DNA of 64,000 nt from Corynespora cassiicola. Taxonomy: Eukaryota; Ascomycota; Dothideomycetes; Pleosporales; Corynesporascaceae. The DNA lies in the NCBI GenBank assembly GCA_022059125.1, contig JAEUWY010000005.1, forward strand, positions 62,001-126,000, given 5' to 3'. The notes below the pieces were generated by a model. It made no database searches. It saw only the letters and a program-made list of their open reading frames with translations, and was not told the origin of the DNA. Both the position numbers and the translations under genes were made by a program. Positions 1 to 64,000 of the stretch are shown here, one piece after another (positions within the stretch are counted from its first letter, which is position 1; each line of letters starts with the position of its first letter).

Positions 1-1684
1 CGAATATGATGATTGCTGTTGCTGTTGAAACATCCTTTTGCTCGACGACTACACCGGCAAGCATGAGAGGTATGGTAAGGCAGGCTCCAACGCCAACTCC
101 CACGATAATTTGGTATCCAATCCACTCTCTTGAGGTGGAGCTGCGATCAAGGGTTGAAAGAAGCCCTCCACCAATGGCAGCTACGGCAGGCCCGATGATA
201 AGAAAGGGATTAAAAATACCAGTCATAGTGATGGTCCCGCCGAGCAAAATTTGTGTCAAAGCTAAAAGCACGTTAGCAATGAAGAATGCGCTCATCGTTG
301 AAGGGAGGCTTACTGAGGCCGAGAACCAATGGTATTAATCGTATGCCAGAATCGATAGCAGAAACGCCTTTTACGACCTGGAAGTAAATAGGCAAATAGA
401 AAAGTGCAAGGTAGAATGCCCCAGATATACTTATATCATGTTAGGTCGTGATGAATTTTTCTCAGGGATGGAGGGATTTTCTCACAAGAATTCGAAGATC
501 CCTCCTATCAACAACGAGCGATTCTTAAGAAAGCTGGTCATTACAAGTGCGCGTTCGCCTTGATACCACTGATCTGCAGCGAAAGCGGCAGTCAACAACC
601 CTGTTCCGATTAATGTTCCTATCACGGCAGAGTCTTGCCACTCTTTCTCTACGCCGGCCCAGCGCATTGCAAGAGTAAAACAAACCACAGTACCCGAGAT
701 GAAAAAGACACCTGGAATATCCATCTGCAATAATTTCTCACGAGCACTTGCTTCGGCAGGCCGTGCAGCCTTTGGGGGCTGGTAAGCCCATACAAAAGCC
801 AATGCTGCTACTCCTCCCAATGGTAAAGTGATATAAAAGCTGCAGCCAGTCAGTGCGATTCATGTTTCGATCATCATATCATAGCCTACCACCAACGCCA
901 TGAAACTTTATCCGTGAATGCGCCGCCAACCAATGGACCTACAACTGAGGCGAGAGCAAATGTTGCCGAGAGTGCGCTTGTTGCGGCAGGGCGATACTTT
1001 GGCCGAACACAAAAATTCATTATGATAAAGCAGCCGGCGAATATCCCTGCACATCCTGCACCTGTAATAGCCCGACCTGCGATGAAGGTATTGCTGTTTG
1101 GTGAGGTAGCTGAAAGGTTGTCAGGCGAAGCCTTGCTAACGGATCTGGCTTGGATCGAGGGTCTCTGGGTGACAAAGCACACCAGTCTGACGTACCACAC
1201 AAAAGACTTCCAACCTCAAAAACCAATATTGATGCGATGAATACATATTTCATCGGAAAGTATTTGTAGCACTTGCCCCAGACTGACTGCGTCGCTGCTA
1301 CAGGAAAGAACATAGCAGATCCATACCACCCAACATCATCTAGGCTATTGAATTTCTCGGTTATAGCAGGAATGGCGGTAGATATGATAGTCTTGGAAAA
1401 GGTTATCGTTTTTCCACGATAGGAAGGCCCAGAGGTAACATACTACATCTAAAGATGCCTATCAGGCGAGTTAGGGACACATTTGCAAACAGTTTCTTTG
1501 TACTGACCAGGAATATACTAAAAACAAGTGAAAGTAGTATCGTTGCGAGACGAATCATTCCAGGGTATTCTGAATCGCTTATGGAGTCTTCGGGGGCGGG
1601 TAAAACATCATTCGAGGGAAAATCAGTCGACGCAGCGTATTTTTCGCCTGTTGCAAGGTGAACTTTCTGTTGAAGAGAAGTCAT
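1..1684 (-). CDS. MFS drug/metabolite exporter, DHA2 type (partial, N-terminal exon unresolved)
   Basis: Major facilitator proton antiporter of the 14-helix DHA2 group common near fungal secondary-metabolite genes; plasma-membrane efflux is the expected role. The start ATG is at 1684, followed by a hydrophilic N-terminus and a first helix. After a gap come the family hallmarks [35 protein letters not shown], and [17 protein letters not shown] followed by CFYI after splicing, then [17 protein letters not shown] and [14 protein letters not shown]. Introns that restore the frame are 1110-1195, 840-892, 430-485 and 262-313, all GT-AG. The gene continues past base 1. The stretch 1370-1510 should encode the end of helix 1 (family consensus roughly FLxALDxTI), but I could not find a splice that gives ALD; it may be a damaged exon or a missed small exon. 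The substrate is unknown. Confidence 0.82.
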
Positions 1685-2068
1685 GATAGACCTAAGAATT
1701 TATCTCAACAAATGTAGAGTCTGAGGTGATAGAGGATATAGGCCAAATTAGAACTGGGTGATTCTTAAAAAAGATTTTCGGACAAAACTCATTCCGTGGG
1801 AAGGGCGCCATGCCCGGCGAATTAAAAATCTTTTTATCTATTCTAGGTTGCCAAGTCTAATTTGTGGCGATATATTTAGTTGATTAATAAATAGCGCAGC
1901 TACGCCGCAGTCAAATTGATATACCTAATACACAGCGGAGACCGAATGATTTGCTATAAATGTTGTGTAATATTGGAAGGACTTAGCCGAGCTTTCAGCT
2001 GTAGAAGTATTAAAAAAGCTATATTAGTTTCTTTTTTCGCTATACTAGATAAAGTATTAAAAAAAGCT
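1685..2068. other. Intergenic, promoter side of the MFS gene
   Basis: Sequence of normal base composition passing into AT-rich DNA at about 2,000. It should contain the MFS promoter. I see no ORF, RNA gene or recognisable operator. Confidence 0.5.
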
Positions 2069-2226
2069 AACGTAAAGAATAAGCGAGTCGGCTAGACAAG
2101 CGAGTTAGCTAGTTTCTAAGTATCTCAGGGCGCGTAACTACCTACTTAACTACTTTAAAAAAAATAATAATAAATTAATATAGAGAGTAATTTTAGTAGT
2201 TATACTATTATTTTATATATATATAA
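2069..2226 (+). repeat. Transposon-block boundary repeat, left copy
   Basis: About 160 bp that recurs in inverted orientation at 32244-32404. Shared pieces are an outer part with AACGTAAAG and AAGCGAGTCGG, a duplicated motif of about 16 bp around GACAAGCGAGT, and an inner part with CAACTACTTTA followed by an AT-rich segment. This copy carries more C-to-T and G-to-A changes than the right one. It sits where unique DNA meets the RIP-mutated block, so it is probably the terminus of an unidentified element. Confidence 0.6.
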
Positions 2227-2944
2227 AAATATAAATTTTTTTTCTGCAGTGTATATAGTATAATTTAGTCTGTTAGCTAGTACTAAAATAAATTTTATTT
2301 TTATATATTTTTTTAATTAATTATTTTTTAATATTTTTTTAAATAATAATTTTAGTTTTTTAATTTTTGTTAAGAAAATTTTATACTATTTTTTTTTTTT
2401 TACTTTATACGCTAAATAGTAGCTTTGTTAGCTTTTTTAAAAAAATTTAATTTATATATAAAATAATACAACTTTATAAATTAGTATTATAGTATTTGTA
2501 TTAAAATAAATTAAAACTTTAATAATAAAAAGAAATATTAAATTTTTATACTTTTAAATTCTATTATAAATTAATATTAATTATATTTTTAGCTTATATA
2601 TATTATTTAGTATTTTAGCTTTTTACTAAATAACTTTAGAAACTAGTATGAATATATATATTTTTATATTAAGCTTTAATAGTACAGTTTATAAATTATA
2701 TAAAACTATTTTTATTTTTTAAAAGCTTATATATATATATTATTTTTTATAAAAATGATTTAAAAACTTTTTTAAAAGCTAATAAAAAAGTAATTTTATT
2801 AATATAGTTAATATATTTATATACTAAGCTAAAATTTTTATTATTATATGTTTACATTAAAAATAAAAGATATTTTAAATTAGAAAGCTAAAAAAATATA
2901 ATAAATATAAAAATATATAAAAAGTAATAATTTTATTTTTTATA
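2227..2944. repeat. Extremely AT-rich, RIP-degraded remnant
   Basis: Very few G or C bases, stops in all frames and no recognisable domain. The right part, next to the Tc1 copy at 2945, probably belongs to the 367-bp-LTR retrotransposon family, because the sequence on the other side of that Tc1 copy does. Confidence 0.5.
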
Positions 2945-5087
2945 CAGAGAGGTAATATTAAAAAAAAACTAAAAAAAAAGCTATACTTTTTAAACTAGTA
3001 TAACTTTGTAACTAGACTAGCTATTAGAATTAAAAAAAATTAATTTTAAAGATATTTAGACGTTCTCTTTTTGTACTAAAAATAATATATAGCTTATATA
3101 ATATTTGTTACTTAAGAATTTAAAGTAAAAGTATAGTAAAAAAAAGTATAAATTTGAAAGCTGATTTATTTTTTATTTAAAAAATTATTAAAACTTTTTA
3201 TTTTTCGCTAACTTAATTAGACTTAGTTTATATTACGTAAGTAAAAAACTAGAGCTAGAAATTTAATTTAATATTAAAAAAAATTTATTTTAAAAATAAA
3301 GTTTTGCTTATATAAGCACTAATTACATAATAATAAACTAGTTAAATTAGTAAATAAATAAATATTTCAGAAAAAAAATTCTAAATTTCTATTTTCTCTA
3401 AATAAAAATAAGATGGAACTTTAATTTTCAGATTATAAAGAAAAAGCTAATTTTTTATTAAAAGCTAATACACCTATTAAAACTATTTCTAATATATTAA
3501 ATAAAAATATGATAAGTAGTAAAAATACTATACATAAAAAAAATAAAAAAAATAAAGTATTGAATAGCTTAAAAAAAGAAAAAAATTAAGATAAAATTAA
3601 GCTATTTAAAAAAGATAAAAAAATTATTAATAGAGATTTAATTAAAAGCCCTAAAAAAACAAATAAAAAATATTACTAGAAAAAAATATAAAAATATTTA
3701 AAAAAAGCTTACAAAGATATTTAAAAGAAGAAAATTATAGTATAAGTATTAGTACTAAAAAGCTGTATTTAAATAAAAAAAAGCTAAAATAAAATTAAAA
3801 TACGCAAAAAAATAATTAAATAATTTAGAAAATATAAATTTAAATAGAATTATATTTTCTAATAAGTTAGTAATAGAAAGAGGCCTAGGTTCTAAACAGA
3901 AATATATAAGAAATAAGAGAGTAGGAGCTGAATCAGCTTTTATAAAATTAAATTATAAGTAAAAAAAAAAAAAAAAAAAAAATTAAAATTAATTAAAAAT
4001 TAATTGTAATTTTTTAATTTAATTACTTTTTTAAAAAAATTAATACTACTTAAATTACAGCTTGAGATATTTTTATATCAGTATAAAGAGCTATTTAGAT
4101 AGAAGGAAGATTAGAATTAGTGTTTATTAAAACACCTAATTTTAAAAATAACTTTAATAATACAGATTATATATAAAAAGTATTAAAATCTATTATTAAA
4201 AAATAAATAAAACCCGGTTAGTTTATATACTTTTTCTTATTTTTTTATTAAATTTATTATTTAATTAAATAAATTTAATTAAATATTAAATTATAAGAAT
4301 TAATATAAATACTAATTAGTTTATAGACTGGAAATTTTAATAAAAGAATTCAAAAATTTATATAGCTAAACCAGTTTAAAAATAGTTTAAAAGAAATAAA
4401 ATTAAATTATTTGAATATTCAGCTTATGGCCTAAACTTAGCATCTATAAAAAACATCTAAACTATATTAAAAAATAATTTAAAAAAACTAAATTCTAATT
4501 TATTAGGCAAAAAAAAAAAAAGATAATACTTTATTTATAAACACTATAAATAAAGAATAGAATTTAATTCTATAAAAAATAATAGATAATTATATATTAT
4601 TTTTATCTAGACGTTAGGAGGCAGTTGTTAAAGCTAACAGATATTATACAAAATATTAATAATTCAATTAATTATTAATTTATTTATATAATTTAAATTT
4701 TTAAAAAAAAAATTTCTACTTTTAAATTTTAAAAAAAAAAAATTTCTACTTTTAAATTTTTTTTTAATAAATAGAAAAGATATTTTTAAAAAAAAATTAC
4801 AAGTATATACTGTATATAACTTTAAAATAATAAGATAAAAAATGAAAATTCTACGCTAGAAAAAAAATAAATCAGCTTTTAAATTTGTATTTTTTTTTAA
4901 TATACTTTTACTTTAAATTTCTAAGTAATAAATATTATATAAGCTATATATTATTGTTAGTACAAAAAGAGAGCCTCTAAATCTCTTTAAAATTAATTTT
5001 TTTTATTTTAATAGCTAGTCTAGTTACAGAGTTATTCTAGTTTAAAAAGTATAGCTTTTTTGGTTTTTTTTTAATGTCACCCCTCTG
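2945..5087 (+). mobile_element. Tc1/mariner-like element, heavily RIP-mutated copy
   Basis: Bounded by TA on both sides, with long terminal inverted repeats. The right end reads as the reverse complement of CAGAGGGGTGACATTA; the left end is the mutated CAGAGAGGTAATATTA. A plus-strand reading frame from the ATG at 3412 to about 4670 follows the transposase of the copies at 5656 and 46963 but is broken by many stops, almost all explicable as C-to-T or G-to-A. It is an old, dead relative of the other two copies, clearly diverged from them. Confidence 0.85.
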
Positions 5088-5264
5088 TACTAAAACTACT
5101 TTAACTATAATTTTTATAGTAGTAAAAAATAAAGCGCAGTTTAAATTTTTTTTCTAATTACTTACAGCCTATACTAATATTTTATACTTATTAGTATAGT
5201 ACTTTAAAATTTAAAAACAGAGTATTAGTTAACTATTTAGAATACGCTCTAAATTAGATATATA
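5088..5264 (+). mobile_element. Fragment of the 367-bp-LTR retrotransposon
   Basis: Aligns, reverse-complemented, with about 11,430-11,600 of the complete element at 10548-17784. It ends exactly at the TA where the Tc1 element begins. Its natural continuation is not beyond that Tc1 element but, inverted, at 46495 and below; see the inversion finding. Confidence 0.7.
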
Positions 5265-7385
5265 CAGAGGGGTGACATTAAAAAAGCGTAATAGAAAAAA
5301 TCGTACTTTTTAAACTTATATAACTTTTTATATAAACTAGCTATTTAAAAAAGAAAAAATTAGTTTTAGGGATATTTACTAGCGCTACATATAAAAGAAA
5401 AAAAATAAATTACTTATATAATATTTTTAGCTTTTAAAAAAGCTCTAAAACTATACTAAAAAAAAATATAAATTTTAATACGCTGTAACTTTTTTTTTAG
5501 CGTATAATTTTTAGTTTTTTTTTTTTTATATTAAAGCTATTTATAATATTTAATTATGTAAAAAAAATTAGTATAAGTTTATTCTCTAAAAAATTAGAAA
5601 TTCAGAAAATTAAAAAAAATAAAAAAAATAAAATAAAGAAATTAATAATAAATTATTAATATTTAGTATAATATCCCTTAGCGTCTATAACTGCTTTATA
5701 ACGCTTAGGTAAAGATAATATATAATTATCTATTATTTCCTGTGGAATTAAATTCCACTCTTTAATTATAGCTCTTTTAAATAAATTAATACTTTTAATA
5801 TTATTTCCTTTGCCTAATAAATTAGTTCTTTATTTATTTAAGGCATTTTTTAATATAGCCCAGATATTTTCAATAGGAGCTAAATCTGGGCAATAAGGAG
5901 GATGTTGAAAAAGATTAATTTGATTTCTTTTAAACCAATTTAAAACTGGTTTAGCTGTATGGATTTTTAAATTATCTTGTTAAAATTTCCAGTCTATAAA
6001 CTAGTTAGTATTAATTTTAATTTTAAAATTTAAAATTTTTATAAATATATTAATTAAATATATTTATTTTAATTTTAAAAATTAAAAAAAGGTATATAAA
6101 CTAACCGGGTTTTATTTGTTTTTTAATAATAGGTTTTAATACTTTTTGTATATAATCCGTATTATTAAAGTTATTTTTAGAATTAGGTGTTTTAATAAAC
6201 ACTAATTCTGATCTTCCTCCTATCCAAATAGCTCCCCATACTGATATAACAATATCTCGAGCTATAATTTAATTAGTATTAAATATTTTAAAAAAGTAAT
6301 TAAATTAAAAAATTAAAATTAATTTTTAATTAAAATTAATTTTTTAAATTTTTTTTTTTACTTACAATTTGATTTTATAGAAGCTAATTCAGCTCCTACC
6401 TTCTTATTTCTCTTTTTTCTTATATATTCCTGTCTAGAACCTAGACCTCTTTCTATTACTGACTCATCAGAAAATATAATTTTATTTAAATTTATATTTT
6501 CTATATTTTTTAAATTTTTTTTAGCATATTCTAGTCTTATTTTTGCTTTTTCTTTTTTATAAAAAGGTTTTTTACTAGCAATATTTGTACTGTATTTTTC
6601 TTCTTTAAAAAATCTTTGTAAACTTCTTTTAGATATATTTAAATTATTTTCAAATAATATTCTTTTATTTGTTTTTTTAGGGCTTTTAATTAAATCCCTA
6701 TTAATAATTCTTTTTTCTCTTTTTAATAGTTTAATTTTATCCTGATTTCTATCTTTTTTTAAACTATTAAAAAGTTTATTTTTTTTATTAATACGTTGTA
6801 TAGTATAATATATACTATTAATAGGTTTATTTAAAATAAAAGATATATTTTTAATAGATATATTAGCTTTTAATAAAAGATTAACTTTTTCTTCGTAGTC
6901 TGAAAATTGAGGTTCCATCTTATCTTTGTTTAGAGAAAATAGAGATTCAGATTTCTATTTCTAAAATATTTATTTATATACTAATTTAACTAGTTTATTA
7001 TTATGTAATTAGTGCTTATATAAGCAAAACTTTATTTTTTAAACTTTATTTTTTAAATATTAAATTAAATTTCTAGCTCCAGTTTTTTGCTTACGTAATA
7101 TATACTAAGCTAAATTTAGTTAGCGTATAATAAAAAGTTTTAATAATTTTTTAAGTAAAAAATTACAGCGTGTTTAATTTTATGTTTTTTTTTAGTATAA
7201 CTTTAGAGCTTTTTTAAAAGCTAAAAATATTTTATAAGTAATTTATTTTTTATTTTTTATATATAGCGCTAGTAAACATCTCTAAAACTAATTTTTTTTT
7301 TTTTAATAGCTAGTTTATAGAAAAAGTTATATAAGTTTAAAAAGTACGATTTTTTCTATTACGCTTTTTTAATGTCACCCCTCTG
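5265..7385 (-). mobile_element. Tc1/mariner-like element, copy A (2121 bp)
   Basis: Complete element flanked by TA (5263-5264 and 7386-7387), with terminal inverted repeats of about 220 bp beginning CAGAGGGGTGACATTA. It carries one three-exon transposase gene on the minus strand. Its length equals that of copy B (1897 bp at 46496-48392 plus 224 bp at 55161-55384). The stretches I compared are identical apart from one G/A difference in one inverted repeat. Copy A lies in inverted orientation to copy B. Confidence 0.93.
5656..6918 (-). pseudogene. Tc1-family DD34E transposase, copy A (two in-frame TAA)
   Basis: Cut-and-paste transposase. Exons are 6366-6918, 6106-6261 and 5656-5993. The introns (6262-6365 and 5994-6105) have GTAAGT and GTTAGT donors and TACTAAY branch points near the acceptors. 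The spliced frame is 349 codons including the stop, the normal size for Tc1. Exon 1 holds the N-terminal helix-turn-helix region and the first catalytic Asp in FSDES. Exon 3 holds the second Asp in QDNLKIHTAKP and the Glu in PPYCPDLAPIENIW, with 34 residues between them. Two in-frame TAA codons (5980-5982 and 5830-5832) each replace what family context suggests was Gln, by CAA to TAA. Read without splicing it would look like a 186-residue protein. Confidence 0.88.
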
Positions 7386-8782
7386 TATTTATAGCACAAC
7401 TTATATTTAATAATAAAAAATTAGTAATAATAAAGCAATTTTTTTATTACATATTACACGGAATATATTTAAATCTTCTATTACTAAAAATTTAAAAAAA
7501 AAACGAATTAAGCTAGTTATAAGTTAAGTAATAGATAAATTAAAAAAATTATAAAAACTTTATAAATAATTATAGAAAAATATTAAAACAGCACAACGTA
7601 AGACAATTTTTTATATTAACTAAAAACAGAAAATAGTATCTTAGCTAAAAAAAAGAGGATAAAGTATATTTTTTTACAAAAAGTTTTTAAATAATATAAC
7701 TAAATAAAAAATTAGATTATATTAAAGTTAGACTATTTTTAATTTTAGAATAAAAAAAACTAGTTAACTATAAACTCTAACTCTCTGCTAATACTAAAAT
7801 ATACTTAGTATTTTACGTATTACTATTAGAATTTACTAATATTAAAACACTAGTTTAAAAACACTTTTATTACAGAATAGAAAAAAAAATTAAATTTAAA
7901 GTAGAAGCACTAGTAGGCTACTGCAAAATAAAATAAAATAAATTTTATAATAACTATTTCGCACAGAAATAGTTAGTTAAATAAAAAAAATATTTAGAAT
8001 TAAAAAATACTTAGAAACTAGAATAAAATCTAAAGAACTGTTAGCAACTATTTAAAAAAAACTAAAAATAAAATTACCTCTACTACTATACAGAAGTAAT
8101 TAAAAAAAAATATCTAAAGAAAAGCAATATATTATATATAACTAAATATTTAAGAATTAGTAGATAACACAGATACTTTCTAAAAGTTATTAAAAAAACT
8201 TTTAATAGCGCTTTAAGTGCTTAGAAAAAAGTTAAAAGTAAAATTTTTAGAAAAACTGTTAAAAGTAAAAACTTTAAATAACGTTTCGCGTTTCTACTAC
8301 TTTTACTTTTTTAAATTTTAATTTTTTACTAATATAGCTTTTTCCGCACAATAATTAAGTAAGTCTATTTATTAATAAAGTTTTTTTTTTTTTTAGCTTT
8401 CGCTATCTATAAGTTTTTTAAAGTTTTTTTATATATTTTTACAGCCGTATTCTACGCTTTAAATAACTTTTTTATTTATTATTATAATTTTTTTTTTTTT
8501 AGTAAAATACTAGAACTTAAACTAAGTAACGTAAATATTACACCGCTGCCTGTAATATAAATACTTACTATATTTTATATATTTATTTATATTTTACGTA
8601 AGTTAAATATTTTTAAATTATAACTTTTTCTACAGCTTTAATAAAATTAGCTAAATAATAACAGTAGATAGTACTAAAAACTGTTAGTATTTTAAATATT
8701 ATTATAAAAATAAGCAGTAATAAAAAAAACCCGCGCGTTATATATTAGCTTAAAAAACTAAGCTAGGCTAGAAAAAAGATAG
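7386..8782 (+). mobile_element. Ty3/gypsy 3' fragment: integrase C-terminus and downstream region
   Basis: Plus-strand remnant matching 53,490-54,700 of the chromodomain element: the C-terminal integrase core, then a segment at about 7,960-8,040 matching its chromodomain region. Stops are frequent. It begins abruptly at the TA next to Tc1 copy A; the missing upstream half of the same integrase is found, reversed, starting at 55385. Confidence 0.75.
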
Positions 8783-9152
8783 TATTATAAGCTATAAACG
8801 TAAGCTAATAATAGAGCTGATAAAGTTGCACCGCTATAGCTAGTTACGTAATATACTTAGTTAATTAGTCTACTTAGCAGTACTAAGTAACTAAATAGTA
8901 CTAAATAAAAAGCTTTAGGTATATATATATAGTTCGCATAATTATACTTTATAATTATATTTACTTTATTAGTAAATCTATTATTTAGAATTAACTATTA
9001 ACTTATTATACTCTATTACTAATATAGAAATCTGTATAGTATATCGCATATTATTTTACTTACGTAACTTTACTAGTATTTATTTTTAAAAATTAATTTA
9101 AGCAGCTATTTACTTTTTAGTCTTACTTATAGCCTGTAGCACAGCTTTAATA
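8783..9152 (+). repeat. Gypsy LTR (370 bp), plus orientation
   Basis: Starts TATTATAAGC (originally probably TGTTATAAGC) and ends AGCTTTAATA (originally probably TTAACA). The last 220 bp or so match the LTRs at 48393 and 54713; the first part instead matches the LTRs at 18987, 20064, 26511 and 28224. It is the downstream LTR of the fragment before it. Confidence 0.8.
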
Positions 9153-10547
9153 CTTAAATAATACTCTGTTATCTACTTTTTTTTAAAAAAATAGTTTTTA
9201 TTTACTATATTTTTTAGAGATTCTAGAAGTTACGCGAATTATTTTTAAAACTTTTACTCTTTTATTTAGTAGCTTTTTATTAAATTTAGTAGAGTTAACT
9301 TTTTTTTTTAAAAGTGTTTTAGTTAATTTTTTACTGCCTATATTATTTAGCGTAATTTTATTTACTATTAAACGCTACTAATATATAGATTCTAATATAG
9401 TAGCGCAGTTATATTTTATATATAAAAGCTTTTTTTTTACCTAGTTAATATATAAATTATACTTTTTAACTATAAAAGTTTTTAAATAACGTTATAAATA
9501 GCTGTATCTATAATGTTAAAAAAAATTTCTTTCTAATATTTTTAGATGTCTATAGTAGTTATAGTTTTCTAATCTATTAATGCTTTTTCTAGTATCTTTT
9601 TTCTAGTTACTATATAGAGAAAATAGAGTCGCTTGTAAATATATATTTTTACTTTACTATATTTTATAATTTACTGTAAAAAATAGTTACGCTAAAATTT
9701 TATATCTAATAATACTTTTATTTGGTATTTATTAAGCTTAATAAGTAGTTTAATTAAGTTCTCTAAATTAGTAGTGTATAATACTTTAGATTAATTCCAG
9801 ACGCTAGATACTGTTCTAAAAAAAACTTGTTACTTAATCTCTATAAACATTTTTTATTTTAGTAACGTTCGTAATTTTTATATAAATATATTTACTAGAA
9901 ATTTTATATATATTTTTTATTAACTAGCATATTTATTGCGAGTTTTTTATTTTTATTTATTTTAGAAAAATATTACGCTTATTATTTATTTTATAAATAA
10001 ATATTATATATATATATTTTGCAGTTAAACTACTGTTACGTATATTTACGTAGTTTTTTTAAAAACCATTCTACTACTGCTTTATCTAAGTAGTAAATCT
10101 AATATTAATTTTTTTTATAAAATATTTATAAGTAGTTTATATGCTTTAAATTTTTTAAGTTTAAGTAGTACTACAGTTTTTATATGTTTTAGCATTATAA
10201 AAAATTTAAAACTGTGTTTAGTTTGCTGTTAAAGTCTGGTAAAACTTTTAGTTTAATTTTTAAATTTAGTTAACTAATTTATTTTTATACTTTAGAACTG
10301 CGTTATTATCAGCGTTTTTTTAAATTTTAAATTTTTTTATCTAAGTTATAGTTTTTTTTTAACTGTTTACGCGTTATAGGTAATTTTTTCTACTATATAA
10401 GCGTTTTTATTAAATTTTTTCTGTTTTCTTTATAAGTTTCAGCTAATTTTTATTTTTATTCTAAGTTTTTATTAATCTAAAATTTAGTAAGTTTTTCTAA
10501 TTTATACTTATAGCTGTAGTTACTTAAATATTTTTTATAATTATATA
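9153..10547 (-). mobile_element. Ty3/gypsy fragment, protease/gag region, minus
   Basis: The reverse complement matches about 50,040-51,440 of the chromodomain element. It stops at the retrotransposon inserted at 10548, and its continuation (start of pol and gag, then the LTR) resumes at 17785. The left end is truncated against the LTR ending at 9152. No frame is open. Confidence 0.7.
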
Positions 10548-10914
10548 TGTAAAAACACAGGGCGACTTGTTTCTAATACAGCTTAAATACTACTTAAAAT
10601 AAAAGTTTACAGAACTAAAAAATAATTATAAGTTAAAACTTATAGGTTTTATACGAAAGAATATTTCTAGACTACAGAACTATCTAAAACTATTATAACT
10701 TTTTATAGTTTTTTTCTAGCACCTATTCTAAGTCTAGTCTAGTTTAGTTTTATTTTTTAGTTATTATAGAAGAGTACGAAAGAATAAAAAATTAAAGCTA
10801 AGTTAGAGCTATATTAAAAGTTAGAAGCTAGAAATTAGATATAAAGTTCTGAATCACGTGCGTAATGCTTAAAAATAAATATATTTAAACTTTATACAAA
10901 TAAAATTTATTATA
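10548..10914 (-). repeat. LTR of the 7.2 kb element (left)
   Basis: 367 bp, beginning TGTAAAAACA and ending TTTATTATA on the plus strand. Pairs with 17418-17784; the differences I see are mostly transitions. Confidence 0.85.
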
Positions 10915-13900
10915 TTACTTTTTCTCTAGTAGACAGATTATTCTGATCTAATATAATTCGTAGCCTATTTAGAGAAAAATATAAATAGTTTTTATTAGAA
11001 GCGGAGTACTTTATTTTATTATTTACTTTTATTTCTAGTATTTTATAAAAAAAAGCGTTGCGCGTTTGCGTAACTAGTAAAATATTTTTATAAAACTACT
11101 ATTTAGCAGTTATAAATTTAGTTTTTTAAACTTTTTTTCTTTTTTTTTTTACTTTTTTAATTATTATATTTTATAAGTAGTTTATTTTAAATCTAGTGCT
11201 TCTGCTAACTTTTTCTAAAGCCTTTTACTATTAAATTAGCTTTTTAATTTACTTTATAATATTTATTTTAGTTTTATTTAGTATTTTATTAGTAGTTTAC
11301 TGTAAGATATATTTACGCGCCTGTCGCGTTTTAGTAAAAAAATATATAATTAATTTTAAATTTAAGTTAACTTTAAGTAAAAAGTGCGAGTACTGCACTG
11401 CTTAAAAAAATTTATATAAATTAGTATATATTTAACTTAGTACGCATTCGGAATAGTTAGCTAATACTTTATTTTAAATTCTAAAATACTGCGCTACTAA
11501 GTATAAAGTATTAGTATAAACTATAAATAACTAAAAAAAAAATCTAAATAATTTTATTTTAACTACTATAGTAAGAATCGCAGCTAGAGCTGTTTTAGTT
11601 ATAGCTTAAATAATTAAAACAGAGTTAGAATATATATAGACTAGAGAAATATTACTAGCTATTTATGCGGCTCTAAAAGTAATTTACTAAAATATAAAAA
11701 AAATAAATTAAAAACTAGTTAATTTAAAAATAGTTTTTTTACGTACTCTAGTTCGTACAGATAAAAAAAAAGCTATTAAATTTACTAAATTTTTTTTAGC
11801 GAAGCAGTTTTAGCGGGCGGGTTAGTAGAGTAAAAATCTGCTAAAACTTAATAAAAAGTCTAAATTAAAAAATTCTAATAGTAATAAAAATCTAATTTTT
11901 AATAAAAATAAAAAAAACTAATAGTTAGCTTAAAAGAGTTTCGGAGTTAAATCTAAAAAAAATTCTAAATAAAAAATTTAATAACTATTTTACTCTATTT
12001 TATTATTTTACAGGTAATTTATGTTTTCTATTTTTTATTTTTATATTTAGAGCTATTAGTTTAAGAACCGGAGAGATTCTAGCTTATCTAAATACTTATT
12101 ATAAAATTTTTTTAACTTATATAGAGCTTCTATAAAGTTAGATATATTATACTACACAGAATCTAAGTTATATTTAATTTAGTTTATTTTATATTTTAGT
12201 AATAAGCGTACAAATTTGCTAGCGAAAATATTTTTAACTTTTTATTTTTCTATTTTATTAATTAGTACTCTAATTAGTTTTAGAGCTTTTTGTTCTAAAA
12301 GCAGATTAGTAGAATTTTTATATAAAATATTTAGTATAAATATATTATAGATTTTTAATTCTAGAGGTAGTTTAAGGCGGTATAAATAACTTACTTTCTT
12401 TAATACTTTAAAAAGACCTGTCTACTATTTAGACAGCTTTTAGCTTAGTTTTATAAATATTAAATTTTTCGTACTAAAATATACTTAATTTCTAATAGTT
12501 TAGTTTACTTAGTAACGGTAGAGGTTAACTTAAACTCGTATTTATTTCTAAGCCTTTTTAAAAAATTTTTTTATAAGCTTTTATACTTTATATATTTATA
12601 AAGTAAGTGCTAAAGTGTTTTAGTAATTTAGTTTTTTCTAAAACTTAAAAAGTTTAAGTTTTTTTTAATACTAACTCTAACAGAGTTTAGAACTAAATAA
12701 AACTTAATACAAAATTATTTTTAAGTTTATATATAAAAAGATAAGTTAAGCGCGATTTATTAATAGCAGAAGTTCACTTTAGTTATTCTAATAGTAGCTT
12801 ATAAATAGCTTTAGTCTCTAGTTAATATATTAGTTTATAATTTTAGTTTAGCTATTAGTTTTTTTATAATAAGCGGTAGACAGTTTAATTTTAACGCTAA
12901 TAATATAACAGAATTTAAACTAGAAACTAGAAATAAACTGTAGTTTTTAGTTTAATATAATTATTTTTAAAATATATTTAAATTAGTATATTTACTAAAT
13001 AAACAGATAGGCTATACTACGTGCGTTAGTATTTTTATAATATAAAATTAATACAGCTTATTTAGAAAGTTAATTAATAATTACTAAAATTTAATTATAG
13101 CTAGTCTTATTACAAAATTTTTTTTTAAAATCTATACAGAAATATTATATAAAATAGTTTAGAATAGAAAAAGAATAGATTTTTTTAGCGGAACAGATTT
13201 GTTTTAGATATACTTATTAACAGATAAAGTAGTTCTGTATATATTGCTTACACAAGTTTTCTATATTTTTCTAATAATACTTCTAAACTAATAGCTAGTA
13301 AGTTTTTATAGCGCTAGAGTGTGCTAAAAAAATTTAGTTATAAGTTTTTTATATTAAGCGTGTGATAAGCGTAGAGTTTTAAAAAATATATAGTTAATAT
13401 TAGTATAATATAAGTCTGTTATATATTTAGTACTAATTAAAAAAATTTTCGCGTTTTTTTATAAAGCTTAATTAATTTTTTTTTAGAAAAGTATTAATAA
13501 GTTTAAAAAAATTAAAACTTATAAAGTTTTTTAAAAATATTATATATACGCGAGCTACATACTTAGTTTAAACTTTAATATATTTCTAAACTAACTTAGC
13601 GTTAATTTAAAAGTTAAAATAATACAGTTTAATTAGCACGTAAAAACAGTTATTTTACTATATAACTAAAAAATTTTTTATATTTTATTTGCGACGGCTA
13701 AAGATGTTAGCTTTAGTATTATTTTTATTTAAAGTGTATTTAATTTAGAAGTTAAAAAACGCTAGTTCTTCTACTTATTTTACTTATTTAATATTTAGAA
13801 TTTTAGTTGTTATAAAATATTCTAGCAACTTATAATTAAAATATATTTAGATCTAATACTTTATAAAAGAGAGATTAGCTTGCTATTTTTAGAAGACAGT

Positions 13901-14439
13901 AATAATAGCAAAAAGTTTTTTATTATATATTTTTTAGTTAAGTTTAAAACTAGATAAGATTTTGCTGTAGAAAGCATATAAATACTAATTTCTATTAGTA
14001 TATTACTAAAATTGTACGTCTGTAATAGCGCTATTAAATATATTAATTTTTAGTTTTATAAATAGTTTAAAATTAAAATAATAAAAAGTTAGAATAGAAA
14101 GAAGAGAGTTTTTTAAGGCTTTAAATGTTTAGTTATATTTTTAAATCTATTTAAAAAATATAGCAGAGCTTTAAAATATACTAATTAGTAAAATAATACA
14201 GAAATATTCTAGTATAAATTATTAGTAAAAGCTAGTAAATTTAAAAAAAAACTTTATTTCTGTAATAGTAGTAGATCAGATTTAATTTTATAAAGCTTTA
14301 ACTTTTTTTAAATTTACTTCTAGTTCTTAGTTAGTTAGAATAAATTCTAAATATTAGATACATTTTATATAAAATTTAGATTTAGCTATATCTACTTGTA
14401 ATTTAGCTTAACGTAATTATTTTAAAATAGCTTTAATAT

Positions 14440-14890
14440 ACTAAATATAAATTTATTTATTTTTAAAGTAGATAAAAATATTATTTAGATATGCGATACA
14501 GAAGTTATTAAAATAGTTAATTAGAACGTTGTTTATGTATTGCTAAAAAGTAGCTAGTCTGTTATATAATTTAAATAGAAAAACTTTATATTTATATATT
14601 CTGTATTATATTTAGAAAGTAGTATATTTTTTACTATTAAAGTTTATTTAAATTTTATTAAATACAGCGTAAATGTCTAACTTTATAATAATTTTAGTTT
14701 TACTAGATCTTACTAAAAGTTTATTTATTTTAAATATTAAATAAGTATTTTTTCTAGTTAGAGCGTTTAGTTTATAATAGTTAATATATATTTTAAGCTT
14801 TTTATTTGCTTTGCGAATATACAGAATAAATAATATAAAAAAACTCTAACTCTGCTTAATAAAACTGTATTATAATTAAGTTATTATAAA
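14440..14890 (-). pseudogene. Reverse transcriptase core remnant of the 7.2 kb element
   Basis: On the minus strand the remnant shows, in order, an ILFI-RKANKKL segment, YYKLNALTRKNTYL, KLDIYAVFNKI and AYLNNIFIY. These correspond to conserved RT blocks of Ty3/gypsy elements. The catalytic Asp pair of the YxDD box is Asn-Asn here (14480-14485), exactly what two G-to-A RIP changes would produce, so the enzyme is inactive even apart from the many stops. Confidence 0.75.
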
Positions 14891-16966
14891 CTTTTAGGTA
14901 GCTTTAAGTTTTTTAAACTCTATTTATATAAAAAACTATAGCTGTTTAAAAAAAGTTTAGTAAAAATAATTTTATAGTTATAGAGTTAGTAGAGTAAAAG
15001 ATAGAGTGCGGCCTTAAAGTTAAATATATTCTAGTATATTTAATATATAAAAAAAAGTTAGAACGGTGCTGGAACTACAGTATTCTAAGTTTTAAAAAAA
15101 AGTTTTTAATTAGTTAGTTAATTTTAAAAATAGTTATTATAAAAAATTTATTTTTAGATTATTTTATTTAAAAATAAAAAGTATTAGCTAAAATAGCAGC
15201 TATCTAAAAACTTTAACTAAACTTAAAATTTAGTTAAAAATTAGTTAGAAAAAAGTATTTAAACTAAAAAAGTTTTAGTTTTTAGAGTTAATACAGATAA
15301 ATTTCTAAACTTTAATAGTATTTAGTTTAGTTAGTTTTCTAAAAAGCGTTTTTTTAGAAGATATTTTACTCTGTACTTTAGCTAGTAAGTAGTTAGTATA
15401 AGTATTAGAATATAAGTAGAGTAGATATATATAAAAGTAGATACTAAAAGAGCTAGATAATCCAGTTGTGTTCCGTGTTTAGTTTAAGTTTAAATTTTTT
15501 TATTTATTTTAGACTAATAATACAGTTTTAGAATCTAAAATTAAAAATAATAAAAAAGTAATTTAGTATTATACGTCTATTTAGGCGAAAATAAAAACAA
15601 ATATAATAAATAACTAAGAATTTAATTAAATTTTAGAAGCTGCGTATTTTAAATTAGTAAAGTAGTTTTTAGATAGAAATTTAAAAAGTATAAAATAATA
15701 AAGTTGTGATAGAAGTATTAATAAATAAAAAGCTTTATACACTAGTATTAATAAAAAAATATAAATAAATTCTAAATCTGTTAGAATAAAAAACTAAAAG
15801 TACTTTAAAGTGCTTTTTTTTTAGTAAATTTAAAATTTTTATTTGTAATAGGTTGTACTTACTAAAACTTAAAGCAGAAAATTTTTCTAAACGTTTTTAT
15901 TTTTTAATTAGAATAAATTTAAGTTACGGAAGTTAATCGCGTTTTTAAATTAGTTATATAAATTATTTTTTATATTAATTTAGTTTACTTACAGAAAGTT
16001 ATAATTATATATAAAATAGTTTTACTTACTATAGTTGTAGTAGTTTTTTTTTACAGCCTAAGCTAGTTTAAGTAGCTTACTATTTTTACGTTAATATAGT
16101 AGTTATAACTTTACGCAGATAGTACGCTAGTAAATAGTTTTTTTTTTTTTATAAATATTATAGATAAGCTGAATAGCTTTCGGTTTTCTAAAACTTTAAA
16201 TATAGTAAAACTAAAATTACTTTTTCTACTTCTGCTAATAACAGATATAAAAATATTTTAGCACTTTATATTATAAGCGGAAAAATATTTTACTATATTA
16301 TTAAAAAAGTTATTTTATAAAGATTTAAATCTAAAGTTTAGAACTCGCAGAGCTAAAATAATCTTTTTTTATAAGTAAAAAAACTATTTTTTTTTTATAC
16401 TTTATTTTTAATAGCAGTAGATAAAAATCAGACTTTAAAAGTAGAGAAAAGTTTTTTTTATTCTATCTACAGCTGGTAGAAGGCTACTTAATTTTCTGCT
16501 TTTTTATTTTCTAAAATAAAATATAATTTTAGAAAATTAAGCATTTTCTCTGCATTAAAAAACTATTTTTAAAAATTATTAGCTAAATAACAGAGCTCTA
16601 AGTATTTTTAAGCTAGTTCTAACGTATATTTCTAGACTTCCGCTATATAAGCTTACTTAATAAAATAGTAGTTATAATTAATATTAAAGCAATTTTAAAT
16701 AAAAACTAGCTATTATAAAAAAATAACAGTTTTCCTGTCGCTAAAAGGCTTAATTTTAAAAATCTGCTTAAATAACTTTATTTAAACTAAAATTAAAAAT
16801 AATTTAGATAGTTATTAAATGCAAATTAATAGTAACAGTTTTAACTATTTTTTATTTTAGAAAAAAAAGTCTGCAGCGGCGGTTTTAAGTTTTAGTATTT
16901 TAGCTTATAACTATAGAATTTTTACTTCTATTAGTATAAAATAAAAATTATTATTATTAGGTTAGA

Positions 16967-17038
16967 GTTAGAATCTAGTAGATTCTAGATTGTTATTAGA
17001 GAGTTAGAATCTAGTAGATTTTAGATTATTATTAGAAA
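16967..17038. repeat. Two tandem copies of a 36-bp unit
   Basis: Each unit starts GTTAGAATCTAGTAGATT and the two differ at a few C/T and G/A positions. Each contains a near-palindrome around AATCTAGTAGATT. It lies 380 bp inside the upstream (minus-sense 5') LTR of the 7.2 kb element, in its untranslated leader or early gag; a related but shorter stretch occurs near 30,930. Confidence 0.65.
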
Positions 17039-17417
17039 GTTAAAGCTGTTTTTATAGCTAGCTTAATTTTTAAACAGCTTTTTTTACAGAGATATTTAGA
17101 GAGTATATAGTACTAAACATTAATAGTTAGAATTAATTTTAGTAAGTTTTTAGTAGTTATTTAGTTTTTACTTTAGCATATAATACGTTTTTTTAAAAAG
17201 TAATTTCGCTTATATAAAAGCGGAAATTTTAAATCTAAAGGCTTTAGTTATTAAAAAATTTAGAAAATTTTAACTTTATTAAAAGTTAAAAACGTATATA
17301 GTAATTTAAAACGGACCCGGTCTAATACGTGTACTATCTAGTTATACTTCTTTTTATAATAAATAGAGAGGCAATATTTTTAAGCTATTACTAGTAAAAA
17401 ATAGTTTAGAAATATAA

Positions 17418-17784
17418 TATAAGAATACAGAGCGACTTGTCTCTAATATAGCTTAAATACTATTTAAAATAAAAATTTATAAAACTAGAAAATAATTTTA
17501 AATTAGAACTTATAGATTTTATATAAAAGAACATTTCTAGACTACAGAACTATCTAAAACTATTACAACTTTTTATAGTTTCTCTCCAGCACCTATTCTA
17601 AGTCTAGTTTAATTTAGTTTTATTTTTTAGTTATTATAGAAAAGTACAAAAAAATAAAAAATTAAAGCTAAGTTAGAGCTATGTTAGAAGTCGGAAACTA
17701 GAAATTAGATATAAAGTTCTAAATTACGTGCGCGATACTTAGAAGTAAATATATTTAAATTTTATATAAATAAAGTTTATTATA
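17418..17784 (-). repeat. LTR of the 7.2 kb element (right; 5' LTR in minus sense)
   Basis: 367 bp, same length as 10548-10914. Starts TATAAGAATACAG (TG changed to TA) and ends TTTATTATA, then the ATATA target duplication. Confidence 0.85.
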
Positions 17785-18986
17785 ATATATATTGCGAAAG
17801 ATTTTTTTTTTTTTTAAAGCTAGGTTTTTTGAATTTAACTTTCTTAAAAATACTTTTAAGCTCTATTTAAGTACTTTTATTTTAATACTAAATATAATTA
17901 AAAAAATTTTTTATTTTTTTGTGTTGCAGTAGTTCACTGTTACAGATAAATTCTGTTTTATAAAATCTATTTATAATAACTTTTTATTTATTATCTGCGT
18001 CGGATTTATTATTTAAAATAGTTTATAATATATTTAGCTGTTAAATAATTTTATTTTTTAATTAATAGTTTTTTATAATATAGTCTGTTTTTCTACACGC
18101 GTAGCAAGTTATAGCTTTACTTTTAAATTTATTATTTTTTTTATTACTTTTTTATTCCGCTTTCTAAATATTACTAAAAACTATTAGTTTATTATTATAA
18201 GTGTTATAAGTAAAATGCGTTACTTTGTGTTCTACTTATTTACTAGTATTAGTATTATAATACTTTTTACTATAGCTTAGTTTAGTACGTTATTTATATT
18301 TTAAGTTTTAGTTTTAGCGTAATTTTATACGCAGTTCGTACAGTTTTTAATTAATATTAATAAATTTATTTATAAGTTATTTAAGCGTGTTAAGCTGAGC
18401 TTTAAAACGTATAAGTTTTTTTTTAATATTAAATTTAAGTTTTTAACAGTATATTATTATAAGTACTTTATTATTTTATTTAGTAAAAATTAATAGTTGC
18501 TAAAATTTATTAGCGTAGTTAGCAGCTAAAGCCCGTTACTTAAAATATTAAATAGCTTATTTAGTAATAATATTTTTATTAGAAACTCTAAAAATTTATT
18601 TAATTTTTTCCTTAAATTTGTTAAAGTCTTTTATCTACTTATTAACGTTATTATTAGCTTCGCCGTTTTTTTACTTAATAAAAACTAGTTTAACTTATTA
18701 AAGTATTTTATTTTTTATATACGTGGCTGTAAATATAACGCGTTTTTTTTTTTTTAATATTTCTACTTTAAAAGTTAAAAAATAAGTTAAACTGTAAAAG
18801 CCAGTTTTTAAACTTACTTTACTTTTTATAGTAAAAATTAGATATTACTACTTTAATAGAATTATTATCTGCTGTATTAGATTGTATAATTATACTAGTA
18901 GTAGCTTTAGTACTAATAGTGCTACTAGTTAGAGTTAAAAGTACACGTGATTCTGAAGTAGTACTTATTTTAAAAAATATTTATAA
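17785..18986 (-). mobile_element. Ty3/gypsy gag fragment, minus
   Basis: Continuation of the fragment at 9153-10547 on the far side of the inserted 7.2 kb element. The reverse complement matches 48,840-50,030 of the chromodomain element, including the region of its zinc knuckle. Heavily mutated and non-coding. Confidence 0.7.
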
Positions 18987-19356
18987 TATTAAAGCTGTGC
19001 TATAGGCTATAAGTAAAACTAAAAAATAAGTAGCTGCTTAAGTTAATTTTTAAAAATAAATACTAGTAAAGTTACGTAAATAAAATAATATATAATATAC
19101 TATACAGATCTCTATATTAGCAATAAAGTATAATAAGTTAATAGTTAATTTTAAATAATAAATTTACTAATAAAGTAAATATAATTATAAAGTATAATTA
19201 TATAAACTATATATATGTGTTTAAAGCTTTTTACTTAGTACTGCTTAGCTGTTTAGTACTGCTAAGTAAACTAATTAACTAAATATATTATGTAACTAGC
19301 TATAGCGGTGCGACTCTATCAGCTCCGTTATTAGCTTATATTTATAGCTTATAATA
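18987..19356 (-). repeat. Gypsy LTR (370 bp), minus orientation
   Basis: Begins TATTAAAGCTGTGC and ends GCTTATAATA. It is the 5' LTR of the minus-strand gypsy copy made of 17785-18986 and 9153-10547. Confidence 0.8.
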
Positions 19357-20063
19357 CTTTATTAAACTATTATTTAGTAGTACTATAAAGATCTGTTACA
19401 CGGATATCTAAATATTAAATAAATAATTAAACTAATATAACGGACGTACGATATCTCTAGATTAAAAAATAAAATAATAAAGTTTATAAAAAAATATATA
19501 ATATATTAGAAGAATAAGTATAGTATATATATTTAATATAAAAAACTACAAGCTGTAGAAATACTAGATAAACTCTAAATAAATATTACTATAGACTTTG
19601 TTACTAGACAACTAACGTTCTATAACTTAGTTTTTAAAGTATTTTATAATACGATTTTAGTAGTTATAGACAAATTTATAAAATACGCAGAGATAATTCT
19701 ATTTAAAAATAATTATACTATACTAAAATTAGTATAAATTATTTTAAATTACGTAGTTAGATATTATAAATTATTTTAATTAATTATTAGTAACAGAGAC
19801 AAACTCTTTATATTAAGTTATTAGATAATACTAATATTAGCTATTAAAATTAAAAAAAAATTATTAATAGTATACTATCTACAGACAGACAGTTAAATAG
19901 AAAAAAATAAACTAGACTATAAAAATATACCTACAGATGTATAGCAACTAAAAATAAAATAATTAAATCTTATTACTATTTATAGTATAACTTATATTTA
20001 ATAACAGAGAATTAGTAATAATAAAGTAATTTTTTTATTACGTATTACACAGGATATATCTAA
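19357..20063 (+). mobile_element. Ty3/gypsy integrase fragment, plus (first part)
   Basis: Matches about 52,870-53,570 of the chromodomain element, from the zinc-binding part of the integrase into its catalytic core. It is interrupted at 20063 by the 6.8 kb element and resumes at 26890. The left end is truncated by the LTR at 18987-19356. Confidence 0.75.
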
Positions 20064-20442
20064 TATTAAAGCTGTGCTACAGGCTATAAGCGAGGCTAGA
20101 AAGCAAGTAGCTGCTTAAATTAATTCTTAGAAATAAATATTAGTAGAGTTACGTAGGTAAAACAATGTGCAATATACTATACAGGTCTCTGTATTAGTAA
20201 TAGAGTATAATAAATTAATAGTTAATTTTAAATAATAGATTTGCTAATAAAGTAAATATAATTATAAAGTATAATTATGTAGACTATATATATATGCATA
20301 AAGCTTCTACTTAGTACTGTTTAGTACTGCTTAGTTGCTTAGTACTACTAAGTAGACTAATTAACTAAGTATATTACGTAACCAGCTATAGCAGTATAAC
20401 TCTATTAGCTCTGTTATTAGCTTACGTTTATAGCTTATAATA
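20064..20442 (-). repeat. LTR of the 6.8 kb gypsy element (left)
   Basis: 379 bp, pairing with 26511-26889. Contains clustered short repeats CTTAGTACTG in its upstream (U3) half. Confidence 0.85.
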
Positions 20443-23400
20443 CTATTTTTTTTTTAGCCTAGCTTAGTTTTTTAAACTAATATATAACGCGCGGGTTTTT
20501 TTTGTTACTGCCTACTTTCGCAATAATACCTAAAATACTAATAATTTTTAGTACTGTCTGCTGTTATCACCTAGCTAATTTTATTAAAACTATAAAAAAA
20601 GTTATAGTTTAAAAGTATTTAACTTGCGTAAAGTATAAATAAGTATATAAAATATATATTTATTTTAAAAAGTATAGTAAGTGTTTGTATTACGGGCAGC
20701 GGTATAATATTTATATTACTTAGTTTAAGTTTTAGCGTTTTACTAAAAAAAAAAAAAATTATAATAATAGATAAAAAAGTTGCGCGAAGCGTAGAATACA
20801 GCTATAAAAATATATAAAAAAACTTTAAAAGACTTATAGATAGCGAGAGCTAAAAAAAAACAGCTTTATTAATAAATAGACTTACTTAATTGTTGTGCGG
20901 AGAAAGCTATATTAGTAAAAAAATAAAATTTAAAAAAGTAAAAGCAGTAGGAATATAAAGCGTTATCTAAAGTTTTTACTTTTAACAGTTTTTTTAAAAG
21001 TTTTATTTTTAACTTTTTTTTAAGCACTTAAAGCGCTATTAAAAGTTTTTCTAATAATTTCTAGAAAGTACTTATATTATCTGCTAGTTTTTAAGTGTTT
21101 AGTCGTGTATAATATATCGTCTTTTTTTAAGTATATTTTTTTTAATTACTTCTATGTAGTAGTAGAAATAATTTTATTTTTAGCTTTTTTTAAGTAGTCG
21201 TTAACAGTTTTTTAAATTTTATTTTAATTTCTAAGTATTTTCCGAATTTAGGTATTTTTTTTATTTAACTAACTATTTCTGTGCGAAATAGGTATTATAA
21301 AATTTATTTTATTTTATTTTACAGTAGCCTACTAGCGCTTTTATTTTAAATTTAACTTTTTTTTTTATTTTATAATAAAAGTGTTTTTAGACTAGTATTT
21401 CGGCGTTAGCAGATTCTAATAGTAATATATAAAATACTAGATATATTTTAGTATTAGTAGAGAGTTAGAGTTTATAGTTAACTAGTTCTTTTTATTCTAG
21501 AATTTAAAATAGTCTAACTTTAATGTAATTTAATTTTTTATTTAGTTATATTGTTTAAAGGTTTTTTGTAAAAAAATATACTTTATCTCTTTTCTTTAGC
21601 TAAGATATTATTTTTTATTTCTAATTAATATAAGAAATAGTCTTGCGTTATGCTGTCTTAATATTCTTTTATAATTATTTATAAAGTTTTTGTAATTCTT
21701 CTAATTTATCTATTATTTAATTTATAACTAGCTTAATTTGTTTTTTTTTAATTTTTAGTAGTAGAAGATTTAAATATATCCCGTGTAATACGTAATAAAG
21801 AGATTGTTTTATTATTACTAATTTTCTGTTATTAAATACTAGTTGTACTATAAGTAGTAGTAATATCTAATTATTCTGTTTTTAGTTACTATATATCTAT
21901 AGATATATTTTTATAGTCTAGTTTATTTTTTCTGTTTAACCGTCCGTCTGTAAATAATATACTATTAATAATTTTTTTTTAATTTTAATAGCTAATATTA
22001 GTGTTGTCTAGTAGTTTAATGTAAAAAGTTTATTTCTATTACTAATAATTAATTAAAGTAATCTGTAATACTTAACTACGCGATTTAAAATAATCTGTGT
22101 TAGTTTTAGTATAGTATAATTATTTTTAAATAGAATTATTTTTATATATTTTATAAATCTATCTACAACTACTAGAATAGTATTATAAAATATTTTAGAA
22201 ACTAGGTTGTAAAACGTTAGTAGTTTAGTAATAAAGTTTATAGTAATATCTGTTTAGAGTTTATCTAGTATTTCTATAACTTATAGTTTTTTATATTAAG
22301 CGTGTATACTGTACTTATTCTTCTAACATATTATATATTTTTTAATAAGCTTTATTACTTTATTTTTTAATCTAAAAATATTGTACGTCTATTATATTAG
22401 TTTAATTATCTATTTAATATCTGGATATCTATATAACAGATTTTTATAATACTACTAGATAATAGTTTAGTAAAGTTTTTCTAGTACTTATTAATATACT
22501 GTTATAATAAAATTAATACTGCGTGCTGGTTCTAAAGTACTATCTAATACTTACTTAAAAATAGCAGTTTTATTTATTAACTTAGTTTCTGTAATATCTG
22601 TTTTTTAACTTAAAATATTTTTTTTTTATTTTTTTTACTTAGTGTGTAAACAATCTTAAATTTATACTATTTTAGTTTTTTACTCTATCTAGTATATTAT
22701 TAGTTTAATAGTTTAGTTATTATAAATATTATTAAATTTCTGTAGTCTGAATATACTATAAGTTCTAAACAGCTTTCTATATAAATTCTCTAGTATTTAA
22801 AAAAATTTATAATAGTAAGTAGTTTTTTATTATAAATATTATAGTTTTTTTTAGCTCTGCTGAATTTTTTTAAATAGTAAATAATTAAGTACTATTTACC
22901 TTTTTTTTTTTAACTAATATATACTTTTATTACTAGGTCTAATGCGTCTGTTTTTATACGTAAAAGTTTTCTACTAGTAAAAAATATAAAAACTAGTAGT
23001 AATATGCTTACTTCTTTAAGTATTTTAAAAGTTTATTATTAGTCTGTATTCTACTTAAATAGTATATTTTTTTTTATTAATTTAGTAAGTAGTAGTGCTT
23101 TTTCTAAGTAGTAATTAATAAACTGCCTGTTAAAGTTATAGAATTCTAAAAAAAATTATATATTTTTAACGTTCTTTAGCGTTAGCTAGTTTTTAACTAC
23201 TTTAATTTTTTTTAAACTAATTTTAACTCTGTGTTTTTCTATAATATATTCTAAAAATTTAATTTTTTTTTTATAGAATTTATATTTTTCTAGTTTAAGT
23301 TGTAGCTCTGCTTTTTTTAAATATTCTAGTACTGTTTATACGTGCTGGATGTATTCCTTAAAGTCTTTAAAAAAAACTAAAATATTATCTAAATATATAA

Positions 23401-26400
23401 TAATAAATATATTTAAATATACTTTTAATATATTATTAATAAGTATTTAATATATCGCAGGTGCGTTAGTAAAACTAAATAGTATTATAAAATATTTTTA
23501 GTACTTATACCGCGTCTAAAATACTGTTTTTTATTTTTTACTTTTTTTTATACGTATTAAGTTATACGCGCTTTAAAAATTTAAAACTGTAAATATCTAT
23601 ACTCTAAATAATCTATTTCTAAATTTTTAAATATTTAGTAGTAGATATCTGTTTTTAATTATAATATTATTAAATTTTTAAAAATCTATATATAACTGTA
23701 GAAATCTATCTTTCTTAAAAATAAAAATAATTAGATATTCTGCTTCTAACGTTAATTCGTGTATAAATTTTTTTTTAAAGTTTTTATTAAAATATATTTA
23801 TAATAATATAAGTTTTTTTTCTGTTAAACTATAAATAGGCTTAAAAATTAGATATTTTTTTTTTTAAAAGGCTATTTCGCAGTTCTAAAGCTAATACTTA
23901 AATAATACTTTATTATCTACTTTTTTTTAAAAAAGTAGTTTTTATTTACTATATTTTTTAGAGATTCTAAAAGTCGCGTAAGTTATTTTTAAAACTTTTA
24001 TTTTTTTATTTAGTAGCTTTTTATTAGATTTAGCGGAGTTAACTTTTCTTTTTAAAAACGTTTTATTTAATTTTTTACTGCCTATATTATTTAGCGTAAT
24101 TTTATCTACTATTAAACGCTGCTAATATATAAGTTCTAATATAATAGCGTAATTATATCCTGTAAATAAAAGCTTTTTTCTTATCTAATTAATATATAAG
24201 TTATGCTTTCTAAACTATAGAAGTTCTAAAATAATATTATAGATAGCCGTGCCTATAATATTAAAAAAAATCTCTTTCTAGTATTTCTAGATGTCTATAA
24301 TAGTTATAGCTTTTTAATCTATTAATACTTTTTTTAGTATTTTTCTTCTAGTTACTGTATAGAAAAAATAAAATTGCTTATAAGTATATATTTTTGTTTT
24401 ACTACGCTTTATAGTCTGCTGTAAAAAATAGTTACGCTAAGCCTTTATATCTAATAATATTTTTATCTAGTATTTATTAAGCTTAATAGGTAGTTTAATT
24501 AAGTTCTTTAAGTTAGTAGCGTATAATATTTTAAATTAATTTTAAGCGCTAGATGCTGTTCTAAAAAAAACTTATTACTAAATCTATATAAGCGCTTTTT
24601 ATTTTAGTAATATTTATAATTTTTATATAGACAGATTTACTAAAAATCTTACGTATATTTTCTATTAACTAGTATATTTATTATAAGTTTTTCGTTTTTA
24701 TTTATCCCAGAAAAGTATTATATTTGTTATTTATTTTATAGATAAGTATTATATATATATATTTTATAGTTAAACTACTGTTACGTATATTTGCGCAGTT
24801 TCTTTAAAAACTATTCTACTACTATTTTATTTAAGTAGTAAATTTAGTATTAGTTTTTTTTATAAGATATTTATAAGTAGCTTACGTGCTTTAAATTTTT
24901 TAAATTTAAATAGTATTACAGTTTTTACGTGTTTCAGCTTTATAAAAAGCTTAAAACTATATTTAGTTTACTATTAGAGTCTAGTAGAACTTTTAGCCTA
25001 ATCTCTAAATTTAGTTAACTAATTTATTTTTATATTTTAAAACTACGTCGTTATTAGCGTTCTTCTAAATTTTAGTTTTTTTTATTTAAGTTATAGTGTC
25101 TTTTTAACTGTTTACGCGTTATAGATAATTTTTTCTACTATATAAACGTTTTTATTAAATTTTTTCTGTGTTTTTTAAAAGCTTTAGCTAATTTTTATAT
25201 CTTTTTAAAATTTTTATTTATTTTAAATTATGTAAGTTCAGATAGCGTGCTACTATTACTATTTTTTTTAAACTTATAACTAGCGTTACTTAAATAGTTT
25301 TTATAATTATATACTTTACAAAAAACTTCTTCTTTTTTAGAGCTAGATTCTTTAAATTTAATTTTTTTAAAAATACTTTTAAGCTCTGTCTAAATATTTT
25401 TATTTTAATACTAAATATAATTAAAAAATTTTTTTATTTTTTTATTTCGCAGTAGTTCGCTGTCGCAGATAAGTTCTATTTTATAAAATTTTTCTATAAT
25501 AACTTTCTATTTATCGTCTGCGTTAGATTTATTATCTAAAATAATTTATAATATATTTAGCTGTTAAATAATTTTGTTTTTTAATTAATAGCTTTTTATA
25601 ATATAGCCTGTTTTTCTACACACGTAGTAAGTTATAGCTTTACTTTTAAATTTATTATTTTTTTTTTATTACTTTTTTATTCTGATTTCTAGATATTACT
25701 AAAAACTATTAGTTTATTATTATAGATGTTATAAGTAAAATGCGTTACTTTACGTTTAACTTATTTACTAGTATTAGTATTATAGTACTTTTTACTATAG
25801 CTTAGTTTAGTACGTTATTTATATTTTAGATTTTAGTTTTAATATAATTCTATTCGTAATTTATACAGTTTCTAATTAATATTAATAAATTTATTTATAA
25901 ATTATTTAAGCGTGTTAAGCTAAGCTCTAGAACGTATAAATTCTTTTTTAACGTTAAGTTTAAGTTCTTAACAGTATATCGTTATAAATACTTTATTATT
26001 TTATTTAGTAAGAATTAATAGTTGCTGAAATTTATTAGTGTAGTTAGCAGCTAACGCCTATTACTTAAAATATTAAATAGCTTATTTAGTAATTATATTT
26101 TTATTAAAAACTCTAAAAACTTATTTAATTTTTTTTTTTAAATTTATTAAAGTTTTTTATTTATTTGTTAACGTCGTCGTTAGCTTCGCCGTTTTTATAC
26201 TTAATAAAAGCTAGTTTAATTTATTAAAATACTTTATTTTTTATATATATAGCTGCGAACATAACGCGTTTTTTTTTTTAATATTTTTATTTTAAAAGTT
26301 AAAAAATAAGTTAAGCTGTAAAAGCTAGTTTTTAAACTTACTTTATTTTTTATAGTAAAAGTTAGATATTACTATTTTAATAGAATTATTATTTACTATA

Positions 26401-26510
26401 TTAGATTATACGATTATACTAGTAGTAGCTTTAGCACTAACAGTGCTACTAGTTAAAGTTAAAAATACGCGTAATTCTAAAGTAGTATTTATTTTAAAAA
26501 GTATTTATAA

Positions 26511-26889
26511 TATTAAAGCTGTGCTACAGGCTATAAGCGAAATTAAAAAATAAATAGCTGCTTAAATTAATTTTTAAAAATAAATACTAGTAAAGTTATA
26601 TAGGTAAAACGATATGCGATATACTGTACGGGTTTCTGTGTTAGTAATAGAGCATAATAAATTAATAATTAATTTTAAATAATAGATTTGCTAATAAAGT
26701 AAACATAATTATAAAGTATAATTATATAGACTATATATATGTGTATAAAGCTTCTACTTAGTACTGCTTAGTACTGCTTAGTTACTTAATACTACTAAGC
26801 AGACTAATTAACTAAGTATGTTACATAACTAGCTATAGCGGTGCGACTCTGTCGGCCCCGTTATTAGCCTACGTTTATAGCTTATAATA
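26511..26889 (-). repeat. LTR of the 6.8 kb gypsy element (right; 5' LTR in minus sense)
   Basis: 379 bp, starting TATTAAAGCTGTGCTAC and ending GCTTATAATA, followed by the target duplication CCTAA. Confidence 0.85.
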
Positions 26890-28223
26890 CCTAAATCTTC
26901 TATTACTAAAAATTAAAAAAAAACAGAGTAAGTTAGTTATAAGTTAAGTAATAAATAAATTAAAAAAATTATAAAAACTTTAGAAATAATTATAGAAAAA
27001 TATTAAAACAGTATAATGTAAAACTATTTTTTATATTAACTAAAAACGAAAAATAGCACCTTAGCTAAAAAAAAATAAAAATATATATATATTTTTTTAT
27101 AAAAAACTTTTAAATAATATAACTAAGTAAAAAGTTAAATTACGTTAAAGTCAGACTATTTTTAATTCTAAAACTAAAAAAACCAGTTAACTATAAACTC
27201 TAACTCTCTACTAATACTAGAATATATTTAGTATTTTATATATTACTACTAGAATCTGCTAACGCCGAAACATTAGTTTAAAAATACTTTTATTATAAAA
27301 TAAAAAAAAAAGTTAAATTTAAAGTAGAAGCGCTAGTAGGCTACCGCGAGATAGAATAAAATAAATTCTATAATAACTATTTTATATAGAAATAGTTAGT
27401 TAAATAGAAAAAATACTTAGAGTTAGAAAACACTTAAGAACGAGAATAAAATCTAAAAAACTGTTAGTAACTACTTAAAAAAAGCTAAAAATAAAATTAT
27501 TTCTACTACTACACAGAAGTAATTAAAGAAAATATATTTAAAAAAAAGTAATATATTATATATAACTAAATATTTAAGAACTAGTAGATAACACAGATAC
27601 TTTCTAAAAATTATTAGAAAAATTTTTAATAGCGTTTTAAGTGCTTAAAAAAAAGTTAAAAGTAAAATTTTTAGAAGAACTGTTAAAAGTAAAAACTTTA
27701 AATAACGCTTTATATTTTTACTGCTTTTATTTTTTTAAATTTTATTTTTCTACTAATATAACTTTTTCCGTATAATAATTAAGTAAATTTATTTATTAAT
27801 AAAACTGCTTTTTTTTAGCTTTCGCTACTTATAAGTTTTTTAAAACTTTTTTATATATTTTTATAGCTGTATTCTGTACTTTATATAACTTTTTTATTTA
27901 TTATTATAATTTTTTTTTTAGCGAAACACTAAAACTTAAATTAAATACTATAAATATTATACTGCTGCCTGCGATATAGATATTTACTATACTTTTTAAA
28001 GTAAATATATACTTTATACATTTATTTATACTTTACGTAAGTTAAATATTTTTAAACTATAACTTTTTTTACAGCTTTAATAAAATTAACTAAATAATAA
28101 TAGTAAACAGTACTAAAAACTGTTAGTATTTTAAGTATTATTATAAAAATAGGCAGTAACAAAAAAAAACCTGCGCGTTATATATTAGCTTAAAAAACTA
28201 AGCTAAACTAAAAAAAAAAATAG
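26890..28223 (+). mobile_element. Ty3/gypsy fragment, plus (integrase C-terminus to 3' end)
   Basis: Continues the integrase of 19357-20063 after the inserted 6.8 kb element, then the chromodomain-equivalent region (about 27,390-27,450) and the 3' untranslated part up to the LTR at 28224. Non-coding because of RIP stops. Confidence 0.75.
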
Positions 28224-28595
28224 TATTATAAGCTATAAATGTAGACTAATAACAGAGCTGATAAAGTTATACTACTATAGCTAGTTACGTAATATACTTA
28301 GTTAATTAGTCTACTTAGCAGTACTAAGTAACTAAACAGTACTAAGTAAAAAGCTTTAGATATATATATATATAGTTTGCATAATTATATTTTATAATTA
28401 TATTTACTTTATTAGTAAATCTATTATTTAGAATTAACTATTAATTTATTATACTCTATCGCTAATATAGAAATCTGTATAGTATATTACATATTATTTC
28501 GCTTACGTAACTCTACTAGTATTTATTTTTAAAAATTAATCTAAGCAGCTACTTACTCTCTAGCCTCGTTTATAGCTTATAGCATAGCCTTAATA
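28224..28595 (+). repeat. Gypsy LTR (372 bp), plus orientation
   Basis: Starts TATTATAAGC and ends AGCCTTAATA. It is the 3' LTR of the gypsy copy 19357-20063 plus 26890-28223. Confidence 0.8.
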
Positions 28596-31500
28596 TAAAG
28601 TTTATATAAATTTTATTAAATATAGTATAAATATTTAATTTTATAAAAAATTTAGTGTTACTAGATTTTGCTAGCAGTTTATCTATTTAAAGTATTAGAT
28701 AAGCGTTTTTTTAAGTAAAAGTATTTAGTTTATAATAGTTAACGTATATTTTAAGTTTTTTATTTAATTTATAAATATAGATAATAGAAAATATAAAAAA
28801 GCTTAAGCTTTACTTAATAAAACTATATTAAAGTTAAGTTATTATAAATTTTTAAGTAGCTTCGAGTTTTTTAAAATTTTACTTATATAAAAAACTATAG
28901 TTATTTAAAAAAAGTTTAGTTAAAATAATTTTATAATTATATAGTTAATATAAAAAAAGATAGAGTGCGGCTTTTAGGTTGAATATATTTTAATAAAATT
29001 AATATATAGAAAGTAGTTAGTTTAGTATTAGAGAGACAACAGTTTTATTTAAAAAATAAAATTTTTAAATTTATTAGTTAATTTTATAAATAGTTATTAT
29101 AAAAAATTTATTTTTAGATTATTCTATTTAAAAATAAAAGATATCAGCGGATATAGCGGCTATTTAGAAATTACAGCTAAATTTAGAACAGTATCAGATA
29201 TTAGTTAGAAAAAAGCGTTTAAGCTAAAAAAATCTAAATTTTAAAAATTAATACAGATAAGTTTTTAAATTTTTCTAATTTTTTATATATATATATTTTT
29301 TTTATAATATATTTTTACAGAGAATATTTTGCTTTATTCTCTAGCTAGTTATAAAAAATATAGACGTTAAAAAATAAGTAGAGTAGATATATAAAAAAAA
29401 GTAAATTAAACTAGCTATACAATCCGGTCGTATTCTGTATTCAATTTAAATTTAAATTTTTTTATTTATTTTAGACTAATAATATAGATTTAGAATTTTA
29501 GATTAAAAATAATTAAAAAAATAATTTAAGATAGTACGTCTATCTATATAAAAAAAAAAATAAATATAATAAATAGCTGAAAATTTAACTAAGTTTTAAA
29601 AACTTTATATTTTAACTTTATAAAGTAGTTTTTAGATAAGTATTTAAAAAGTATAAACTAAAAATACTATAAAAGAAATATTAATAGATAAAAATTCTTA
29701 TACGCTAGTATTCATAAAAGAATATAAATAGATTTTAAGTCTGTTAAAATAGAGAATAGAAAGTATTTAGAAATAGTAGCTTTCTAATAAATTTAATAAG
29801 TTTATATAAGATGAATTATACTTACTGTAATCTAAAACAGAAATTCTTTCTAAATATTTTTATTTTTTAGTTAAACTAAATTTAGTTTATTAAAGTTAAT
29901 TACGTTTTAAATTAGTTTTATAAATTATTTTTAATAAAAATTTAGTTTATTTGTAAAAAATTACAGTCGCGTGCAAAATAGTTTTATTTACTATAATTAT
30001 AATAGTTTTTTTTTTACAGCTAAAGCTGTTTTAAATAGTTTTTTAATTTTATATTAGTATAGTAATTATAACTCTGCGCAGGTAGTATATTAGTAAATAG
30101 TTTTTTTTCTTTATATAAATACTGCAAATAAGTTAGTTAGCTTTTAGTTTTCTAAAACTTTATATAAAATAAAACTAAAATTATTTTTTTTATTTCTACT
30201 AATAGTAGATACAGAAGTACTTTAGCGTTTTATATTATAGAAAAAAAATATTTTACTATATTATTAAAGAAGTTATTTTACAGAAATTTAAATTTAAAGT
30301 TTAGAACTTATAGAGCTGAAGTTATTTTTTTCTATAAATAGAAAAACTATTTTTTTTTATATTCTGCTTTTAATAGTAGTAAATAAAAATTAAGTTTTAA
30401 AAGTAGAGAAAAGTTTTTTTTATTTTATCTGCAGCTAGTAAGAAGCTACTTAATTTTTTATTTTTTTATTTTTTAAAATAAAGTATAATTTTAGAAAGTT
30501 AAGTATTTTTTTTATATTAAAAAACTATTTTTAAAAGTTATTAGCTAAGTAACAGAGCTCTAAATATTTTTAAACTAGTTCTAATATATATTTTTAAACT
30601 TCTACTTTATAAATTTATTAAGTAAAATAGTAGTTTTAATTAATATTAAAGCGATTTTAGATAAAAACTAGCTATTATAAAAAAGTAACAGTTTTTCTGT
30701 TACTAAAAAGCTTAATTTTAAAAATTTATTTAAATAGTTTTATTTAAACTAAAAGTAAAAGTAATTTAGATAGTTATTAGACATAAATTAATAGTAATAG
30801 TTTTAGCTATTTTTTATTTTAGAAAAAAAAATCTACAGCAGCAGCTTTAAGTTCTAATATTTTAATTTATAACTATAAAATTTCTATTTCTATTAGTATA
30901 AAATAGAGATTACTATTATTAGGTTAGTATAAAAATCTAGTAAATTTTAAATTATTATTAAGAGGTTAAAGTTGTTCTTGCAGCTAGTTTAATTTTTAAA
31001 TAATTTTTTCTATAAAAATATTTAAAAAGTATATTATACTAGATATTAATAGTTAGAATTAATTTTAGTAGACTTTTAATAGTTATTTAGTTTCTACTTT
31101 AATATATAATATATTTTTTTTAAAAGTAATCTAACTTACGTAAAAACAGAAGTTCTAAATTTAAAAGTTTTAGTTATTAAAAAATTTAAAAAATTTTAAT
31201 TTTACTAAAAATTAAAAATATATATAGTAATTTAGAACAGACCTAGTCTAATACGTGTACTATTTAGTTATATTTTTTTTTATAATAAATAGAGAAATAA
31301 TATTTTTTAAGCTATTACTAGCGAAAAAAAATTTAGAAATATAATATAAAAATACAGAGCGATTAATTTTTAATATAGTTTAAATACTACTTAGAATAAA
31401 AGTTTACAGAACTAAAAAATAATTATAAATTAAAATCTATAAGTTTTATATAAAAAGATATTTCTAGACTATAAAACTATTAAGAAATATTATATTTTTT

Positions 31501-31703
31501 TATATTTTTTTCTAAAACTTTCTATTTTTAGTTTAGTTTAGTGCTGTCTTAGTTATAGTAAAATAAAAAATTTAAATAGCTAGATATTTAAACTTAAGTT
31601 AAAATTAGATTAAAAGTTAAAATTAAAGTTTAGTTAGAAGTTAAGGTTACGTGCGTAATGCTAGAAAGTAAATTCAAATTTTATACAGATAAAATTTATT
31701 ATA
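28596..31703 (-). mobile_element. 5' half of the 367-bp-LTR retrotransposon, minus
   Basis: Matches the complete element from its reverse transcriptase (compare 28,600 with 14,640) up to its minus-sense 5' LTR at 31345-31703 (359 bp). The left side is cut by the gypsy LTR ending at 28595. Internal frames are destroyed. Confidence 0.75.
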
Positions 31704-32243
31704 AATTTAAATAATTTTTTATAAAAATTAATATATATGTAAATTTTTAAAAAATAGAAATAGTTTTATATAATTTAAAAACTATATTATTAAAGTTTAA
31801 TATAAAAATATACACGCTTACGCTAGTTTCTAAAACTATTTAATAAAAAGTTAAAATACTAAATAACGCGTATAAACTAAATATTTAGTTAATATTAATT
31901 TAAAATAAAATTAGAAAATATAAAAGCTTATTACTAGCTTTAATTATTAAAGCGTTTATTTAGTTTAATAAAAGTACTGTAATACTAACTTATAAAATTA
32001 TATTATTTTATATATAAATTAAAATTTTTTAAAAAGCTAATAAAGCTACTACGCAGCGTATAAAGCAAAAAATAAATAAATTTAGTATAAATTTTTTTTA
32101 ATAAAAACTAAAAAAACTAAAATTATTACTTAAAAAAATACTAAAAAATAATTAAATAAAAAATATATAAAAGTAAAGTTTATTTTAGTAGTAGTTAGTA
32201 AATAAAAGTATACTACACACACTATAAAAAATAACAATATAAC
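31704..32243. repeat. AT-rich unidentified repeat remnant
   Basis: RIP-like composition with no domain or frame I can recognise. It leads into the boundary repeat at 32244 and may be the interior of the same element. Confidence 0.4.
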
Positions 32244-32404
32244 TTTTATATATATAAAACAGTAGTATAACTACTATAGTTACTTTCTATATTAATTTAT
32301 TATTATATTTTTCTAAAGTAGTTGAGTAGGTGGTAGTACGCAGAGGGGCTGTCAGGGAGGCTGTCCGACTCACTTGTCTGTCCGACTCGCTTATCCTTTA
32401 CGTT
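32244..32404 (-). repeat. Transposon-block boundary repeat, right copy
   Basis: Inverted relative to 2069-2226. This copy is less mutated and shows two near-identical units around GTCCGACTCRCTT. Unique DNA begins immediately to the right. Confidence 0.6.
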
Positions 32405-33758
32405 ATGTTATGTATTCTCCAAGATATAATAATTCGAGATTGTTCGGCATTCTAAACTGAGATAGAGGGACACCAGTAATTTGTCATGCAGTCGTATTCT
32501 TTGATGCTCAGCCCATTTGTAACCTGGAAAGCCGTTTGTTCATCTTTGAAACAGACAAAATTCTCACTGCCAACATTTGCCTGGCCAGAAATCTTCTTAT
32601 GGCCAAGCTCCGTTGCTGATTTATCAATGCTTGACGAGAAGGCTATTTACTCTCTGCGCCCTAACTCTGCGGTTCTATGTGTTCCCTCAAGTCTCCCTGC
32701 AAAAAAAAAAAAAAAAAAGTCTCTTGCAGACCGACTAATACTGACAGCATGCTCAGTGGCCTTTTGGATGTCCCATCAATTTTGTGTGTTGGGGCATATG
32801 AACCGTGGAACACCACCTCAACGCCTTTGACGATTATTTCATCAAGTCTCGACTATTTTTTCCCTCCTATGGCTGAGCTGACTGGCTCATGATCGCAAAC
32901 TCTGTTGGAATTTGGCTCAGCGGTGACCCGGTATCAATAGAACCGTTTGCAAAATAGGTGACTTCCGTGTACATAACTACTTAAGCGAGTAACGTCGTGT
33001 TATACAGGCATATAATAATGAGTGAACATCCAGAAATAAGAGATTGCCGTTGGCATGTCGACAAATAGAGGTTGTGCTTGGAGCCCATTCTGGCGATGTC
33101 GACTGGTGCAGAGATGATACAGCTGGAAAATAATACCGACCAAGTAGCTGAATCGCATGACTTCTCTAGGCGTACGTAAATGCAGAGATTTTTCCAGTAA
33201 AGCTGTGATACGGGTCAGACTAGTTTTTGCGCAGAAAACTTTTGTAATAATTGTTCTGCTTTTAACAAAGGTCCTTAATTAGGGGAAGATAGTAGAAAGT
33301 GTCAGATGGGCCGTGGTTATCACTTATAAACGACACGTATAAGACCAAACTATGAATTCACTTGAATAAACAGCATAATCTGACCAATTCAAACGTAGGC
33401 GTCATATCAAATTAATATATAACCATAGATACAATATTTAGAAAAGATGATCTGATCTATCCAAAGGACAATCGGCTTTAGTCTACTTCCCATGGCCCCA
33501 CTCAGCGGAGAGTGTGCTGATAGTTAATTATATACGCTCTGTCAAGTTCTCCCCTGTCGTATTCTACGAATATCTAATTCCATTAAGCTTACAATGGAAC
33601 ATAATATTTTCAATTTTTATAAAATGTCTTGGTTGGATATGAGCCCTCGTAGTGCCGAATTCTTATTGAGAACTGTGATAATAAACCCTCAAAAGGTTTC
33701 ATTTGGTTTTTAGAGAGCTAGATTTCGAACCCAGACGTTTAAGTAGTAGAAATTGTAT
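32405..33758. other. Gene-poor stretch with no supported gene
   Basis: Normal base composition. Short frames at 32486-32830 and 32677-32892 overlap each other around a run of 18 A (32701-32718) and have no recognisable domain; they are not called. The right end should contain the 3' region of the Cip1-like gene. Confidence 0.4.
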
Positions 33759-34546
33759 CTAATAAGCAGCGAACGTGGTACTGCATCCAATGCGAGCGGA
33801 GCTGACAGCAATATCGTCATACCAAAATGTGTTAGTGTCTCCACCATATGACTCCCAACCAAAATAAATGGCTGTCGGTTTCGGTCTATACGAACTCCTC
33901 GTCCATTGACCAGCGTTACTGTTGGTCGTTCCAGGCTTGACAGTCAGTCCTGCAATTGCAGTACCATCCAACCATGTTTCCACAGTGCCATCAGCACCCA
34001 GATGATATTCAAAGCACTTCCAAGTATTGGCTGGAAGTGCAGCTGACGCCGCGATGCCTTGAGGCGAGAGATCCGGCAGCGTAGCATCATCTGACTCGCG
34101 GTTATACATGAGTATCTTACTTTGACCACCAATTCGAAGATGCTTATTTGTACTTTGAGCTGAATCAGGCATTGTAATGAACGTGACGTGGGAATCTGTG
34201 AACGCTTTTGAAGCTTTTCTATAGGAGAGCAGGCATCATCAGCAAAAACATCCGTTGATTGATCCTCAAACACTCACATGTATAATCTGACATATATATC
34301 ACCACTTGGAACTTTCTTCGTGCCGAAAAACGCGTGCCCACAATAGCCACCGGCGCCATCTACCCTGATAGAATTCTTTCCAGAATGGGCATTTGAGCTG
34401 TCCAATGTCACCTTGCCACCCTGGTTACAGTCAGGAGCATATGTTGGCCATGCATTTTGATCCCATCCATTTTCAAAGCCTTCCGAGACTTGGGCCAGGG
34501 TTAATGGCAAGAGAGTGATAGCCGCTAAAATGATTCGGCGGAGCAT
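33759..34546 (-). CDS. Secreted Cip1-like protein (catalytic-type core without cellulose-binding module)
   Basis: Two exons, 34278-34546 and 33759-34218, with a 59-nt GT-AG intron (34219-34277), give 242 residues. The first 18 residues are a clear signal peptide, with the mature protein starting QVSEGFENGWDQ. The rest matches what I recall of Trichoderma reesei Cip1 throughout: APDCNQGG, YCGHAFFGTKKVPSGDIYVR, HVTFITMPDSAQ, HLRIGGQ, YNRESDDATLPDLSPQGIA, CFEYHLGADGTVETWLDG, FGWESYGGDTNTFWYDDI. Cip1 is a beta-jelly-roll protein co-expressed with cellulases and related to polysaccharide lyase families. The usual Ser/Thr linker and C-terminal CBM1 are absent: the protein stops 9 residues after the last core Cys. 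Role inferred: extracellular plant cell-wall or glucuronan degradation. Confidence 0.92.
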
Positions 34547-36058
34547 GATGGTGGCAGTCGAGTCGGTTGTGTTGTTGTCTGTGTCAGAATTCCAGAGCGA
34601 GATCTAACAAAACCCAGAATGAGGACGCAAAGGAACATTATATACAGAAGACAGCCTGTCTACCCCAAAAAAGCTTCTTCACCTTTTACCCCAGCCGGAA
34701 TGTGGCAACAAGAGATTGTCTAAAGCTTATATTTAGCCGCTTAGATATGAACCGGAAATTCGGCCCATTCTCCTAGGGAATTGCGTCTTAATTAATTACA
34801 GATAGCTTGATTCATAGGGTATAAACTAATGTGGTGGGATTCGGTGATTCAAGGCGACATAATATAATAACGGTTCCGTCATAGTCTCACATTGATTGAT
34901 TAGTAATTAGACAATATCCAACGACCTCTCGTACCTAATGAGAAAGAATGGTGATGTAACATCAATGCTTGATGGCGTTTCAATTCAACTCCAGCGAAGA
35001 ATAAGCCTGGAGAGCGTGTGCGCTGTCAGTACGCACCGGCGCCAAAGGCGAAAATACATGCTTGCGTGGATCTGAGGCTTGTGTCGACGTGGAGATTCAA
35101 ATATCTGGACTGATATTTCTCTTAAAATAAGATGAGATAAAGTGTATAGAAGGAGCTAAAATATACCAGAGCGACAGGAAATAATATATGATACATGAAC
35201 GATACGAGAATGGCTGTGTACTGCGCAGGCGCTGGAGAGCCGGCCTCGGCAACTTTGTACGCTAAGCCTGAATCGATTCTCTGCGCCAAGGCGGTTATCG
35301 ATAAAACACCTCAATGGACGAAGTGCGCAAGCCATCATCATCAACCCTAAATAGCATGTCGCACGATCCACAGTGTCCCTTCTTTTTTCTTCACTTGGAC
35401 GAAGTGTTGGCTGAGCTTCTGTTTCGCATGGCCGTGCTCATGCTCCGGGTTATGCGGCCCTAGTACTGTAGCCAGGGGCGGTGCAGACCTTCGAAAAAGT
35501 CAAAAATGGACGATAACTAACCAGAGCTGATATTTATAGAAACAAAGTGTGGTACTTGCAGCAGTCTTATACGTCTGTCCATGTCTATATTGTCTGGGCT
35601 TGAAACAGGTCCGTTATAGGTTGCAACAGCTTGCCCGTAGAGGGAACCATACAAAATGCTAGAATTGGTCGCCTTCCTGCCAAACTGATCAGGACGAAAA
35701 GAAAAACCATGAAATATCTTTGATTTTGTTGGATCCGCCCTGCGATTGGGCCTTTGGGGCTGCGCATCACAACAGGCCGCCTCTATTCAGCTATGCCATT
35801 TCGGGACTTCAGCTGAGCTTTAGCGCAAACAGTCGCCTCCAGCACCCAATCGATGGTTTCCTTGATTGCATTTGCTCGCAACCGTAACGAAGCCAGGCTT
35901 ATGATCATTTCTCCGGTTCTTAAAAGGAGTCCGTCACAGCTGAATTTTAGGCTGTAGAACATCCTCGCCTGCGGTCCATCCCCACTCTTTACTTTCACAC
36001 GCTGGTTATCTTGATGTTCATTATGTGAGGTGAAGATATCTCGATCGACATACAAATA
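34547..36058. other. Intergenic between two secreted/surface protein genes
   Basis: Contains the promoters of the Cip1-like gene (leftwards) and of the membrane protein gene (rightwards). Several short frames (35156-35371, 35585-35770, 35783-36055) have no domain, no consistent splice sites and no family resemblance, so none is called. Confidence 0.45.
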
Positions 36059-37195
36059 ATGTATTTATTAATTTTCATTTTGGCTGGTATTGCTGTATTG
36101 GCCACCCCTGCGCCGGCGCCAGCAGCATCAATTACCCCTGCCGCAGTTCTTCCTCGAAAAGACCAACAAATATTTGGTTGGTATTCCGATGCTGTTACAA
36201 ACGGCGATACAATCTGTACGTATCTATTTGGAAGTCACTGTGTGCTACTAATGACTTAACAAAGATGCGCCATGGGAATACGACGTGGATCAAAGCACAT
36301 ACTCCACTTCCGCACAGTGGGTTCGGCGCTGTGAGGTCAGCTCTACATGTACAATGTACACCGGATGCTCAAACGGATTCATGGTCGCCGAAGGAACTTC
36401 ATCCTACTGGCAAGTACCGCAATTTGATACATGAGCAACGGGATATTGATCTTTAATCTTAGTGGAGCCGGTGGCGCTTCGAATTCAGCCTTCTGTAGCA
36501 ATCACATCATCTACAAGAGCATGAGCGCTTCAGACGCGTACAGCTGGCTTTGGTGCGATACCGCGCCTCTTACTGGCTATACCTTCTATGTGGAAGAACC
36601 GCAACAACCTAGTGAGTTTGCTTCCTTACCTGACCACTAGCTCTACAGTATTAACCCGAGTAATGCAGCCCTGGAAAAACCCTCTACTCTCGTTACTTAC
36701 GACGCCACAACATCGAGCTTATTTTCCATAGGCAGTTCGCCCGGCACATCGAACCCCACAGAAACAGTTGCGATGGACCCACCACATAACGATAAAGGCT
36801 TAAACATCGGTGCGATCACAGGAGGTGTCATAGGGGGTGTAGCTATATTAGGTGCTGTTGGATTTGCCGTCTTCTTCCTGTTACTTCAGAAAAAGCACAA
36901 TAAGCCAGGCCGAGACTCAACAGGCTACCAACAGTCATATCGGCAACCTGGATATGGTAATTTTGGCCAGAGTGCCTACCAAGAAAGTAATCAAAAGCCA
37001 GCAGGAGTCCAGGAAGTGAGAGGATACACTCAGCATACACAACATGTTGAACCTTACCCTAGTGGGCCTTACGATCCCCACCAGCATCAGTGTAACTCGA
37101 ATGGTATCAGACCTCAGAACTCAGACACACCAATTTACGAGGAAGATTACATAGCTTCAGATGTAGCGGTTGAACTCCCCGTGGCACGAAACTAA
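36059..37195 (+). CDS. Single-pass cell-surface protein with Cys-containing ectodomain
   Basis: Four exons (36059-36215, 36265-36409, 36463-36611, 36669-37195) give 325 residues. Residues 1-19 or so are a signal peptide (MYLLIFILAGIAVLATPAPA). The ectodomain (to about 195) has paired Cys in CEVSSTCTMYTGCSNG and a Tyr/Cys-rich continuation. The transmembrane helix is about 198-223 with a GG-rich start, followed by QKKH. The cytoplasmic tail is rich in Gln, Tyr, Pro and Gly. This layout is common in Pezizomycotina surface proteins proposed as wall sensors; no specific function is known to me. Introns 1 and 3 are GT-AG. Intron 2 (36410-36462) keeps frame only if it uses a GC donor (GCAAGT) with TTAG acceptor, creating the Cys codon that related proteins have there. 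Confidence 0.75.
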
Positions 37196-37488
37196 AAGGG
37201 AGTTGAGGAATATCTCCCCTTTCTCAGTCATGTACGACGAAATATTGGATTTGCGGCATGTAGCTGTAGCATGCTTCAGTCCATAGGAGGTTGGCACTAA
37301 AACCAACCGTAAGACGGGCCAATTCCAGTAGGCAGTATATGCACCGATAATCACATGTATTTCGCTTTCATAGAGCAAAAATATGAACTCTCTATCCTGT
37401 TCATGGCAGTTCACACAGTATCTGTGACTTTATTTATGCGCAACCATGATTTCCCGCTGAAAGGGACCACATATCTCATATTCGATTC

Positions 37489-40025
37489 CTACACTTTCAA
37501 AATATCAAGCAACAAGCGCAGCTCCAAATTTTCCTTCCCGAATGCTCCATCCAGCCGTATTATCTCTATCTCAATACTACTATGGAGAGTTTTGAGCACA
37601 CTGAGAGTATACTCAAAGCTCCCTGCCTCCTTCATGAGCTCAAGTACCATCTGTTTCTGCTCTATGGACATCTTCCCCTCCAACAGTCGCCGATGGAGAA
37701 TCCCTCTGAGTCTAGTCGGATGGGCAGTCGTATGGAAAGTGTGTATAAGCGGAAAAGAAAATTTGCCTTCGTCTAGATCTTCACAGAATCCTTTTTGAAT
37801 AGTGTACTGGAGTAAAGTGAGCGATTGAAAAAAAACATTTGGACTACAAACCTCGGAGGAAAACAAATTCTGATAGTCGTCACGAATCTGGAAGAATCGA
37901 ACAAACAAGCAAGTAAGAAGGCTCAGCTCCTCATAGTTCTCATGGGGGGAGAGATGAGCAAGGAGTCGTGTCAAAAGGCGGAACAAGCCACCGGTTTCTT
38001 TAATGATCAACACAAAGCTGCAGTTATGAATTATAATACTCACTACCGTCGATCATCTGGAGATATTGAGTAATAGAAGGACAAGACAAATCTTGGGTCC
38101 AATGGATGTCGTAACTCTGGCCGATGAACAAGCAACATATTTCTTCTTACAACAGATCAGATCATTGCTGTTGAGATAAACGACATGATGTGCGTACCAG
38201 AGAAGATTTTGAGAGCTCCTGGGCTGTCAAGATCGGACAGAAGATCCAACGCCTTCACATAGAGAAATGTAGCTGAGTTGATTGCGACGTTCCAAATACA
38301 ACGTGAGTACTTGGTCTGCCTCGGCGTAGTTGAGAATTATCTTCAAGATCATCTAGCCTGGAAGATCTTAGTTGAAAGTAATCCTCATAGGGTACCGACC
38401 TACATGAGCGATGAACTATGTAGCATATTCACGACCGAATTGACAATAGTCAGTGGGGAAACTGGGACCTCCAGCCAATAGTTCAAGGCAGATATGACCT
38501 TAGAACGGACGCCCTTTGATGGCATTGAGTTGATATAATGGACAGGATCCATGATAATCTAGAGATTTGAGATGAATTTATGCAATGAGCCCCGCAAAGA
38601 TAAAGAGTGAGGAGTGGAAAGAAGTGAAAGGATTTTCAGGTAACATACGTCTGCAGCAAGACTCTTGACCTGAGAAGTCAGGTGAGAATCATCCAAAGGG
38701 CTCGCTTTGCGGTTCAAAGCTATTTTTTCAGTTGCCTGATCATTTCTCTTTCTCTTCTTAAAGACATTGTGACTATCTTGATCAATAAGAGCTGGAAATT
38801 CTAGGGCTTGGGAAATCGACTGTGGAATCATTTCTTTGCCTATATTTTCCTCAAATTCAGCACCAAAGATAGATGGCGGGTACTGAGGACATGGAGCTTC
38901 AGCTAAGCCTCGATGATATCGAGGGCATTCCAAACTCCAAACTACGTTACCACTGACGCTGTATTGCATCAATTCGACATATCGCTGCGCTGGTAAGGAT
39001 ATGTCTTGACGGGACCGAGTCTTCTTGATGACTTGGATGAATTGGCCAACAGACTGTTTGATCAGTATCCGACACCGTTCTTGAGCTTCTCTCAACGGTA
39101 TCCTATGTTCTTTCATCAGGACCCAAACCGCATTAGTGACATCAGTTTTCCCAACTGCTAGCATAGCAGAATACTCTTTCTCGTACGAAAACAGATCGTT
39201 TGTTAGACTGGCAGCCCTGACTGCAGGCATAATCAGTTCGGAGACAAGTTCAAGTTCATGTCCAGGGATTGATATATCACAGCCAAAGGTGACAAGTGCG
39301 TGCCAAAACCTATATCTATCAGGGTATAACACAATAGTATCAGAGACGTACTTACATATGTCCCACGTCTTTGCAACGATAAGGCAAGTACTCTTCAAGA
39401 GTACGGAACGATTTATGGTGCTGGCTCCCAGAAGATGTTTCTACGAATTTGGCCCATGCTTGTATGGCAATCATAGCACCATCCCGATCGATTTCTAACA
39501 TTTCACGGAGTATTTTCGCCTGAATCTGGCGTTTCCCACCTCCCTTATTCGTTATGTTGCCATCCAAGCCTTCGTTGAAAGCTTTAAGTAGCTCATCATT
39601 TTGATTCCGAACCTGTCCAATAGATTTAGTACGTGCCCAAAAGACTTGCAGTTCTGAAAGAACCTACTTGGCCTTCGTCTGCAACATCAACTATGTCTAG
39701 TATTGTTAGTATCCTTCCGAGGGTAAGCCACTAGTTCTCGTAACGTACCATCGTAGAGAAAGGCGAATTCATTAGCATAAGAAACAATTCGAAATCGTTC
39801 TGGTATACACTCAGGCATCGAAACAGCCATAAATCCATAGTTGGGCCCGAGACCACCTTCGTGACATGACAGCGGTGCAACCAACCTCTTCCAATCATCC
39901 TGAGCCTCCAGTGTACCAGATATCTCCAACTCGGGGCACCGGTGAATTCTCACTGGGATTCCCTCGCAAAGACCCTCCATGGAATATTTGTCGCTTTTTA
40001 AAATCAAAGAATGCTTGTAATCCAT
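37489..40025 (-). CDS. Bifunctional terpene cyclase-prenyltransferase (chimeric terpene synthase), one-base frameshift
   Basis: Two-domain synthase of the fusicoccadiene/ophiobolin synthase type: the C-terminal domain builds geranylgeranyl or geranylfarnesyl diphosphate and the N-terminal class I domain cyclises it. Nine exons: 39749-40025, 39668-39696, 39356-39612, 38649-39309, 38404-38558, 38198-38357, 38047-38145, 37852-37997, 37489-37806; about 700 residues, the family's usual size. Cyclase motifs: DDIVD (92-96, split by intron 1) and NDLFSYEKE (225-233). Then [12 protein letters not shown] and a basic linker (about 350-408). Prenyltransferase motifs: DDLED (462-466), [43 protein letters not shown]. 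Exon 6 is one base short: VVFGTSQ (about 38,290) is followed by INSATFLYV in another frame. Either a real inactivating deletion or a sequencing error. The P450 at 40779 is divergent. Product unknown. Confidence 0.93.
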
Positions 40026-40778
40026 ATTCGCGGACGGTTAAGTAGATTTGATGTAAGGTAGGGCAGTTGTACCAGGACTTCTAGAGATTTGATATCTCGA
40101 ACAATGGAATGATTCAGATAATTGTTATGATCGCATGGCGTATTATGCGAGCACGAACGTCTGGCATAAACACAGCGTATTGCTACTATGGTGTAACAGG
40201 TTTTAACACTAAAGCGTCATATACGCGACTGAAATCCTGAAGGAATTATAGATACTTTTCACACCTGTCAATTTTTTATATTTTCAGTCAGGAGAGCGTC
40301 TCTCCGTACTCTTGCCTTGCGATCTACTGGGGCGGGCAAACCTTTCGTAATTTGCCAAGACAAATGCAACCGAAGTCCGTGAAGGATTTGAACACAAGAA
40401 GCAACGCTGGCGCCACGTTGCGCATTGCATCCACGGCTGCATGCACGTCAAGAAAAAAAGGCAACTGGAAGATTTCTGACCATTTGTCGATGCATTGAAA
40501 ATACCCAAGCGCTTTGTGCGACTGTTCGTTCCCCGAGAATCCCTGTTTCACTTTACAACGAAATGCAGCTGTCCGGTAGGTGGAATGATGCGGGTCAGAT
40601 TGAGATAAATGAAACATGGAAATGCGGCACAGCAATGAGGGGTCTGTTGCTCATTTGAATTCCCGCGCCGAACATACCCCCAAATTTGCATTCAGTACTG
40701 TGGTCTCAGCTTTTTACCGACGAGGACACCAGACTCCACTTCTAGCAATAGCGTGCGAGAGACAGATCACTATCAACC
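40026..40778. promoter_or_regulatory. Divergent promoter region of terpene synthase and P450
   Basis: 753 bp between the two start codons, which point away from each other, so both promoters must lie here. Frames inside it (for example 40324-40635) show no domain. I cannot point to a specific regulator site with confidence; the shared region suggests co-regulation of synthase and oxidase. Confidence 0.6.
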
Positions 40779-42714
40779 ATGTATTTTACATCATTTACCC
40801 CTCGAATGATTGTGTTGATAACTTTTACAACCATTGTTGTCATTCACCGAGCTTTTGTCATTCTGTTTAGGCTTTTCTATTCCCCAATTGCGAAGTTCCC
40901 TGGCCCCAAACTCGCTGCTGCTACTGGATGGTACGAATTCTATTTCGACTTTGTGAAAAACGGGAAGTACGTTTTCGAAATCGAGAGACTTCACAAGATC
41001 TACGGTATGTACTTACCTATCTTGAAAAACTTCGCGCTAACAGGCATAAGGTCCTATCATTAGAATTAATCCACATGAACTCTCCATCCGCGATCCCGAC
41101 TTTTACGATAAATTATATGTTTCTGGAAGTGTCAGAAAAACTGATAACTACAATCATTTTGTAGAAGGGATAGATTTTGAGGGTATGTGCGTTTCAGCGT
41201 CGAGTCATAAAGAGTCACTAACCGTTAAAGGTTCTCACTTTCTTACTACGCCCCACGATCTGCATCGTCTTCGACGAAAGCCACTGGAGCCCTTTTTCTC
41301 GCCGAAGGGAATATCAAAGTTGGAGCCTAAGATACATGAGCTAGTGCGGAAGCTTGTTTCAAGATTCCACTCTTTGGAAAATTCTGGAGCGGTTGTAAGA
41401 CTCGACTATGCTATGCTGTGCTATACTGGAGACGTAATCAGCAGAGTGTGCTGTGAGAGTCCTACATACCTCTTGGATGATGAGAGCTTTTCGGCTGATT
41501 GGTCCGTGACCTATTTTATGACCGCTCTACGTCTGACTCATTTAGGTATGAGTCCTTACATACTATTATCAAATCAATGCCTCTATTCCAAGGGTTTCCG
41601 TGGATTATTAGGTAACATAAATGGGATAAACTCCATGGATTTCACTAAGGAAAGATACAGGATCATCCGATTCATTCCCAAACCTTTCCTCCTATTCATT
41701 GATCCACGGAGCCAGCTGTTTAACGACTGGCGCGATGTAGGCCACCCTTAAGATATATTCTAGTTCTATCATCTGACTTTTTTATAGATGGCTGAGAGAC
41801 ATGTACTTGATGTAAAGCGGGAAAAGAACGAGCATGGCCGCCCTACAATTGAGCCTCAACGAATGACTCTCCTTCAGCATCTTGTACATAGCGGCCTATC
41901 GGAATCAGAACTTTCGGTTCCAAGGATGGTGAATGAGGCACAAGTCCTTCTTGGAGCTGGGACAGTAGGAACTGCACGCGTTCTTGATCTTGCATGCTTC
42001 TATATTCTGTCTCACGACGCAGTGCGAAAGAGGATGGCCGATGAACTTGAAAGTCTTATGGCTGAATGGCCAAAACAAACACCAACATGGACCCAGTTGG
42101 AAAAGCTACCGTACTTTCAAGCCGTGATGAAAGAAAGCTTGAGGTACTTCCGATTCTCATAGCGATACTTTGCAAAGCTTTGGCTTACCGACATAGGTTA
42201 GCGTTTGGTGTCATGCGACGTTTGCCTCGAGTTTCACCAAATGAGAATATAAAGTACGGAAATTGGGTAATACCTCGTGGGGTAAGATTATGATTGAATC
42301 ATCTTATTGAATTCCTGTAACTTAGGCCTATACAGGTACCCGTAGGTATGTCAGCATACATGCAGCACAATGACCCTGAAATATTCCAACAACCAGGTCA
42401 ATTCCTTCCAGAAAGATGGCTGCCTGAGAATGTTACGCCAAAAATGAAAAAAAATCTCGTGCCCTTCTCAAAGGGGTCCCGGAATTGTCTGGGAATGAAG
42501 TAAGATTTGCTACTTAGGAGTGTTTATGTTACTGACTGAATTTAGTCTGGCCTATGCAGAAATGAATCATATATTAGCCGCGCTCTTCAGAAAAGAAGGC
42601 CCAAAGTTTTATTTGTATGAAACAGACCACTCGGATATATCTTTGGCTCACGACTTTGTGGTTCCCTTACCTAGGGTGGACACTAGAGGGGTTCGTATTA
42701 TATTCAGCAAGTAG
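40779..42714 (+). CDS. Cytochrome P450 monooxygenase
   Basis: Nine exons: 40779-41004, 41051-41182, 41231-41545, 41593-41611, 41661-41736, 41788-42143, 42197-42281, 42336-42499, 42546-42714. All introns are GT-AG (46-54 nt) and phases close to an uninterrupted 513-residue protein. An N-terminal membrane anchor (about 10-34) is followed by the hinge FPGPK. GSHFLTTPHDLHRLRRKPLEPFFS and the I-helix LLGAGTVGTAR resemble fungal P450s of the trichodiene-oxygenase-like group. KESLR (ExxR, 371-375), PERW (428-431) and the heme loop FSKGSRNCLG (447-456, Cys 454) are intact. Divergent from the terpene synthase, so its likely job is oxidation of that enzyme's hydrocarbon product at the ER. The fourth exon is only 19 nt; ignoring it leaves a false open frame through two introns. 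Confidence 0.95.
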
Positions 42715-43490
42715 TCGTAGTCACTCAGTGCCGATACTCTATTATTTATAAGAGTGCTTAGAATTCATCTCAATTGTTATTTATTAATCAAAAATCCGTT
42801 GTAATAACTTTATTAGAATTAAGTAAATCTGCGAAATATTGATAACAAAGAAGAAAGTTTGTAGAGTGGACAGATAAAGCTGTTACTGATACAAAATGTA
42901 AACTTGTACCTAACCCTTGGTTTAGCAGACTATAAATCAGGATGATTCATGGTTGATAGTGGGGAACGGGATGTGTAATCTAAGCGGCCTAACACATATC
43001 AACTGGCGGCTAGAATAGTTGGAACGAAGCCACCAACGATGGAAGACACGCATTGGTTTCAGTTTTAGCCCGGCCTGATAACATATCCTCAACAGAATCT
43101 TTCCACCCTCGGGAAATATATTTCATAGAGATGAACTCCGTTCTCAGTCCAAACGTGCATCTAACCGAGCCTTGAATCCCGAAAATATATTATACATGCA
43201 GCCCATCCTTGAATGGACTTATCAGAAGGATCAAGAAAAACAGCCAACAGATTACCTTGTCCTGCAATATTGCGGCGTCGTCTCAGAAAATCCGGTCTTG
43301 CCTTTACTGTACTATGACGATCACATTATAGGCAAAGGTGAGTTATGAATGAGGCAGAGGATGCCGGATATCAGATAACAGCAAGTTGCTCATACCTGTT
43401 AGCCGTCTTTGATAAGCTGAGCTGAGTCCGAAAAGTATTTTTCGATAACTAAAATTAACTGAACTTCAAACGAGGTGTTGGTCCACTACC
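42715..43490. other. Intergenic; possible orphan exon at 43196-43345
   Basis: Lies between the P450 stop and the rhodopsin-like gene start. An ATG at 43196 opens a short frame of about 50 codons (MQPILEWTYQKDQ...YYDDHIIGKG) that meets a GTGAGT donor-like site near 43,337, but I find no following exon and do not recognise the peptide. It could be a gene relic; otherwise nothing seen. Confidence 0.3.
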
Positions 43491-44780
43491 ATGCTCTCGT
43501 TAGATATTCCCGCCTTTCCACCACCAAAAGGTGTTAAGACAGACTTCAACAGCTCCGATAGCTATATTCCTGGAAACTAAATTCTTCATTCCGTTGTTCT
43601 CTTAGCCTCTACACTCGCAGTGGCAGTTCGAATATATACTCGCCGCTGTATTAAAAACTTCCTAGGCGTAGATGATTGTAAGAAATCTGTCCAAAGACCC
43701 TCCTGCAAAGTGGCTAATCTGGCTTAGATTTTACATTATTGTCATGGGTTTGTTTTTTCAAAAGAAAAAAGCTCATCGGCTTAACTTCATCAAGGTTTTG
43801 GCGGTGATCTTCTCCAGTTTGATGATCACAGGTGAGCTAATAGCTTTTCCTGCATGCAACACATCTAATCAAAAGTTAGCAAATACACATGGCTATGGTC
43901 AACATGTCTGGAATTTACGTTTTGCAAAGCTTTATGACATCGGAAAAGTAAGAGTTCTACTAATAAAGACAAGAACAAAAGCTAACAGCTTTTCGTAGCT
44001 TCAGTTCATTGGCCAGATGATTTACATTGTCTTGTTAATCGCCATTAAAGTCGCTATTCTTCTCACTTACCTGAGGATCTTCGGAGTTAGTAGAGCAGCA
44101 AAGATCTTAATCTGGATTGGGGTTGCCGTCACTTCGGTATTCTACACGATCTGTCTACTTATGTCATTACTATGGTGCACGCCACTAGAAAAAGTCTGGT
44201 TTCCATTCACAAATGGAAAATGCGCACCATATGACGCAAATGTTGCTCTAGGAACAGCTAGTGGAGTGGTTAACGTCATCACGGACTTCTATATTTTAGT
44301 TCTTCCACTGCCCTTTGTTTGGAGGCTGAACATGGGGAAGCGTCGCAAAACACGGTTGTTAATGGTATTTGGTCTGGGCCTTTTGTAAGTCTCCCCATAT
44401 CGTATCATGGCAACATTGACTGAATCAATTGAAGTACGTGTGTTTTCAGCATACTTAGACTTGCGGTCACTATCAAGTATATCCCACATTTCGATAACAT
44501 GTACTATTTTGCAAAGTACATGCCCTTTCTGTATGTACTTTCTACTTAATAATGAAACATCTTACTAATGATGAGTAGGGTTCTAGAAGTACACATAGGT
44601 CTTATTTGTGGATGCTCACTTGTATTTCCGGCTTTTTTTTAATCAGCTAGGATTGGATCTATAGGCTCTTTTGTTTCAAGGCTGCACAATTTTCGAATAA
44701 GATCTACTTCAGGTTCTGAATCTGCTACTGAGCTACGTAGCAAAGATCTCTACCCATCTTTTCAATCTAGTAATATGTAA
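43491..44780 (+). pseudogene. Rhodopsin-domain (Pth11-like) seven-helix membrane protein, decayed
   Basis: Member of the fungal rhodopsin-fold integral membrane family, often found in secondary-metabolite clusters; molecular role uncertain. Exons: 43491-43677, 43728-43747, 43795-43831, 43880-43947, 43999-44384, 44450-44530, 44579-44780; the phases agree across 327 codons. Landmarks: PPPKGVKTDFN, LAVAVRIYTRR, FLGVDDYF (split), ANTHGYGQHVW, QMIYIVLLIAIKVAILLTYLRIF, WCTPLEKVW, ITDFYILVLPLPFVWRL, RLAVTIKYIPHFDN, VLEVHIGLICGC, IGSIGSF. Two in-frame TAA codons break it (43578-43580 in the first helix region, 44640-44642 after the last helix); both could be CAA changed by one C-to-T. A phase-compatible alternative intron (GT at 43,535 to AG before 43,610) would skip the first stop but delete helix 1. 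The Tc1 end at 44809 follows 28 bp downstream. Confidence 0.8.
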
Positions 44781-44808
44781 GTTACTTTTTAAAAATAAAT
44801 TTAAAGTA

Positions 44809-45647
44809 CAGAGGGGTGACATTAAAAAAACGTGATAAAAAAATCGTACATTTTAAACTTGTATAACTTTTTAAATAGACTAACTATTAAAATAGAATAA
44901 AAGAATTTTTAAAAAGAGTAGTAAGCAATATTTAAAAATAAAAAAGAATTTAATAGTTTATATAATTTATAAAGCTTTAAAAGGCGCTAAAAAAGTAGTA
45001 AAAAATTATATATATATTTCAAAGCGTTATAATTTTTCTATTATAGTAAAGCTATATATAGTATATAATTATAAAAAAAAGTTTAAATTAAATTTTTTCT
45101 CTATAAAATTAACTAATTTAAAAATTAAAAAAGTTAAAAAAGTTAAAATAAATAAATTAATAGTAAATTATTAATATTTAGTATAATATTTCTTAGCGTT
45201 TATAACTGCTTAATAATACTTAAATAAAAATAATGTATAATTATCTATTATTTTCTGTAGAATTAAGTTTTACTTTTTATTAATAACTTTTTTAAATAAA
45301 TTAATACTTTTAATATTGTTTTTTATTTAATAAACTAGTTTTTTATTTATTCAAGGCTTTTTTTTAATATAGTTTAGATATTTTCTATAGAATTTAAATA
45401 TAGGCTATAAATAGAATATTAAAAAAATTATTTTAATTTTTTTAAGCTATTGTAAAACAGGTTTAGATTTAAAAATCATTAAATTATTTTATTAATATCT
45501 CTAGTTTATAAAGTAATTAATATATATTTTAATTTAAAAATTAAAAAAAAGATATAAAAACTAACTAAGTTCTATTTTTCTTTTAATAATAAAATTTAAT
45601 ACTTTTTTAATATAATCTGTATTATTAAAATTATTCTTAAAATTAGG
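44809..45647 (-). mobile_element. Truncated Tc1-like element (transposase 3' side)
   Basis: Starts after a TA with CAGAGGGGTGACATTA and continues through a mutated inverted repeat into the 3' part of a minus-sense transposase (compare with 5,265-6,190), ending where the LTR at 45648 begins. The rest of this copy is not seen beyond the LTR remnant. It abuts the 3' end of the rhodopsin-like pseudogene. Confidence 0.8.
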
Positions 45648-46495
45648 TGTAAGAATACAGAGCGACTTGTCTCCGATACAGCTTAAATACTACTTAAAAT
45701 AAAAGTTTATAGAACTAAAAAATAATTATAAATTAAAATTTATAGATTTTATATAAAAAAATATTTCTAAACTACAGAACTATTTAAAAATACTATATTT
45801 TTTTATATTTTTTTCTAAAACTTTTTATTTCTAGTTTAGCTTAGTGCTGTTTTAGTTATAAAAAATTAAAAATTTGAATAGCTAGATATTTAAACTTAAG
45901 TTAGAGTTAAGTTAAAAATTAAAGTTAAAGTTTAGTTAAAAGTTAAAGTTACGTATATAATACTAAAAAATAAATTCAGACTTTATATAAATAAAGTTTA
46001 TTATATTTTTTTTTTTAGTAAATAAATTATTTTAATCTATTCTAAGTTATAGCCTATTTAAAAAAATATAAATATTTTTTATTAAAAGTAAAATACTTTA
46101 TTTTATTATATATTTTTTATTTTTTATATTTTATAAAAAAAAGCGTTGCGCATTTACGTAATTAGCTAAATATTTAAAATATTACTATTTAGCTAGTATA
46201 AATTTAGTACTTTTTACTTTTTTTTTTTTTTTTAGCTATTATATTCTGTAAGTAGTCTGTTCTAATTCTAATAGCTAAATTTACTTATTTTTAGAGTTTT
46301 TAACTATTCTAATAGCTCTGCTTTACTACATCTATTTTAATTTTATTTAATACTTTATTAGTAGTTTTCTGTAAAATATACCTACGTATTTATTATATTT
46401 TACTTAAAAAATATATTATTAATTTTAAGTTTAAGTAAATTTTAAGTAAAAAGTGTAAATACTATACAGTTTAGAAAAGTTTTTATAAATTAGTA
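45648..46495 (-). mobile_element. LTR (45648-46005) and adjoining internal part of the 367-bp-LTR retrotransposon
   Basis: The LTR begins TGTAAGAATACAGAGCG and ends TTTATTATA; the following 490 bp match 10,915-11,430 of the complete element. The fragment stops exactly at the TA where Tc1 copy B starts. Its continuation is at 5264 and below in reversed orientation. Confidence 0.8.
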
Positions 46496-48392
46496 CAGAG
46501 GGGTGACATTAAAAAAGCGTAATAGAAAAAATCGTACTTTTTAAACTTATATAACTTTTTCTATAAACTAGCTATTAAAAAAAAAAAAATTAGTTTTAGA
46601 GATGTTTACTAGCGCTATATATAAAAAATAAAAAATAAATTACTTATAAAATATTTTTAGCTTTTAAAAAAGCTCTAAAGTTATACTAAAAAAAAACATA
46701 AAATTAAACACGCTGTAATTTTTTACTTAAAAAATTATTAAAACTTTTTATTATACGCTAACTAAATTTAGCTTAGTATATATTACGTAAGCAAAAAACT
46801 GGAGCTAGAAATTTAATTTAATATTTAAAAAATAAAGTTTAAAAAATAAAGTTTTGCTTATATAAGCACTAATTACATAATAATAAACTAGTTAAATTAG
46901 TATATAAATAAATATTTTAGAAATAGAAATCTGAATCTCTATTTTCTCTAAACAAAGATAAGATGGAACCTCAATTTTCAGACTACGAAGAAAAAGTTAA
47001 TCTTTTATTAAAAGCTAATATATCTATTAAAAATATATCTTTTATTTTAAATAAACCTATTAATAGTATATATTATACTATACAACGTATTAATAAAAAA
47101 AATAAACTTTTTAATAGTTTAAAAAAAGATAGAAATCAGGATAAAATTAAACTATTAAAAAGAGAAAAAAGAATTATTAATAGGGATTTAATTAAAAGCC
47201 CTAAAAAAACAAATAAAAGAATATTATTTGAAAATAATTTAAATATATCTAAAAGAAGTTTACAAAGATTTTTTAAAGAAGAAAAATACAGTACAAATAT
47301 TGCTAGTAAAAAACCTTTTTATAAAAAAGAAAAAGCAAAAATAAGACTAGAATATGCTAAAAAAAATTTAAAAAATATAGAAAATATAAATTTAAATAAA
47401 ATTATATTTTCTGATGAGTCAGTAATAGAAAGAGGTCTAGGTTCTAGACAGGAATATATAAGAAAAAAGAGAAATAAGAAGGTAGGAGCTGAATTAGCTT
47501 CTATAAAATCAAATTGTAAGTAAAAAAAAAAATTTAAAAAATTAATTTTAATTAAAAATTAATTTTAATTTTTTAATTTAATTACTTTTTTAAAATATTT
47601 AATACTAATTAAATTATAGCTCGAGATATTGTTATATCAGTATGGGGAGCTATTTGGATAGGAGGAAGATCAGAATTAGTGTTTATTAAAACACCTAATT
47701 CTAAAAATAACTTTAATAATACGGATTATATACAAAAAGTATTAAAACCTATTATTAAAAAACAAATAAAACCCGGTTAGTTTATATACCTTTTTTTAAT
47801 TTTTAAAATTAAAATAAATATATTTAATTAATATATTTATAAAAATTTTAAATTTTAAAATTAAAATTAATACTAACTAGTTTATAGACTGGAAATTTTA
47901 ACAAGATAATTTAAAAATCCATACAGCTAAACCAGTTTTAAATTGGTTTAAAAGAAATCAAATTAATCTTTTTCAACATCCTCCTTATTGCCCAGATTTA
48001 GCTCCTATTGAAAATATCTGGGCTATATTAAAAAATGCCTTAAATAAATAAAGAACTAATTTATTAGGCAAAGGAAATAATATTAAAAGTATTAATTTAT
48101 TTAAAAGAGCTATAATTAAAGAGTGGAATTTAATTCCACAGGAAATAATAGATAATTATATATTATCTTTACCTAAGCGTTATAAAGCAGTTATAGACGC
48201 TAAGGGATATTATACTAAATATTAATAATTTATTATTAATTTCTTTATTTTATTTTTTTTATTTTTTTTAATTTTCTGAATTTCTAATTTTTTAGAGAAT
48301 AAACTTATACTAATTTTTTTTACATAATTAAATATTATAAATAGCTTTAATATAAAAAAAAAAAAACTAAAAATTATACGCTAAAAAAAAAG
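46496..48392 (+). mobile_element. Tc1/mariner-like element, copy B, left part
   Basis: Inverted duplicate of copy A at 5265-7385. It is interrupted after base 48392 by the chromodomain retrotransposon and resumes at 55161. The left terminal inverted repeat is identical to the right one of copy A over its whole length as far as I compared. Confidence 0.93.
46963..48225 (+). pseudogene. Tc1-family DD34E transposase, copy B (two in-frame TAA)
   Basis: Same gene as at 5656-6918. Exons 46963-47515, 47620-47775, 47888-48225; introns of 104 and 112 nt with GTAAGT and GTTAGT donors and TACTAAY branch sites; 349 codons in frame. The first 186 codons read through the first donor are identical in protein sequence to copy A. 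The same two Gln-to-stop positions are present (47899-47901 and 48049-48051), so neither copy can encode a full transposase. The catalytic Asp, Asp and Glu positions are otherwise preserved. Confidence 0.88.
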
Positions 48393-48835
48393 TGTTATAA
48401 TACGGTCTTAGGAGGACCCGGGCAGACAACATCAAGAACGCGGCTCTAATTATATATATAATTACGCGCCTAAGAAGGAACTGCTGTACCACATTACGTA
48501 ACTAGAAAAAATATATAATTTAGAGCTTACGCCTTAGCAAAGTGAGCGCTTATAAGCACTAATAGTAAGCGTTTATAATAGGTATAGGTAAGCGCGGTTA
48601 CTATTAAGTATATAGTTCGCACAATTATACTCTATAATTATATTTACCTTATTAGCAAATCTATTGTTTAGAATTAACTATTAATCTATCGTGCTTTATC
48701 GCTAATATGAAGACCTATATAGTATATCGCACATCGTTTCACTTACGTGACTCTACTAGTACTTATCTCTAAAAATTAACTTAAGCAGCTATTTACTTTC
48801 TAGCCTTACTTATAGTCTGTAGCACAGTCTTAATA
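48393..48835 (+). repeat. 5' LTR of the chromodomain element
   Basis: 443 bp, starting TGTTATAATAC and ending CAGTCTTAATA. Differences from the 3' LTR are transitions in the stretches I compared. Confidence 0.9.
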
Positions 48836-51800
48836 TTATAAATATCTTTTAAAATAAGTACTATTTCAGGATCACGCGCACCCTTAACTTTAACCAGTAG
48901 CACTATTAGTGCTAAAACTACTACTAGTGTAATTGTACAACCTAACACAGTAGACAACAATTCTATTAAAGTAGTAACACCTAACCTCTATTATAAAAAA
49001 CGAAATAAGCTTAAAAACTAGCTCTTACAGCTCGACTTATTTTTTAACTTTTAAAGTAAAAACGTTAAGAAAAAAAAACGCGTTATATTCGCAGCCACGT
49101 ATATAAGAGGTAAAGCACTTTAATAGATTAAACTAGCTCTTATTAAGTATAAGGATGGCGAAGCTAACAACGACGTTAACAAATAGATAGAAAACTTTAA
49201 CAAATTTAAGAAAAAGATTAAATAAGTTTTCAGAGTCTCTAATAAAAATATAATTACTAGACAAGCTATTTAATATTTTAAGCAACGGGCTTCAGCTGCT
49301 GACTACACTAATAAATTTTAGTAACTGTTAATTCTTACTAAATAGAATAACAAAGTATTTATAACGATGTACTGTTAAGGACTTAAATCTAACGTTAAAA
49401 AGAAACTTATGCGTTCTGGAGCTCAGCTTAACACGCTTAAACAACTTATAAATAAGTCTATTAACATTAATTAGAAACTGTATAAATTACGAATAGAACT
49501 ACGCCAGAACTAGAACCTAAAATACAAGCAACGTACTAAACCAAGCTATAGTAAAAAGTACTATAACGCTAACACTAGTAAACAAGTTGAACGTAAAGTA
49601 ATATATTTTACTTATAACACTTATAGCAATAAACTAATAGTTTTTAGTAATATCCAGAAAGCGGGACGAGAAGATAATAAAAAGAGAAATAATAAGTCTA
49701 AAAGTAAGGCTATAACTTACTACGCGTGTGGAAAGACAGGCTATATTATAAAAAACTGTTAATTAAAAAATAAAATTATTTAACAGCTAAATATATTATA
49801 AACTACTCTGAATAACGAATCCAACGCAGACAATAAATAGAAAGTTGTTGTAAATAGATTTTATAAAACAGAACTTATCTGCGACAGCGAACTACTGCAA
49901 AACAGAAAAATAGAAAAATTTTTTAATTATGTTTAGTATTAAAATAAAAGTATTTAGACAGAGCCTAGAAGTATTTTTAAGAAAGTTAAGTTTAAAAGAC
50001 CTAGCTCTAAAGAAAAAAAAGTTTTTCGCGAAGTATATAATTACAAAAACTATTTAAGTAATGCTAGTTACGAGTTTAAAAAAAACAGCGATAGTAGTAC
50101 GCTACCCGAACTCGCACAATTCAGAATAAACAAAAACTTTAAAAAGATATAAGAATTAGCTAAAGCTTTTAAAGAACACAGAAGAGATTTAACAAAAACG
50201 TCTGTATAGTAGAAAAAATTACCTATAACGCGTAAACGGTCGAAAAAGTACTATAACTTAGATAAAAAAAACTAAAATTTAGAGGAACGCCGACAACAAC
50301 GAAGTTCTAAAGTATAAAAATAAGTTAGTTAACTAGATTTAGAAATTAGAATAGAAGTTCTACTAGACTCTGACAGTAAACTAAACACAGTTTTAAACTT
50401 TTTACGAAGCCGAAATACGTAAAAACTGCAATACTACTTAAATCTAAAAAATCTAAAGTATGTAAGCTACTTATAGACATTCTGCAGAGAAAACTAATAC
50501 TAGATTTATTACTTAGATAAAGCAGCAGCAGAATAGTTTTTAAAAAAACTACGTAAATATACATAACAGTAGTTTAACTACGAAATACATATATATAATA
50601 CTTATTTATAGAATAAATAACAAGCGCGATACTTCTCTGAAATAAATAAAAATAAAGAACTTATAATAAATATACTAGTTAATAAAAGATGTATATAAGA
50701 TCTCTAGTAAACGTATCTATATAAAAATTGCAAACGTTACTAGAATAAGAAATACTTATATAGATTTAGTAACGAGTCTTTTTTAGGACAGCATCTAGCG
50801 CCTAGAATTAACTTAAGGTATTATACGCTACTAACTTAGAAAACTTAGTTAAGCTACCTATTAAGCTTAATAGATACTAGATAAAAGTATTATTAGATAC
50901 AGGGGCTTAGCGTAACTACTTTTTACAGCAGGCTATAAAGCGTAGTAAAATAAAAACGCATACCTACGAGCGACTCTATTTCCTCTATACAGCAACTAGA
51001 AAAAAGATACTAGAAAAAGTATTAATAGATTAAAAAGCCACAACTATTATAGACATCTAGAGACACTAAAAAGAAATTTTTTTTAATATTATAGACACGG
51101 CCATCTACGACGTTATTTTAGAACTTCTATAGTTTAGAAAGCATAACCTATATATTAATTAGGTAAAAAAGAAGCTTTTGTTTATAGAATGTAATTGCGC
51201 TATTATATCAGAACCTACGCATTAGCAGCGTTCGATAGTAGATAAAATTACACTAAATAATATAGACAGCAAAAAATCGACTAAGACGCTTTTAAAAAGA
51301 AAAATTAACTCTGCTAGATCTAATAAGAAGCTACTAGATAAAAAAGTAAGAGTTTTAGAAATAACTCGCGTAACTCCTGTAATCTCTGAAAAGTATAATA
51401 AATAAAAACTACTTTTTTAAGAAGAGGTAGATAACAAAGCGTTATCTAAGTATTAGCTCTAGAACTGCGAAATAGCTTTTTAGAAAAAAAAGTATCCGAC
51501 TTTCGAGCCTATCTACAGTTTATTAGAAAAAAAACTTATAGCGTTATAAGCATACTTTAATAAAAACTTTAAAAAAGAATTTATACGCGAATCAACGTTA
51601 GAGGCAGAATATCTAATTATTTTTGTTTCTAAAAAAGATAGATCTCTACAGTTATATGTAGATTTTAAAAAACTTAACAACATTATAATTAAGAATAGAT
51701 ATCTACTACCGAACATTTAAAAGCTTAGAAATAAGCTATCTAGAGTATAGATATTTACAGTTTTAAATCTCCGAGGCGCGTATAACTTAATACGTATAAA

Positions 51801-54712
51801 AAAAAGTAAAAAATAAAAAACAGCATTTCGGACGCGGTATAGGTACTATAAATATTTTATAATACTATTTGGTTTTACTAACGCACCTGCGACATATCAG
51901 ATACTTATTAATAACGTATTAAGAATATATCTAAATATATTCGTTATCACATATCTAGATAATATCTTAGTCTTTTCTAAGAATTTTAAAAAACACGTCC
52001 AGCATGTATAAACAGTACTAGAATATTTAGAAAAAGCAGGGCTACGACTTAAACCAGAGAAATGTAAATTCTATAAAAAAAAAGTTAAATTTTTAGAATA
52101 TATTATAGAAAGACACGGAGTTAAAATTAGTTTAAAAAAAATTAAAGTAGTTAAGAACTGGCTAACGCCAAAGAACGTTAAGAATATATAATTCTTTTTA
52201 GAATTCTGTAACTTTAACAGGCAGTTTATCGATTATTACTTAGAAAAGGTATTACTACTTATAAAATTAATAAAAAAAGATGTACTATTTAAGTGGGATA
52301 CAGACTAATAATAAGCTTTTAAAACACTTAAAGAAGCAAGCATATCACCACCAGTTCTTATATCTTTTACTAGTAGAAAACTTTTACGTATAGAAACAGA
52401 TACATTAGATCTAGCGATAGGAGCATATATTAATTAAGAAAAAGAAGGTAAATAGCACCTGATTATCTATTACTTAAAAAAATTTAGCGGAGCTAAAGAA
52501 AATTACAATATTTACAACAAAAAATTACTTACTATTATAGACTTTTTTAAATATTAGCGGATCTACGCAGAAAGCTGTTTAGAACTCACAGTATATTTAG
52601 ATTATAAGAATCTAATAACATTTACAACAACTAAACTATTAGACTAATAACATACTAGATAGAGTAAAAAACTAGAATAATATAAATTTAGAATTATCTA
52701 CACACCAGATAAAAAAAACAGAAAAGCCGACGCTTTAAGTCGAAAAACAGATATTGCAGAAACTAAGTTAACGAATAAAGCTGCTATTTTTAAGTAAGCG
52801 CCAGACGGCACTCTAAAACCCACACGCAGTATTAATTTTATTATAATAGTATATTAATAAGTACTAGAAGAACTTTACTAAACTATTATTTAGTAGTATT
52901 ACGAAGATCTGTTGTACGGACACCTAGGTGTTAAACAAACGATTAAACTGATATAACGAACGTACGATATTTCTGGATTAAAAGACAAAGTAGCGAAGTT
53001 TATTAAGAAATGCATAATATATTAAAAGAATAAGCACAGTATACACGCTTAGTACAGAAAGCTACAAGCTATAGAGATACCAGACAAACTCTAAACAGAT
53101 ATTACTATAAACTTTGTTACTAGACTACTAACGTCTTATAACCTAGTTTCTAAAGTACTCTATAATACTATTTTAGTAGTTATAGACAGATTTACAAAGT
53201 ACGCAGAGATAATTCTATTTAGAGATAACTATACTATACTAGAACTAGCACAGGTTATTTTAGATTGCGTAGTTAGGTATTACAGATTACTTTAATTAAT
53301 TATTAGTAACAGAGATAAGCTCTTCACGTTAAACTATTAGATAATATTAATATCAGCTATCAGAATAAAAAAAAAATTATTAACAGTATACTATCTACAG
53401 ACAGACAGTTAAACAGAAAGAACGAACTAAACTATAAAAATATACCTACGGATGTATAGCAACTAAAAACAGAATAATTAGATATTACTACTATTTATAG
53501 CACAACTCGCATTTAACAACAGAGAATCAGTAACAATAAAATAATTTTTTTATTACATATTACACAGAACACACCCAAATCTTCTATTACTAAAAATTAA
53601 AAAAAAACGAATTAAGCCAGTTGCAAGTTAAGTAATAGATAAATTAAAAAAATTACGAAAACTTTACGAACAACTACAGAAAAATATTAAAACAGCACAA
53701 CGCAAGACTATTTTTTATATTAACTAGAAACAAAAAATAGCACCTCAGCTAAAGAGAGGGGATAAAGTATATTTTCTTACGAGAAATTTTTAAACAACAT
53801 AACTAAGTAAAAAATTAGATCACGTTAAAGTCGGACTATTTTTAATTCTAGAATAAAAAAGACTAGTTAACTATAAACTTTAACTTTCTGCTAATACTTA
53901 AATACACCTAGTATTCTACGTGTTACTATTAGAACCCGCCGACGCCAAAATACCAGTCTAAAAACACTTCTACTACGAAATAAAAGAAGAAGTTAAATTT
54001 AAAGTTGAGAAAGTAAAAGTATATTAATAATTACCTAGAGGATAAGAATATCTAGTTAAATGGAAAGGTTACTCTGAGTTAAAAAATACATAGAAACTAG
54101 AAACTAACCTCAGAAATTGCTTAATACTGTTAAACTATTATTAAAAAAAGTAACAGCAGAATTAATAAAATCTATTATAGACTACATTGTAGGCGAAAAA
54201 CTAACCAGAGTATTAGCAGCAGGACAGTCTATAGATTAAGCAGCGTCTAACTCGCTATCCTCTTCTATCTCTAATACCAGATAGAGCGCTTTCTTCTTCG
54301 CACGCTCTTCAGCCTGTTTTAATATCTTCTTATTCCGCATTAACTAAAATATTACCTATACTAACAACTTCTTATCTTTATCTACTTTTTTTTAATACTT
54401 GTTATAAGTACGGTTAAGCGACTTTTATAATAAGCTTACGTAGAAGCGACTAAGTTTAGTACACTTAGTACACTTCAGGCAAGAATTAGATATAATAAAG
54501 CAATCTTAACTAAAAGCAAAACACTTATTATAAAAAAAAAAAAAATAACGTTTGCGCGACGAATTTCGGACGCAAAATAAATATAACATACTTAAAAGTC
54601 AGAAAACATAATATACTAGTTATACTTATAAAACGCAGGGTAACGGCGTTTATAAACAAAACTACTAATTAGTTATATAATTTAAGAATAAATTCTAAAA
54701 AAAGAGAGATAG
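48836..54712 (+). pseudogene. Gag-pol remnant of the chromodomain element
   Basis: In order: gag with a decayed CCHC zinc knuckle at 49728-49759 (spacing C-x2-C-x4-H-x4-C, but the first Cys and the His have become Tyr, via TGC to TAC and CAT to TAT); a protease region; reverse transcriptase with FGFTNAPATYQ and YLDN (51952-51963, second catalytic Asp changed to Asn); RNase H; a linker with DKKNRKADALSRK; integrase with GHLGVKQTI, TDITINFVT and DRFTKYAEII; and a chromodomain with EYLVKWKGYS at 54046-54075. Frequent TAA/TAG at former CAA, CAG or TGG sites show RIP. Chromodomain elements target heterochromatin, which fits nesting in older transposons. I see no obvious primer-binding site directly after the LTR. 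Confidence 0.85.
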
Positions 54713-55155
54713 TATTATAATACAGTTTTAGGAGGATCCGGGCAGGCAACATCAAGAGCGCAGCTCTAATTATATATATAATTACGCGCCTGAGAAGAAA
54801 CTGCTATACTATATTACGTAACTAAAAAAAATATATAATTTAGAGCTTACGCTTTAGTAAAGTAAGCGCTTACGAGCACTGATAGTAAGCGTTTATAATA
54901 GGTATAGGTGAGCGCGGTTACTATTAAGTATATAGTTCACATAATTATACTCTATAATTATATTTACCTTATTAGCAAATCTATCGTTTAGAATTAACTA
55001 TTAACTTATCGTGCTCTATCGCCAACACGGAGACCCGTACAGCATATCGCACATCGTTTTACTTACGTGACTCTACCAGTACTTATCTCTAAGAATTAAT
55101 CTAAGCAGCTACTTGCTCTCTAGCCTCGCTTATAGCCTGTAGCACAGCCTTAACA
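54713..55155 (+). repeat. 3' LTR of the chromodomain element
   Basis: 443 bp, starting TATTATAATAC and ending CAGCCTTAACA, followed by the AAAAG duplication and the rest of Tc1 copy B. Confidence 0.9.
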
Positions 55156-55160
55156 AAAAG

Positions 55161-55384
55161 TTACAGCGTATTAAAATTTATATTTTTTTTTAGTATAGTT
55201 TTAGAGCTTTTTTAGAAGCTAAAAATATTATATAAGTAATTTATTTTTTTTCTTTTATATGTAGCGCTAGTAAATATCCCTAAAACTAATTTTTTCTTTT
55301 TTAAATAGCTAGTTTATATAAAAAGTTATATAAGTTTAAAAAGTACGATTTTTTCTATTACGCTTTTTTAATGTCACCCCTCTG
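55161..55384 (+). mobile_element. Tc1/mariner-like element, copy B, right end
   Basis: The missing 224 bp of copy B. Joined to 46496-48392 it restores exactly 2121 bp. It ends with the reverse complement of CAGAGGGGTGACATTA and is followed by TA. It differs from the left inverted repeat of copy A at one position I can see (G here, A in the equivalent of copy A). Confidence 0.92.
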
Positions 55385-58300
55385 TAGTAAAAATATCTAA
55401 TTATTCTGTTTTTAGTTGCTATATATCCGTAGATATATCTTTATAGTCTAGTTTATTTTCTCTATTTAACTGTCTGTTAGTAGATAGTATACTATTAATA
55501 ATTTTTTTTTAATTTTAATAGCTAATATTAGTATTATTTAGTAGTTTAATATAAAAAGTTTGTTTCTATCGCTGATAATTAATTAAAGTAATCTGTAATA
55601 CCTAACTACGTAATTTAAAATAATTTATACTAATTTTAGTAAAGTATAGTTATTTTTAAATAAAATTATTTTTATATATTTTATAAATCTGTTTATAACT
55701 ACTAAAATAGTATTATAAAGTACTTTAAAAACCAGGTTATAAAACGTTAGTAATTTAGTAATAAAATCTATAGCAATATTTATTTAGAGTTTATTTAGTA
55801 TTTCTACAGTTTATAGTTCTTTATATTAAACGTATATACTGTACTTATTTCTTTAATATATTTTATATTTCTTAATAAATTTTGCTATTTTATTTTTTAA
55901 TCTAAAAATGTCGTACGTCTGTTATATTAGTTTAATTATTTATTTAATATTTAGATATCTGTATAACAGATTTTTATAATACTACTAAATTATAGTTTAA
56001 TAAAGTTTTTCTAGTACTTATTAATATACTGTTATAATAAAGTTAAAGCTGCGTGCTAGTTTTAAAGTACTATCTAGCACTTACTTAAAAATAGCAGTTT
56101 TATTTATTAATTTAGTTTCTGTAATATCTGTTTTTTAACTTAAAATATTTACTTTTTTATTTTTTTTACTTAGTATATAAACAATTTTAAATTTATAGTA
56201 TTTTAGTTTTTTACTCTATCTAGTATATTATTAGCCTAATAATTTAGTTGTTATAAATATTATTAGATTTTTATAATTTAAATATACTGTAAATTCTAAA
56301 CAGCTTTCTACGTAAATTTTCTAATACTTAAAAAAATTTATAATAGTAAGTAGTTTTTTATTATAAATATTATAATTTTTTTTAGCTCTGCTGAATTTTT
56401 TTAAATAGTAAATAATTAAGTACTATTTACCTTTTTTTTTTTAACTAATATATACTTTTATTACTAGGTCTAATGCGTCTGTTTCTATACGTAAAAATTT
56501 TCTACTAGTAAAAAATATAAAAACTAGTAGTAATATGCTTACTTTTTTAAGTGTTTTAAAAGCTTATTATTAGTCTGTATTCTACTTAAATAGTATATTT
56601 TTTTTTATTAATTTTATAAGTAGTAGTACTTTTTCTAAATAGTAATTAATAAACTGCCTGCTAAAGTTACAGAATTCTAAAAAAAATTATATATTTTTAA
56701 CGTTTTTTAGTGTTAGCTAGTTCTTAACTATTTTAATTTTTTTTAAACTAATTTTTACTCTGTGTTTTTCTATAATATATTTTAAAAATTTAATTTTTTT
56801 TTTATAAAATTTATATTTTTTTAGTTTAAGTTGTAGCTTTATTTTTTCTAAATATTTTAGTACTATTTATACGTGCTAGACGTGTTTTTTAAAATCTTTA
56901 AAAAAAACTAAAATATTATCTAAATATATAATAATAAATATATCTAAATATATTTTTAATATATTATTAATAAGTATTTAATATGTCGCAGATACGTTAG
57001 TAAAACTAAAAAGTATTATAAAATATTTATAGTACTTATACCGCGTTTAGAATACTATTTTTTATTTTTTACTTTTTTTTATACGTATTAAATTATACAC
57101 GCTTTAGAAATTTAAAACTATAAATATTTATACTTTAAATAGTCTATTTCTAAGCTTTTAAATATTCAGTAGTAGATATTTATTCTTAATTATAATATTA
57201 TTAAGTTTTCTAAAATCTATATATAATTATAGAGATTTTTTTTTTTTAAAAATAAAAATAATTAAATATTCTGCCTCTGACGTTGATTCGCATATAAATT
57301 TTTTTTTAAAATTTTTATTAAAATATATTTATAATAATATAAGTTTTTTTTTATTAAACTATAGATAGGCTTAAAAGTTAGATATTTTTTTTTCTAAAAA
57401 GCTATTTCGTAGTCCCAGAGCTAATACTTAAATAACGTTTTATTATCTACTTTTTTTTAAAAAAGTAGTTTTTCTTTACTGTGTTTTTTAGAAATTATAA
57501 AAGTTATATAAGTTATTTTTAAAACTTTTACTTTTTTATTTAGTAGCTTTTTATTAGATTTAGTAGAGTTAACTTTTTTTTTTAAAAGCGTTTTAGTTAA
57601 TTTTTTGCTGTCTATATTATTTAGTATAATTTTATCTACTATTAAATACTGCTAATATAAAAGTTCTAATATAATAGCGCAGTTATGTTTTATAAATAAA
57701 AGCTTTTTTTTTACCTAGTTAATATATAAATTATACTTTTTAACTATAAAAGTTTTAAAATAACGTTATAAATAGCTGTATCTATAATGTTAAAAAAAAA
57801 TTTTTTCTAATATTTTTAGATGTCTATAGTAGTTATAGTTTTCTAATCTATTAATGCTTTTTCTAGTATCTTTTTTCTAGTTACTATATAGAGAAAATAG
57901 AGTCGCTTGTAAATATATATTTTTACTTTACTATATTTTATAATTTACTGTAAAAAATAGTTATACTAAATTTCTATATTTAATAATATTTTTATTTAGT
58001 ATTTATTAAGCTTAACAGATAGCTTAACTAAGTTTTTTAAGTTAGTAGTGTATAATACTTTAGATCTATTCTAGACGCTAGGTGTTATTCTAAAAAAAAT
58101 TTATTACTAAATCTATATAAGCGTTTTTTATTTTAGTAATATTTATAATTTTTATATAAGCAGATTTACTAAAAATTTTACGTATATTTTCTATCAACTA
58201 GTATATTTATTATAAGTTTTTCGTTTTTATTTATTTTAAAAAAGTATTATATTTATTATTTATTTTATAAGTAAGTATTATATATATATATATTTCGCAG

Positions 58301-60016
58301 TTAAACTACTATTACGTATATTTACGTAGTTTTTTTAAAAACTATTCTACTACTACTTTATCTAAATAGTAGATTTAGTATTAGTTTTTTTTATAAAATA
58401 TCTATAAATAGCTTACGTACTTTAGATTTTTTAGATTTAAATAGTATTACAGTTTTTACGTATTTCAGCTTTATAAAAAACTTAAAACTGTGTTTAGTTT
58501 GCTATTAAAGTCTAGTAAAACTTTCAGTTTAATTTTTAAATTTAGTTAATTAATTTATTTTTATATTTTAGAACTATGTTGTTGTCGTCGTTTTTTAAAA
58601 TCTTAGTTTTTTTTATCTAAATTATAGTGCTTTTTTAACTGTTTACGCGTTATAAATAATTTTTTTTACTATATAAATATTTTTATTAAATTTTTTCTGT
58701 TTTTTTTATAAATTTTAGCTAATTTTTATTTCTATTTAAAATTTCTATTAACCTAAAATTTAGTAAGTTCTTCTAATTTATACTTATAGCTATAGTTATT
58801 TAAATATTTTTTATAATTATATGCGTTGTAAAAGGCTTCTTTTTTTTAAAAACTAAATTCTTTAAATTTAACATTTTTAAAAATACTTTTAAACTCTATT
58901 TAAGTATTTTTATCTTAATACTAAACGCAATTAAAAAATTTCTCTGTTTTTTTATATAATAGTAGTTCGCTGTTACAGATAAGTTCTATTTTATAAAATT
59001 TATTTATAATAACTTTCTGTTTATTATCTGCGTCGGATTCGTTATTTAAAATAATTTATAATATATTTAGCCGTTAAATAATTTTATTTTTTAATTAATA
59101 GTTTTTTATAATATAGCCTATCTTTCTATACGCGTAGTAAGTTATAGCCTTACTTTTAAACTTATTATTTTTTTTATTACTTTTTTTCCGCTTTCTAGAT
59201 AATACTAAAAACTATTAGTTTATTACTATAAGTGTTATAAATAAAATATATTACCTTACGTTTAACTTATTTACTAGTATTAGTGTTATAATACTTTTTG
59301 CTATAGCTTAGTTTAGTACGTTATTTATATTTTAAGTTCTAGTTTTAGTGTAATTTTATTTATAATTCGTACAGTTTTTAATTAATATTAATAAATTTAT
59401 TTATAAGTTATTTAAGCGTGTTAAGCTGAGCTCCAGAACGTATAAATTTTTCTTTAATATTAAATATAAGTTCTTAACAGTATATTATTATAAATACTTT
59501 ATTATTCTATTCTGTAAAAATTAATAGTTACTAAAATTTATTAGCGTAGTTAGCAGCTAAAACCTATTACTTAAAATATTAAATAGCTTATCTAGTAATT
59601 ATATTTTTATTAAAAACTTTAAAAACTTATTTAATTTTTTTCTTAAATTTATTAAAATTTTTTATCTATTTATTAACGTCATCGTTAGCTTTGCTATTTT
59701 TATACTTAATAAAAACTAGTTTAATCTATTAAAGTATTTTACTTTTTATATACGTAGTTGCAAGTATAACACGTTTTTTTTTTTTAATATTTCTACTTTA
59801 AAAATTAAAAAATAAGTTAAACTGTAAAAGCTAGTTTTTAAACTTACTTTACTTTTTATAGTAAAAGTTAAATATTACTATTTTAATAGAATTGTTATCT
59901 GCTGTGTTAAGTTATACAATTATACTAGTAGTAGCTTTAATACTAATAATACTACTAGTTAGAATTAAAAGTGCGCGTAATTCTAAAATAGTATTTATTT
60001 TAAAAAGTATTTATAA
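55385..60016 (-). mobile_element. Ty3/gypsy fragment, integrase to gag, minus
   Basis: The reverse complement runs from gag (near 60,000) through protease and reverse transcriptase (about 57-56.3 kb) to the integrase core, which breaks off at 55385 next to Tc1 copy B. The remaining integrase sequence is at 7386-8050. Very similar to the 6.8 kb element at 20064-26889 but separately mutated; no coding frame. Confidence 0.75.
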
Positions 60017-60306
60017 TATTAAAGCTGTGCTACAGGCTATAAGTAAAACTAAAAAATAAGTAGCTGCTTAAATTAATTTTTAGAAATAAGTACTAATAAA
60101 ATTACGTAAGTAAAACGATATGCAATATATTATATAAATTTCTGTATTAGTAATAAAGCATAATAAGTTAATAGTTAATTCTAAATAATAAATTTACTAA
60201 TAAAGTAAATATAATTATAGAGTATAATTATGCGAACTATATATATATACCTAAAACTTCTTACTTAGTACTGCTTAGTTACTTAGTACTGCTAAATAAA
60301 CTAATT
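60017..60306 (-). repeat. Truncated gypsy LTR, minus
   Basis: 5' LTR of the preceding minus-strand gypsy copy, beginning TATTAAAGCTGTGC. About 80 bp of its outer end is missing, replaced by a plus-strand pol fragment. Confidence 0.75.
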
Positions 60307-62840
60307 AATACTTAAAAAAGCAAGCATATTACTACTAGTTTTTATATTTTTTATTAGTAGAAAACTTTTACGTATAGAAACAGACGTATCAGACTTAGCA
60401 ATAAAAATATATATTAACTAAAAAAAAGCAAATAGTACTTAATTATCTACTATTTAAAAAAATTTAGCAGAGCTGAAAAAAATTATAATATTTATAATAA
60501 AAAATTACTTACTATTATAGATTTTTTTAAGTATTAGAAAATTTATATAGAAAGTTATTTAAAATTTATAGTATATTTAAATTACAAAAATCTAATAATA
60601 TTTATAATAACTAAACTATTAAACCGATAATATACTAGATAAAATAAAAAACTAAAACAGTATAAATTTAAAATTATCTATATACTAGGTAAAAAAAATA
60701 AAAAAGTAAATACTTTAAGTTAAAAAACAGATATTATAGAAACTAAGTTAATAAATAAAACTGCTATTTTTAAATAAGCGCTAGACAGTATTTTAGAACC
60801 AGCACACAGTATTAACTTTATTATAATAGTATATTAATAAGTACTAAAAAAGCTTTATTAAACTATTATTTAGTAGTATTACAAAAATCTGTTACACAGA
60901 TATCTAGATATTAAATAAATAATTAAACTAATATAACAGACGTATAATATTTCTGGATTAAAAAATAAAGTAGTGAAGTTTATTAAAAAATACATAATAT
61001 ATTAAAAAAATAAATATAGTATATACGCTTAATATAAAAAGCTATAAGCTATAAAAATACTAGATAAACTCTAAACAGATATTACTATAGATTTTATTAC
61101 TAAACTACTAACGTTTTAGAACCTAGTTTCTAAAGTACTTTATAATACTATTTTAGTAGTTGTAGACAGATTTATAAAATATACAGAAATAATTCTATTT
61201 AGAAATAACTATACTGCACTAGAACTAGTATAAATTATTCTAAACCGCGTAGTTAGGTATTACAAATTACTTTAATTAATTATTAGTAATAGAAACAAAC
61301 TCTTTACGTTAAACTACTAAATAATACTAATATTAGCTATTAGAATTAAAAAAAAATTATTAACAGCATACTATCTACAGACAGATAGTTAAATAAAAAA
61401 AATAAACTAGACTATAAAGATATATCTACGGATATATAGCAACTAAAAACAGAATAATTAGATATTACTACTACTTATAGTATAACTTACATTTAACAAC
61501 AGAAAATTAGTAATAATAAAATAATTTTTTTATTACGCATTACACAGAACACACTTAAATTTTCTATTACTAAAAATTAAAAAAGAATAAATTAAGCTAG
61601 TTACAAGTTAAGTAATAGATAAATTAGAAAAATTATAAAAACTTTACGAATAATTACAGAAAAATATTAAAACAGCATAACGTAAAACTATTTCTTATAT
61701 TAACTAGAAACAAAAAATAGCATTTTAGCTAAAAAGAGGGGATAAAGTATATTTTTTTACAAAAAATCTTTAAATAATATAACTAAGTAAGAAATTAGAT
61801 TACGTTAAAATCGGACTATTTTTAATTCTAGAGCAAAAAAAACTAGTTAACTATAAACTTTAACTCTCTGCTAATACTAGAATATATTTAGTATTTTATG
61901 TGTTACTATTAGAACCTGCTGACGCCGAAATATTAGTCTAAAAATACTTCTATTACAAAACAGAAAAAAAAGTTAAATTTAAAGTTAAAGTACTGCTAAA
62001 CTACTAAAAGATTAGGTAAGAAGAATTTCAGAACAAATAATTTGTTCAGAAGTTCCTAGTTAAATAAAAAGAATACTTTAATTCAGAAAATACTTAAAAA
62101 CTAAAAAAAAATCTATAAAACTATCAGCAACTGCTAAAAAAATACTAAAAAAAATATATTATCTACTACTACACGGGGTTAGGATAAAAGAACTTACCTA
62201 TAAAGAAAAAGTTTATTTTCTAAAAGTAATTAAGAATTTAAAAAGTCTGAAACTATATCCGCAGCAGTATATAAAAAAAAAAAAAACAGCAGAATTAATA
62301 AAGTCTATAGTAGTTTATATTTTAGAAGAAAAAGTAACTATTGCGTCTGCGGCAGAATAGTCGCTAAATTTAGCAGTTACTAACTTTTTCTCTTACGCTA
62401 TTTTAGAAGCTAAATATAAAGTTTTTTTTTTAGCACGCTTTTTAGTCTGCTTAAAAATTTTTTTATTACGTAGTAAACAAGCGATTATTTATATAAGTAA
62501 CTTTTTATCGTCGTTTACTTTTTTTTAGTATTTATTATAAGTCCGGTTAAGAAAAGACTATAATATGTCTACGTACGGATAACCTAGGCGGGTACACTTA
62601 GAACACTTTAAAAAAGAATTTAGCATAATATAATAATTAATACTTTTAAAAGAATAATAGATATAAGAGTTATCTGCTAAAACGTTAGCATAATAAATTT
62701 CAGCACTAAAATAAATACAACGTTAAGTAGAAAATATAATAACTTACTTTAAACCGCACGAGCGGGGTAAACTCTAGTTATATACTAAAAAGTAGAGTAG
62801 TTATGTAATTTAAGGACAAAATACTAAAAGAGAAAAATAA
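60307..62840 (+). mobile_element. Ty3/gypsy fragment, RNase H to 3' end, plus
   Basis: Matches from about 52,330 of the chromodomain element through RNase H and integrase to a decayed chromodomain-like region (about 62,060-62,110), then a 3' region more divergent than in the other copies. Interrupted by many stops. Confidence 0.72.
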
Positions 62841-63276
62841 TATTATAAGCACTTAGCTAAGCGCCGAATAAAAAAAGCTAAACTAACTAAAAAATAAAGG
62901 TATAGAGTTTTAAAAATAATATGTAACGTATTACGTAACAGTTTAGTAATAAGTAAAAATACGTAAAATACTTAGTAGTAAGCGCTTAGAAATAAGCACG
63001 TTTAACTATAAGTATATAGAGCGTTTAGTAGTAAGCACTAAGACATATATATATAGTTCGCATAATTATACTTTATAATTATATTTACTTTATTAGTAAA
63101 TCTATTATTTAGAATTAACTATTAACTTATTGTACTCTATTGCTAATACGGAGACCCGTACAGTATATCGCAGATTATTTTACTTACGTGACTCTACTAG
63201 TACTTATTTCTAAAAATTAATTTAAGCAGCTACTTGCTTTCTAGCCTCGCTTATAGCCTATAGCACAGCCTTAATA
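62841..63276 (+). repeat. Gypsy LTR variant (436 bp), plus
   Basis: Starts TATTATAAGCACTTAGC and ends AGCCTTAATA. The last 220 bp or so match the other gypsy LTRs; the first part is distinct, with repeats of AAGCGCTTAG / TAGTAAGCAC type. Confidence 0.75.
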
Positions 63277-64000
63277 ACTAGGTAAAAAAAATAAAAAAGT
63301 AGACGCTTTAAGTCGAAAAATAGATATTATAAAAACTAAGTTAATAAATAAAACTGCTATTTTTAAATAAATACTAAACAGCACTTTAGAACTAGCACAC
63401 AGCATTAATCTTATTATAACAGTATACTAATAAATACTAGAAAAACTTTATTAAACTATTATTTAATAGTATTATAAAAATCTGTTATACAGATATCTAG
63501 ATATTAAATAAATAATTAAACTAATATAATAAACGTATAATATCTCTGGATTAAAAAACAAAGTAATAAAGTTTATTAAGAAATATATAATATACTAGAA
63601 GAATAAATATAGTACACACGCTTAATATAGAGAACTATAAACTATAAAAATACTAAATAAACTTTAAATAGATATTGCTATAGACTTTATTACAGAACTA
63701 CTAACGTTTTATAATCTAGTTTTTAAAGTACTTTATAATACTATTTTAGTAGTTATAGATAGATTTATAAAATACGCAGAAATAATTCTATTTAAAAATA
63801 ACTATACTATATTAAAATTAGTATAGGTTATTTTAAATCGCGTAGTTAGATATTATAAATTACTTTAATTAATTATTAGTAACAGAGACAAACTTTTTAT
63901 ATTAAACTATTAAACAATATTAATATTAGCTATTAAAATTAAAAAAAAATTATTAATAGTATACTATTTACAGACAGACAGTTAAACAGAAAAAATAAAC
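63277..64000 (+). mobile_element. Ty3/gypsy fragment, RNase H/integrase, plus (runs off window)
   Basis: Begins abruptly after the LTR with sequence matching about 52,690 onward of the chromodomain element (ADALSRK-like segment, then integrase) and continues past the right edge. RIP-mutated, non-coding. Confidence 0.72.

Follow-up and report, generated by a model that had tools for sequence, protein, structure and literature searches.

Reciprocally exchanged flanks at two inverted Tc1-type transposons point to a 39-kb inversion carrying a terpene gene island in Corynespora cassiicola

Results

Two 2121-bp Tc1-type transposon copies, A and B, lie in opposite orientation within the window (the whole 64,000-nucleotide stretch of C. 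cassiicola DNA that was analyzed), and their four flanks are now wrongly paired, reciprocally and exactly at A and B (Table 1). Judged from these flanks, a crossover between the inverted copies has probably turned round the 39 kb between them, including a terpene gene island. Inversion between transposon copies is a well-known kind of rearrangement, and the present case is a cleanly readable example of it, with two oppositely oriented copies of one transposable element at the breakpoints and a reciprocal exchange of flanks between them (12 of 12 places for a gypsy-type element and 19 of 19 fetched copies for a second LTR element, here called X).

Table 1. Positions of the transposon copies, their flanks and the neighboring genes in the window
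Feature	Position	Strand	Remarks
Tc1-type element, copy A	5265..7385	-	Strand of transposase frame 6358-6918; TA at 5263-5264 and 7386-7387 on either side
Tc1-type element, copy B, first 1897 bp	46496..48392	+	Transposase frame 46963-47523; 0 mismatches to A
Tc1-type element, copy B, last 229 bp	55156..55384	+	Starts with 5 bp of the duplicated AAAAG; 1 mismatch to A
TAs bounding copy B	46494-46495 (left), 55385-55386 (right)		Whole of B including insert, 46496 to 55384
Gypsy-type LTR element inside copy B, younger	48393..55155	+	AAAAG target duplication at 48388-48392 and 55156-55160
Split X, piece left of copy A (176 bp)	5089..5264	.	Continues the reverse complement of 45650-46495 over a shared TA
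Split X, piece left of copy B	45650..46495	.	LTR 45650-46005, internal part 46006-46495
Uninterrupted reference X element	10547..17784	.	Site of A-left/B-left, 11425-11426
Split gypsy, 3' part (integrase region to 3' LTR end)	7386..9152	+	Continues the reverse complement of 55385-60308 over a shared TA
Split gypsy, 5' part	55385..60308	-	5' LTR truncated at ~60308
Putative inverted segment (39,110 bp)	7386..46495	.	
GC-balanced gene island within the inverted segment	32406..44800	.	Pfam matches, frames scanned
Cip1-like	33759-34235	-	Pfam match, island
Polyprenyl synthetase	37489-38052	-	Pfam match, island
Terpene synthase C-terminal	38559-39440	-	Pfam match, island
P450	41050-42162	+	Pfam match, island; first of two frames under cut-off
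Fungal rhodopsin	43999-44388	+	Pfam match, island
MFS-type transporter, open frames	1..1700	-	Outside the inversion; TRI12 match in 482-859, the sole frame scanned

Structure of the two Tc1-type copies

The element and breakpoint coordinates given for A and B in the initial annotation proved exact to the base, and its description of the copies as near-identical and inverted was borne out, with 1 mismatch in 2121 aligned bases once the insert in B is removed. Each copy has the ends CAGAGGGGTGACA, inverted repeats of ~230 bp matching at 93% and a TA on both sides, that is, the terminal inverted repeats and TA target by which the Tc1/mariner superfamily is recognized. A match to HTH_Tnp_Tc3_2 was obtained in the first transposase frame only (E 2.5e-6; 28.1 bits, under the cut-off of 31.5). 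Both copies carry two in-frame stops, the first common to 9 and the second to 2 of 16 other copies. Among these 16 (of 20 fetched; L021, L026, L027, and L028 were left out), the copy nearest to A and B shows 22 differences. The insert in B is a 6.8-kb LTR element of the gypsy type with a 5-bp target duplication, and its LTRs are 46 transitions and 0 transversions apart.

Crosswise continuity of the flanks

The flank to the right of A and the reverse complement of the flank to the right of B are halves of a gypsy element. On four uninterrupted gypsy copies in the window, these halves overlap by exactly 2 bp, the TA, at 53492-93, 21855-56, 61472-73, and 19977-78. All 12 gypsy places at which both halves were listed at most 60 bp apart (11 outside the window, 1 inside) are likewise continuous over the TA, among the best 40 matches to B-right listed, 28 of which (one being B itself) had no nearby A-right match listed. 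To the left, A and the reverse complement of the B flank share exactly 2 bp at 11425-11426 of the uninterrupted X element, on the X copy L028 and on 19 of 19 further fetched copies (L032 to L050), with 22 of 42 matches left out and L035/L036 and L047/L048 probably being duplicate places. The initial annotation had held that the right-hand flanks join across a single TA into one gypsy element and the left-hand flanks into one element with 367-bp LTRs; both joins were recovered on these copies. Its further claim, that each Tc1 element once sat in one clean TA, agrees with the rejoining of both pairs of halves over a single shared TA. The check it had named, whether the flanks overlap rather than abut, left the claim standing at the 12 gypsy places, at the 19 X copies and on the window copies. 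A further Tc1 copy, at 2943-5088, has a left flank other than X.

That the two gypsy halves are one and the same insertion is not proven. Their GC contents (0.188 and 0.170) agree, which is not discriminating because other old gypsy copies here lie at 0.17 to 0.22, and the target duplication of the B-side half cannot be compared with the CTTAA at 9153-9157 because of the truncated 5' LTR. Worked through by hand, the next outer gypsy pieces, at ~9153-19355 and 60309-63276, gave an inconsistent orientation of rejoining.

Continuation on the same side was absent in comparisons of 86 bp, in which A-left scored 15 against one gypsy copy (shuffles: mean, 12.9; maximum, 25) and B-right scored 14 against one X copy (mean, 13.7; maximum, 27), while the crosswise flank pairs scored 49 and 70. 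When 26 Tc1 copies were paired all against all, cross-continuity was seen for A with B only, barring the rows of L023_5117, whose left flank is itself Tc1; several of the 26 have truncated or unaligned ends, at which continuity could not have appeared. Because 1334 TA sites are available per gypsy copy and 1345 per X copy, we estimate the chance of two such coincidences of site and orientation at ~1e-7, given that the flanks lie within these elements.

Proposed origin of the inversion

The interpretation offered in the initial annotation, in which 7386-46495 was turned round between the Tc1 copies, is supported, since a reciprocal exchange accounts for both swapped junctions. In the course of events that we propose, two transposons of the same family would have inserted in opposite orientation, one into X and one into a neighboring old gypsy element, each at a single TA. 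These 2.1-kb copies, inverted and virtually identical, may then have been paired on the same chromosome by host homologous recombination, and crossing-over within them would have flipped the intervening 39 kb, island included. The complete Tc1 element with both ends found at each junction is what crossing-over predicts; the crossover point within the copies cannot be placed because a single base distinguishes A from B. As the two are still near-identical, the inversion may be reversible.

If real, this would be a base-exact inversion that shifted the terpene gene island relative to the neighboring transporter: the distance from the MFS-type transporter to position 44560, at the rhodopsin end of the island, is ~7.6 kb in the un-inverted order and 42.9 kb now. 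Single copy was demonstrated only for the part of the island at 40752-44560, and the Cip1-like piece has relatives at up to ~85% identity in many fungi among the best 120 of 529 matches. The island might even flip recurrently, with the transporter near in one orientation and 43 kb off behind AT-rich repeats in the other, and with the AT-rich Tc1 family, kept near-identical by presenting few targets to RIP, supplying standing recombination sites; such an orientation switch for the cluster seems to us very unlikely.

Alternative explanations

An alternative, already raised in the initial annotation, is that the assembler crossed the inverted 1.9- to 2.1-kb repeats wrongly and that the isolate has the un-inverted order. 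A misresolved inverted repeat yields exactly such a reciprocal pattern. In the present assembly, 3 of 12 contigs (C6, C16, and C19) have sizes that are exact multiples of 2500, which suggests bin-border cutting after misjoin detection, and equal-score matches at C5:3879009-3897202 and C2:5458420-5476613, with a constant offset of 1,579,411 over ~18.2 kb, possibly represent a duplicated contig end. However, the assembly, 44 Mb in 23 contigs, includes a contig of 6.68 Mb, which points to long reads, and repeats of 2.1 kb are short relative to these. Furthermore, the window contains no N, the 6.8-kb insert in B makes the repeats unequal, and the flanks, though repetitive, share 75 to 91% identity with the other listed or fetched copies. 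We consider an assembly artefact unlikely.

The transposase itself could have rearranged the segment by alternative transposition, acting on ends of both Tc1 copies at once, with the 39 kb then rejoined in inverted orientation. Aberrant transposition of the Tc1-mariner element impala has been published for Fusarium oxysporum (cited in PMC8225341). As described in that same source, however, alternative (reversed-ends) transposition requires directly oriented copies and creates a new target duplication (PMC8225341). The present copies are inverted, both are complete with both ends present, and the two old sites have exchanged their interior flanks with no third target involved, all of which makes this origin highly improbable. 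When a new target duplication was looked for, all four junctions showed TA, as would any Tc1 insertion. Since Tc1 elements always show TA, a new duplication would be indistinguishable.

A combination of at least two separate events (for instance a translocation and a rejoining) might have produced the swapped flanks, and other unexplained junctions do lie nearby (60308 and the Tc1 copy at 2943-5088, with its non-X left flank), but a single inversion covers both junctions in the fewest steps, and we hold this alternative to be extremely improbable. Movement of A, the island, and B to a new site as one composite transposon, which the inverted outer ends and gene cargo resemble at first sight (a likeness with no tool result behind it), was rejected as barely conceivable, given that the outer flanks belong to different elements (X at A-left, gypsy at B-right), that neither continues the other (86 bp against one copy each), and that the continuations run crosswise.

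Comparison with known rearrangements

Ectopic recombination between transposon copies, as in the crossover between A and B favored here, has been described for the Galileo inversions of Drosophila (Delprat et al. 2009, cited in PMC8225341 and PMC4210507); in contrast, the present case involves a fungal Tc1-type element, 39 kb, AT-rich RIP-like DNA, and one assembly rather than populations. Inversions bordered by transposable elements in Leptosphaeria maculans are described as found by species comparison (PMC4210507), whereas here the event was read from the element flanks alone and the exchange is placed inside the elements. The MAT inversion of Sclerotinia sclerotiorum likewise concerns a fungal segment between inverted repeats and is attributed to nonallelic homologous recombination, but it spans 3.6 kb between 250-bp gene-derived repeats and flips every meiotic generation (PMC3574095), while ours is known from one assembly. 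The ToxhAT inversion of Bipolaris sorokiniana WAI2411 also lies at transposon repeats and was seen in single reads (29 aligned); its breakpoints coincide with both ends of a single 14-kb hAT-like element instead of with two Tc1 copies, and intrachromosomal recombination is given as a strong alternative to transposition (PMC6737239). Stretches of similarity, often transposable elements, similarly served as substrate in Verticillium dahliae, where inversions made up 6 of 19 events but translocations 13 of 19; erroneous inversions in an earlier assembly are noted there as well (PMC4971763). For mariner elements of Cochliobolus heterostrophus, signs of ectopic recombination are given for one of three groups (1 event) and none for the other two (PMC4112212). 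None of the titles among the literature matches listed concerned the inversion of a terpene cluster by Tc1 copies. The approach makes rearrangement history readable from a single assembly, by testing the flank continuity of transposon copies on uninterrupted copies of the host repeat, and the same test offers an easy way of screening for misassembled inverted repeats.

Other Tc1 copies and RIP

By the per-site RIP rates taken from the LTRs of the gypsy element in B, A and B should differ at ~93 positions; they differ at 1. As a sign of a late A/B exchange, this shortfall is no more than suggestive, for other Tc1 pairs are close too (the C7 and C1 copies are separated by 7 transitions and 1 transversion). 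RIP may act only weakly on Tc1, in view of these small differences and of the excess of transversions over transitions (150 to 105) between A and the C12 copy, the most distant of ten pairs counted. Against this view, closer pairs lean to transitions (16 to 6 for A and the C16 copy; 29 to 10 and 29 to 11 for A and the C19 copies).

A classification by flanks was reached for 8 of the 22 main Tc1 copies (20 fetched plus A and B), of which four look clean (L009, L012, L023, and L027) and four do not (A, B, L011, and L013). L027 alone among the clean sites shows the exact 2-bp overlap; L009 has a step of 0, L023 has steps of +1 and -3, and L012 was judged from alignments. Besides A and B, two family members, one on C19 and one on C4, sit at odd junctions. 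Close Tc1 copies form three linked pairs in inverted orientation in the genome; directly oriented linked copies are present as well, for example at C5:3227071 and C5:3242113.

Flanks of the two Tc1 copies continue crosswise

Tc1-type copies A and B share a contig (C5, of which the window is 62001-126000) within an assembly of 44.35 Mb in 23 contigs (see table), and each lies between parts of two LTR retroelements. A is flanked on the left by a 176-bp piece of element X and on the right by a gypsy integrase region, while B likewise has X on its left and gypsy on its right. On four uninterrupted gypsy copies in the window, A-right shares exactly 2 bases, TA, with reverse-complemented B-right. 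Among the matches listed, the overlap was 2 bases at all 12 places (11 outside the window) where both halves lay no more than 60 bp apart, a pairing drawn from 42 of the 51 A-right matches and 40 of the 43 for B-right. The other 28 of those 40 B-right matches, including B itself, lacked an A-right match nearby, as expected of listings limited to 40 scored candidates. On the other side, A-left overlapped reverse-complemented B-left by 2 bases at 11425-11426 in the window's uninterrupted X copy, at one further locus (L028) and on every one of the 19 X copies fetched (L032-L050), two pairs of which resemble duplicate places. Compared over 86 bp with one element copy each, A-left had no gypsy continuation and B-right no X continuation. 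As the flanks are continuous only crosswise, each Tc1 formerly occupied a single TA within one retroelement, and the retroelement halves were swapped. The initial annotation had placed each copy in a single TA, which the 2-bp overlaps at these gypsy places and X copies bear out; its test of whether the flanks abut or overlap returned only the shared TA.

Features of the window
Feature	Position	Remarks
Tc1-type copy A	5265-7385	opposite orientation to B
Tc1-type copy B	46496-55384	opposite orientation to A; split by gypsy-type LTR element
Gypsy-type LTR element splitting B	48393-55155	5-bp target duplication AAAAG on either side
GC-balanced island	~32.4-44.8 kb	inside inverted segment
TRI12-like transporter frame	482-859	Pfam match; outside inversion

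Inversion or assembly error

A reciprocal swap between inverted copies on one contig is equivalent to inverting the intervening 7386-46495 (39,110 bp). PMC8225341 sets out criteria for telling alternative transposition apart from recombination between elements in inverted orientation. A and B fit those for recombination in their inverted orientation, in a flip limited to the intervening segment and in their exchanged flanks; a new target duplication is not distinguishable at these junctions, since Tc1 always shows TA. On these three features, host homologous recombination between A and B, which would have turned the segment round, is the preferred cause. Earlier studies describe 30 inversions between two lineages of Leptosphaeria maculans, 70% of them TE-bordered (PMC4210507), and long repeats at every observed inversion breakpoint in Candida albicans (PMC6591007). 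In Sclerotinia sclerotiorum, a segment between 250-bp repeats is inverted at each meiotic generation (PMC3574095), and Bipolaris sorokiniana has an inversion at ToxhAT (PMC6737239). TE-bordered inversions are already known in fungi, and the present case is one more, unusually legible.

This reading is most vulnerable at the assembly, as an inverted repeat resolved the wrong way would yield an identical picture. Three of 12 contigs sized (C6, 3,852,500 bp; C16, 1,705,000 bp; C19, 742,500 bp) are exact multiples of 2500, suggesting cuts at bin borders after misjoin detection. Moreover, C5:3879009-3897202 and C2:5458420-5476613 (~18.2 kb) have equal match scores and are offset by a constant 1,579,411; the latter sits near the end of C2 (5,483,362), and the pair is either a recent segmental duplication or a duplicated assembly end. 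However, C5 is 6.68 Mb long, the window has no N and a 2.1-kb repeat is short relative to long reads, which favours a real event; on balance we consider such an error rather unlikely. C18:18396-19697 and C8:2346297-2347598 behave like the equal-score pair.

Similarity of A and B

With the LTR insert removed, A and B are each 2121 bp and differ at 1 base, while the closest to A of 16 other Tc1 copies compared (on C16) has 22 differences. Two more linked pairs in inverted orientation, one on C19 and one on C4, show 29 and 9 differences (plus gaps), their members being each other's closest copies within the compared set. Between the LTRs of the gypsy element within B there are 46 transitions and 0 transversions. 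The same process, had it acted on A and B from that insertion onward, should have left ~93 differences between them. The single difference observed only hints that they exchanged sequence after the insertion, because Tc1 copies show mixed signs of the process. The family is AT-rich (GC 0.18), and closer pairs skew towards transitions. Unlike the gypsy LTRs, A and the C12 copy, the most distant pair counted, differ by 150 transversions and 105 transitions. The family is possibly a weak RIP target.

Other junctions at Tc1 copies

The same family marks other odd sites, namely the centre of a palindrome on C19 and a C4 copy with X on one side. At the former (C19:697551-699667; 3001-5117 of C19:694551-702667), mirror-image flanks show 0 mismatches over 1973 bp, then ~9% out to 4686 bp; fold-back duplication, gene conversion or assembly error could each account for this. 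At the latter (C4:1120177-1122282; 3001-5106 of C4:1117177-1125282), the right flank is X from the equivalent of 12732, whereas the left does not match X (score 17 versus a shuffle mean of 20), making this another copy at a rearrangement junction. An older window copy (2943-5088; 79% to A), flanked by X on the right with no matching X continuation on the left, is possibly a further breakpoint. A piece of another copy (44805-45650) ends where an X LTR starts, which would fit an insertion of X into that copy; the remainder was not found within the window. At 60308/60309, a truncated gypsy LTR abuts the interior of a different gypsy copy, a junction spanned by no other of the 47 matches listed (best 40 candidates scored).

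Genes carried by the probably inverted segment

Ten frames were scanned against Pfam. Terpene_syn_C_2 and polyprenyl_synt matches fall on adjacent minus-strand frames of the island, an arrangement we take to be reminiscent of fungal chimeric terpene synthases. The island also has a P450 match in two frames, one under its cut-off, and fungal rhodopsin and Cip1-like protein matches; frames 39687-40037 and 36641-37195 had no Pfam match. The stretch 40752-44560 is single-copy in the genome. From the transporter (end set at 1700) to 44560, the distance is ~7.6 kb in the un-inverted order versus 42.9 kb as assembled. An inverted AT-rich repeat (2068-2764 and 31706-32405; 81% identical) lies at the edges of both GC-balanced blocks.
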